Shown here: positions 1 to 64,000 of the stretch, in pieces
How positions within the stretch are numbered: position 1 is the stretch's first letter
How the letters are laid out: every line of letters begins with the position of its first letter
Notes under the pieces: model-generated
Seen by the model: only the letters and a program-made list of their open reading frames with translations
What the model was told of the DNA's origin: nothing
The model's database searches: none
Assembly: GCA_946699065.1 (NCBI GenBank)
Contig: CAMPDV010000360.1
Location: 1 to 64,000 of the forward strand
Direction: 5' to 3'
Length of the DNA stretch: 64,000 nucleotides
DNA from: Loxodes magnus
Taxonomy: Eukaryota; Ciliophora; Karyorelictea; Loxodida; Loxodidae
Program-made: the position numbers and the translations under genes

Positions 1-599
1 TACTTTTTTAAAAAAACTAATACAAAATTTTATCCTTCAAACAAATTCCTGGAATACAAATTCTATCAATATTGGAATTTTCGCAAAAGATTTACCCAAT
101 AGGTGGAAAATTCTAAAGAGCCTTAAATGATTATTTCTTTTATCCATAGGCTATTAGCAAACAGACTTGAATAATATTGTACGACTTTATAATTATAATA
201 TGTTAGATTAAAAGTGAAGATTAGTAAGATTCTTAAGAAATAATATAACTAGGAATAAAGCTAAAATATCAATTCCATTTTGAGGGTTCTAATACTTATT
301 TACTAATAAGTATCGAATAGCATTTATTTGATAATTATAAACTTGATAGTGTTTGTTTAATATAATATAGAGAAGGTATTAAAACATTTTGTTAAAAGTA
401 ATAATTAGCTAAACTTAAATAAGTCAAAATAATAATAGAAAACAAAGATTTATTATTTGCTATTAAGCTTCTTATATTAGTTATAAACTTAATTAATTAA
501 TATAAGCCATATATTAGACCAGGTAATAGCAAAATAATTACTATCACTAAAAGAATGTAGTTTTACCATGCTTTTTCCTTACTAAAAATTAATAAATAA

Positions 600-1442
600 T
601 AGAATTCCATTAAGCTCCTTTTCTCTTACTCTTCTGATGCTTCCTTCTTAAATAAGGATAATTTTATTTTTCTGGTATTTGGCAATTGTTTTTTCCCTGA
701 ATCGTAACATCTAAGTGTTTATCACCTCGACAAATATGTAAACCTTTCAGAAATTTATTTTGTTCTTCTTTATTTTAGCTCTCATTTACAAATGAAAAGG
801 TTTTTTATAAATCTGCACTTTAAAATAGTAAATTTTACCTATCTCTGCCTATTCCTTCATATCTTGTATATGCACAATTGTTTAAGCTCTGTGTTATTCC
901 GTAATTTTTTTATACTCTTCTAAATAGTCAGAGTTAGTTTCAATTACCTTCTAGAAGTTATGTAAAAAATGCCCGCTTACTTTCTCTGCTTTTACTCAAA
1001 AGGATGTTCATTTCTTCTATATCTTTCTATCTATATTTATAATATCGCTATTCATTCTATTAGCTGTTGCTAACTTATTTGGCTTCACTCTATTTATTGT
1101 CAATCTTTTCTGAATTAATGTGGATTATAATATTTTGCTTTAAAAGCTTTTTTACTGCAAAACTTAATGGTTTTCTTTGGTTTACTCTTACAGTTTTATT
1201 CTCTATGGAGCACAAATTTTTTCATCGATTGCTACTTCTTTTTGAGTTTAATCTTGCTAACATGTTTATCCTGTCTCTTCATTATACCAAGAAACCTTTG
1301 GTTTTTCTTCTCGTTTTGGTATAAAATTCAGACCCGCTTACAGTTCCACGAAAGACTCTTATATCTGTTAGTAAATTTACATTTGAAGCTTTTTATTCTC
1401 TCATCCAATTTTTAGAAAAGCCTCAACATCTGCTATAAGCAT
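600..1442 (-). CDS. Unidentified Gln-rich protein, copy A (3' end uncertain)
   Basis: Read from ATG at 1442 with TAA/TAG as Gln and TGA as Trp, the minus strand gives a polar protein of roughly 280 residues. It begins MLIADVEAFLKIGWENKKLQ and has Gln/Lys/Glu-rich helical stretches such as SDYLEEYKKITEQHRAQ in the second half. I recognise no domain. Compared with copy B this copy has lost one A in a run near 810-815, which shifts the frame, and a second single-base difference near 716 also shifts it. The C-terminus therefore differs from B and no convincing stop can be named. The two plus-strand ORFs over 80 codons at 1067-1415 are antisense to it. It could be a pseudogene. Confidence 0.4.
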
Positions 1443-3972
1443 AGTTCAAAGATAAAATCAAAAATTTAATTTCTATTTTTATTTATTTTTCTTACAGATG
1501 AAATCATAAGTAAATTAAGCCAATATGCTACAATCTTCAATGTCTTTATTTTTTATTATATAAAAGTAAGAAAAAAACCTAATTTTATTTAAAAAATAGA
1601 TTTAAGTAGCTCAAAAAGTAGATCTTTCTTGAAGGAATATCTTTAAATAAATACATTAAACTGCAATAATAATAAAAGCTACAAATTTAGCTTTATAGAC
1701 TAAAATGAGAAGCCTGTTTTTTAATTGCTAGAGTGGTAGACTAGAATATTAATTTATATATAGATTCATTTATAAGATTAAATATTTAAAAATACAAGAA
1801 AGATATGAATGTCTAAAAGTACGTTATGCATAATCTAACTTACTTTATGATTTCATTTATCTTTGCTGATATTTTGGAAGCATATACAATCATCTTTCGC
1901 ATCAAAAGTTATTTAATCAAACTCCATTCAAATTTGTTTTACTTAATGTATTGCTGACAATAGATCTAGGATTATCTATCAATGCGTTTATTAACGAATG
2001 AATCTCTGTTAATTTCTAGTTTTTCAGCAATCCTATGAACGAATAAAATTCTTAATTTATTACCTTATTTCTTATCGTAAGTAAATTATTATATTTATTA
2101 AATTGGAACATAACAATCCAACTATTAAATCTGAACAATCTTTAACTGTTTTAAATCAATATAATAAATTTCATTTATTGGTAGTATTCATCCTAAGGCA
2201 CCAACATATATTATATTGTAATTTCCAATTGGTACCTATTTATTAGCAATTTCTTTTAATCTTATTTATAAATTTTCAAATATATGATGCTAACATATTT
2301 ATTTAGTCTACTATTAATAATCTACCTCATTTTAATTATTTTCACTCTTTCTTTATTTTATTTTGAAACAGTTAATCAATTACTAAAAGCTGGTAAATTA
2401 TGTAATGAATAAGGTGTTAGTATGTTTAGGAATTATGCCAATTTCTTATAATTTCCAGGATTTTACTTAATTAGTAGTATCATATTGTTAATATTTTTTA
2501 ATAGTTTAAACTTTCCTATTCCAGTTGATCCTAATGGAAGAAGTATGTATTATATATTTTGCTTTTCAAAATTAAATAAATTAAATAGCTAACTTTTAAT
2601 TTATTTATAGTTGAATATCTATAATTTCTAATATTTTAAGTTTAATTTAATTTTTTTATTTTCATTTTCTAGTCTTTTTTCTGAATTTATAAGTTAATTT
2701 TGTTGGATAATGCTTATTGCTTATTAATTCTGTATCAAATATTTAAAACGCATATTCATTGTTACTTTCTGTAGTATTATTTCTTTTAAATATACAGTCG
2801 GTATCTTCTTAATGTCACATGTTTATATAAAAATGAGTTAATTTTAGCAATTTTAGGTAAAAGATTTTTGTTTATACTTTTTGAATCTAAAAAAGTAAAT
2901 TATTAGATTATTATTTTTTTATTTTTAGTTCTTATAGTAATTACTTTTTTTCCTATACTAAATAATAAAATCAATTCATAACAAGTTATATTTTTTAAAT
3001 TCTTTGCTGCTACTCTCAAATAAACGATTCGGAGTAAAGTTTGCTTTAGTCATATGCAAAAAATATCGTAATTTATCTTCGAAAAGTAATGCTTATTATT
3101 TATATCTTTCAAATTAGTAAATATTATTAGATTAGATTAATTTTTATTAAATTTAAGTTTTCGTTATTTATCTCGACTTAGTCTTACATTTAATGAGAAC
3201 ATTTGCAAATTATTCTACTTTCCAAACTTCTAAGTATTTCTAAAATTTTGTATTTCTCAAAAAAGGATTAATTCAAATATATTTTAATTTACTATTCTAC
3301 GTTATAAGAGTTTTAATAAATATCTATTTCCAAAATCCCTTACAATCCATTATTTTTATTTTACTTTTTGTCATGTTTTTGATTTTATACTTTAGTACAT
3401 TATTAATATCTAATACAAGTTAAGTATCTTAATTGGTTATTCATAATTGAAGTTAAGGTTTCATGAATGGCAATATAAATTTATCATTCCGTCAGGATTT
3501 TATAATTTCCTTTTAATAAAAAAGCCAATTTCTTATATCTTAACATATAATCTTAATTTGCGGTTTAGTTCTTTTGCTATTTTTATCGACTTTCCTTTTT
3601 AATTTGTTGGTTTATTTAGTTTTTATTTAATGTTAGGTGCATTAGTGTAAAATGATAGTAACTATAATTGTAATTAGTTTGATTAATTTAATTTTATAAC
3701 ATCAATAATGATGTTTTATTTTAGCTAAAATTAAAGTATTATTCTCTAATGTTGCTGTTTATACTTATATATAATTAATATGATTAATGATATAAAATGT
3801 ATTATGTAATATATGCTTCATACTTATAATTCAAATCTAAATTAATCTTTATTATAATTTAGTGAAGAGAAAGTTCCCTATAATTCTCTATTAAAGTAAC
3901 TAGTTTTGCTATTTTACTAACTGCTACTTAATTTATTACATATCCCTTTTACATAATCTAGATATTTTCATC

Positions 3973-4009
3973 TATTTTTAGTTATTTTTAAACTAAATAA
4001 CTAAAAATA
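3973..4009. repeat. Perfect 15-bp inverted repeat, unit A
   Basis: The arms TATTTTTAGTTATTT and AAATAACTAAAAATA are exact complements separated by 7 bases. It is preserved at 24836-24872 in unit B. It could form a hairpin in RNA or be a protein-binding site; composition alone makes AT-rich inverted repeats fairly likely. Confidence 0.6.
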
Positions 4010-6666
4010 AAATAAATCTCATTTACTAAAGCTAAAATTAATAGAATAGCTTCTATAATTTATTACTTTTAAACTATTATTAAATTACAATACTTTAAAA
4101 CCTTAAACTTTGCTAGATAAGAAAGGAAAATAACCTATTAAGGATATAATAGATTAGATATAAGCATTCATTTTTTATTTATTGCTAAATAAATTTAATT
4201 CGGAAAGATAATTGAAATCTCATTAGTACAAGAAATATTCCATTATAAGTCTTGCCTTACGTTACTATATTAACTTTGAGTAAGTTTCATTAAAGCATAA
4301 AGTAAACATAGCTACAGACCTCAAGACAATCATATTAAGAATCTCTCTTAGAGCATAAATTTATTTCCTCCTAGGTATGAATTTAATATTTTTAAGGATT
4401 TTAGGAGATTATTTAGTATACTAAGATTGAGAGAAGCACATAATGATACTCCTACAGACTTTTTATTTTATACTTAAGCATTTTTTTTAAATTTTCTTTG
4501 TAATTGAATATTCTTTTTAATAATCTAAGTTATAATGAAACTTAGAGCTATTGAAATCCCTAATACTTTTAACTAAATAATTTTAGAATGCTGTTACAAA
4601 TGTTAAATGATATAGGAATTAAAAATAGAAATAGTATCCAGTTTATAAAAGGATATAATAATTAAAATTAATTTTAGAGATTATAATAAGTAATTGTATG
4701 ATATAATAATAATACTTCCAGTTATTATTAGTAAACCATATAATTATACTCAATCTATCATACTTTTCATTTATTTTCTATTACCATTCATCTTACATAA
4801 GTTTAACCAATATAATAGTAAGCCAGGCTTAAATTAAGGCATCAAGAATAACTTTTTGGGATTATATAATTAGTTCTAAATAGAAAATTATCAAAACAAT
4901 ATATACTAAAGTCTATAAAATTAATTTAACACTTTATAAAGTAAGCTATTAACATTAGAGTTTAAAATATCTTAGGTAAAATAATAATAACAAAGAGAAA
5001 TAATAGTATTCTCATATATTTACTTAATTATCCTAATAATAAACCATGTAATATAATATTTTACTTAAAAAGCCATATAGTTAAAATAGATACCTTAAGT
5101 GGATTAAGATTTATCAAATAATAAATAATTATAATTTAACTTTAAGATATTCAAGCATAGTTATATCAACAATCAGCCCTTTAATTAAAATAATTTATTC
5201 ACTTGATAAATCTTTCAGCTACTTAGCGAATTATTTTAGTTATAATAATCCTTCTTAAATTTTTAAGGCTTTTTCATCCTTATGATCTCTAAATAAGAAA
5301 CTTCAGTAGTAATTCATTTTTCTCTTTATTTTTAAATTATAGAAACAATTTCTTCTTTTAAACTTGATATCAAATTAAAGCTTAATTATTGCTTTTAATT
5401 TTCAATTATTTTCCCCGGATATTTCGAAGATTTCAATTAAAACACTTAATTGGTTGAAGTTTTTCGTTTTTCAATTATCTAGATAGCCCTTTCAAAGTAT
5501 TCTAAATTTTACTTGTTTTTCAAATAATTTATAAGCAATCTCCTTCTTTATGAGTTTTTATATTCTTATTATTTATATATAAATGAGAATCAGTATATGA
5601 TACTTTACTATGATAAGAGAATTATCTAAATGACATAAGATATTATTAATTTATGAGCATTTAAAGCATTTTTCTAACTTCGATACTATTATTAAGTTTT
5701 ATATCTAAAACTTAGCAAGACTGTTTACTATGACTTATCAGTAATTATTTCAATTTTCAAATTAAGCGTTTGTTTTGATGTTAAAATATCTTTATAATTT
5801 TATTTCTTTAATCTTAAATAAAAGTATGCTACCACTTTATTAATTTATTTATCATATTTAAATCTACCAAATGTTTATTCTTATGCTAATAATACCTATT
5901 TTCCCTGTAGTAAATAATGATTTTATTAGTAAAAGATTAATATATTATCTATTAATATTCTATTATCTAGAATATCTTTGCTATGTCTAAATTACTTACT
6001 CTAAATTTATAAATTTTATTACTTTTTATAGTTTAAAATAGTATGTTTACTATAAATTATAATTATTTAAAATAATTATTTAAACAGATACTTTACTAAA
6101 TGGAGAGAATGTATAGTTTCATTAGTTAAATATTTATTAGTATAAATATAGATAGTTTTGTTGATTATAAGAATTAAATAAAAAAGTTAGTTTTTCATTA
6201 AGTTTATTCTGCACATTGTTAGAATTAAAAAATAAATCTTTTGATGATTAAGATTTAAAGCATATAGCATAAGTAAAAAATCTAAACTAATAAGTTTCAT
6301 ATATTTACTGACATTATTTAAAATTAAACATTATACAGAAACTAAAACTTTTATGAATGAACAAGATTAATAAATAGATTATAATCTTTATAAAAATGTC
6401 AAAACAATAATAAAGCAAATAACTTGTAAAATTAATTAACTATGATCAACAATTGGACTATATAAAATCAAATTAAAAATTGGCATTTAAACAATCTAAA
6501 AAGTAACTAAATTCTTATAATTAATGGAAAGAGATATAAACACTCTTCAAAGAATATTAAAAAAAGAATTAATTTTAATTTCTATTTAAATATAAATTTA
6601 TTAAACTAATCAAAAGTACTACAAAAATAAAATAATTCAACCTTAATTGTAAAAAGACAATTCCTG

Positions 6667-6720
6667 AGAGACTTAAGTTTTAATCTTAAAGAGAAAAATA
6701 TTTTCTTTAAGGAAGTCTCT
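6667..6720. repeat. Imperfect hairpin, unit A
   Basis: The outer arms AGAGACTT and AAGTCTCT are exact complements. Inside them an AT-rich near-palindrome (TTAAAG...CTTTAA) could extend the stem. It is kept at 27516-27569 in unit B. Role unknown. Confidence 0.45.
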
Positions 6721-8213
6721 TTTGCGAATTTTTCTTTAGATAGTCTATTTCTCGATAATTTAGATTTTATCCTTTGCTTATTTTACAATCAAATTTTAGT
6801 GTAAACAAAAATAAAATTTTTTGTGTTTAAAGTTTAAGTTTAGAAATCAATTTTCCTTAAGTCTCGAAATTATCTGCAAATGATACAGATTCACTTCAAG
6901 ATTTTTGGTAAAAGTTTCTCAAGTTTTCCATTAGTTTTTTTATCATATAAACAAAATCGTAATTAGCAAAAATATTAAGTATTTTCTTATAATTCATAAA
7001 ATTAAACTGATTCCTAATTAGAATTAATATCTTGAAGAGAACGCATCCAAAAAACTGCAAGTGGAATTTAAATTTTATAATATGAATTTTACATAGAAAT
7101 TTGTATTTGTGTTAAATGCCTTGTAATATATCCTTGTTGAATTATTAAGAGATACGTTAAAAGCATAACGATTAATAGTTTTGCTTTTCAAATTTCATAA
7201 TCTAAAAATTATATATTTTTTAAATTATACATATTTATTTTTCCATCTAAATTAATTAAAAAAATTATTAATAAATTGAAGTTTCTTAAGAATTTTAAAT
7301 GCTTAAATTTTATTTTTATTTTGACTAATTCTACTAGATTTTAGCTTTAATTATTTTGATTACTGTAAATTAGATAAATTATTATCATTATAAAGTGAAG
7401 TTTTTTTTAAATAATTCAATTATTTAAGTAAAATCATTTTAATATAAAGAAATGCTTACTTTTTTAATTAAAATACTAAAATTTTTGGCATTAAAAATAT
7501 TATGTTTAATGAAATTCTTTAATTTTAAAGATTTTTTTATTCTATAAATTTTTTAATTTTTAATTAAATTTTTACCATTTTTCTTATTTATATGCAACCG
7601 ATTAAGAAATAATTAAACTTTTTAAGGTTTTCGAAAATAACTTATTTTACTTTCTTTAACTATAATTATGTATAGATATCCTAAATTTGCTTAAGTATTT
7701 TTATAATATAATAATAATAACTCGTATATCATATCTTTAATCATAAAATTTAAAATTTAATTTAATAGTTTATTTTTTAATCACTTTTTACTTACTATCT
7801 TACTAAAATTGCAAATTATTTAATATATTAGGATTATAGCTAAAGACTTATTTTGCATTTTTATAATTAGATGTTGATAGTAATGTTTTTTAATAAAATA
7901 CGGATAATTGGAAAAAATTTATCGAATGAATGAAAAAATATTTAGAAGTAATAGTAATTTAGAATTATTAGGCTATTGATGCTTAAATTTTTAGATTTAA
8001 TACAGATTTGTATATTATTTAAAAAACTAAATACTAATTAAAAAAACAATTAAAAATGTTTTTAATTTAAAGAAATTGAGCAAAAACTTTGAAGCTTACA
8101 GCAAATAAAATAAAATAATTTGATGACTTCAATATTTTAAAGTTCAAATCTTAAAAACAACTTAAAATTCAAATTTTATATTATTCATACATAAAAATTA
8201 GTTTACAAAAGAA

Positions 8214-8267
8214 AATAAAATTATTTTCTTTAGTTTAAACAATAAAATTATTTTCTTTAGTTTAAAC
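8214..8267. repeat. 27-bp tandem duplication, unit A only
   Basis: Two exact copies of a 27-base unit (8214-8240 and 8241-8267), followed by a 13-base partial third. Unit B has a single copy at the matching place (about 29060-29090). This is a recent slippage or unequal-exchange event, just left of the block in which A and B are nearly identical. Confidence 0.85.
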
Positions 8268-9949
8268 AATAAAATTATTTATTTCCCAAATAAGAAAAAA
8301 GTTTAAATTACGAAAATTATAAATTTAAAATATAATAATTTTTACTATTTTTCATCGTAATTCTAATATTTATTGGAATTTAAAATGCTTTAAGTATATT
8401 TTAAGAAACGTTGGATACTGTAAGAAAGATACAAGAAAAGTAACTAGTTTATGTTTTAATATGTTAATATCTATAAAGGATAAGTTTTATTAAAAATAAA
8501 AATAGTATCCCAAAGAAATTAATATTTCTTTACATTTTACCACATATTATAAGAATTTAATTTTTTAGCCTATAATTTTCTTAGTTTATAACATATTAAA
8601 AAATCATATCAAGATAGTTTATAATCATAAGTCTGAAAATTATAAATTAATTGTAAATTATTTTCAAATTAATAATAATGAAAGCATAATGCAAAAATAA
8701 ACTAAAAAATCTAATTAATAATGTAAAATAAAATATTATTTTTATTATTAAATTAAAGATTTATAATTAAAAATGTGTAATTAAAAAGAAAATCATTATA
8801 TAAGAACATATTTCATTAATTTTCTTAAATAAAGCATCTTATAAAAAAATGTAATTTAAATAAATAAAATGAAAAAGATTGTACTTTTATAATTTACGAT
8901 TAAAAAAATTTCTCTAATTAGAATTAGAAAATATAAAATTACGAACAATTTTTAACTATATATGACTAAGTGCAAAATTATTGTAAAAATAAAAATAAAA
9001 TATTGTTCTTTTATAATTATTAAATATCTCTTACATTTTTTAAATTTATTAAAATAAAATTATTTTAATATAAAGAATTGCTTATTTTTTATCTAGATAT
9101 TAAGATTTTTGTCAATAAAATTATTATATTTAATGAAATTCTGTAATTTTTCAGATTTTTTTTGTTTTTATTCAATGAATTTTTAAATCCTTAATTCTTT
9201 AGATATTTTGTCAAGCTTCTCGAATTTTCTATCATATACTGTTTTTAACAAAAGAATTATTTTTTAAAAATCTTCCAAGAAATTTAGTTTACTTCCTTTA
9301 ATCTTTAATTGTAAAAGAATCACAGATTTAATCAGGTTTTTTTAATAGCTCTTTATTCAAATTTTTAATAGTAAAGTACTTCTCTTTAGGATATTGTTGT
9401 TTGTACTAACTGATCTCTGGAAGTCCAAAATCCAGAGCTTTATAGCATATTATATTTTCATAAATTCATAATTTTTTTTAATCAAGCCTTATTTTTATTG
9501 TTTTATTATAAATTTACAAAATTAAAACAGAATTATTTTCTTAATTTTTTAAAAGTAAAATTTATAATAAAAATTAGTATATTATTTTTAATTTTTTAAA
9601 TAATTTTATAGTACCAAAATTTTATATCCATACTCAAATAATTAATAGTTAAAAAATCAAAGTAAAAATAATTTAAAGTTTATGCTTTTTATTTATTATG
9701 AAAAATTTGACTGTTGCTAAGCTAAAATTATTTTAGATTGCATTATATCTTTTAAGGTATTAATTTAAATTTCAATGAATTTGTTTTTTAAATTCATATT
9801 CTCAAACTTACTTCATATTCGACATTTTCTTGATGCTTTTATTCGCCACTATTTTCTCAAAACTACAAATTACTATTTGAATGGAAGATATCTATTGTAA
9901 TTCTCTCTAAATTCACTCCTATTTATATTTAAATTATATACTTACCTTC

Positions 9950-11863
9950 TTTTATACTTAACCATCTTTAAGATCTTGTAATAATTTTGAATATTTCACT
10001 TTCTTATCTATTTCTCTTATCCACCTGATATTACTCCTTTTAGTCTCCAGTCAGCACTAATTCGTAAATTTCTCCCTTATGTCCTCGTAAAATTATTAAC
10101 TTCTCATCTTTTTATAAATTCCATATTTTTACAATGTGTCATATTATCAAGATATTATAAACTTATTGTCAGTTGTTATTAGTAATATTCTCACTAAATT
10201 TGTATGGCCTTCTAAAGTTCGTATGCTTTTTTTGTTGGAAAGTTTCATATTTTGATTGTTTTGTCATAACCTCCAAATATTATGAGTTTTTTCATGATTA
10301 AATTCTATTGTTCTTATCGAATCTTGATATCCTTAGAGAGTTCGAATACATTAACCAGTTGAAAAATTTCATATTTTTTAGTTTAATCAGAACTTTCCGA
10401 AACGATTCATTTGTTACCATTATTGATCTAGCATAATTCGTGTGTCCCATCAAAGTACTTTTTAAGGTCACATTCAAAAATTCCCATACTTATATTGTAC
10501 TAGCATAACTTCCCGAAACTATTTATTTTTAGTCTCTCTTTGCAGCTATCGATAAAACTTCACTCGCTCGTTCGGTCAAAGTACTCTTATAAAAATCACT
10601 CAGAAAATCCCAAATCTTTATAGTCAAATCGTTACTTCCTGATATGATTATTTCTAGTCACTCGTGACCGCTATCGAATAAATTCAATCCATATGTTTCA
10701 GCAAAGTATTAAGAAATTAGAGCAATTCGTATTACATCTTAGTTTAATTTACTCCATTTAAATTGCAGTTGGTTAGCTTCGCATTCTTCATATTTCTTAG
10801 ATTGACCACTTATAAATTTGAGTCACTCAAATTAGCACCTTAGATTCTTATTCCCTCAAAATTTTTTTGTATAAAGATATAGTTCAAACATTTTAAAATT
10901 GCTATCGCATTTGCAGAAGCTTATTCTATTTTAATATTTGCCTTAGATAATTCTATGATATCATTCAATTTTTTTTATCAAACCTTAACTTGATAACTGT
11001 TTGAATTTAATCAAAATATCTTAATTATTACATATGTTAGAAAAATTTAAAGGTTTTTCTTACAAATTAGCATTTTTCAAAACTTTATTTTAAAATTTTT
11101 CTAATAATTTAGCAACATTCTCTACTGTTAATAGTGTAAAATAATATTTAATTTATTATTTAAAATATTCATTTATTATATCTGCAATATTATAATTTTA
11201 TTGGATTTTAATTCTGCACTTTTCCTCAATAAAATTCATAACGATAAAATAATTTTAATTAACTGATCTGAAATTTAATTAACATTTACTTCTTCATTTT
11301 TAACTTAGTTATATTTCTAAATCATTAACTTTATCTGCTCGTATTGATATTTAATTATATGTAATAATGCTACTATTTCTTCTTGCTACTATCTAGTTTA
11401 TGATGGTAAATGTAATGTTTTTTCTAAATTTTAAATTATTTCTTCGATTTTTCTTATATTATTTTATAATTGCCCTATAATATTATTTGTGGTTTGAAGT
11501 ACATACTTAATTGACGATATTAGAAAAGAGTTTTTAGATCATCACTAAACTTTAATGAAGTTAATTTACTATATCTTTTATTATTTTAATATTTGCAAAT
11601 AATTCTATAAATTTTCATTTAGTTTTGCTTTTTATTGAAACTCATTAGTTTCTTCTCAAATTTTTCAGTTGAAATCTAGTCTTTTAACTCAGATATTTAG
11701 CCTTTAAATATTTACTAATGTGTTTTACAAAATATTTATTGAGCGACATAAGGCCAATTTTAATGCACTTTGAACACATTAAGCAACTATATTGAAGTAT
11801 CTTAGGAATTCTTTTCTAAGAACCAAATTATTTTTTAGGACTTTTATAATTTTACTAATCCAT
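9950..11863 (-). pseudogene. WD40-repeat pseudogene, copy A
   Basis: The minus strand from ATG 11863 reads a polar N-terminal part with a Cys pair (CLMCSKC, possibly a degenerate B-box-like finger), a long helical region, then WD40 blades. Clear blade ends include [28 protein letters not shown] (Trp as TGA) and a last one, VISGGQEKQIRKWNI (Trp as TGA), near 9990-10030. Between blades the frame jumps several times, so no continuous seven-bladed product exists in any one frame. A consensus splice-donor-like GTAAGTAT follows the last blade. Copy B carries the same breaks, so decay preceded duplication. It is a relative of the intact WD40 genes but clearly divergent. An alternative is a gene with several undetected introns. 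Confidence 0.75.
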
Positions 11864-12468
11864 TTATTAAACTAAAACAAGCTTATAGATTTTAATTAAT
11901 TATATTATAAATTAAAATTAAAGAGAATTTGTTTAAATGAAAACAAAGTGAAATTAATAAAATAATAAATTTGTTAAAATAGATATTATTTAATGCTTAT
12001 AGCTAAGCAGTTTATTAAGCTCTTATTTATATTTTATTTATTTATTTTTTACATTTAAATATTTTAATTTTAGTCTTATCTTAAAAATTAATTCAAATTT
12101 TATATTTTTTAATGTCTATATTTTGGTAATATTTCTACATAATAATAGCAATATCGAGATATAGTGATAATACCTTGGTAAATACTTAAACCAATTGAAA
12201 ATAATTTCCTTTACTAAATACTTCGCCAGTTTTCCTCAGTTTTGTACTATATCATGACAATTCTACTTATTTTCTTTTCACCTATTTTGATTTAGATATT
12301 AAACTGAAACGGGGACTATTTTCGAATATTTATTAATACTGACTTATAAAGATTTCTACAAACATAGCAAGCAAATATTTTCAATTAAGTATTTTAAATC
12401 TTTAAATATTATCCTTAGGAGTAATAAGCAGTTTACAATTAATTAATTATAAACTTTAAAATTTCTCT

Positions 12469-12741
12469 TTCGAGGGACTGGAAACTCCTTTCCAGCTAGA
12501 CGACTCAGGGCACTCTCTCAATGCATATAGAGAGGATATCCTGTTGCTTAATTCAATAAGCATCAGTCAGGTGTTCCATAACTAGGAACCGACAGTCTTC
12601 AAGTTGCTAGGAAGAGTGGATAATCGGAAAGATTTTATTTTCCTGCTAAGAATGACTCTAGCCATGGACCTTCTCAGTGGATAGGAACTTGACCTTATCC
12701 AAAATGCTAAAAGGTTTTATGAGAATCAACTTCAGCTCCCA
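12469..12741 (+). CDS. Short G+C-richer plus-strand frame, copy A (ends uncertain)
   Basis: Within AT-rich surroundings this 91-codon stretch stands out by base composition. It reads a globular-looking sequence: FEGLETPFQLDDSGHS at the start, EPTVFKLLGRVDNRKDFIF in the middle, and ELDLIQNAKRFYENQLQLP at the end. Aligned with copy B, four of the seven isolated substitutions are synonymous third-position changes (TTC/TTT, ATC/ATT, GAA/GAG, CTA/CTG). A paired deletion and insertion of one base restores the frame. This supports coding in this frame. The reading continues open both ways, so the true ends (start codon, introns) are not defined; it may be one exon. I do not recognise the family. The region also folds into several short hairpins, so a structured RNA was considered. 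Confidence 0.5.
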
Positions 12742-12938
12742 TAATCTTTTTAATTATCTAATTTTTAAATAATTCGTACATAATTTTAATATAACTATAC
12801 ATATAATAAAAAGTTTTAAAATTACATAGTAAACTCTTAATTTTACTATTATTTAATAATGATAATGAAATTAAAATGTTCAAAAGTGCCAATCTGGACA
12901 CTGTTTAAAATAAGTTGTTTTATCAGCAATACTACTCA

Positions 12939-13735
12939 TCATTCTTGACTTTCTAATGAAATTATCTTCACTAAGGTCTTCTCAATTTCTTTGATTTCTT
13001 ATTCTTATTATTTCAAAAGGTACTTCACATCATTTTCTTCTGTAAATATCTCCATGCTAGTTGCAATAGAGCCTCTAATATTTTTCTTATTCTTTACGCC
13101 AAAATTTTTTCTTGAAATTCTAAAATTTTTAGCAATTCTTGTACAAATGTCACTTACTATTACAGTAGTAGCATTTCTTCCTTACTTATCTGATTGGTTT
13201 TCGATTTATAACCTCTTTTTATTCTAATTCCATCTAATTTGTCTAATTAGCTATGTTGTGCTAATATTCTTTTGCTTAATAAACTCCAACTCTTGTTTTT
13301 ATACGATATTTCCAAGCCTTGCTGTTTCTTATCTATGTTCAGTTTAAATGTTCGAATATGCTTGGAGTTCCCTTTCTTGATTAATAATTCTAATCTCTAA
13401 GTTATCTTATCCAAGCGATAATAAATTTCTTAGTTCTTAATTTTCCTACTTAAGCCCTTTAATCTCTTCCTAGAGATTGGATATTTCAAATACTAACTAA
13501 TAAACATTGATTTCCTTTTTAATTATCTTTGATGGAAGTTCTTTTCCTGTTATTATATTAGATTCCTTTCTTTTCATTACTTTAGGAGGTGTTTATTATA
13601 GTTATTAGGTTTTTATTAGTTTTGTAAGTGGGGAGAAGAAGACTCTTGCTAATTTTTTTATGGCTGCTTTTTCTCCAGAGCTTTTTTCTCTTCTTTGCTG
13701 AAGAAAAAGCCGGGAACAAGATTTTAAGAATCCAT
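12939..13735 (-). CDS. Coiled-coil protein, copy A (one frame change)
   Basis: From ATG 13735 the N-terminus reads MDSQNLVPGFFFSKEEKK, then a basic Gln/Asn-rich linker. From about 13590 the next frame carries a long coiled coil (ISNLQEEIKGLKQENQELRN; NQERELQAYSNIQTEHRQE) and a C-terminal part ending KTLVKIISLESQE, directly followed by two in-frame TGA codons (12936-12941) that look like a tandem stop. No GT-AG segment of suitable length explains the frame change near 13590, so it is a real or apparent -1/+1 shift. It is present in both units. Two diverged relatives lie at 44469 and 48740 and share the Phe-Phe N-terminus and the QER..AF/Y-NI coiled-coil segment. The plus-strand ORF at 12991-13227 is antisense to it. 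Function unknown. Confidence 0.6.
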
Positions 13736-14458
13736 TTTTTTTAATTACTATTATTTAATAATAAATAAAAAAGATATTAAGTTTGAAGATAAATTAAACT
13801 TCTCAATAAATCTGTTAAAGCAATGCCATATTTCTTATTTCTAGATTAATTTACCAAATAATAAATCTATTTGTAGTTTAATTTGAGCATCAATTTTTGC
13901 ATCTATGGCTTTTGGATTACAATATTTTGATATTAACTGTAATATTTTTGCTCTCAAATTCTTGCACATCTTCAATTGATCTCTTATAAAATTAATTTTT
14001 TTGTCTTATAAATTTGTTTGTTAGAATTTTTTTAATTATAATTCCTCTTATTTCTGTTTATCTTATAAAAGGATTGATTTTAAGAGTTAATTTTTTATCT
14101 TTAAATAATCTAACAATTTTTCAGACATTATGAAAACATTAATTACAATCTTTAATCATAAATAAAATAGATCAATGAACAAAAAATAATAACTATTTTT
14201 AATTAGAAAATGAATATTAAAACATTTTAATTTAATTTCTTGATAAGATCTTTTAAATTTAAATTAGTTGCTTTTTTTTATTTATTTTAAATAAAGCACT
14301 TTAAATATTATTATATTTATGAATATTTAGTATTTTAAATTAAAAATTACTATATTGTATATTAAACCAAACATTTATTAAAGGAATCCTTAAATTATCA
14401 ATTATAATTTAGTTGTCTAATCATTTAGAATCAAACTAGCTCATTATTAAGGTTCTTT

Positions 14459-15063
14459 ATGAAATTGTGTACTATTACCATTATCGGCTTAGTAGAAACT
14501 TTGCTTTTTATTATGGTATATATGTTTCTTTTTATATTGTACGAAATATTTCCCATTTTTTATAGATATAATTATAATAGTTATTAACTTACACTTTGTA
14601 TATTATTTTAATTATACAAAAGATTAAAGCTTTTAACCTTTTTTGATATAATCAAAACTATATTGATTTCTTAATTATTTACACTTTCATTTTGCTAATT
14701 CTTATTATTTAATATTAGAATATAATTTTATTCTTATTTTAGATGGAATATAAGATAATTTACAAGAAAGTGAAGATTTTTATAATTTTCCATATATTCA
14801 AATTATTTATATAGTTTACTAGCAAATGTTTTTATATGATAAATAATCAATCTATTTTTTAAAAAAGCTTTCAACTTTAATAAAATAGCTTCATTAGAAA
14901 TTCAAATTTTAAGATTAATAAATAAAATCAATTTTCTACATGCACAGTAGATATGCTTAAGTTGCTTATAATCAGAAAGTTTATCTTTAAAGCTTTTCTT
15001 TTAATATTACAGAATGAAAAAAATTTTAAAGAGAAAAAATACTTAATATAGCAATTTTTCTTA
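14459..15063 (+). CDS. Possible membrane protein, copy A
   Basis: The frame from ATG 14459 begins MKLCTITIIGLVETLLFI and continues with hydrophobic segments and short basic loops. Across the three units, a one-base difference near 14829 and another near 14862 cancel, so the same frame resumes with KAFNFNKIASLEIQ in all. In A and B the path between them needs TGA at 14837 to be Trp. At a poly-A run near 15064 A differs from B and C by two bases and the frames part. T-rich DNA gives hydrophobic translations by default, so membrane-like appearance alone is weak. The compensated indels are the main support. No family recognised. Confidence 0.33.
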
Positions 15064-16811
15064 AAACTTGTTTTCCTCTTCTAAATTAACATCTTTTCGC
15101 AAACTAAAAACAGATAGTTAGTCCTAGTAAGCTCTTTTCAAAACTCTTTTACTAATCTTAAATTTTTAATATTTTTATAATTATTATAATAAAGCAGAAT
15201 ATTTTTAAACTTGATTAATAAATTTTTGTTTCTATATTTTATATAGTTAGGTTAGATACATTATTTAGATCCTTGTTTAATTCCTTTTTTTAGATTCTTT
15301 GTAAATTGGCCTAAAATTTATTATTACAGATGTATTTACCTCATTTTTTCTACTTGATTGATCATATTTTTATAAAGAGATTTTTTAGCTCTTTTTAGAT
15401 TAGTTATTTTTAAAAATTTACAATATCCATTAAAAAAATAGTTTTAAGCCCTCTTATAAAAAAAAATTTTACTGATTTTGTTTCTTCCTAAAATTGTCAT
15501 TTATTTTTTTATATTTACTTCTTAAAAGTTATTTAAAAAACTTTTCAAATCTTTTAAAATTCCATCCCTTTAAGAAAAGGATTTATCCATCCCGAAAATC
15601 TTTTGAAGCGAAAAAAGGATAATTTTTTCACGATTTCATGGTTATTTTATTATATCTCCTTTTTTCTTGAGATTCTTTTCATTTAAGTAAATTCTTATAA
15701 TATTAAAAATTTTTAAAACAAATTTTTTCATTTACTCAAAAAGATGTTCAAAATTAAAAATTGTATTTTTTCCAAAGCATAAACAATAAATTTTTTTTAT
15801 AATTTCAAACATAATTAACCTTATCAAAAATATACTTTTAAATAAAAAAGAAAAAAAGTTTTGATGAAATTTTTTCAAAAAATTTTCTTAAAAACAAAAA
15901 TTTTTTTTTAATTTTTACAAAAAACCATTTCAACAAAAAAGATTTCCAAATTCTATTTTAATATAAAATTTTTTTTAATTCCTATTTTTTCTCAAAAATT
16001 TTTTATATTTGGAATTTTTTCTTGAAATTTTATTCCTATTTAGGATTTTTATCCCGAAATAATTAAATTTATCCCGTGCCGAAAATCTTTGGTGGTGTAA
16101 AACGATGAGCGAAAAAACAAATTTTTAATTTTCATGAAATTTAAGCTCTAAAATTGAAAGATAATGATAAATAAAAAACTTAATATCAAAAAATTTTATA
16201 ATCCAATCGGAAACGAAACATATTAAACTTAAATATTAAAATTTTATAATATCAATAAATAATTAATAATAAATAATCAATAATCAATAATTAATAATAA
16301 TTAATAAATAATAATAATCAATCATAAAAAATAAATAATAAAAAAACAAAATTTAATTTAATTTAAAATAAATACTTAATTAAAATTTTTCAATTAAAAA
16401 TCAAGATTATTAAATTACTTTACCATAATAAATAATATTTTAACCACTTCACAAAAAAAATGAAAAATTATACTCAACTTAAAATTTTTATAAAATCTAA
16501 AAATAAATCCATAAAATTTTATAGCATAAATTTAAACTTAAACTTATTTCATGCTTTCATTTAACAAAATTATATTTTAATATTTTTAAACATTACCACT
16601 TTAAATCAACATACCTCACTAATTTCAATAACCTATATTACTCAAACTTTATTTTAAGCCAAGAATATTTATCAATATACAAATTTTAAATAAATATAAA
16701 GCAAACACTTCATATAACAAAAAACATAATTAACATTAAACATTCATTTAAATACATTACCAATAACTTATATTTAATCGTAAAATTTAATTAAGTCAAA
16801 TAGCAAGTTAC
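15064..16811. other. Intergenic region downstream of WD40 gene, unit A
   Basis: This is AT-rich sequence with runs of A and T and, at 16250-16330, simple repeats built of AATAAT/ATCAAT words. A segment around 16070-16225 (starting TCCCGTGCCGAAAATCTTTGG) is conserved in B and duplicated in C. The open frame of the possible membrane protein runs into this region but cannot be supported across units. I see no other gene. Confidence 0.5.
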
Positions 16812-17898
16812 TCAACTCGAAATCCTCCACTTTCTCACAGTATTGTCTCTAGCTCCCGATACCAACCATCTATTATCAACACTCAATGCTATAGAATTTA
16901 TTGCATATTTATGTCCTTATAAAGTCTAGATACACTCTCCTTTATCAAAGTTTCAAATCTTGATTGTTCTGTCATCAGAACCAGAAAATATAACACTTGA
17001 ATCAACACTTAACTGAATACTACATACAATATCTGCGTGACCTTGAAGAGTACGAATACACTAACTAGAAGAGAAGTCCCATATCTTAATAGTACTGTCA
17101 CCATAACCTGATATTATATACCTATTATCCTTAGACACTATCACCGATGAAACTAATTCTGAATGCCCAGTAAGACTTCGCACAAGCTGGCATGTCTAGA
17201 AATCCCAGATCTTTATAGTTGTATCACCAGATCCCGATATAATATATCTAGAGTCATAGGAGAGTACTACTGATCAAACTGTATTAGTATGTCCCGACAA
17301 AGTTCTTTGGAGATCACCATTGAGGAAATTTCAGATCTTTATGGTGTTATCGTAAGATCCTGATATAATATAGCTAGAGTCAGGGGAGATTACTACTGAG
17401 TAAATGAAAGAAGTATGCCCCGTTATAGTTCTTTGAAGAGAACCAGTCTATAAGTTTCAGATCTTGATGGTTGAATCACCAGATCCTGATACTATATAGC
17501 TAGAGTCTGAGGAGATTACTACCGAAGTAATAGGAGAAGTATGTCCCGTTATAGTTCTTTGGAGAGTACCTGTCTGGAAATTCCAGATTTTTATCGAATT
17601 TTCAGGAAATCCAGAACCTGATACAATCCAATTCAGGTCACTTGATATGGCTACCGATAAAGCAGGTGAAGAGTGACCAGTGAGGACTTAGTCTAAAAAA
17701 TATGAAAGAAATACCTTTACTTTAGTCATAACTGATCTTGTTTATTAACTTTTAGTAGCATAAGTTAGGCAGAATTTCATACTTAAAATGAAGTAGAGAT
17801 ATTTTCCCTAGAATGTGGCTTCTCGCTCTTAAGAGTTTTCTTAAAAAAATAATTTTAGTAAATTGCTTTTCTTTTTCCTCCGTTTCTTTTTTCTCCAT
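16812..17898 (-). CDS. WD40-repeat protein, unit A (intact, one intron)
   Basis: With one 22-nt intron removed, the gene from ATG 17898 (context AAAATGG) to TGA 16812-16814 encodes 354 residues. About 75 N-terminal residues (MEKKETEEKEKQFTKIIF...) are charged and helical. Seven WD40 blades follow, each with a GH near the start and ending SGS-D--IKIW; a typical one is GHTNTVWSVVLS. Seven blades make a complete propeller, a scaffold for protein contacts. Trp is TGG in some blades and TGA in others (17457-17459, 17331-17333, 16953-16955; also the VWS Trp at 17274-17276), and Gln is often TAA or TAG (for example in TLQGH). The final TGA after RKWRISS ends the last blade at the family's natural end. 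Neighbours give no functional clue. Confidence 0.92.
17693..17714 (-). other. 22-nt intron in WD40 gene, unit A
   Basis: The segment starts GTATTTC and ends TTTTTTAG. Its removal joins SKD to QVLTGH and gives the only frame that runs from the ATG into the first blade. An alternative donor 6 bases upstream (28-nt intron) keeps the same frame. The same segment at the same place is in units B and C. Confidence 0.85.
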
Positions 17899-19650
17899 TT
17901 TAATTTTTATAACTTACTTCAATAAATATCTAAATAAAATAACTCAATAAATTTTACTGATTTAAATTTCAATATAATTAAACAATTAAATTATTTATTA
18001 AGCATATTTATAAGTATCTTATTTATAAAACATTGATTTTTCTATTTTTGTCTTAAAACAAGACAAGATAATAAACTAATAGTGTACAAACTTTTACAAT
18101 TTTAATTATTTTATATCTTTTTACTTTTAAATAAAAGGATAAGTTATTATTTAAAAAGTTTATAACGAAGAATTATATCCTTATTATAATAACTTTAATA
18201 TGCATTTATTAATTATTACTTATTTGTGCTTAAAATAAAAGACTCTTAATAAGAAAACCTTATTTCTTTATAGACTCTTTTAAATAATAAATAAAATATT
18301 ACAATTCTTTTAAATCTACTGTTATTAATTATTATTTTTGCACTTACTTTTAATCAAAAAAATGATTTCTTTAAACTTTTTACTAATTAAAAAAATGAAA
18401 TAAAATAAGTTTCTTATTAATTAGTTTGAATAAATATAAAAAACATCAAATTATTTAAAAAAAAGTATTTTTAGAATTTATAAGATAAACTCTTTTAATT
18501 GTCCACTTTCTTACTGCTATTTCATTAAAACTTTTTATTTATAAAGGTCTCTCTTAAAATAATAAACTAGAATCATTTATTACTTATTATGTTGATTCTA
18601 AGCAAGTTATATAAATGTAATAAATATAAGTAGTAGTATATTTAAAGGTTTAATGTATCTTGTTAGTTTATTAAGATACATAAATAAGAAGTATTATACA
18701 GAATTAGGCTATCTTTAATTAAAGATACTGAGTCTAGTAATCTTAATAATATATTAATTTAACTAGTAATGCTCCAATAAATAATCAATTAAATACTTTA
18801 ATGGATTTATTAACTCTGAGGCTAGTACTTTGAAGTTGTTTTTTGGTCAGTTTGAACTTGCTTTCTTCTCTAATCATTTCAATTTACTGCTCATTGATAT
18901 GTAGTTCCTCGCTCTTACACTTAGTTTGTCTTTCTTTAGCATAAATTTTAAGAAGATAAACTGAAAGAAACTAAGCCAGCAACTAAATTATCTTAATTGA
19001 TTCATATAAGCAAACAGCTACTTTGAAGTTAAATCTACTTCTTAGCTTCAATAATGTAAATCTTCTAAAAAAGAATCATATGAAGTTGTCTATTTTCTTT
19101 TACGAAAATCTTTAAAATAAATCTATCAAATGTTTTTTGTTTTAAGCTCCAGATTCCACTTATTAGGTAAGTAAATGATATATATGTTCCTTAATCCTTA
19201 AATCTTATAGCTTAAATTGATTATTTTTTTGCTTTTTTCTTCCCTTTTAAAGAAAGTTGCTTATTATCTTTTTACTGCTAGATTAAACTCCTCATTGTAG
19301 CTTAGCTCTGAGACTAAACTTGCAATTTAAAAAATTGAAAGCAGGGAGTTTAAAAAATTTTTACTAGTCAGCTTTACTTGGCAGTTATATTCAGCATGTT
19401 AAAAGTAATAGGAGACTCATTGAGAATCTTTAATTTTAAATATCTATCGTTGATGGGATATTCCTATACTTTTTTCTTTTTTTAATTCCTTTAGTTCAAA
19501 CTATTCTTTCATAGTAATAATTTTTCTAAACCTCTGCTGGTTTTATCAGATAATCTTTAAACTATATTTAGTTTCTTTCAAATCTACCCGTTTATATCCA
19601 ACGAGGTCTGGATTAAAAGCTAACCGTCTATTTCGTTTCTATCTTTGAAG
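17899..19650. other. Upstream of WD40 gene A and start of A-specific segment
   Basis: Bases 17899-18630 are shared with B and C and may contain the WD40 promoter; nothing specific is visible. From 18630 the sequence is unique to this place. The stretch 18800-19650 is somewhat richer in G+C and can be read as polar coiled-coil-like protein on the minus strand (for example RQTKCKSEELHINEQQIEM near 18900) or as part of a plus-strand frame. I cannot decide between them. Confidence 0.4.
18710..18727. repeat. 18-bp perfect palindrome
   Basis: TATCTTTAATTAAAGATA is fully self-complementary without a loop. Close by (about 18655-18682) TGTATCTT and AAGATACA form another inverted pair. It lies just right of the A-unit breakpoint. 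Possibly a binding or recombination site, possibly chance. Confidence 0.5.
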
Positions 19651-20175
19651 ATGTGACTTTATTTTAAAGATTAAGTTTCATACTGGGAATGTTTTGTTTT
19701 TGGTATTTCGTCTTTTTCTGTTTCTTTGATTTTATTCGGGTATCAGGCTTAATATTATATATATCAAAATATAGCGAAAAAACTTCCAAAGCTTGATTAG
19801 TCTTCTATATATTTTTCTGTTTATCAAACATTTCTAACTACAAAAATATCGCAATTCTAGCAATGAAGTTAAGTAGAAATCAGACAGCAATTTAATGTTC
19901 TCCGCAGCCTTCATCAAAGAGTTCAAAATTTTTAGCAATCCTTAGAGAAATTAACATCACTAATAAGAATCTCTCGTTTGGAAGTATTTGAGGCTTTTAA
20001 ATATTTCTTAGATGAATTCATAGACAAAACCAGTCAAGCAATTAATGACAAATATAAGATTGTCCAAATACCTCGCTTTATCTTAATTTTAAGCTCATTC
20101 TTAGTGTCTATTATTTGGTTCATTCAACATTCTCTACTTTTTACTAAAATTTGGACTATAGAAATTGATATCTGA
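19651..20175 (+). CDS. Possible protein with helical core and C-terminal membrane segment
   Basis: The plus-strand frame ending at TGA 20173-20175 contains an amphipathic polar region (VQNFQQSLEKLTSL, then RLEVFEAFKYFLDEFIDK) followed by a hydrophobic segment (ILILSSFLVSIIWFIQ). Acidic and basic residues at regular spacing are not what random T-rich DNA yields, so coding is plausible. ATG 19651 is a candidate start but the frame is open further upstream. The minus strand also reads as a plausible Lys/Glu-rich protein around 19400-19900, and no paralog exists to decide. Unique to the A-B junction. Confidence 0.33.
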
Positions 20176-21464
20176 CTCTGTCTTTTAGATCACTGTTTCT
20201 TATTAGAATAGAATTAAATTTTCATCTTGCTGACTTTTCTTTAATGTTCCTTTATTCACCATATAAAGATCTAAAGGAATTGCCAATAAACAACTTCAAG
20301 TAAGTTTTTAAGCTTCACATATTACTAGACTAGACTAAGGTTTTTATTAGATCTCACTATCTTGAATCTATTAAACTGATTGGTATTCAAACGTAGTAAG
20401 CTAATTACACCTCACTCACTATAACTACAAATAATGGTAAACCTTAATATATTTAAAAGAAGTAAAAGCTTGTTATTTTAATAGCAACTTATTTTAACCT
20501 AAATAGACAAATAATTAGATATTAAAGTAGCAAGGATATAAGATTAACAACCTAGCTTAATTAACTAATCACTATATCCTAATTTTAATAGCCTAGCATT
20601 ATTATATTACAGTTACTAAGACTATTAGCAACCCTTTATTTTAACAAAGCAGCTTATTAGTATTATATATTTAGTGCTTTAATGTAAAGACTATAAGAGA
20701 TATACTTATAACATTTAAATAATTATTAACCATGTATCTTAGTAATAGCACATCTATATACTATTGTAGAACTTTTAATTTTATAGTGGAAATAGTTAAT
20801 ATGCTTAATTTATTATATTTTTGGTTATTAAACAATATAATGCTAAAAAGGCTAAAGACTTTTTTAAAAAAACTAATACAAAATTTTATCCTTCAAACAA
20901 ATTCCTGGAATACAAATTCTATCAATATTGGAATTTTCGCAAAAGATTTACCCAATAGGTGGAAAATTCTAAAGAGCCTTAAATGATTATTTCTTTTATC
21001 CATAGGCTATTAGCAAACAGACTTGAATAATATTGTACGACTTTATAATTATAATATGTTAGATTAAAAGTGAAGATTAGTAAGATTCTTAAGAAATAAT
21101 ATAACTAGGAATAAAGCTAAAATATCAATTCCATTTTGAGGGTTTCTAATACTTATTTACTAATAAGTATCGAATAGCATTTATTTGATAATTATAAACT
21201 TGATAGTGTTTGTTTAATATAATATAGAGAAGGTATTAAAACATTTTGTTAAAAGTAATAATTAGCTAAACTTAAATAAGTCAAAATAATAATAGAAAAC
21301 AAAGATTTATTATTTGCTATTAAGCTTCTTATATTAGTTATAAACTTAATTAATTAATATAAGCCATATATTAGACCAGGTAATAGCAAAATAATTACTA
21401 TCACTAAAAGAATGTAGTTTTACCATGCTTTTTCCTTACTAAAAATTAATAAATAATAGAATTC
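20176..21464. other. Junction between units A and B
   Basis: From 20176 to 20865 the sequence is unique and AT-rich. From about 20866 unit B begins. A plus-strand frame across the junction (20732-20986) ends with NIGIFAKDLPNRWKILKSLK, and its last part recurs at the start of the window. It is too short and unsupported to call as a gene. Confidence 0.4.
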
Positions 21465-22296
21465 CATTAAGCTCCTTTTCTCTTACTCTTCTGATGTTTC
21501 CTTCTTAAAATAAGGATAATTTTACTGCTATTTGGCAATTGTTTTTTCCCTGAATCGTAACATCTAAGTTGTTTATCACCTCGACAAATATGTAAACCTT
21601 TCAGAAATTTATTTTGTTCTTCTTTATTTTAGCTCTCATTTACTAATGAAAAGGTTTTTTTATAAATCTGCACCTTAAAATAGTAAATTTTACCTATCTC
21701 TGCCTATTCCTTCATATCTTGTATATGCACAATTGTTTAAGCTCTGTGTTATTCCGTAATTTTTTATACTCTTCTAAATAGTCAGAGTTAGTTTCAATTA
21801 CCTTCTAGAAGTTATGTAAAAAATGCCCGCTTACTTTCTCTGCTTTTACTCAAAAGGATGTTCATTTCTTCTATATCTTTCTATCTATATTTATAATATC
21901 GCTATTCATTCTATTAGCTGATTCTAAGTTATTTGGCTTCACTCTATTTATTGTCAATCTTTTCTGAATTAATGTGGATTATAATATTTTGCTTTAAAAG
22001 CTTTTTTACTGCAAAACTTAATGGTTTTCTTTGGTTTACTCTTACAGTTTTATTCTCTATGGAGCACAAATTTTTTCATCGATTGCTACTTCTTTTTGAG
22101 TTTAATCTTGCTAACATGTTTATCCTGTCTCTTCATTATACCAAGAAACCTTTGGTTTTTCTTCTCGTTTTGGTATAAAATTCAGACCCGCTTACAGTTC
22201 CACGAAAGACTCTTATATCTGTTAGTAAATTTACATTTGAAGCTTTTTATTCTCTCATCCAATTTTTAGAAAAGCCTCAACATCTGCTATAAGCAT
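21465..22296 (-). CDS. Unidentified Gln-rich protein, copy B (3' end uncertain)
   Basis: This is the B-unit copy of the gene starting at 1442, here starting at ATG 22296. The frame stays open through the region where copy A is shifted and continues with a sensible segment (KTFSLVNESQNKEEQNKFLK, then a Cys-containing stretch LHICRGDKQLRCYDSGKK). That makes B the better template for the family. The end lies near 21470 but no unambiguous stop is visible. Function is unknown. No signal peptide or membrane segment is evident. Paired single-base indels between A and B show at least one copy is damaged. Confidence 0.42.
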
Positions 22297-24835
22297 AGTT
22301 CAAAGATAAAATCAAAAATTTAATTTCTATTTTTATTTATTTTTCTTACAGATGAAATCATAAGTAAATTAAGCCAATATGCTACAATCTTCAATGTCTT
22401 TATTTTTTATTATATAAAAGTAAGAAAAAAACCTAATTTTATTTAAAAAATAGATTTAAGTAGCTCAAAAAGTAGATCTTTCTTGAAGGAATATCTTTAA
22501 ATAAATACATTAAACTGCAATAATAATAAAAGCTACAAATTTAGCTTTATAGACTAAAATGAGAAGCCTGTTTTTTAATTGCTAGAGTGGTAGACTAGAA
22601 TATTAATTTATATATAGATTCATTTATAAGATTAAATATTTAAAAATACAAGAAAGATATGAATGTCTAAAAGTACGTTATGCATAATCTAACTTACTTT
22701 ATGATTTCATTTATCTTTGCTGATATTTTGGAAGCATATACAATCATCTTTCGCATCAAAAGTTATTTAATCAAACTCCATTCAAATTTATTTTACTTAA
22801 TGTATTGCTGACAATAGATCTAAGGTTTTCTATCAATGCGTTTATTAACGAATGAATCTCTGTTAATTTCTAGTTTTTCAGCAATCCTATGAACTAATAA
22901 AATTCTTAATTTATTACCTTATTTCTTATCGTAAGTAAATTATTATATTTATTAAATTGGAACATAACAATCCAATTATTAAATCTGAACAATCTTTAAC
23001 TGTTTTAAATAAATATAATAAATTTCATTTATTGGTAGTATTCATCCTAAGGCACCAACATATATTATATTGTAATTTCCAATTGGTACCTATTTATTAG
23101 CAATTTCTTTTAATCTTATTTATAACTTTTCAAATATATGATGCTAACATATTTATTTAGTCTACTATTAATAATCTACCTCATTTTAATTATTTTCACT
23201 CTTTCTTTATTTTTATTTTGAAACAGTTAATCAATTACTAAAAGCTGGTAAATTATGTAATGAATAAGGTGTTAGTATGTTTAGGAATTATGCCAATTTC
23301 TTATAATTTCCAGGATTTTACTTAATTAGTAGTATCATATTGTTAAATATTTTTAATAGTTTAAATTTTACTATTCCAGTTGATCCTAATGGAAGAAGTA
23401 TGTATTAGATATTTTGTTTTCAAAATTAAATAAATTAAATAGCTAACTTTTAATTTATTTATAGTTGAATATCTATAATTTCTAATATTTTAAGTTTAAT
23501 TTAATTTTTTTATTTTTCATTTTCTAGTCTTTTTTCTGAATTTATAAGTTAATTTTGTTGGATAATGTTTATTGTTTATTAATTCTGTATCAAATATTTA
23601 AAACGCATCTTCATTGTAACTTTTCTTAGAATTATTTCTTTTAAATATACAGTCAGTATCTTCTTAATGTCATAGGTTTATATAAAAATGAGTTAATTTT
23701 AGCAATTTTAGGTAAAAGATTTTTGTTTATACTTTTTGAATCTAAAAAAGTAACTTATTAGATTATTATTTTTTTAATTTTAGTTCTTATAGTAATTATT
23801 TTTTTTCCTATATTAAATAATAGAATCAATTCATAATAAGTTATATTTTTTTAATTCTTTGCTACTACTCTCAAATAAACGATTCGGAGTAAAATTTGTT
23901 TTGAGTCATATGTAAAAAATCTCATAATTCATCTTCGAAAAGTAATGCTTATTATTTATATCTTTCAAATTAATAAATATTATTAGATATTAGATTAGAT
24001 TAATTTTTATTAAATTTAAGTTTTCGTTATTTATCTCGACTTAGTTTTTCATTTAATGAGAACATTTGCAAATTATTCTACTTTCCAAACTTCTAAGTAT
24101 TTCTAAAATTTTATATTTCTCAAAAAAGGATTAATTCAAATATATTTTAATTTACTATTCTACGTTATAAGAGTTTTAATAAATATCTATTTCCAAAATC
24201 CCTTACAATCCATTATTTTTATTTTACTTTTTGTCATGTTTTTGATTTTATACTTTAGTACATTATTAATATCTAATACAAGCTAAGCATCCTAATTGGT
24301 TATTCATAATTGAAGTTAAGGTTTCATGAACGGCAATATAAATTTATCATTCCGTCAGGATTTTATAATTGCCTTTTAATAAAAAAGCCAATTTCTTATA
24401 TCTTAACATATAATCTTAATTTGCGGTTTAGTTCTTTTGCTATTTTTATCGACTTTCCTTTTTAATTTGTTGGTTTATTTAGTTTTTATTTAATGTTAGG
24501 TGCATTAGTGTAAAATGATAGTAACTATAATTGTAATTAGTTTGATTAATTTAATTTTATAACATCAATAATGATGTTTTGGTTTAGCTAAAATTAAAGT
24601 ATTATTCTCTAATGTTGCTGTTTATACTTATATATAATTAATATGATTAATGATATAAAATGTATTATGTAATATATGCTTCATACTTATAATTCAAATC
24701 TAAATTAATCTTTATTATAATTTAGTGAAGAGAAAGTTCCCTATAATTCTCTATTAAAGTAACTAGTTTTGCTATTTTACTAACTGCTACTTAATTTATT
24801 ACATATCCCTTTTACATAATCTAGATATTTTCATC

Positions 24836-24872
24836 TATTTTTAGTTATTTTTAAACTAAATAACTAAAAATA
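24836..24872. repeat. Perfect 15-bp inverted repeat, unit B
   Basis: This is the same arms and loop as at 3973-4009, unchanged in the second unit. Confidence 0.6.
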
Positions 24873-27515
24873 AAATAAATCTACTAAAGCTAAAATTAAT
24901 AGAATAGCTTCTATAATTTATTACTTTTAAACTATTATTAAATTACAATACTTTAAAACCTTAAACTTTGCTAGATAAGAAAGGAAAATAACCTATTAAG
25001 GATATAATAGATTAGATATAAGCATTCATTTTTTATTTATTGCTAAATAAATTTAATTCGGAAAGATAATTGAAATCTCATTAGTACAAGAAATATTCCA
25101 TTATAAGTCTTGCCTTACGTTACTATATTAACTTTGAGTAAGTTTCATTAAAGCATAAAGTAAACATAGCTACAGACCTCAAGACAATCATATTAAGAAT
25201 CTCTCTTAGAGCATAAATTTATTTCCTCCTAGGTATGAATTTAATATTTTTAAGGATTTTAGGAGATTATTTAGTATACTAAGATTGAGAGAAGCACATA
25301 ATGATACTCCTACAGACTTTTTATTTTATACTTAAGCATTTTTTTAAATTTTCTTTGTAATTGAATATTCTTTTTAATAATCTAAGTTATAATGAAACTT
25401 AGAGCTATTGAAATCCCTAATACTTTTAACTAAATAATTTTAGAATGCTGTTACAAATGTTAAATGATATAGGAATTAAAAATAGAAATAGTATCCAGTT
25501 TATAAAAGGATATAATAATTAAAATTAATTTTAGAGATTATAATAAGTAATTGTATGATATAATAATAATACTTCCAGTTATTATTAGTAAACCATATAA
25601 TTATACTCAATCTATCATACTTTTCATTTATTTTCTATTACCATTCATCTTACATAAGTTTAACCAATATAATAGTAAGCCAGGCTTAAATTAAGGCATC
25701 AAGAATAACTTTTTTGGGACTAGATAATTAGTTCTAATAGAAAATTATCAAAACAATATATACTAAAGTCTATAAAATTAATTTAACACTTTATAAAGTA
25801 AGCTATTAACATTAGAGTTTAAAATATCTTAGGTAAAATAATAATATTAACAGAGAAATAATAGTATTCTCATATATTCACTTAATTATCCTAATAATAA
25901 ACCATGTAATATAATATTTTACTTAAAAAGCCATATAGTTAAAATAGATACCTTAAGTGGATTAAGATTTATCAAATAATAAATAATTATAATTTAACTT
26001 TAAGATATTCAAGCATAGTTATATCAACAATCAGCCCTTTAATTAAAATAATTTATTCACTTGATAAATCTTTCAGCTACTTAGCGAATTATTTTAGTTA
26101 TAATAATCCTTCTTAAATTTTTAAGGCTTTTTATCCTTATGATCTCTAAATAAGAAACTTCAGTGATAATTCATTTATCTCTTTATTTTTAAATTCTATA
26201 AACAATTTTTTCTTTCTAATTTGATATCAAGTTAAAACTTAATTATTGCCTTTAATTTTTAATTGTTTTTTCCGGATATTTCAAAGATTTTAAATAAAGC
26301 TTAATTGGTTTAAGTTTTTCGTTTTTCAATTATCTAGATAATTCTTTCAAAAGAATTCTAAATTTTACTTGTTTTTGAAGTAATTTATAAGCAATCTCCT
26401 TCTTTATGAGTTTTTATATTCTTATTATTTATATAAAAGTGAGAATCAATATATGATACTTTACTATGATAAGAGAATTATCTAAATGACATAAGATATT
26501 ATTAATTTATGAGCATTTAAAACATTTTTCTAACTTCGATACTATTATTAAGCTTCATATCTAAAACTTAGTAAGACTGTTTACTATGACTTATCAGTAA
26601 TTGTTAATTTTTCAAATTAAGCGTTTATTTTGATGTTAAAATATCTTTATAATTTTATTTCTTTAATCTTAAATAAAAGTATGCTACCACTTTATTAATT
26701 TATTTATCTTATTTAAATTTACCAAATGTTTATTCTTATGCTCATAATACCTATTTTCCCTATAGTAAATAATGATTTTATTAGTAAAAGATTAATATAT
26801 TATCTATTAATATTCTATTATCTAGAATATCTTTGCTATGTTTAAATTACTTACTCTAAATTTATAAATTTATTACTTTTTATAGTTTAAAATAGTATGT
26901 TTACTATAAATTATAATTATTTAAAATTATTATTTAAACAGATACTTTACTAAATGGAGAGAATATATAGTTTCATTAGTTAAATATTTATTAGTATAAA
27001 TATAGATAGTTTTGTTGCTTATAAGAATTAAATAAAAAAGTTAGTTTTTCATTAAGTTTATTCTGCACATTGTTAGAGTTAAAAAATAGATGTGGATTAA
27101 GATTTAAAGCATATAGCTTAAGTAAAAAATCTAAACTAATAAGTTTCATATATTTACTGACATTATTTAAAATTAAACATTATACAGAAACTAAAACTTT
27201 TATGAAGAAGCAAGATTAATAAATAGATTATAATCTTTATAAAAATGTCAAAATAATAGTAAAGCAAATAGCTTGTAAAATTAATTAACTATGATCAACA
27301 ATTGGACTATATAAAATCAAATTAAAAATTGGAATTTAAACAATCTAAAAAAGTAACTAAATTCTTATAAGCAATACAAAGAGATATAAGCACTCTTCAA
27401 AGAATATTAAAAGAGAATTAATTTTAATTTCTATTTAAATATAAATTTATTAAATTAATAAAAAGAACTACGAAAATAAAATAATTCAACCTTAATTGTA
27501 AAATGACAATTCCCG

Positions 27516-27569
27516 AGAGACTTAAGTTTTAATCTTAAAGAGAAAAATATTTTCTTTAAGGAAGTCTCT
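27516..27569. repeat. Imperfect hairpin, unit B
   Basis: This is the counterpart of 6667-6720 with both arms intact. Confidence 0.45.
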
Positions 27570-30500
27570 TTTGCGAAATTTTCTTTAGATAGTTTATTTC
27601 TCGATAATTTAGATTTGTTCCTTTGCTTATTTTACAATAAAATTTTAGTGCAAACAAAAGCCAAATTTTTTGTGTTTAAAGTTTAAGTTTAGAAATCAAT
27701 TTTCCTTAAGTCTTGAAATTATCTGCAAATGACACAGATTCACTTCAAGATTTTTGGTAAAAGTTTCTCAAGTTTTCCATTAGTTTTTTATCATATAAAC
27801 AAAATCGTAATTAGCAAAGTTATTAAGTATTTTCTTATAATTCATAAAATTAAAGTGATTCCTAATTAGAATTAATATCTTGAAGAGAACGCATCCAAAA
27901 AACTGCAAGTGGAATTTAAATTTTATAATATGAATTTTACATAGAAATTTGTATTTGTGTTAAATGCCTTGTAATATATCCTTGTTGAATTATTAAGAGA
28001 CACGTTAAAAGCATAACGATTAATAGTTACGCTTTTCAAGTTTCCTAATCTAAAAATTATATATTTTTTAAATTATACATTTTTATTTTTCCATCTGGAT
28101 TAATATATAAATTATTAATAAATTGAAGTTTCTTAAGAATTTTAAATGTTTAAATTTTATTTTTATTTTGACTAATTCTACTAAATTTTAGCTTTAATTA
28201 TTTTTATTACTGTAAATTAGATAAATTATTATCATTATAAAGTGAAGTTTTTTTTTAAATAATTCAATTATTTAAGTAAAATCATTTTAATATAAAGAAA
28301 TGCTTACTTTTTTAACTAAAATACTAAGATTTTTGGCATTAAAAATATTATATTTAATGAAATTCTTTAATTTTAAAGATTTTTTTATTCTATAAATTTT
28401 TTAATTTTTAATTAAATTTTTACCATTTTTCTTATTTATATGCAACCTATTAAGAAATAATTAAACTTTTTAAGGTTTTCGAAAATAACTTATTTTACTT
28501 TCTTTAACTATTATTATGTATAGATATCCTAAATCTGCTTAAGTATTTTTATAATATAATAATCATAACTCGTATATCAGATCTTTAATCATAAAATTAA
28601 AAATTAATTTAATAGTTTATTTTTTAATCACCTTTTACTTATTATCTTACTAAAATTACAAATTATTTAATATATTAGGATTATAGCTAAAGACTTATTT
28701 TGCATTTTTATAATTAGATGTTGTTAGTAATGTTTTTTAATAAACTACGGATAATTGGAAAAAATTTTTAGAATGAATGAAAAAATATTTAGAAGTAATA
28801 GTAATTTAGAATTTTTAGGCTATTGATGCTTAAATTTTTAGATTTAATACAGATTTGTATATTATTTAAAAAACTAAATGCTAATTAAAAAAACAATTAA
28901 AAATGTTTTTAATTTAAAGAAATCGAGGAAAAACTTTGAAGCTTACAGCAAATAAAATAAAATAATTTGATGACTTCAATATTTTAAAGTTCAAATCTTA
29001 AAAACAACTTAAAATTCAAATTTTATATTATTCATACATAAAAATTAGTTTACAAAAGAAAATAAAATTATTTTCTTTATTTTAAACAATAAAATTATTT
29101 ATTTCCCAAATAAGAAAAAAGTTTAAATTACGAAAATTATAAATTTAAAATATAATAATTTTTACTATTTTTCATCGTAATTCTAATATTTATTGGAATT
29201 TAAAATGCTTTAAGTATATTTTAAGAAACGTTGGATACTGTAAGAAAGATACAAGAAAAGTAACTAGTTTATGTTTTAATATGTTAATATCTATAAAGGA
29301 TAAGTTTTATTAAAAATAAAAATAGTATCCCAAAGAAATTAATATTTCTTTACATTTTACCACATATTATAAGAATTTAATTTTTTAGCCTATAATTTTC
29401 TTAGTTTATAACATATTAAAAAATCATATCAAGATAGTTTATAATCATAAGTCTGAAAATTATAAATTAATTGTAAATTATTTTCAAATTAATAATAATG
29501 AAAGCATAATGCAAAAATAAACTAAAAAATCTAATTAATAATGTAAAATAAAATATTATTTTTATTATTAAATTAAAGATTTATAATTAAAAATGTGTAA
29601 TTAAAAAGAAAATCATTATATAAGAACATATTTCATTAATTTTCTTAAATAAAGCATCTTATAAAAAAATGTAATTTAAATAAATAAAATGAAAAAGATT
29701 GTACTTTTATAATTTACGATTAAAAAAATTTCTCTAATTAGAATTAGAAAATATAAAATTACGAACAATTTTTAACTATATATGACTAAGTGCAAAATTA
29801 TTGTAAAAATAAAAATAAAATATTGTTCTTTTATAATTATTAAATATCTCTTACATTTTTTAAATTTATTAAAATAAAATTATTTTAATATAAAGAATTG
29901 CTTATTTTTTATCTAGATATTAAGATTTTTGTCAATAAAATTATTATATTTAATGAAATTCTGTAATTTTTCAGATTTTTTTTGTTTTTATTCAATGAAT
30001 TTTTAAATCCTTAATTCTTTAGATATTTTGTCAAGCTTCTCGAATTTTCTATCATATACTGTTTTTAACAAAAGAATTATTTTTTAAAAATCTTCCAAGA
30101 AATTTAGTTTACTTCCTTTAATCTTTAATTGTAAAAGAATCACAGATTTAATCAGGTTTTTTTAATAGCTCTTTATTCAAATTTTTAATAGTAAAGTACT
30201 TCTCTTTAGGATATTGTTGTTTGTACTAACTGATCTCTGGAAGTCCAAAATCCAGAGCTTTATAGCATATTATATTTTCATAAATTCATAATTTTTTTTA
30301 ATCAAGCCTTATTTTTATTGTTTTATTATAAATTTACAAAATTAAAACAGAATTATTTTCTTAATTTTTTAAAAGTAAAATTTATAATAAAAATTAGTAT
30401 ATTATTTTTAATTTTTTAAATAATTTTATAGTACCAAAATTTTATATCCATACTCAAATAATTAATAGTTAAAAAATCAAAGTAAAAATAATTTAAAGTT

Positions 30501-30769
30501 TATGCTTTTTATTTATTATGAAAAATTTGACTGTTGCTAAGCTAAAATTATTTTAGATTGCATTATATCTTTTAAGGTATTAATTTAAATTTCAATGAAT
30601 TTGTTTTTTAAATTCATATTCTCAAACTTACTTCATATTCGACATTTTCTTGATGCTTTTATTCGCCACTATTTTCTCAAAACTACAAATTACTATTTGA
30701 ATGGAAGATATCTATTGTAATTCTCTCTAAATTCACTCCTATTTATATTTAAATTATATACTTACCTTC

Positions 30770-32681
30770 TTTTATACTTAACCATCTTTAAGATCTTGTA
30801 ATAATTTTGAATATTTCACTTTCTTATCTATTTCTCTTATCCACCTGATATTACTCCTTTTAGTCTCCAGTCAGCACTAATTCGTAAATTTCTCCCTTAT
30901 GTCCTCGTAAAATTATTAACTTCTCATCTTTTTATAAATTCCATATTTTTACAATGTGTCATATTATCAAGATATTATAAACTTATTGTCAGTTGTTATT
31001 AGTAATATTCTCACTAAATTTGTATGGCCTTCTAAAGTTCGTATGCTTTTTTTGTTGGAAAGTTTCATATTTTGATTGTTTTGTCATAACCTCCAAATAT
31101 TATGAGTTTTTTCATGATTAAATTCTATTGTTCTTATCGAATCTTGATATCCTTAGAGAGTTCGAATACATTAACCAGTTGAAAAATTTCATATTTTTTA
31201 GTTTAATCAGAACTTTCCGAAACGATTCATTTGTTACCATTATTGATCTAGCATAATTCGTGTGTCCCATCAAAGTACTTTTTAAGGTCACATTCAAAAA
31301 TTCCCATACTTATATTGTACTAGCATAACTTCCCGAAACTATTTATTTTTAGTCTCTCTTTGCAGCTATCGATAAAACTTCACTCGCTCGTTCGGTCAAA
31401 GTACTCTTATAAAAATCACTCAGAAAATCCCAAATCTTTATAGTCAAATCGTTACTTCCTGATATGATTATTTCTAGTCACTCGTGACCGCTATCGAATA
31501 AATTCAATCCATATGTTTCAGCAAAGTATTAAGAAATTAGAGCAATTCGTATTACATCTTAGTTTAATTTACTCCATTTAAATTGCAGTTGGTTAGCTTC
31601 GCATTCTTCATATTTCTTAGATTGACCACTTATAAATTTGAGTCACTCAAATTAGCACCTTAGATTCTTATTCCCTCAAAATTTTTTTGTATAAAGATAT
31701 AGTTCAAACATTTTAAAATTGCTATCGCATTTGCAGAAGCTTATTCTATTTTAATATTTGCCTTAGATAATTCTATGATATCATTCAATTTTTTTTATCA
31801 AACCTTAACTTGATAACTGTTTTAATTTAATCAAAATATCTTAATTATTACATATGTTAGAAAAATTTAAAGGTTTTTCTTACAAATTAGCATTTTTCAA
31901 AACTTTATTTTAAAATTTTTCTAATAATTTAGCAACATTCTCTACTGTTAATAGTGTAAAATAATATTTAATTTATTATTTAAAATATTCATTTATTATA
32001 TCTGTAATATTATAATTTTATTGGATTTTAATTCTGCACTTTTCCTCAATAAAATTCATAACGATAAAATAATTTTAATTAACTGATCTGAAATTTAATT
32101 AACATTTACTTCTTCATTTTTAACTTAGTTATATTTCTAAATCATTAACTTTATCTGTTTGTATTGATATTTAATTATATCTAATAATGCTACTATTTTT
32201 TCTTATTACTATCTAGTTTATGATGGTAAATGTAATGCTTTTTCTAAATTTTAAATTATTTCTTCGATTTTTCTTATATTATTTTATAATTCCCTCTAAT
32301 ATTATTTAAGGTTTGAAGTACATACTTAATTGATGATATTGGAAAAGAGTTTTTAGATCATCAATATAACTTTAATGAAGTTATTTACTATATCTTTTAT
32401 TATTTTAATATTTGCAAATAATTCTATAAATTTTCATTTAGTTTTGCTTTTTATTGAAACTCATTAGTTTCTTCTCAAATTTTCAGTTGAAATTTAGTCT
32501 TTTAACTCAGATATTTAGCCTTTAAATATTTACTAATGTGTTTTACAAAATATTTATTGAGCGACATAAGGCCAATTTTAATGCACTTTGAACACATTAA
32601 GCAACTATATTGAAGTATCTTAGGAATTCTTTTCTAAGAACCAAATTATTTTTTAGGACTTTTATAATTTTACTAATCCAT
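30770..32681 (-). pseudogene. WD40-repeat pseudogene, copy B
   Basis: This is nearly base-identical to copy A over the WD40 part (30770-31980), with the same frame breaks in the blades. In the N-terminal part B has further changes, including one base lost from a T run near 32480 and several substitutions between 32150 and 32340, which add another frame break. The start ATG is at 32681. Near-identity of two dead genes cannot be due to protein-level selection and points to recent duplication or gene conversion. Confidence 0.75.
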
Positions 32682-33285
32682 TTATTAAACTAAAACAAGC
32701 TTATAGATTTTAATTAATTATATTATAAATTAAAATTAAAGAGAATTTGTTTAAATGAAAACAAAGTAAAATTAATAAAATAATAAATTTGTTAAAATAG
32801 ATATTATTTAATGCTTATAGCTAAGCAGTTTATTAAGCTCTTATTTATATTTTATTTATTTATTTTTTACATTTAAATATTTTAATTTTAGTCTTATCTT
32901 AAAAATTAATTCAAATTTTATATTTTTTAATGTTTATATTTTGGTAATATTTCTACTTAATAATAGCAATATCGAGATATAGTGATAATACCTTGGTAAA
33001 TACTTAAACCAATTGAAAATAATTTCCTTTACTAAATACTTCGCTAGTCTTCCTCAGTTTTGTACTATATCATGACAATTCTACTTATTTTCTTTTCACC
33101 TATTTTGATTTAGATATTTAACTGAAATGGGGACTATTTTGAATATTTATTAATACTGACTTATAAAGATTTCTACAAACATAGCAAGCAAATATTTTCA
33201 ATTAAGTATTTTAAATCTTTAAATATTATCCTTAGGAGTAATAAGCAGTTTACAATTAATTAATTATAAACTTTAAAATTTCTCT

Positions 33286-33558
33286 TTCGAGGGACTGGAA
33301 ACTCCTTTTCAGCTAGACGACCCAGGGTACTCTCTCAATGCATATAGAGAGGATATTCTGTTGCTTAATTCAATAGCTTCAGTCAGGGGGTTCCATAACT
33401 AGGAGCCGACAGTCTTCAAGTTGCTAGGAAGAGTGGATAATCGGAAAGATTTTGTTTTCCTGCTGAGAATGACTCTAGCCATGGACCTTCTCAGTGGATA
33501 GGAACTTGACCTTATCCAAAATGCTAAAAGGTTTTATGAGAATCAACTTCAGCTCCCA
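33286..33558 (+). CDS. Short G+C-richer plus-strand frame, copy B (ends uncertain)
   Basis: This is the B-unit counterpart of 12469-12741 and has the same length. Differences from A are mostly silent in this frame. The amino-acid changes are Ser to Pro, His to Tyr, Ile to Val, and a short stretch changed by a compensated one-base shift (ISISQV in A, IASVRG in B). That pattern fits purifying selection on a protein. Function unknown; boundaries not determined. Confidence 0.5.
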
Positions 33559-33755
33559 TCATCTTTTTAATTATCTAATTTTTAAATAATTCGTACATAA
33601 TTTTAATATAACTATACATATAATAAAAAGTTTTAAAATTACATAGTAAACTCTTAATTTTACTATTATTTAATAATGATAATGAAATTAAAATGTTTAA
33701 AAGTGCCAATCTGGGCACTGTTTAAAATAAGTTGTTTTATCAGCAATATTACTCA

Positions 33756-34552
33756 TCATTCTTGACTTTCTAATGAAATTATCTTCACTAAGGTCTTCTC
33801 AATTTCTTTGATTTCTTATTCTTATTATTTCAAAAGGTACTTCACATCATTTTCTTCTGTAAATATCTCTATGCTAGTTGCAATAGAGCCTCTAGTATTT
33901 TTCTTATTCTTTTCGCCAAAATTTTTTCTTGAAATTCTAAAATTTTTAGCAATTCTTGTACAAATGTCACTTACTATTACAGTAGTAGCATTTCTTCCTT
34001 ACTTATCTGATTGGTTTTCGATTTATAACCTCTTTTTATTCTAATTCCATCTAATTTGTCTAATTAGCTATGTTGTGCTAATATTCTTTTGCTTAATAAA
34101 CTCCAACTCTTGTTTTTATACGATATTTCCAAGCCTTGCTGTTTCTTATCTATGTTCAGTTTAAATGTTCGAATATGCTTGGAGTTCCCTTTCTTGATTA
34201 ATAATTCTAATCTCTAAGTTATCTTATCCAAGCGATAATAAATTTCTTAGTTCTTAATTTTCCTACTTAAGCCCTTTAATCTCTTCCTAGAGATTGGATA
34301 TTTCAAATACTAACTAATAAACATTGATTTCCTTTTTAATTATCTTTGATGGAAGTTCTTTTCCTGTTATTATATTAGATTCCTTTCTTTTCATTACTTT
34401 AGGAGGTGTTTATTATAGTTATTAGGTTTTTATTAGTTTTGTAAGTGGGGAGAAGAAGACTCTTGCTAATTTTTTTATGGCTGCTTTTTCTCCAGAGCTT
34501 TTTTCTCTTCTTTGCTGAAGAAAAAGCCGGGAACAAGATTTTAAGAATCCAT
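33756..34552 (-). CDS. Coiled-coil protein, copy B (one frame change)
   Basis: This is the B-unit copy of the gene at 12939-13735. It starts at ATG 34552 and ends at the same tandem TGATGA. It is almost identical to A: 33912-34552 has no difference. The few substitutions to the left change amino acids (for example Val/Glu, Ile/Thr, Met/Ile), so there is no sign of selection since the copies separated or last converted. The same frame change near the middle is present. The ORF at 33808-34044 on the plus strand is its antisense shadow. Confidence 0.6.
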
Positions 34553-35275
34553 TTTTTTTAATTACTATTATTTAATAATAAATAAAAAAGATATTAAGTT
34601 TGAAGATAAATTAAACTTCTCAATAAATCTGTTAAAGCAATGCCATATTTCTTATTTCTAGATTAATTTACCAAATAATAAATCTATTTGTAGTTTAATT
34701 TGAGCATCAATTTTTGCATCTATGGCTTTTGGATTACAATATTTTGATATTAACTGTAATATTTTTGCTCTCAAATTCTTGCACATCTTCAATTGATCTC
34801 TTATAAAATTAATTTTTTTGTCTTATAAATTTGTTTGTTAGAATTTTTTTAATTATAATTCCTCTTATTTCTGTTTATCTTATAAAAGGATTGATTTTAA
34901 GAGTTAATTTTTTATCTTTAAATAATCTAACAATTTTTCAGACATTATGAAAACATTAATTACAATCTTTAATCATAAATAAAATAGATCAATGAACAAA
35001 AAATAATAACTATTTTTAATTAGAAAATGAATATTAAAACATTTTAATTTAATTTCTTGATAAGATCTTTTAAATTTAAATTAGTTGCTTTTTTTTATTT
35101 ATTTTAAATAAAGCACTTTAAATATTATTATATTTATGAATATTTAGTATTTTAAATTAAAAATTACTATATTGTATATTAAACCAAACATTTATTAAAG
35201 GAATGCTTAAATTATCAATTATAATTTAGTTGTCTAATCATTTAGAATCAAACTAGCTCATTATTAAGGTTCTTT

Positions 35276-35880
35276 ATGAAATTGTGTACTATTACCATTA
35301 TCGGCTTAGTAGAAACTTTGCTTTTTATTATGCTATATATGTTTCTTTTTATATTGTACGAAATATTTCCCATTTTTTATAGATATAATTATAATAGTTA
35401 TTAACTTACACTTTGTATATTATTTTAATTATACAAAAGATTAAAGCTTTTAACCTTTTTTGATATAATCAAAACTATATTGATTTCTTAATTATTTACA
35501 CTTTCATTTTGCTAATTCTTATTATTTAATATTAGAATATAATTTTATTCTTATTTTAGATGGAATATAAGATAATTTACAAGAAAGTGAAGATTTTTAT
35601 AATTTTCCATATATTCAAATTATTTATATAGTTTACTAGCAAATGTTTTTATATGATAAATAATCAATCTATTTTTTTAAAAAGCTTTCAGCTTTAATAA
35701 AATAGCTTCATTAGAAATTCAAATTTTAAGATTAATAAATAAAATCAATTTTCTATATACATAGTAGATATATTCAAGTTGCTTAAAATCAGAAAGTTTA
35801 TCTTTAAAGCTTTTCTTTTAATATTACAGAATGAGAAAAATTTTAAAGAGAAAAAATACTTAATATAGCAATTTTTCTTA
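35276..35880 (+). CDS. Possible membrane protein, copy B
   Basis: This is the B-unit copy of the frame at 14459, also beginning MKLCTITIIGLVETLLFI, with one Val/Leu difference early. It shares with A the path through TGA at 35654 and rejoins the common frame at KAFSFNKIASLEIQ. Beyond the poly-A run near 35880 it follows the same frame as copy C. End not defined. Confidence 0.33.
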
Positions 35881-37558
35881 AAAAACTTGTTTTCCTCTTC
35901 TAAATTAACATCTTTTCGCAAACTAAAAACAGATAGTTAGTCGTAGTAAGATCTTTTCAAAACTCTTTTACTAATCTTAAATTTTTAATATTTTTATAAT
36001 TATTATAATAAAGCAGAATATTTTTAAACTTGATTAATAAATTTTTGTTTCTATATTTTATATAGTTAGGTTAGATACATTATTTAGATCCTTGTTTAAT
36101 TCCTTTTTTTAGATTCTTTGTAAATTGGCATAAAATTTATTATTACAGATGTATTATACCTCATTTTTTCTACTTGATTGATCATATTTTTATAAAGAGA
36201 TTTTTTAGCTCTCTTTAGATTAGTTATTTTTAAAATTCGTAATATCTATTAAAAAGGTAGTTTTAAGCCCTCTTATAGAAAAAATTTTTAACTAATTTAT
36301 TTCTTCCTAAAATTGTAATTTATTTTTTTATATTTACTTCTTAAAAGTTATTTAAAAAACTTTTCAAATCTTTTAAAATTCTATCCCTTTAAGAAAAGGA
36401 TTTATCCATCCGAAAATCTTTTGTAGCGAAAAAAGGATAATTTTTTCACGATTTCATGGTTATTTTATTATATCTCCTTTTTTCTTGAGATCCTTTTCAT
36501 TTAAGTAAATTATTATAATATTAAAAATTTTTAAAACAAATTTTTTCATTTACTAGAAAAGATGTTCAAAATTAAAAAATGTTCTTTCTTCAAAACATAA
36601 ACAATAAATTATTTTATAATTTCAAAAATAATTTACCTTATCAAAAATATACTTTTAAATAAAAAAGAAAAAAAGTTTTGATGAAAATTTTACAATAAAT
36701 TTTCTTAAAAACTAAATTTTTATTTAATTTTTACAAAAAACCATTTCAACAACAAAAAATTTCCAAATTCTATTTTAATATAAAATTTTTTTAATTCCTA
36801 TTTTTTCTCAAAAATCTTTTATATTTGGAATTTTTTCTTGAAATTTTATTCCTATTTAGAATTTTTTATCCCGAAATAATTAAATTTATTCCGTGCCGAT
36901 AATCTTTGGTAGTGTAAAACGCTGAGAAAAAAACAAATTTTTTATTTTCATGAAATTTAAGCTCTAAAATTGAAAGATAATGATAAATAAAAAACTTAAT
37001 ATCAAAAAATTTTATAATCCAATCGGAAACGAAACATATTAAACTTAAATATTAAAATTTTATAATATCAATAAATAATTAATAATAAATAATAATAATC
37101 AATCATAAAAAATAAATAAAATACTTAATTAAATTTTTTAATTAAAAATAAAGATTATAAACTTACTTTGCCATAATAAATAATATTTTAACCACTTCAC
37201 AAAAAAAATGATAATTTATACTCAACTTGAAATTTTTACTAAATCTAAAAATAAATCCATAAAATTTTATAGCATAAATTTAAACTTAAACTTATTTCAT
37301 TCTTTCATTTAACAAAATTATATTTTAAATATTTTTAAACATTACCACTTTAAATCAACATACCTCACTAATTTCTATAACCTATCACTCAACCTTTTTT
37401 TAAACCAATAATATTTAAGAATATAACAAATTTTTAATTAATAATTAAAAAACTTCATATAACTAAAAACATTATTAACATTAAACATTCATTTAAATAC
37501 ATTACCAATATCTTATATCTTTAATCGTAAAATTTAATTAAGTCAAATCATAAGTTAC

Positions 37559-38642
37559 TCAACTCGAAACTCTCCACTTTCTTATCGTCTTGTCCCATGA
37601 TACCGATACCAACCATCTATTATCAACACTCAATGCTATAGAAGATATTGATCCTGCATGCCCTTATAAAGTCTATATACACTCACCTTTATCAAAATTC
37701 CAGATCTTGATTGTTTTATCATTTGAACCAGAAAAGATAACACTTGAATCAACACTTAACTGAATACTACGTACAACACCTGTATGACCTTAAAGAGTAC
37801 GAATAAACTAACCAGAAGAGAAGTCCCATATCTTAATAGTCCTGTCAACAGAACCCGATATTATATACCTATTATCCTTAGACACTTTTATCGATGAAAC
37901 TTCGCTTGAATGCCCAGTAAGAGTTCGTACAAGCTGACCAGTCTAGAAATCCCAAATCTTTATAGTTTTATCCCAAGATCCCGATATAATATATCTAGAG
38001 TCATAGGAGATTACTACCGATATAACATATGAAGTATGTCCCGACAAAGTTCTTTGGAGATCACCATTGAGGAAATTTCAGATCTTTATGGTTGCATCGT
38101 AAGATCCTGATACTATATAGCTAGAGTCTGGGGAAATTACTACCGATCTAACTGAGGAAGTATGCCCCGTTAAAGTTCTTATGAGAGAACCAGTCTATGA
38201 ATTTCAGATCTTGATCGTGTTATCAGCAGATCCCGATACGATATAGCTAGAGTCCTAGGAGATTACTACCGAGTTAACTGAGGAAGTATGTCCTGTTATA
38301 GTTCTTATGAGAGCACCTGTCTGGAAATTCCAGATCTTTATAGAATTTTCAGGAGTTCCTAAACCTGATACAATTCAATTCAGGTCACTTGATATGGCTG
38401 CCGATAAAACATCTGAAGTGCTATTAATGACTTAGTCTAAAAAATATTAAAGAAATACCTTTACTTTGGTCATAACTGATCTTATTTATTAACTTTTAGT
38501 AGCATAAGTTAGGCAGAATTTCATACTTAAAATGAAGTAGAGATATTTTCCCTAGTATGTGGCTTCTCGCTCTTAAGAGTTTTCTTAAAAAAATACTTTT
38601 AGTAAATTGCTTTTCTTTTTTCTCCGTTTGTTTTTTCTCCAT
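37559..38642 (-). CDS. WD40-repeat protein, unit B (intact, one intron)
   Basis: It starts at ATG 38642, ends at TGA 37559-37561, and encodes 353 residues after removal of the 22-nt intron. It has the same N-terminal region and seven blades as copy A. The first blade is atypical: one codon is missing and the GH dipeptide is replaced ([10 protein letters not shown] instead of VLTGHSSPALS). In the sixth blade the closing Trp is TGG (37700-37702), where A and C have TGA, direct evidence that TGA means Trp. Many differences from A and C are amino-acid replacements in the blade loops, suggesting diversified binding surfaces or relaxed constraint; the frame is nonetheless fully open. Confidence 0.92.
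38437..38458 (-). other. 22-nt intron in WD40 gene, unit B
   Basis: Same position and ends (GTATTTC...TTTTTTAG) as in unit A, with one internal substitution. Confidence 0.85.
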
Positions 38643-41600
38643 TTTAATTTTTATAACTTATTTCAATTTAATTAAAATAACTCAATAAATTTTACTTACT
38701 TAATTTCAATACAATTAAACTATTAAATTATTTATTAAACATATTTATAAGTATCTTCTAAAACATTGATTTTTCTATTTTTGTCTTAAAACAAGACAAA
38801 GTATTAAACTAATAGTGTAAAAGCTTTTATAATTTTAATTATTTTATATCTTTTTACTTTTAAATGAAAGGATAAATTATTATTTAAAAAGTTTTATAAC
38901 GAAGAATTTGTATCCTTATTATAATAACTTTAATATGCATTTATTAATTACAACTTATTTGTGCTTTAAATCAAAGACTCTTAATAAGAAAACCTTATTT
39001 CTTTATAGACCCTTTTAAATGATAAATAAAATATTACAATTCTTTTAAAAGCTACTGTTATTAATTATTGTTTTTCACTTACATTTAATAAAAAAAATTA
39101 TTTATTTAATCTTTTTACTAATTAAAAAAATTAAATAAAATAAGTTTCTTATTAATTAGTTTGAATATATATTAAAAAACATAAAATTATTTTAAAAAAG
39201 CATTTTTAGAATCTATAAGATAAACTCTTTTAATTGTCCACTTTCTTACTACTATTTCATTAAAACTTTTTATTTATAAAGGTCTCTCTTATAATAATAA
39301 ACTAATATAATTTATTTTAATGTTGATTCTAAGCAAAATATATAAATGTAATAAATATAAGTAGTAGAAAGTAAATATTTAAACTAGCTATAAATGGTGT
39401 ATCACTAATTTTATCTTACAATTATTAAATAGTAATATTTAATTTTATTATTAAAATAAGCTTTAATATGTTTAATTATATCTATTAAATACTTAATATT
39501 TTATCCTTTTAGCTTTATTAGTTATTAATTAATTTCTCTTTAATTTAGATATTAGATTAGTTATAATTAATACATTTAGATAACTTTCTCTTTTTATAGC
39601 AAACTAATATTATATTTATTATTTATGTTATTTTTGTAATTATCATTTCTAATTAATAATACCTAAATTATTCTAGATTATTTAAAGATAAAAACTTAAT
39701 TCTATTATTCTATTCTTATCCAAAAAACATAGTTACCACTATTAATACTCTCTTTCTTAAAATTAGTTGTTTGCTCTTAAGAAAATTATAAGCTTATAAG
39801 AAAGCATATTTATAATATCTTCTATTATTATTTTCTGAATTAATAGAAAGAGTAAACTTAACATAATATGTTTCTTTGTAGTATGAGATAATATAAGTAT
39901 TAGATTAGCTAATATAAGTTATTTAAAACTAATCTAATAAATTATTATTTACTCTTAATACATTTATTAGTCTATTATTATTCTATATCTTTCTGTTCCT
40001 AATCAACAATTCTGCATGTTTTGCTTTATAGCACATCCTCATTTATTAATCTTATTACAAAAGATTTAAACCTAAAAAGATGATATAGATAGTTATAGAA
40101 ATATTTGAAGCTGAGACATTAAAATAAGTTTGAATTTTAGATTATTTATAATTTTCCTAAATTTAAATTATATTTATATATTCCTTTTTATTAACTATCT
40201 TTTGTAATTAACTTTTGTTTGGAAAACTGACAAAAAGATACATTTTGTAAAATATTTAGTCTTAATTTATCTAAGTTTATTTTAGTGATTATAAGAATAT
40301 ATTAAATTTAAAGTATTATACTAGTTCTATAAAACATTTAGGTAATTATATGTACTAAAATAAATAGTAAAGAGAAAACATTATTCTTTTATATAATTAA
40401 ATAAAGAAAAGCTAATTTAAATCTTCAATAGAGTCAATTATTCATATATCTAAAATTCTCTATTTATCTTAAAATCAAGAGTTTAATATATTATAGCCTC
40501 CTTTACTAACTTATTTAGTAATACTAATTCATAAAATCTTAAAAGAAAATTCCTTTTTACTTTAACTGTACTTGCAAATATTCTAAGTCCTTTAACTAGT
40601 TAAAGATAGGCTTAATTAGAGACTAATAAGAAATTTTCTTTTCCTCTAGATAAAATATTTAATAAAGCTGTGGTTGCATTTCTTATTAATGAAGAATAAT
40701 ATTTTAAATTAAAATAAGGAAAATTAATATTTTTCTATTTGTTTAATAAAAATTTAAAATAATTTATTATATAAAATCTATTAATATTTTATAAAAAACC
40801 AAAGTAAATGCAAAAACATCAGCTAAATATAATTTAAAAAATATTAAGAAAATTTATAATTCTAAATGATATTATAAATAAATATTTTAAATATTTACTA
40901 ATGTTTAGATAAAACATATAATAAATTATGTAATCTCTATTTTAACCTTAGAAATGTAGTAAAATATTTTTAAAAGTTAAATGAAAAATTATAAGGGAAA
41001 CTTAAGAAATTAAATATTTCTATAAAAAATGAATATAAAATTTACTAATTATTTAATTGATACTATCAACTTCATTATTATTTAAAATTATTACTAAAAG
41101 AAAAAATAAAGTATAAATTAATTATCTTAAAAATTAAAAAAATTATAATTAAAAATTTTATATTTAACAATATTTGTGATAAAGATAAATATTAAAGAAT
41201 ATTAAAATCTTACAAATCTAGCATCGATTGACTTTTAAATATAGAAATTCAACATAAAAATAATTATTCTTAGAAATTTTCAATTTCAATTTCAATTTCA
41301 AAAATATAAAAAATGTTAAAAATGTTAAAAAATTCTCTAACTCTCAGATTTTTATAATCAGCCTATTCAAAGATAGTTTATTTTTACTATTTTTCATAGA
41401 TTATGGATGTATATATGGTATAAGTATTAATTATTTTACTAATCTCAAATTTACTTCTGCTTAAGTGAAAACTTTTAATAAATAAGTAAAAATAATTTAA
41501 TTTTTTATTTTCTAAACTTAATATGAAATCCCACTAAATGTTTTTAAAAATAATATAATTTATATCAATATTAAGATTCTAACTTTAAATGTTAAGTAAA

Positions 41601-43582
41601 GTAGCAAAATAAATTATAATTTTGAATTAAAAACATATTTATTTTTAATTTTATTGATTCAAATATGCCTATAAATAAAAAAATATGAAATTAGAACCAT
41701 TTTTTATTAAAAGGAGAGTTAAAGATTGTCTAAGAACAATAAATAAAATTAAATTAAAGTTTTTGATAAATTTGTATTAATAAAATATAAACTATATAAA
41801 TTTGAATATTATTCTTGCTTATTTAAAATTTAATATTATTTAAATATTTTAAATATTTCTGGTAATTAAATTTTATAAAAGCTTACTCATTTATAGTTAT
41901 TAATTATTAGTGAAAATAATATTATTATAATACTATTTATAATTTATTTACGTATATTTATTATTTTTATATATTAAATTTCATAGAAAAATAATTAGTA
42001 ATAATTAGTATTTAATAATTAATGCAATTCTACTAATTATAATTAAAATCAAAGTTTTCAAATTCTAGGTTTAACAGACTGGAAAATGCTATTTTTTTAC
42101 TTAAAATAGGTACATAAGGAAAAATTATTTATTTATAAAATAAATTATATCAATAGAGTATATATCCCTTCTTATTTTTAGTTTAAAATATCCCTTTCTA
42201 TTAACATTTATTTTTTAAACAATTTTGTCGAAACTAATTATAAAAATCTATTTTGTAATAAATTAAAAACTCTATCAAGTTGATAAGTAATATTTATACT
42301 TTTATCGAAGAGAATTTCTTTCTAATTATATTATAGCAAGTGATTATCATACTTTCAAATATATATAAAAATTAAAATATAAATGAGAATAGCATTTTAA
42401 AGCCTTTACATTATAAAAAGATGTATTTTATAGATAGTAAATTTAAGCAAAGAAATTATAAAGTAATAAAGAATATAATAAATAATTTATATAATGAATG
42501 GATTCTTTTTATCTATTATAAAAATATTTAATTTGTAAAATGATTAAAAATGTAATTAAAATATCATATGATTTTAAGATATAATTAGAAATAAAAGAAA
42601 GTATATAATTTATGTATCGTATTTAAAAAATATAGTTAAAATTATTTAATATATTTAATAGCTTAAAAAATAATTTTCTTTATTTTTAAACATTTTAAGC
42701 ATAGTTTTAAATAATTTTAAGTTATATATAAATATTATTATTTTAATAAAAATTATAAATCAAATAGTTTAATTTATATAATTCTTTCACACCATATTTA
42801 TAGCATTTTCATTTCTTATTATTTTTATTGTTTATGCATATTTATTTATAATTTTTATTATTAGATTCTAAATATTTTTAAAAGTGAAATTTTGTGTTTA
42901 GTTTTTAATTGTTTCAATACATTATTCTATGTTATAATTTTATTATTAAATTGTATTATTTATAATATTTATCATATTCTTTTAGATTAAATATTATCTT
43001 ATATTTGTTAAATTCTTGTCATAATAACTTATTAATATCGTAATTATATTACTTAAAATTTAAGCTCCAATTAATTTAATTCTATCGAATATCTTCCAAT
43101 AAATTAAATTTCTTCAACAATAAATTAATCTATTTTTTCTATATTTTAAATTATGTTATTTCAAATTGTCATATTCTATTAAAAAATTATTCTGGTGTTT
43201 AATAAAGTTCGAAAAGTTATTTTTTGCTCATTTTTTATTTCAAGAAAAATTTGACTAAAATCTTAATTCACAGTATCAGGTCAAACTTTTTTCTCAACTA
43301 GAATCGAATGATTAAGTTTAAATGAAATTCATAGTTTATTTAATAGTATTATTTTAATTTTTCATTTGTATTATCGATATCCTTTTTTATATAAAAGCTT
43401 CTAATTTTTGGAGTAAAACAAATATCTTTGGAATTAATGAGGAGAAAACGCATACTTAAAATTAAATCATTTGATACTATAAAGTTTTAGATAAAACAAC
43501 AAATATTAGGTTTTGTAATTATTATTATATAAAATTGTTTCTCCATTATTAAGGAGTTTTATCCTCTCAGAAGTGCAGCGCT
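38643..43582. other. AT-rich region right of WD40 gene B
   Basis: Bases 38643-39365 are shared by all units. From 39365 the sequence matches only unit C (59580-63921) and is almost identical to it. Very AT-rich, no recognisable gene, some short repeats (CAATTT repeated near 41280-41300, shortened in C). Confidence 0.5.
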
Positions 43583-44469
43583 TCAAGTTTTTCGCTGTTC
43601 GTTAAAATACTTGGGGCAACAGAAAGATTACACGTTCCCATCCGCGGGTTTTTTTAATAGGTTTTACGTTATAATTCCCTTAGGACTTGGTTATAGCTTC
43701 ATCTTTTTCCTCTTGTTCGTACTTCCATTCTCGTGCAAAAAATCTTGTTCAGCCCAATTGCTTCTGTTCGCTTTGCTTATCATAAATTCCTTTGTTTCTA
43801 TTGAAACTTCTTACAGTTCTGATATAGCTTTTATTGGTTTTGGCAGCGAAAGCATCTCTTCTTGATCGGAATTAGTCTCATTCGAGGTTAAGTTTAAGGT
43901 TTGACAATCATTGAGATCGATCCAGTATTTAGCTATTCCATTCTTGATTCTTTTAGGAGTTGAATTTCCTATTCTTATTTCACTACTTAATCATTCAGCT
44001 AAGTTATATTCTTATCCAAATGGTATTGGATGTTGAAGAATGCATCCATTTAACGCTCATAATTATATATACGATCCCAGTCCATTTAAGTTTTTCTTCT
44101 GGCTTGAAATTTAGTTTTTCTTTCAAATATTTCTACTTTTAAACCTCTTCATTAAATTCACCACCATCAATGCAAATTACTAAATATCAACTTGATCTGA
44201 GTTGTATCCAAAGGTTCTTTCTTTCTAGCAATGCAATGCAATCTCCTGCTAATTTCGATGTCTCTCTTCCTTTTTGGAGTTTATAGAGTTTGTTTCTGTT
44301 GTTTACCCGGCTTTGAAAGTTGTTAGGTCCATTATTAAGTTTTTTTGCTGATCAAAAGGTTGGTCTAATTAAAGAAAGACGTGAGGTTAGAAGAAATGGC
44401 ATCTCGCATGCTCTCTTCCTTTTTATCTTTGTAAGAGGTAGTAAAGAAGGCCTATTGGATGTTTAGCAT
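43583..44469 (-). CDS. Coiled-coil protein, second family member (frame-broken)
   Basis: From ATG 44469 the N-terminus reads MLNIQQAFFTTSYKDKKEES and a basic segment TLQTPKRKRDIEISRR, both resembling the gene at 13735. The middle part passes through another frame (YLVICIDGGEFNEEVQKQKY), returns for the shared coiled coil (YERQMDAFFNIQYHLDKN; QVVKQEQEIQLLKES), and changes again before a C-terminal part ending KYFNEQRKT and TGA 43583-43585. The family resemblance to the gene at 12939 and to that at 48740 supports the minus strand. The frame changes mean a pseudogene, unseen short introns or sequence errors. The plus-strand ORFs at 43611 and 43960 are antisense. Function unknown. Confidence 0.5.
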
Positions 44470-44869
44470 TATTTTAATTTCATATAAATAGATGTATCTT
44501 ATAATTATCTAAGCTAGAAAAAGCTTAAAATTTTATAAAGTTAATAATTTAAAATAATTTAATTATTAGATTTAACCTTTTTAAATAAAATTTAGTTTTC
44601 AAATAAGCTTACTAAATATTATTGCTTTTAAGAAAGCATCTTAAACATTTTTTATTTTAAGTTTTGAAAATTAAATTTTATTTTATTTTAAATTAAATTA
44701 AATTATTAAATATGTTAATGTAAATAATCTTAAATAGGTTTAGCTTTTAATATTGCTTCAATAAGAGCTTGCAATATTATTAGAATATAAATATTTAAAA
44801 GATAGTTTAATTAAAATTGTTTTTAAAGTTTCTATCTATATAGAGGACAAAAAACTCAAACTCTATAGA
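44470..44869. other. Short AT-rich spacer
   Basis: AT-rich, no gene or clear regulatory element. It could contain the promoter of the coiled-coil gene reading left. Confidence 0.4.
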
Positions 44870-46790
44870 TATATTTCACATTTCAAATGACGTGGATCAC
44901 CATGCAAAGCAACCCCCTAAATTTATGAGAATGATGAAAAACATATAGGATATCCTGCCACGTCTTCTATTTGCTGTTATATTCTTTCTTTTTCTTGGTT
45001 GAAGATTCCTACTACTTAAATAGATTTTTCTGAAGGAATATAGTCAGTTTCCTCTTATGTTTCCTCTTATATTTCTTCCTGCTTTTCTTCACTTTCTTCT
45101 ACATATTTTTGTTATACATCCTGATTTGCTCTTATAGTTTATCCAAATTACATTGCTATAAGACTTGCTTATTCTTTACATTATTTTCTTTTTTTTCTCC
45201 AATTCATATCGTAATTGCTAAGCTTGGAAGTTTTTTCTTGAAAACCTCATATACTGCGCTATTTTAAAATACTGTTCTTGCAATTATAAATAAAATAAAT
45301 TTGACTCCTAAAGGTGGCGTAGGTTTTTCTTCTTTATAACCATCTAATTTTCTCTTATATAACTCGAGCATTTTCTTCAGTTCAATCTTTTGCTAAACTG
45401 AAAATAATAATTTTTCATTCTTTGCTATTTTAAGATGTATGAATTTTATTTGAAAAAGGATATCTTAAGATATGATAAATATTTAACATTTATTTAGTTT
45501 TATTTACTTTTTCTTATTCAGTTTATTAAGTACTAAGAACATTTTAAGTATTTTAGTCTATTTTTAGTGGTATGGGACCATTTTATTATATTAATCTAAG
45601 CATTTCTTGTTCAAACAGCACATCTATTAAACTTACTAGCTTCTAGAATAAATTCGGCAACTCCTGCTTCACTTAAGGAGCTTTTCCCACTTGGACAGAT
45701 TGCTAAACATAGAATAGTAATTCCATTCAAATTTTTACAATTTTACCTTACTAAAAAATAATTCTTCTAAGTAGCATATAAGCTAGACATTCTTCATGGT
45801 CTCTAAAATACTGTTCTGAAGCAATCTAATTCAAAATTTCAACTTATTGTCTTATTTTGCACTGAACTTCATACTTTTTTGTGTAAATATTCAATCAGTT
45901 AATCACTTTCAAGTATGCTTTTCATTTAAAGACTTGGAATATTTCTAGCAAATCTTTCCCAAATCATTCTAAGGATTTAATCAGATAATCCATCAGCTGT
46001 TATATTTTATTGATGAGTAAAATATAAACCATAGAAAAAACACCATAAGTCGGTTATTTAAGAATGCTTTGCTATTTCAAAATCTCTCATATTATAAAGT
46101 ATGAAATCATAGTCACTAGGATGAAGAAAATTTATATAATCTCTATACTTTAAAGCTGCTTCAAGAGAGCTATTTCTCTTCATCATCTTTTCTTCCAATA
46201 GCTATATTCCTTACAATTTCTACTAAAAGCTTACCAAGTTAGGAACTTTCACGGATTATTCTCTTAGAATTATTTATACAGTACTTATCTTAGCCATATA
46301 TAGGTTAAATATATGTCTTCTCCTGATCTATAATAAGCCATTAAAGTACCATAAATACATACTAGGTAAGACTAAACCATTTCAAGAGCATATATTTTTT
46401 ATTTCCCCCTCTAATCTTAAAAACTTATTCTATGCATCAGGCTCTAGATGTACGAAAGATGATATTAGTCAGTTTTAGTTCTCTTGAAGCTTCTCTCCAA
46501 AATGCATTATTAATTATACTGCAAGGTAATAATCCTAAAACACCTCGCTAATTTACACGCTTCATTCAGACCCAATTATTTGTTCTAAAATACAAACAGG
46601 TACAGTTCCCTTTTGTAATGTTACATCTGTTTCTGGTAGTTAAAAAACAAGCATTAAATACACATAAACTTCAGTTTTTCCATCATGAGTTTTAAAGGTA
46701 TCATTAAGTATTTCAAATCTACATTTTATCTCAATAAATTTTATCTCTCTGTAGTTCACTATGTTGGAGATAATATTTAATAATTAATTA
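44870..46790 (-). pseudogene. Large unidentified gene, single copy, frame-broken
   Basis: The minus strand reads strongly protein-like segments in successive frames: KTHDGKTEVYVYLMLVFQLP (about 46690); then after a G run near 46405 YALEMVQSYLVCIYGTLMAY; then LSDQILRMIWERFARNIPSL; then after an A run near 45885 YEVQCKIRQQVEILNQIASE and LFEQEMLRLIQQNGPIPLK; then YKEEKPTPPLGVKFILF; then an acidic Glu/Gln-rich part and EDVAGYPICFSSF near 44950. It is helix-rich, suggesting an alpha-helical repeat protein, but I cannot assign a family. At least four frame changes, two at homopolymer runs, make it a pseudogene or an inaccurately determined gene. There is no second copy in the window and the start is not defined. 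Confidence 0.5.
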
Positions 46791-47495
46791 TTGGAGTCAG
46801 GCAATCTTAATAAGATATAAAAAGTACAGGGACTGTAAATTTAATAACAATAAAAAGTGTTAATTAATATATAATAGATTTTTAGAATATTTATACTACT
46901 GAAGACGCGGTATGGGTCAGAATTAATTACTTGAACTATTCTTCAGAGATAAAAAATAAAATGATATAATCACTGACTAAAGATAAGTAGCAAGATGTGC
47001 TTTACAAAGTCTTATCTACTTTTAATGAATCTTACTTTATTGTCTTTAATTGGTTATTCTTTTAAAATTACATTGCAATGTATTATTTCAAATTCTATAT
47101 AAAACTTCACACTGAATCTTAAATGTATCCCAACTCTGATGTAACATTTATTTTAACAAAGAACAGTAACCTTAAATATTTAAAGAATTCTAAATAGATG
47201 AATTAACATTTTCAAATAGAACTTTAAGATGCTAGTAGTAGCAAATAATTTTAAATAAAGTTTTAAATAAAATAGAATAAACATTTTATTCAGATGTAAT
47301 AGGAAGGTTGAGTGCAATGCCTACTTTACACCTTTATTTAAAGATTAAGATAATAACATTGACTAATAGAAATTTCCAACTTATACTTACACAATATTAA
47401 ACAAGACAATGATTCGAGAAATAGTATCAATTTTCAAATTAATAACCTTTAGTTACAATTTTTAGTATTATTTGAGATATAGGTACTATTAAATA
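46791..47495 (+). mobile_element. Probable decayed upstream part of retrotransposon (+)
   Basis: The stretch leads into the zinc-knuckle frame. Short plus-strand segments look like the connection domain between reverse transcriptase and knuckle, but the frame is interrupted and no catalytic motif is present. The left limit is arbitrary. Confidence 0.3.
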
Positions 47496-47873
47496 AAACA
47501 CTCTGAAATTTGCATTTGCGGAGAATAAGAAACCTATTAACATATTTCTTAATGTGAAGCTCTGCAAGATTTAATGGAAGAATTTAAAGACTTGAAAAAT
47601 TATGATTTGCTTAAACTTATAACTTACAAAAAATTTAAATTAATTCTAACTTCCATACTCTAGGATAACTTTAACAAATTGACTTAAGAATTAAATACTT
47701 TCATTCAAAATTGCTTCATAGAAGAATTTAAATTTTAGAGTAAAAAAACGAACAAGTGGAAGAGTTAATGGAATAATTTGGCTTGTGAGCAAGTGCAGAA
47801 GAAAATGATTAAAGAAAATTAAATCAAGATTATTGAGATGGAAGTTGTAAAACATTTTTTATTATCTATATGA
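47496..47873 (+). mobile_element. Non-LTR retrotransposon, C-terminal end of ORF2 (+)
   Basis: The frame reads a zinc knuckle ICICGEQETYQHISQC, that is C-x-C-x7-H-x3-C, followed by EALQDLMEEFKDLKNYDLLK and a Lys-rich tail ending at TGA 47871-47873. A Cys/His knuckle after the reverse transcriptase, just before the end of ORF2, is typical of several LINE clades. The element at 52693-53244 has the same knuckle spacing and an NYDL motif at the same distance. Upstream of 47496 the sequence probably continues the element (LTNRNFQLILTQYQTRQ near 47360) but with frame shifts. No reverse transcriptase palm motif is seen upstream, so it is 5'-truncated or decayed. Confidence 0.7.
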
Positions 47874-48229
47874 AATATGGTAAACACATATAAATTTTAA
47901 TTATTATATATATTAATCAATATAAGTAAAAAAAATAACCATTTTTAATTTTTAACTTAATTTTTAAATTTTATATCAAAAAATTTTAATTTAAATTAGA
48001 ATTATAATTGAAAATATTATTAAAATTAAGGCTTTGAAATGAAAGCTAATGTTTTCATAATTAAATAATTTTTTTAATTAAATTAGTAATTAGTTATCAT
48101 TTTCATATTATATCAAGATTAAAAATTGCTTTGCAAGCGTAACAATCTTTTTGCTTAATTAAAATGCTGCAAAAATTTTAATTAATTATAAATAATAAAA
48201 ATTAAAGTTTAGGTTTAAATCTTAAGTTA
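47874..48229. other. AT-rich spacer
   Basis: 3' of the retrotransposon end; AT-rich, with no clear poly-A tail or target-site duplication that I can define, and no gene. Confidence 0.4.
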
Positions 48230-48740
48230 TTGTCACCTTCAATTATCATTGAATCATTTCTTTATTCTTTCAATTCCATTTAAAGATGTAGTTTGTACTG
48301 ATTTTCTTCTATTTTTTCTAATTTGCTGATTAGTTCTTTCTGCTTCTATTGTTAGTTTTGAGATTAACTACTCTAGTCTTGTGATATATTTCAAAATGCG
48401 TTAAGGTCTCTTTCTTAGGTCACGAGTCTCGATTCTATTTCCTCTGCAAGTTCAAGTTTTACATTAACTTCTTATTGTCTTTCTTCAACATTTTTACCTC
48501 TTCCTGGAGGTCTACCACCATTTTAACAAGCTAATCATAGTTTATTTACTATTATGTGGTGAGATTCGATACTTCCGAGCGCATAATATTCTTATCCTAT
48601 TTTTAGGTTTTTTTTAGAGGTGGGAGATTCATCCTGATTGATGATTTTTTATTACTCTTTTCCTGGTCCTAACCTTTCTAAGATGTCGTTAACTCCTACT
48701 TTTTAGGAGCCACGAAGAATCCCGGTTTGAATCCTGACAT
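48230..48740 (-). CDS. Coiled-coil protein, third family member (one frame change)
   Basis: From ATG 48740 it reads MSGFKPGFFVAPKKQELTTS, sharing the Pro-Gly-Phe-Phe N-terminus with the gene at 13735. It then has a coiled coil (MVVDLQEEVKMLKKDNKKL), a one-base shift near 48445, and LAEEIESRLVTQERDLNAFW with Trp as TGA, aligned with NQERELQAY of the first member. Gln-rich helix follows (ELISKLEKIEENQYKLHLQ). No clear stop; the limit given is approximate. Same orientation as its relatives. It is diverged, so not part of the recent duplication. Function unknown. Confidence 0.5.
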
Positions 48741-51700
48741 CTTTTAAAAAAATAAGGTTAAAAGATAATAATTAATAAAGATAAAATGTAAGATAAACTT
48801 TAGAATTTATAATAAATAAAATTAAAAAAAGTAAAATTTCATTCAATTAACAGATAATCCTTATTATTTTTAATTTAGATCCTCTTAAAATAAAATAGAT
48901 AAAAAGATATTTTAATTAATGTTATAATCTAAAAATATTAGAAGTAAAAAAAGAGTTAAATCTTAAATGATTCTTTAGTAATAATATTTCTAGATAATCG
49001 TTAGTAAAGAAAAAGAAAATCATAAATTTTAAGATTTTTTATTAAGTTTATGAAGAAAAAATTAATATTAAAATTCATTCCTAAAATGAATTACAATTTA
49101 AACATATTTAACTACTAATTATTTAAATTTTACATATTTTTAAAAAGCTAAATTTTTATATAAATTAAAGAACTATTTCTAAAATTAAATAAATATTTTT
49201 ATTATATATTAAAGAATTAAAAAATTTATAAATGTGCAAGGCAATTACAAATAAACCTTTCTTAAAAAAGAGTTTAGCGTTTAGAAAATTATAAATAAAT
49301 ATATAATTACTAAAACATTTAAACTAAAAATTACATAAATATTCTTATTTTTAGCAAATTTTAGCTTTAAATTCTAAAATTAAAAGGTTATCTTAATTTA
49401 ATAAATAGAGCGAAAGATATCTAATAGTAAAAGATTGAAATTAAAAGAGATAATATTTATAGGATATTAATGAATCTATTAAGTAAAAAAGAATTTCTAA
49501 AGTTTTATTATTATTAAATAATTAATTCTTATGCTACATAATTATTTGATTTAGTATAAGCTAGCTAAAATGTAATAAAAATATAATATAAAATTAGTTG
49601 TTTAAGTTTAATAAAATAGATTTAAAATACTTTGATTAATATATAGTTAAATATTCTAAAAGGGATTCCTTGATTATGAAAGTTTTAAATTAGGCTTTTT
49701 AATAAATTGAATATGATTTAGTGATAATTTTAGAATATTTAAAGTAAATTAGGATTATTTAATAAATGATAATTGAATTTGATTAAAAAGGATAAAATGA
49801 TTAGTTAGTATTTTGACTTAAAGTAGTTAATGAATAATAGACTAATGATTTAATGATTATATTGATTTTGAATAATAATGTTTATAGTTTTAAAATATTA
49901 GTAGTATAATCCCTTATAATGCTTTTATATTTTTGATGACTAATTTAAATTAATCTTTTTTGATAAAATAATAATTTAATTAATTAATTTTATTATTTTT
50001 AAATTAAATATACTAATTATTTATTTATCAATTCATAGTCATTTAACATTATTTAAATAACATTTAACTATATCAACAGTAACTATCAAAACTACTATTA
50101 CTACTATCAAATATACTATTTACATATTTTTACTAACAAACCTAAATAACTCATTTCAAATTACTTCTTTAATAACTTATATAATATCTATTTATTATTT
50201 AACATACAAATATTACATTCTACTATTATAACAAAAACTATAACCTATTTTACTTCTACTAAATCCAAACCCATACCTAGTTATTAGATTATTAGAAACT
50301 AAAAAAAACTAAATACCATTTACTTTATTCCTATTAATATCAAACCTTTACTAAAATTATTTCTATTTCTTAAATAAGAAAAAGAAGCAATAGTTTAAGG
50401 GTACTTCTAGAATTAAAATTTAGAAATTTAAAATGTTTGCTTCAAAGTTTCCTTCTTAATAAACCGTTACTTTAATTATTTGCTTTACTATAATGTAGCA
50501 TAATATTATTTCCTAAAATAGTATTTTAACATAAGAACAACATGTGTAAGAGAAAGATTTAGATCATAAAATATTACACAAGTGTTGGGAATAATAGTTT
50601 ATTTTTACCTTTCATTTTAATATCAACAATGCTAGCTCCAATTTAGCAAAAATAATTCTACTTAGTAAAAAGATAAAATTACATCATTTAATCTTTATTC
50701 TCAAAATCAGAGTAAAGAAATTAATTTGAAGTAAGATAAATATATTTTTTAATTAAGAGTTGTCAAGATAATCAAAACCTTGCTTACTTATGAATATTTG
50801 CAAATAAATATTATAATTGATGATTTCAAAGAGTTTAATAAGCATAGCAATATTTAAATAAAATTTATTCTAATAATACCTTTAAAGAAATGCAGTCATA
50901 TAAACAGCGAAAAGATTTGTTGATTTAATAAGAGATATATAAAAAGTTTTCTCTTTAATAATATACGCTAAATACAATAGACGTATAATTTAAGAAACTA
51001 TTTCAATCTAAAAAATTAATTACTTATCTTATAACCTTTAATATGAACGGAATCGTCGATATATTAAAACTCAATTCAATAAAGTTTGCTTAAGTAGATA
51101 GGAATTGATACGTTTGAGTACATTTTCAAACGTAATCTTTTTGCAGATATTAAAAAAAATTGTAATAAACTTAAAATAATTAATGGAAAATAGTGTAAAA
51201 GACTTGTTTTATATGACTAAAACTATATTAATAAATAATTTACAAAAGATAAGATAATTAAATTAGATAAGTACATAAAATTATTTCATCAATAATATTT
51301 AGGAGACCATTTAAGATTTTAAGAACTAGAGTGAAGAGAAAATAAGTTATATTAAAAACCCATAAACAGATTTAATGAGCTTAAAAATTCTTTATCAAGA
51401 TGAGAGTGAAAGAGAACTATGAATGAAATATGCAAACTTTTAAATTTAGCTTAATTTGCATGGTTAAATGCCAATAATTATACAATTATGTCTCAATATT
51501 TAAAATATTTAAACTCTTATAGTTTATTATTATTACTTATTATTTAAACTTTAAATAGTAAATAAGATTTTTTATTTATTAATTTTTTCAAATTAAAATA
51601 AATTATTTTAATAATTATCATTTATTTTATTATTTTAAGCTAAAATATGGGCCTTTCTAATATAATTGTTGATATATATATATATAAATAATAAAAATGA

Positions 51701-52692
51701 TAGGAAAATAAAATTTAATCATTTAGCATTTATAATATTAAAGGATAGTTTTAGTTAAAATATGTTTTTAAATAAAAGAAATAAAGTAATTTAATTATAG
51801 TTAAATATTTTATGTAAGTATAATTTTCTTATTATTAGCAAATTAATAATAATGACTTATATTTAAATTTCTTTAAACTGACGATTATAAAATAAATAAT
51901 TTTACATAATTATACTAAGTTTAATTACATTTTGATATATAAATTAATAATTTATACTTAACTTTAAAATATAATAAAAGTTAGTTAAGATTATTATTAT
52001 AATTACTTATATTACTTAGAACTAAAAATCATACATTCATTAAATTTATAATTATTGATAATTCTTTATTAATTTAATTTTATACAGTTATCTCTAAAGA
52101 TACGTTTAACTATATTTATTTTATAATTTACTAAATTATTGTTTTAATTATTGTAGACATTAATTATCAAATGTGAACTTTTATATTTTTATATTTTTAT
52201 AATCTAGTAATCAAATGCTTATTGTTAACCAATTATTTAAAACTCATATCAAAATTATGAAAAGCATCCTCTTTATTAGTTTTAAATTGATACAAAGATA
52301 ATTAATTCTAGCATATAATTATTTAATTATTTTAGATTTTTGATATAGTATTTTTAATATTAATATCTTACTATTATAAAGGATTATTTTTAACTATATT
52401 TTGCTATAATTTAGAATTTATATTATTAAAGTAATAAAGCTAAGGTTCTCTTTAGTTTACTTAGAACTTAAATTCCTTTTAGATATTTCTTCCTTTATAT
52501 TATCTATGTTTTATTAATTATAGTTAAATAAAGAGTTATTTAAATGGCTTAATTAGCAATTTAATTAGTTTTTAGAACTTAAATTTTAATATTTATTTAT
52601 AAAAATAAATGGTATAAATTAAAGCTATTTAGTAATAATATTTCACTTTAATAAAAGAGTTATTGTACGAAACTGTTTATTTAAATTTTAAA
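48741..52692. other. AT-rich region with strand-composition switch
   Basis: No gene recognised in about 4 kb. Around 49640-49950 the plus strand has far more G than C. From about 50030 to 50340 it has C and almost no G. The two halves meet at an A/T-only core near 49970-50000 containing TTAATTAATTAA. A TA dinucleotide run lies at 51671-51685. Confidence 0.5.
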
Positions 52693-53244
52693 TCAAAAGA
52701 GTTTTTTGACATCTATAACTGCATGAATTGCTTCCTTCAATTATAGACATTAGTAAATGATTTTAATGCTTTTTAATTATAATCTTGATCTCATCAATTT
52801 TAAATTACTCTTGTTATAGTCTCTCTTTATATTTTCCTTTTTTGCTTTTTCCATTTCTAATAATTCTAATCTTCTTGATATAAGTTTCTTGTGAAATACT
52901 TTTATTTATTGATCTAAAAATCTCAAATAAGACTTTGGAAAGAAGTTTATAAGTCCTTAATCATATATTATAAAGCGGCTTAAGTCATAATTCTCAATCT
53001 TTTACGATAGTCAATCTCTTATATTAGAATAGTATATGCATCTAAAAATGTGCTTGAATGCAACATACTCTCCACACATACAGTAGGGATTATTAATAGG
53101 ATAATAACAAGCTTAAAGATCTTTTCGAAAACTATAAGATTGGGTTCTAAGCTTATATATACTGATAATTTCTTGTCTAAATTATTTGTTCAACTTAATG
53201 TAAGTGTTTACTGGAAATTTGACTAAGATTACTGAACTGTTCAG
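52693..53244 (-). mobile_element. Non-LTR retrotransposon, C-terminal end of ORF2 (-)
   Basis: One continuous minus-strand frame of 184 codons ends at TGA 52693-52695. It contains the knuckle YCMCGEYVAFKHIFRC (C-x-C-x7-H-x3-C) near 53085, preceded by ISIYKLRTQSYSFRKDL and followed by NIRDWLSQKIENYDLSRF, where the Trp is TGA. The spacing and the NYDL motif match the plus-strand fragment at 47496-47873, so both belong to one family. It is 5'-truncated at about 53250, close to and opposite in direction to the reverse transcriptase fragment at 53640. This frame is intact, so the insertion may be relatively young. Confidence 0.75.
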
Positions 53245-53639
53245 TATATATTTAGCTTTTTTCATTCTCTTAAAATTTTGATTAGCTGTATTATAAAAAT
53301 ATTATTGTATTTTGTCTCTTATATATTTAGTAAAAATTTTTTAATTGAAAGTTTAAAAAAATAAAGCAAAAAAGAAACTTTTACTTCTAAATGGAGATGC
53401 TAAAGAAATATTTTCACATACTAAGAATATTAAAAAGCCTAAAAAATAATTAAATGAACTTTAATTAAGAAATCAAAAATAAATCCATTGAATCATGGAA
53501 AAATTTATTTTTAACAAAAATTTTAATCTAACTAAATAATATAATTCTCAGTAATTAAAAAATAGATAAAATATAAGATAGTATTTAGGAAATTAAAGAT
53601 TATCAACTCTCATATTTATAAGGATTTTATCTTTTTACC

Positions 53640-54260
53640 ATACAAGAAATACAAGAAATTATAAAATAAATTACGAATGGAAAAGCAGCTGCTTCAGCTT
53701 GAATAAAAAGTGAATTTCTGAAATATGGTGGATAATATTTGATAATAATTCTTCACTCTTTTCTAAATAATATGTTAAGATTTAGAATAAATCCTTAGGA
53801 ATTAAATACATTGTCGGTAATTCCAATATTTAAAAAAGGAAATAAAGATGACTGGAAAAACTGAATACCTATTTCTCTTATTAATATTATTATAAAACTA
53901 TATGATAAAGCTTTAACGAGAAGATTATACAATCTGCTTTATTAGAGAAATTTGATTAGTTCTTCATAAATGGGATTTATGAAAAATAGATAAACAACTT
54001 AATAAATTTGAATAATATAATAAATAATTGATAACTATTGGAAAAGTGCTAAAAGTAAGACTAAATTGATAGCAACACTGATAGATGTTGAAAAAATGTT
54101 TGACTCAATAGAAAGAAGACTTTTATTAGATCAATTTAAGAGAGTTAAACTACCACTTGGACTAATAAAAGCCTTAGAGTTGTTTTACAAAAATCTAAAT
54201 TCTCCATTTAAAATAGACGGAGATAAGTTTGCAGAAAAGATTCTAAATATTTTTGACGAT
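53640..54260 (+). mobile_element. Non-LTR retrotransposon reverse transcriptase fragment (+)
   Basis: The frame shows the classical LINE series: ITNGKAAASAWIKSEFLKYG, SVIPIFKKGNKDDWKNW, IPISLINIIIKLYDKAL, SSSQMGFMKNRQTT, and the first catalytic box LIDVEKMFDSIERRLL with its Asp. Gln is encoded by TAA/TAG (including the invariant Gln of Q-x-GF) and Trp by TGA (53862-53864). The region between this box and the second catalytic box is missing; an IFDDILHLI near 54249 may be a remnant of the second box after an internal deletion. The fragment stops where unit C begins. Endonuclease and 5' parts are not recognisable left of 53640. Non-functional remnant. Confidence 0.85.
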
Positions 54261-54827
54261 ATATTGCATCTTATAACCTATTTATTTTATATTTCCTCAA
54301 ATTCTTGCTCATCTTCAATTAATCTCACATAAAATTAAGTTTTGTTTTATAAATCAATTTGCAGGAAAAAAATTATCTTTTTAAGCTATAATATCATCTT
54401 ATCACTGTTTATCTTATAAAAGAATTGTTTTAATAATTAAGTTTTTATCTTTAAATAATCTAGCAATTTTCAGTTGATATCATACTTTATGAATAAATAT
54501 AATTACAATCTTTAAAATATCAATCAAATAGATAAATGAACAATAATCAATGACTATTTAATTAGAAAATGAATATGAAAACATTTTAATTTAATTTCTT
54601 GATAAGATATTTTAAATTTAAATAATTGTTTAATCTTTTAAAAATTATATTTATTAAACCACTTTAAATGTTTTTATGTTTATGAATATTTAGTATCTTA
54701 ACTTAAAAAATACTATATTATATATTAAAGCAAACATTTATTAAATGAATGCTTAGATTATAAATTATAATTTAGTTGTCTAATAATTTAGAATAGAACA
54801 AAAAATAGCTCATTATTAAGGTTCTTT

Positions 54828-55433
54828 ATGAAATTGTGTACTATTACCATTATCGGCTTAGTAGAAACTTTGCTTTTTATTATGCTATATATGTTTCTTT
54901 TTATATTGTACGAAATATTTCCCATTTTTTATAGATATAATTATAATAGTTATTAACTTACACTTTGTATATTATTTTAATTATACAAAAGATTAAAGCT
55001 TTTAACCTTTTTTGATATAATCAAAACTATATTGATTTCTTAATTATTTACACTTTCATTTTGCTAATTCTTATTATTTAATATTAGAATATAATTTTAT
55101 TCTTATTTTAGATGGAATATAAGATAATTTACAAGAAAGTGAAGATTTTTATAATTTTCCATATATTCAAATTATTTATATAGTTTACTAGCAAATGCTT
55201 TTTATATGATAAATAATCAATCAATTTTTTAAAAAGCTTTCAACTTTAATAAAATAGCTTCATTAGAAATTCAAATTTTAAGATTAATAAATAAAATCAA
55301 TTTTCTACATGCACAGTAGATATGCTTAAGTTGCTTATAATCAGAAAGCTTATCTTTAAAGCTTTTCTTTTAATATTACAGAATGAGAAAAATTTTAAAG
55401 AGAAAAAATACTGAATATAGCAATTTTTCTTAA
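54828..55433 (+). CDS. Possible membrane protein, copy C
   Basis: This is the C-unit copy. The first 370 bases are almost identical to B although the 500 bases just upstream are strongly diverged. After LLANA the local frame differs from A and B for about ten codons (FYMINNQSIFQ) and then rejoins them. Either this local stretch or that of A/B is derived by compensating indels. No stop can be assigned with confidence. Confidence 0.33.
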
Positions 55434-56440
55434 AAAACTTGTTTTCCTCTTCTAAATTAACATCTTTTCGCAAACTAAAAACAGATAGTTAGTCGTAGTA
55501 AGCTCTTTTAAAAACTCTTTTACTAATCTTAAATTTTTAATATTTTTATAATTATTATAATAAAGCAGAATATTTTTAAACTTGATTAATAAATTTTTGT
55601 TTCTATATTTTATATAGTTAGGTTAGATACATTATTTAGATCCTTGTTTAATTCCTTTTTTTAGATTCTTTGTAAATTGGCATAAAATTTATTATTACAG
55701 ATGTATTTACCTCATTTTTTTTATTTGATTGATCATATTTTTATAAAGAGATTTTTTAGCTCTTTTTAGATTAGTTATTTTTAAAAATTTACAATATCTA
55801 TTAAAAAAATAGTTTTAAGCCCTCTTATAAAAAAAAATTTTTAACTAATTTATTTCTTCCTAAAATTGTAATTTATTTTTTTATATTTACTTCTTAAAAG
55901 TTATTTAAAAAACTTTTCAAATCTTTTAAAATTCTATCCCTTTAAGAAAAGGATTTATCCGTCCCGAAAATCTTTTGAAGCGAAAAAAGGATAATTTTTT
56001 CACGATTTCATGGTTATTTTATTATATCTCCTTTTTTCTTGAGATCCTTTTCATTTAAGTAAATTCTTATAATATTAAAAATTTTTAAAACAAATTTTTT
56101 CATTTACTAGAAAAGAATTTCAAAATTAAAAAATGTATTTTTTCCAAAGCATAAACAATAAATTTTTTTTATAATTTCAAACATAATTAACCTTATCAAA
56201 AATATACTTTTAAATAAAAAAGAAAAAAAGTTTTGATGAAATTTTTTCAAAAAATTCTCTTAAAAACAAAATTTTATTTTTTATTTTTACAAAAAACCAT
56301 TTCAACAAAAAAAATTTCCAAATTCTATTTTAATATAAAATTTTTTTAATTCCTATTTATTCTCAAAAATCTTTTATATTTGGAATTTTTTCTTGAAATT
56401 TTATTTCTATTTTAAAATTTTTTATACCGAAATAATTAAA

Positions 56441-56600
56441 TTTATTCCGTGCCGAAAATCTTTGGTAGTGTAAAACGCTGAGCAAAAAAACAAATTTTTT
56501 ATTTTCATGAAATTTAAACTCTAAAATTGAAAGATAATGATAAATAAAAAACTTAATATCAAAAAATTTTATAATCCAATCGGAAACGAAACATATTAAA
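56441..56600. repeat. Duplicated 160-bp segment, first copy
   Basis: It begins TTTATTCCGTGCCGAAAATC and ends GGAAACGAAACATATTAAA. It is repeated about 626 bases downstream at 57068-57227. Units A and B have one copy (about 16071-16228 and 36888-37043). Sequence to the right of this first copy is found only in C. Confidence 0.85.
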
Positions 56601-56950
56601 ATAAAAATTTATTATTGAACTTAAACACAAGAATAAACAAATTTAAATAAATTTATTAACATATAACTTAAAAAATTAAATTACCATCCCAAAATTCAAA
56701 ATTTTTTTAGTTTTAAGTCTATTTAAAAAAAAAACCTTTTTTACATATTAAAAAAATGTATCCCGTCCCAGAAATATTTATCCAAAAAAGTTTTCAAAAA
56801 AATTCTTTAAAAAAAATTTAAAGATTTATAAAATTAATTTCCAAATTTAATTTCAAAAACGATTTTAGATAATTATTTTCGAAATTATTTTAGAAACGCT
56901 TTTCTAAGAAATTTTAAAAACTTTTTTTAAAATTACTTTCAAAATTTTTA

Positions 56951-57070
56951 TTCCTATTTAGAATTTTTTATCCCAAAATAAAAAAATTTATTCCTATTTA
57001 GATTTTTTTATCCCGAAATCAAAAAATTTATTCCTATTTAGAATTTTTTATCCCAAAATAAAAAAATTTA
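56951..57070. repeat. 40-bp tandem repeat, three copies
   Basis: Three consecutive 40-base units start TTCCTATTTAGA and contain TTTTTATCCC. The first and third are identical and the second differs at a few positions. Units A and B carry one such unit in the equivalent place. Confidence 0.9.
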
Positions 57071-57227
57071 TTCCGTCCCAGATATCTTTGGTAGTGTAAA
57101 ACGCTGAGCAAAAAAACAAATTTTTTGTTTTCATGAAATTTAAACTCTAAAATCGAAAAAATAATGATAAATAAAAAACTTAATTTCAGAAAATTTTATA
57201 ATCCAATCGGAAACGAAACATATTAAA
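57068..57227. repeat. Duplicated 160-bp segment, second copy
   Basis: This copy is followed by the flank found in A and B (CTTAAATATTAAAATT), so it is the ancestral right end. It differs from the first copy by a few substitutions. Confidence 0.85.
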
Positions 57228-57763
57228 CTTAAATATTAAAATTTTATAATATCAATAAATAATAAATAATCAATCATAAAAAATAAATAATAAAAAAACA
57301 AAATTTAATTTAATTTAAAATAAATACTTAATTAAATTTTTTAAATTATAATCAAGATTATTTACTTACTTTAACCTTATAAATAATATTTTAACCACTT
57401 CACAAAAAAAATGAAAATTTATGCTCAACTTGAAATTTTTACTAAATCTAAAAATTAATCCATAAAATTTTATAGCATAAATTTAAACTTAAACTTATTT
57501 CATTCTTTCATTTAACAAAATTATATTTTAAATATTTTTAAACATTACCACTTTAAATCAACATACCTCACTAATTTCTTTAACCTATCACTCAAACTTT
57601 TTTTTAAACCAATAATATTTAACAATATAACAAATTTTTAATTAATAAATTAAAAAACTTCATATAACTAAAAACATTATTAACATTAAACATTCATTTA
57701 AATACATTACCAATATCTTATATCTTTAATCGAAAAATTAAATTAAGTCAAATAGCAAGTTAC

Positions 57764-58850
57764 TCAACTCGAAACTCTCCACTTTCTTATCGTCTTGTCA
57801 AGTCCTCCCGATACCAACCATCTATTATCAACACTCAATGCTATAGACCATATTGATCCTGTATGCCCTTATAAAGTCTATATACACTCACCCTTATCAA
57901 AGTTTCAAATCTTGATTGTTTTATCATCAGAACCAGAAAATATAACACTTGAATCAACACTTAACTGAATACTTGATACATAACTTGAGTGACCTTGAAG
58001 AGTACGAATACACTAACCAGAAGAGAAGTCCCATATCTTAATTGTCCTGTCAACAGAACCCGATATTATATACCTATTATCCTTAGACACTTTTATCGAT
58101 GAAACTTCGCTTGAATGCCCAGTAAGAGTTCGTACAAGCTGACCAGTCTAGAAATCCCAAATCTTTATTGTTGTATCCCAAGATCCTGATATAATATATC
58201 TAGAGTCATAGGAGATTATTACCGAGTTAACATATGAAGTATGACCCGACAAAGTTCTTTGGAGATCACCATTGAGGAAATTTCAGATCTTTATGGTTGC
58301 ATCGTAAGATCCCGATACAATATAGCTAGAGTCATAGGAGATTAATACCGATCTAACTGAGCCAATATGCCCCGTTAAAGTTCTTATGAGAGCACCAGTC
58401 TATAAGTTTCAGATCTTTATGGTTGCATCATTAGATCCTGATATAATATATTTAGAGTCATAGGATATTACTACCGAGTTAACTGAGGAAGTATGTCCTG
58501 CTATAGTTCTTATGAGAGCACCTGTCTGGAAATTCCAGATCTTTATCGATTTTTCAGGATATGCTGAACTTGATACAATTCAATTCAGGTCACTTGATAT
58601 GGCTACCGACTAAACACGTGAAGAGTGACCAGTGAGGACTTAGTCTAAAAAATATTAAAGAAATACCTTTACTTTGGTCATAACTGATCTTGTTTATTAA
58701 CTTTTAGTAGCATAAATTAGGCAGAATTTCATACTTAAAATGAAGTAGAGATATTTTCCCTAGGATGTGGCTTCTCGCTCTTAAGAGTTTTCTTAAAAAA
58801 ATAATTTTAGCAAATTGCTTTTCTTTTTTCTCCGTTTGTTTTCTCTCCAT
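57764..58850 (-). CDS. WD40-repeat protein, unit C (intact, one intron)
   Basis: It starts at ATG 58850, ends at TGA 57764-57766, and encodes 354 residues after the 22-nt intron is removed. The N-terminal charged region and seven blades are as in the other copies. The sixth blade closes with Trp as TGA (57905-57907). The first blade is VLTGHSSRVQSVAIS, with Gln as TAG. It resembles B more than A in several blades. All three paralogs retain exact frame and intron although they differ by many substitutions, indicating they are or were recently functional. Upstream sequence to about 59,570 is conserved with A and B and may hold the promoter, but I see no defined element. Confidence 0.92.
58645..58666 (-). 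other. 22-nt intron in WD40 gene, unit C
   Basis: Identical in position and ends to the introns in units A and B. Confidence 0.85.
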
Positions 58851-61800
58851 TTTAATTTTTATAACTTACTTCAATAAATATTTAATTAAAATAACTCAAT
58901 AAATTTTACTTACTTAATTTCAATATAATTAAACAATTAAATTATTTATTAAGCATACTTTTAAATATCTTCTAAAGCATTGGTTTTTCTATTTTTGTCT
59001 TAAAACAAGACAAGATAATAAACTAATAGTGTATAAACTTTTAAGATTTTAATTATTTTATATCCTTTTACTTTTAAATGAAAGGATAAGTTATTATATC
59101 AAAAGTTTATAATGAAGAATTTATATCCTTATTATAATAACTTTAATATGCATTTATTAATTATTACTTATTTGTGCTTAAAATAAAAGACTCTTAATAA
59201 GAATACCTTATTTCTTTATAGACTCTTTTAATTGGTAAATAAAATATTAGCATTTTTTAAGGCTATTGCTATTAATTATTACTTTTCACTTACATTTAAT
59301 TAAAAAAAAGGATTTCTTTAAGCTTTTTACTAATTAAAAAAAATTAAATAAAATAAGTTTCTTATTAATTAGTTTGAATAAATATTAAAAAACATAAAAT
59401 TATTTAAAACAAAACATTTTTAGAATTTATAAGATAAACTCTTTTAATTGTCCACTTTTTTACTACTATTTAATTAAAACTTTTTATTTATAAAGGTCTC
59501 TCTTATAATAATAAACTAATATAATTTATTTTAATGTTGATTTTAAGCAAAATATATAAATGTAATAAATATAAGTAGTAGAAAGTAAATATTTAAACTA
59601 ACTATAAATGGTGTATCACTAATTTTATCTTACAATTATTAAATAGTAATATTTAATTTTATTATTAAAATAAGCTTTAATATGTTTAATTATGTCTATT
59701 AAATACTTAAAATTTTATCCTTTTAGCTTTATTAGTTATTAATTAATTTCTCTTTAATTTAGATATTAGATTAGTTATAATAAATACATTTAGATAACTT
59801 TCTCTTTTATAGCAAAGTAATATTATATTTATTATTTATGTTATTTTTGTAATTATCATTTCTAATTAATAATACCTAAATTATTCTAGATTATTTAAAG
59901 ATAAAAACTTAATTCTATTATTATATACAAATCTATATTATATTGTTACCACTATTAATATTCTCTTTCTTAAAATTATTTGTTTGATATTAAGAAAATT
60001 ATAAGTTTTTTTAAGAAAGCATATTTTTAATATCTTCTATTATTATTTTCTGAATTAATAGAAAGATTAAACTTAACATAATATGTTTCTTTGTAGTATG
60101 AGATAATATAAGTATTAGATTAGCTAATATAAGTTATTTAAAACTAATCTAATAAATTATTATTTACTCTTAATACATTTATTAGTCTATTATTATTCTA
60201 TATCTTTCTGTTCCTAATCAACAATTCTGCATGTTTTGCTTTATAGCACATCCTCATTTATTAATCTTATTACAAAAGATTTAAACCTAAAAAGATGATA
60301 TAGATAGTTATAGAAATATTTGAAGCTGAGACATTAAAATAAGTTTGAATTTTAGATTATTTATAATTTTCCTAAATTTAAATTATATTTATATATTCCT
60401 TTTTATTAACTATCTTTTGTAATTAACTTTTGTTTGGAAAACTGACAAAAAGATACATTTTGTAAAATATTTAGTCTTAATTTATCTAAGTTTATTTTAG
60501 TGATTATAAGAATATATTAAATTTAAAGTATTATACTAGTTCTATAAAGCATTTAGGTAATTATATGTACTAAAATAAATAGTAAAGAGAAAACATTATT
60601 CTTTTATATAATTAAATAAAGAAAAGCTAATTTAAATCTTCAATAGAGTCAATTATTCATATATCTAAAATTCTCTATTTATCTTAAAATCAAGAGTTTA
60701 ATATATTATAGCCTCCTTTACTAACTTATTTAGTAATACTAATTCATAAAATCTTAAAAGAAAATTCCTTTTTACTTTAACTGTACTTGCAAATATTCTA
60801 AGTCCTTTAACTAGTTAAAGATAGGCTTAATTAGAGACTAATAAGAAATTTTCTTATCCTCTAGATAAAATATTTAATAAAGCTGTGGTTGCATTTCTTA
60901 TTAATGAAGAATAATATTTTAAATTAAAATAAGGAAAATTAATATTTTTCTATTTGTTTAATAAAAATTTAAAATAATTTATTATATAAAATCTATTAAT
61001 ATTTTATAAAAAACCAAAGTAAATGCAAAAACATCAGCTAAATATAATTTAAAAAATATTAAGAAAATTTATAATTCTAAATGATATTATAAATAAATAT
61101 TTTAAATATTTACTAATATTTAGATAAAACATATAATAAATTATGTAATCTCTATTTTAACCTTAGAAATGTAGTAAAATGTTTTTAAAAGTTAAATGAA
61201 AAATTATAAGGGGAACTTAAGAAATAAATATTTCTATAAAAAATGAATATAAAATTTACTAATTATTTAATTGATACTATCAACTTCATTATTATTTAAA
61301 ATTATTACTAAAAGAAAAAATAAAGTATAAATTAATTATCTTAAAAATTAAAAAAATTATAATTAAAAATTTTATATTTAACAATATTTGTGATAAAGAT
61401 AAATATTAAAGAATATTAAAATCTTACAAATCTAGCATCGATTGACTTTTAAATAAAGTAATTCAACATAAAAATAATTATTCTTAGAAATTTTCAATTT
61501 CAATTAAAAAAAATGTTAAAAATGTTAAAAAATTCTCTAACTCTCAGATTTTTATAATCAGCCTATTCAAAGATAGTTTATTTTTACTATTTTTCATAGA
61601 TTATGGATGTATATATGGTATAAGTATTAATTATTTTACTAATCTCAAATTTACTTCTGCTTAAGTGAAAACTTTTAATAAATAAGTAAAAATAATTTAA
61701 TTTTTTATTTTCTAAACTTAATATGAAATCCCACTAAATGTTTTTAAAAATAATATAATTTATATCAATATTAAGATTCTAACTTTAAATGTTAAGTAAA

Positions 61801-63921
61801 GTAGCAAAATAAATTATAATTTTGAATTAAAAACATATTTATTTTTAATTTTATTGATTCAAATATGCCTATAAATAAAAAAATATGAAATTAAAACCAT
61901 TTTTTATTAAAAGGAGAGTTAAAGATTGTCTAAGAACAATAAATAAATAAAATTAAATTAAAGTTTTTGATAAATTTGTATTAATAAAATATAAACTATA
62001 TAAATTTGAATATTATTCTTGCTTATTTAAAATTTAATATTATTTAAATATTTTAAATATTTCTGGTAATTAAATTTTATAAAAGCTTACTCATTTATAG
62101 TTATTAATTATTAGTGAAAATAATATTATTATAATACTATTTATAATTTATTTACGTATATTTATTATTTTTATATATTAAATTTCATAGAAAAATAATT
62201 AGTAATAATTAGTATTTAATAATTAATGCAATTCTACTAATTATAATTAAAATCCAAGTTTTCAAATTCTAGGTTTAACAGACTGGAAAATGCTATTTTT
62301 TTACTTAAAATAGGTACATAAGGAAATATTATTTATTTATAAAATAAATTATATCAATAGAGTATATATCCCTTCTTATTTTTAGTTTCAAATATCCCTT
62401 TCTATTAACATTTATTTTTTAAACATTTTCGACGAAATTAATTATAAAAATCTATTTTGTAATAAATTAAAAACTCTATCAAGTTGATAAGTAATATTTA
62501 TACTTTTATCGAAGAGAATTTCTTTCTAATTATATTATAGCAAGTGGTTATCATACTTTCAAATATATATAAAAATTAAAATATAAATGAGAATAGCATT
62601 TTAAAGCCTTTACATTATAAAAAGATGTATTTTATAGATAGTAAATTTAAGCAAAGAAATGATAAAGTAATAAAGAATATAATAAATAATTTTATATAAT
62701 GAATGGATTCTTTTTATCTATTATAAAAATATTTAATTTCTTATTATATATTAAAATAATATATTTTTATATTTATAAAATAGTTTTAATTAATTTCTCA
62801 TATAACTTTAGTTTAGCAAAATCTTTATAAATTAAAAAGAATTTAGATATCAAATTTAAAATATTTAATTTGTAAAATGATTAAAAATTTAATAAAACTA
62901 TAATATGATTTTAAGATATAATTAGAAATAAAAGAAAGTATAAAATTTATGTATCGTATTTAAAAAATATAATTAAACTTATTTAATATATTTAAATAAC
63001 TTAAAAAATAATTTTCTTTATTTTTAAACATTTTAAGCATAGTTTTAAATAATTTTAAGTTATATATAAATATTATTATTTTAATAAAAATTATAAATCA
63101 AATAGTTTAATTTATATAATTCTTTCACACCATATTTATAGCATTTTCATTTCTTATTATTTTTATTGTTTATGCATATTTATTTATAATTTTTATTATT
63201 AGATTCTAAATATTTTTAAAAGTGAAATTTTGTGTTTAGTTTTTAATTGTTTCAATACATTATTCTATGTTATAATTTTATTATTAAATTGTATTATTTA
63301 TAATATTTATCATATTCTTTTAGATTAAATATTATCTTATATTTGTTAAATTCTTGTCATAATAACTTATTAATATCGTAATTATATTACTTAAAATTTA
63401 AGCTCCAATTAATTTAATTCTATCGAATATCTTCCAATAAATTAAATTTCTTCAACAATAAATTAATCTATTTTTTCTATATTTTAAATTATGTTATTTC
63501 AAATTGTCATATTCTATTAAAAAATTATTCTGGTGTTTAATAAAGTTCGAAAAGTTATTTTTTGCTCATTTTTTTATTTCAAGAAAAATTTGACTAAAAT
63601 CTTAATTCACAGTATCAGGTCAAACTTTTTTCTCAACTAGAATCGAATGATTAAGTTTAAATGAAATTCATAGTTTATTTAATAGTATTATTTTAATTTT
63701 TCATTTGTATTATCGATATCCTTTTTTATATAAAAGCTTCTAACTTTTGGAGTAAAACAAATATCTTTGGAATTAATGAGGAGAAAACGCATACTTAAAA
63801 TTAAATCATTTGATACTATAAAGTTTTAGATAAAACAACAAATATTAGGTTTTGTAATTATTATTATATAAAATTGTTTCTCCATTATTAAGGAGTTTTA
63901 TCCTCTCAGAAGTGCAGCGCT
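58851..63921. other. AT-rich region right of WD40 gene C
   Basis: Matches 38643-43582 closely throughout, with small indels and one extra segment of about 132 bases at 62740-62871. No gene recognised. Confidence 0.5.
62726..62871. repeat. 132-bp extra segment bounded by 14-bp direct repeats
   Basis: AAAATATTTAATTT occurs at 62726-62739 and again at 62858-62871. Unit B has a single copy at the matching position (about 42523-42536) and lacks the 132 bases. This is either an insertion with a target duplication in C or a precise excision/deletion in B. Confidence 0.75.
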
Positions 63922-64000
63922 TCAAGTTTTTCGCTGTTCGTTAAAATACTTGGGGCAACAGAAAGATTACACGTTCCCATCCGCGGGTTTTTTTAATAGG
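63922..64000 (-). CDS. Coiled-coil protein, C-unit copy (partial at window edge)
   Basis: The last 100 bases repeat 43562-43662 exactly or nearly so. They contain only the C-terminal codons of the gene described at 43583-44469, with its TGA at 63922-63924. The rest lies outside the window. Confidence 0.5.

What the first reader, a model, noticed from the sequence alone, without database searches (positions are those of the whole stretch)
16812..58850. All three stop codons are sense codons, and TGA is also the terminator
In three paralogous WD40 genes the blade-closing Trp is TGG in some blades and TGA in others. At the same Trp of blade six it is TGA in A (16953), TGG in B (37700) and TGA in C (57905). 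TAA and TAG fall on Gln positions. TGA then ends each gene exactly after the last blade. The reverse transcriptase (TGA at 53862) and the retrotransposon knuckle frame agree. Established knowledge: karyorelict ciliates use TAA/TAG for Gln and TGA for Trp or stop. The window is thus likely karyorelict, with annotation by standard codes producing only antisense shadows.
Basis: partly seen in the sequence, partly recalled or inferred. Interest (0 to 1): 0.85.

Follow-up and report, generated by a model that had tools for sequence, protein, structure and literature searches.

The report
Loxodes genes using known ambiguous code
The window is ordinary nuclear DNA of a ciliate, almost certainly Loxodes magnus, whose already published genetic code reads TAA and TAG as glutamine and TGA as tryptophan inside genes but as stop at their ends.

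Summary
Three tandem WD40 genes on the minus strand read cleanly with TAA/TAG = Gln and TGA = Trp. All 21 blade-closing Trp positions (7 blades, 3 copies) are TGG (13) or TGA (8); blade six is TGA in A, TGG in B, TGA in C at the stated coordinates. With TGA hidden as X, a solved WD40 protein has Trp opposite gene A's three hidden blade codons. A TGA five codons after the last blade Trp ends all three genes; G+C falls there from 34-36% to 18-19%, and the seven Trp codons in the last 20 codons are all TGG.

The assembly has 705,730,643 bases; the Loxodes magnus MAC assembly is 706 Mbp, and Loxodes uses table 27. Elsewhere in the genome, eRF1 carries TAA/TAG at six Gln shared with human eRF1, a transaminase has TGA at a Trp, and tRNA-Trp(CCA) has a 4-bp anticodon stem, already reported for Loxodes.

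Weaker points: the reverse transcriptase does not single out Trp; the knuckle TGA sits at a usual Gly; a Pelota gene shows no in-frame TGA end; rRNA placement failed.

The parts
16812..17690 (-). WD40 gene A, propeller-coding part (seven blade-closing Trp) with terminal TGA; 5' limit not determined
   Evidence: (PF00400 E 7.3e-77)
37559..38437 (-). WD40 gene B, tandem paralogue, propeller-coding part; 5' limit not determined
   Evidence: (PF00400 E 3.5e-78)
57764..58642 (-). WD40 gene C, tandem paralogue, propeller-coding part; 5' limit not determined
   Evidence: (PF00400 E 3.3e-80)
16953..16955 (-). TGA at blade-six Trp of gene A
   Evidence: Trp in PDB 2ymu opposite it
37700..37702 (-). TGG at blade-six Trp of gene B
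57905..57907 (-). TGA at blade-six Trp of gene C
16812..16814 (-). terminal TGA of gene A, read as stop
   Evidence: five codons after the last blade Trp; G+C 34.3% in 300 bases before, 17.8% in 90 after
37559..37561 (-). terminal TGA of gene B, read as stop
   Evidence: G+C 35.7% before, 17.8% after
57764..57766 (-). terminal TGA of gene C, read as stop
   Evidence: G+C 36.0% before, 18.9% after
53601..54299 (+). stretch with the first half of a LINE-type reverse transcriptase domain (model 5-106 of 205), in-frame TGA at 53862-53864; the match stops shortly before a duplicated unit that begins at 54296
   Evidence: PF00078 E 7.9e-12; LINE-1 ORF2 chains E 8.2e-9 to 1.6e-8 with TGA as X; unit boundary
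13132..13173 (-). CCHC zinc-knuckle motif with in-frame TGA before the His
   Evidence: same codons at 33949-33990

Best explanation
This is nuclear DNA of a karyorelict ciliate, almost certainly the Loxodes magnus macronuclear assembly, which uses NCBI table 27. TAA and TAG are glutamine. TGA is tryptophan when it lies well upstream of the mRNA end and stop when it lies next to the short, AU-rich 3' UTR. [quoted passage not shown] Inferred: that this near-cognate tRNA reads internal UGA as Trp while eRF1 wins only near the poly(A) tail. This is the published model; there is no RNA or protein evidence here.
For: Assembly 705,730,643 b against L. magnus MAC 706 Mbp, table 27. Blade-closing Trp 21 of 21 TGG/TGA. 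Blind X alignment to 2ymu. PF00400 best with TGA=Trp. Kynurenine-transaminase-like gene in L009: with TGA as X, Trp of the TGWKLGW motif of 2zjg lies opposite X109. eRF1 best with TAA/TAG=Gln, 398.5 bits against 393.4 (Glu) and 392.4 (Lys), with six Gln shared with human eRF1 coded by TAA or TAG. Terminal TGA with a G+C drop from 34-36% to 18-19%; the paper gives 33.5% for CDS and 18.6% for 3' UTR. Over the last 290 codons of the three genes TGA is 11 of 25 Trp codons more than 20 codons before the stop and 0 of 7 within 20. tRNA-Trp(CCA) with a non-standard top anticodon-stem pair. Hand count: 36 of 150 scored WD40 domains hold an in-frame TGA.
Against: Propeller-wide Pfam models do not all prefer Trp: PF25173 scores Arg 334.7 against Trp 309.0, and PF25172 and PF25175 score best with Phe (231.6 and 228.2; Trp 204.0 and not listed at E 1e-58); PF25174 and PF24814 favour Trp. 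I discount these because sums over overlapping repeats jump, but they are results against. TGA also falls on non-Trp columns: 17274-17276 in gene A and residue 158 of the transaminase, opposite Ser. RT and knuckle do not discriminate Trp. The Pelota gene in L009 has no in-frame TGA in the 140 codons read from its acidic tail; G+C falls after an in-frame TAA. tRNAs for UAA/UAG were not found with three queries, which shows little. SSU rRNA placement failed. dN/dS of 0.55-0.66 among the three paralogues is only mild constraint.
Confidence: 0.94

Rival explanations
1. The Condylostoma code (table 28), or a mixed form of it: all three codons are sense, and TAA (or TAG) as well as TGA can end genes.
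For: Same sense meanings (PMC4967479 passages). The Pelota gene in L009 has no in-frame TGA near its end, and G+C drops after an in-frame TAA. A minority use of stop-UAA in karyorelicts is recalled from Seah et al. 2022, which is not held.
Against: Six of seven gene ends looked at are TGA: three WD40, two eRF1 copies and a transaminase. A short unspotted intron could restore a TGA end for Pelota: a TGA lies in the next frame just before that TAA. The Loxodes paper names UGA as the only stop.
Confidence: 0.05
2. The three WD40 genes are decaying pseudogenes of a standard-code or TGA-stop genome, and the internal TGAs are ordinary nonsense mutations.
For: TGG to TGA is one change; dN/dS is 0.55-0.66; a frame-shifted WD40 remnant lies nearby at 10201-10950.
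Against: Three TGA columns fall exactly on blade-closing Trp, two of them kept in all three copies, with the propeller frame open throughout. TAA and TAG are also inside eRF1, and TGA is at a Trp of a transaminase. WD40 domains elsewhere in the genome hold TGA, 36 of 150 by hand count.
Confidence: 0.01

Closest known systems
NCBI translation table 27, karyorelict nuclear code (Parduczia sp., Loxodes; PMC4967479, PMC11441545)
   Same: TAA/TAG Gln; TGA Trp inside genes and stop at gene ends; G+C-poor sequence after the stop; no TGA among the Trp codons nearest the gene end
   Different: Nothing firm; one gene (Pelota, L009) may end in TAA
NCBI table 28, Condylostoma magnum code (PMC4967479)
   Same: Same sense meanings of all three codons
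   Different: There UAA and UAG also end genes; here six of seven gene ends looked at are TGA and one is unresolved
[quoted passage not shown]
   Same: tRNA-Trp(CCA) with an unpaired top anticodon-stem pair; eRF1 changed at Ser70
   Different: There UAR is Glu, UAA is the stop and Ser70 is Gly; here UAR is Gln, TGA is the stop and Ser70 is Ala

Membership tests
NCBI table 27 (karyorelict code) | TGA encodes Trp inside genes | tested here: met
   (PF00400); larger propeller models are mixed
NCBI table 27 (karyorelict code) | TAA and TAG encode Gln | tested here: met
   eRF1; one CAA/TAA exchange in WD40
NCBI table 27 (karyorelict code) | TGA is the stop codon | tested here: met
   six of seven gene ends looked at; the seventh, Pelota, is unresolved; no transcripts available
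NCBI table 27 (karyorelict code) | Coding TGA depleted just before the stop | tested here: met
   0 of 7 Trp codons in the last 20 codons are TGA against 11 of 25 upstream, three related genes only
NCBI table 27 (karyorelict code) | Organism is a karyorelict ciliate | tested here: inconclusive
   assembly size match only; SSU rRNA searches gave no answer
NCBI table 28 (Condylostoma code) | TAA and TAG also end genes | tested here: inconclusive
   none of six resolved gene ends; one unresolved end (Pelota) may be TAA

The most novel reading that the evidence does not exclude
The eRF1 of this genome differs from the human protein at Glu55 (Ala), Thr58 (Arg), Ser60 (Gln), Ser70 (Ala) and Tyr125 (Phe) in both copies. 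It may be a weakened release factor that acts on UGA (and perhaps, in rare genes such as Pelota, UAA) only beside the poly(A) tail, paired with a 4-bp-stem tRNA-Trp in large tandem gene arrays that wins everywhere else.
Probability: 0.3. Interest if true: 0.4.

Novelty: already known. Interest (0 to 1): 0.12.

Why it matters
It confirms from raw sequence a code in which one codon means both Trp and stop, and shows that the window must be annotated with table 27. The three WD40 paralogues are a small natural record of TGA/TGG exchange far from the stop and none near it. The code, its context rule and the 4-bp-stem tRNA-Trp of Loxodes are already in print.

Tried and rejected
Standard code: no ORF of 150 aa or more in the window. 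No tRNA or Rfam family at its cut-off in the window. Pfam on long frames (43600-53300, six frames; 52500-54600, six frames) gave nothing above its cut-off and missed the RT that a shorter stretch finds at E 7.9e-12, so those empty results show little. A UCA-anticodon tRNA-Trp was sought by pattern: 126 matches at up to one mismatch, 100 rows shown, none exact; 99 of them are the CCA gene and one (C72) is another tRNA-like sequence. The rows appear to be sorted by mismatches; 26 matches were not seen. tRNAs for UAA/UAG: a pattern (two hits, both tRNA-Glu), a recalled Tetrahymena tRNA-Gln (no match; the tool warns that an empty answer shows nothing), a shorter pattern (no match); inconclusive. 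Computed folding of the lone tRNA-Trp did not give a full cloverleaf; the Rfam alignment did. Two papers were asked for by recalled DOI and are not held. The genome search says that this genome has no relatives and gives no file, so no genome-wide codon census was made.
Full report
What is there. Three WD40 genes lie on the minus strand in tandem units about 20 kb apart. Read with TAA/TAG = Gln and TGA = Trp, each gives a propeller with seven blade-closing Trp (PF00400 E 7.3e-77, 3.5e-78 and 3.3e-80). Under the standard code the window has no ORF of 150 aa or more.

TGA as Trp. In the codon alignment the blade-closing Trp is TGG or TGA in 21 of 21 cases (13 and 8). Blade six is TGA, TGG, TGA in A, B, C; column 104 is TGG, TGA, TGA. 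Inside the propeller TGA occupies five columns before the stop; the fifth, in A alone, is a variable position. A sixth, in B and C, lies upstream of the propeller where the frame is not established. With TGA hidden as X, phmmer against the PDB puts Trp of 2ymu opposite X148, X190 and X316 of gene A; X209 faces Arg or Trp, depending on the repeat. I set TGA to nine residues and X in gene C: PF00400 scored Trp 264.4, Tyr 257.4, Phe 254.4, the other six 239.0-245.8 and X 242.1. Larger propeller models are mixed: PF25173 scored Arg highest (334.7; Trp 309.0), PF25172 and PF25175 Phe, while PF25174 and PF24814 favoured Trp; they sum overlapping repeats and jump with the number of stretches. In the whole genome, 36 of the 150 WD40 domains scored hold an in-frame TGA (my hand count); many are near-identical arrays, so they are not independent. 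A gene of another kind agrees: a kynurenine-transaminase-like gene in L009, aligned with TGA as X, has Trp of the TGWKLGW motif of 2zjg opposite X109; its other internal TGA, residue 158, faces Ser.

TAA and TAG as Gln. The aligned WD40 stretch has 18 columns with TAA or TAG, some of them outside the propeller; one shows a CAA/TAA exchange. eRF1 is the better test. Both genome copies (L010, L011) carry TAA or TAG at six Gln positions shared with human eRF1 (in GTLQGN, GGQSAL, DQR, FNQAIEL, and two in QEGSQF; the PDB alignment was made with L010 only). Of eight residues tried for both codons in L010, Gln scored best in TIGR03676 (398.5; Glu 393.4; Lys 392.4; down to Leu 363.1); changing TAG alone to Glu or Leu gave 397.3 and 387.6. 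eRF1 has no internal TGA, so it does not test Trp.

TGA as stop. The terminal TGA is at the same place in all three WD40 genes, five codons after the last blade Trp. G+C is 34-36% in the 300 bases before and 18-19% in the 90 after; the L. magnus paper gives 33.5% for CDS and 18.6% for 3' UTR. A and B differ by a two-base insertion about 40 bases after the TGA, which I read by eye and which breaks the frame there. More than 20 codons before the stop, 11 of 25 Trp codons are TGA; within 20 codons, 0 of 7. The copies are related, so this is illustrative, but it matches the published depletion of coding UGA. Both eRF1 copies end in TGA after DEDFL, with G+C 32-33% before and 20% after. The transaminase has TGA six codons after its family and structure matches end. 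The Pelota gene in L009 (TIGR00111 E 3.8e-59) is the exception: read on from its acidic tail for 140 codons it has no in-frame TGA, and G+C falls after an in-frame TAA. It may end in TAA, or a short intron may bring a TGA into frame (one lies in the next frame just before that TAA). After finding this I lowered the main reading from 0.95 to 0.94, raised the mixed-stop rival from 0.03 to 0.05, and lowered the pseudogene rival from 0.02 to 0.01 on the transaminase evidence.

Weaker supports. The RT frame with TGA at 53862 is RVT_1 (E 7.9e-12) and LINE-like, but LINE-1 has Phe at that column, and Trp, Arg and Tyr give 45.8, 45.6 and 45.0 bits. The CCHC knuckle has TGA before its His, where Gly is usual (recalled).

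How it works. ARAGORN types 23 of 23 tRNA genes in L042 and L060 as tRNA-Trp with anticodon CCA. The top pair of the anticodon stem is A:C, marked non-standard in the Rfam alignment of one copy, which leaves four pairs; the same letters stand in the copies of the C67 array. For the C148 array I saw only the matched stretch, which has the C side. The pattern search counted 228 matches at up to two mismatches; the 100 listed are all this CCA sequence, on C67 and C148. No exact UCA version was among the 100 rows seen of 126. A 4-bp-stem tRNA-Trp(CCA) is reported to raise UGA readthrough in Blastocrithidia and Condylostoma and was identified in Loxodes (passages of PMC13092985, citing an eLife critique that I could not read). 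eRF1 differs from human at Glu55, Thr58, Ser60, Ser70 and Tyr125 (positions counted by me from the alignment); Glu55, TASNIKS, Ser70 and YxCxxxF are named as stop-reading motifs in PMC12153298 (passages). That the tRNA wins over eRF1 except near the poly(A) tail is the published model (passages of PMC4967479), inferred here.

Who it is. The assembly has 705,730,643 bases; the L. magnus MAC assembly is 706 Mbp and karyorelicts including Loxodes use table 27 (PMC11441545, passages and section 9). rRNA placement failed. The verdict is: real, correctly read, and already known.

Noticed in passing
L009 minus strand (G000:C2), Pelota gene: The Pelota gene (TIGR00111) has no in-frame TGA in the 140 codons read from its acidic tail; G+C falls from about 40% to 20% after an in-frame TAA, so it may end in TAA or hold an unspotted short intron.
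   Followed up: partly
L010 and L011 (G000:C196, about 34.9 kb apart): Two eRF1 copies, both with Ala at Glu55, Arg and Gln in TASNIKS, Ala at Ser70 and Phe at Tyr125 of human eRF1.
   Followed up: partly
G000:C67:482323-491198 and C148:155464-169421 (L042-L071 from C67): tRNA-Trp(CCA) genes in tandem arrays with spacing mostly near 187 and 241 bases; the C67 copies have a 4-bp anticodon stem.
   Followed up: partly
2-18636 and 20858-39367; 36841-42534 and 57023-62739: Tandem segmental duplication: the first two units are 96.4% identical over 18.7 kb; a third copy matches in pieces, the longest 95% identical over 5.7 kb.
   Followed up: partly
10201-10950 (minus strand); copy near 31001-31750: WD40 matches in all three minus-strand frames (best PF00400 E 2.7e-7, others 0.058 and 0.084) plus a pentapeptide-repeat match, which looks like a decayed, frame-shifted WD40 gene; the copy was seen only by duplication and as a G+C peak.
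   Followed up: no
G000:C78:681122-688206, C103:669738-672972, C158:171420-182004: tRNA matches in tandem arrays with spacing of 1753, 527 and 1752 bases; of these arrays only L030 was typed, as tRNA-Lys(UUU) with a tRNA-Ala beside it.
   Followed up: no
G000:C119:708125-737204, C1503, C272, C6957: Long WD40 arrays, many copies spaced by multiples of 126 bases, with open frames up to 2899 aa.
   Followed up: no
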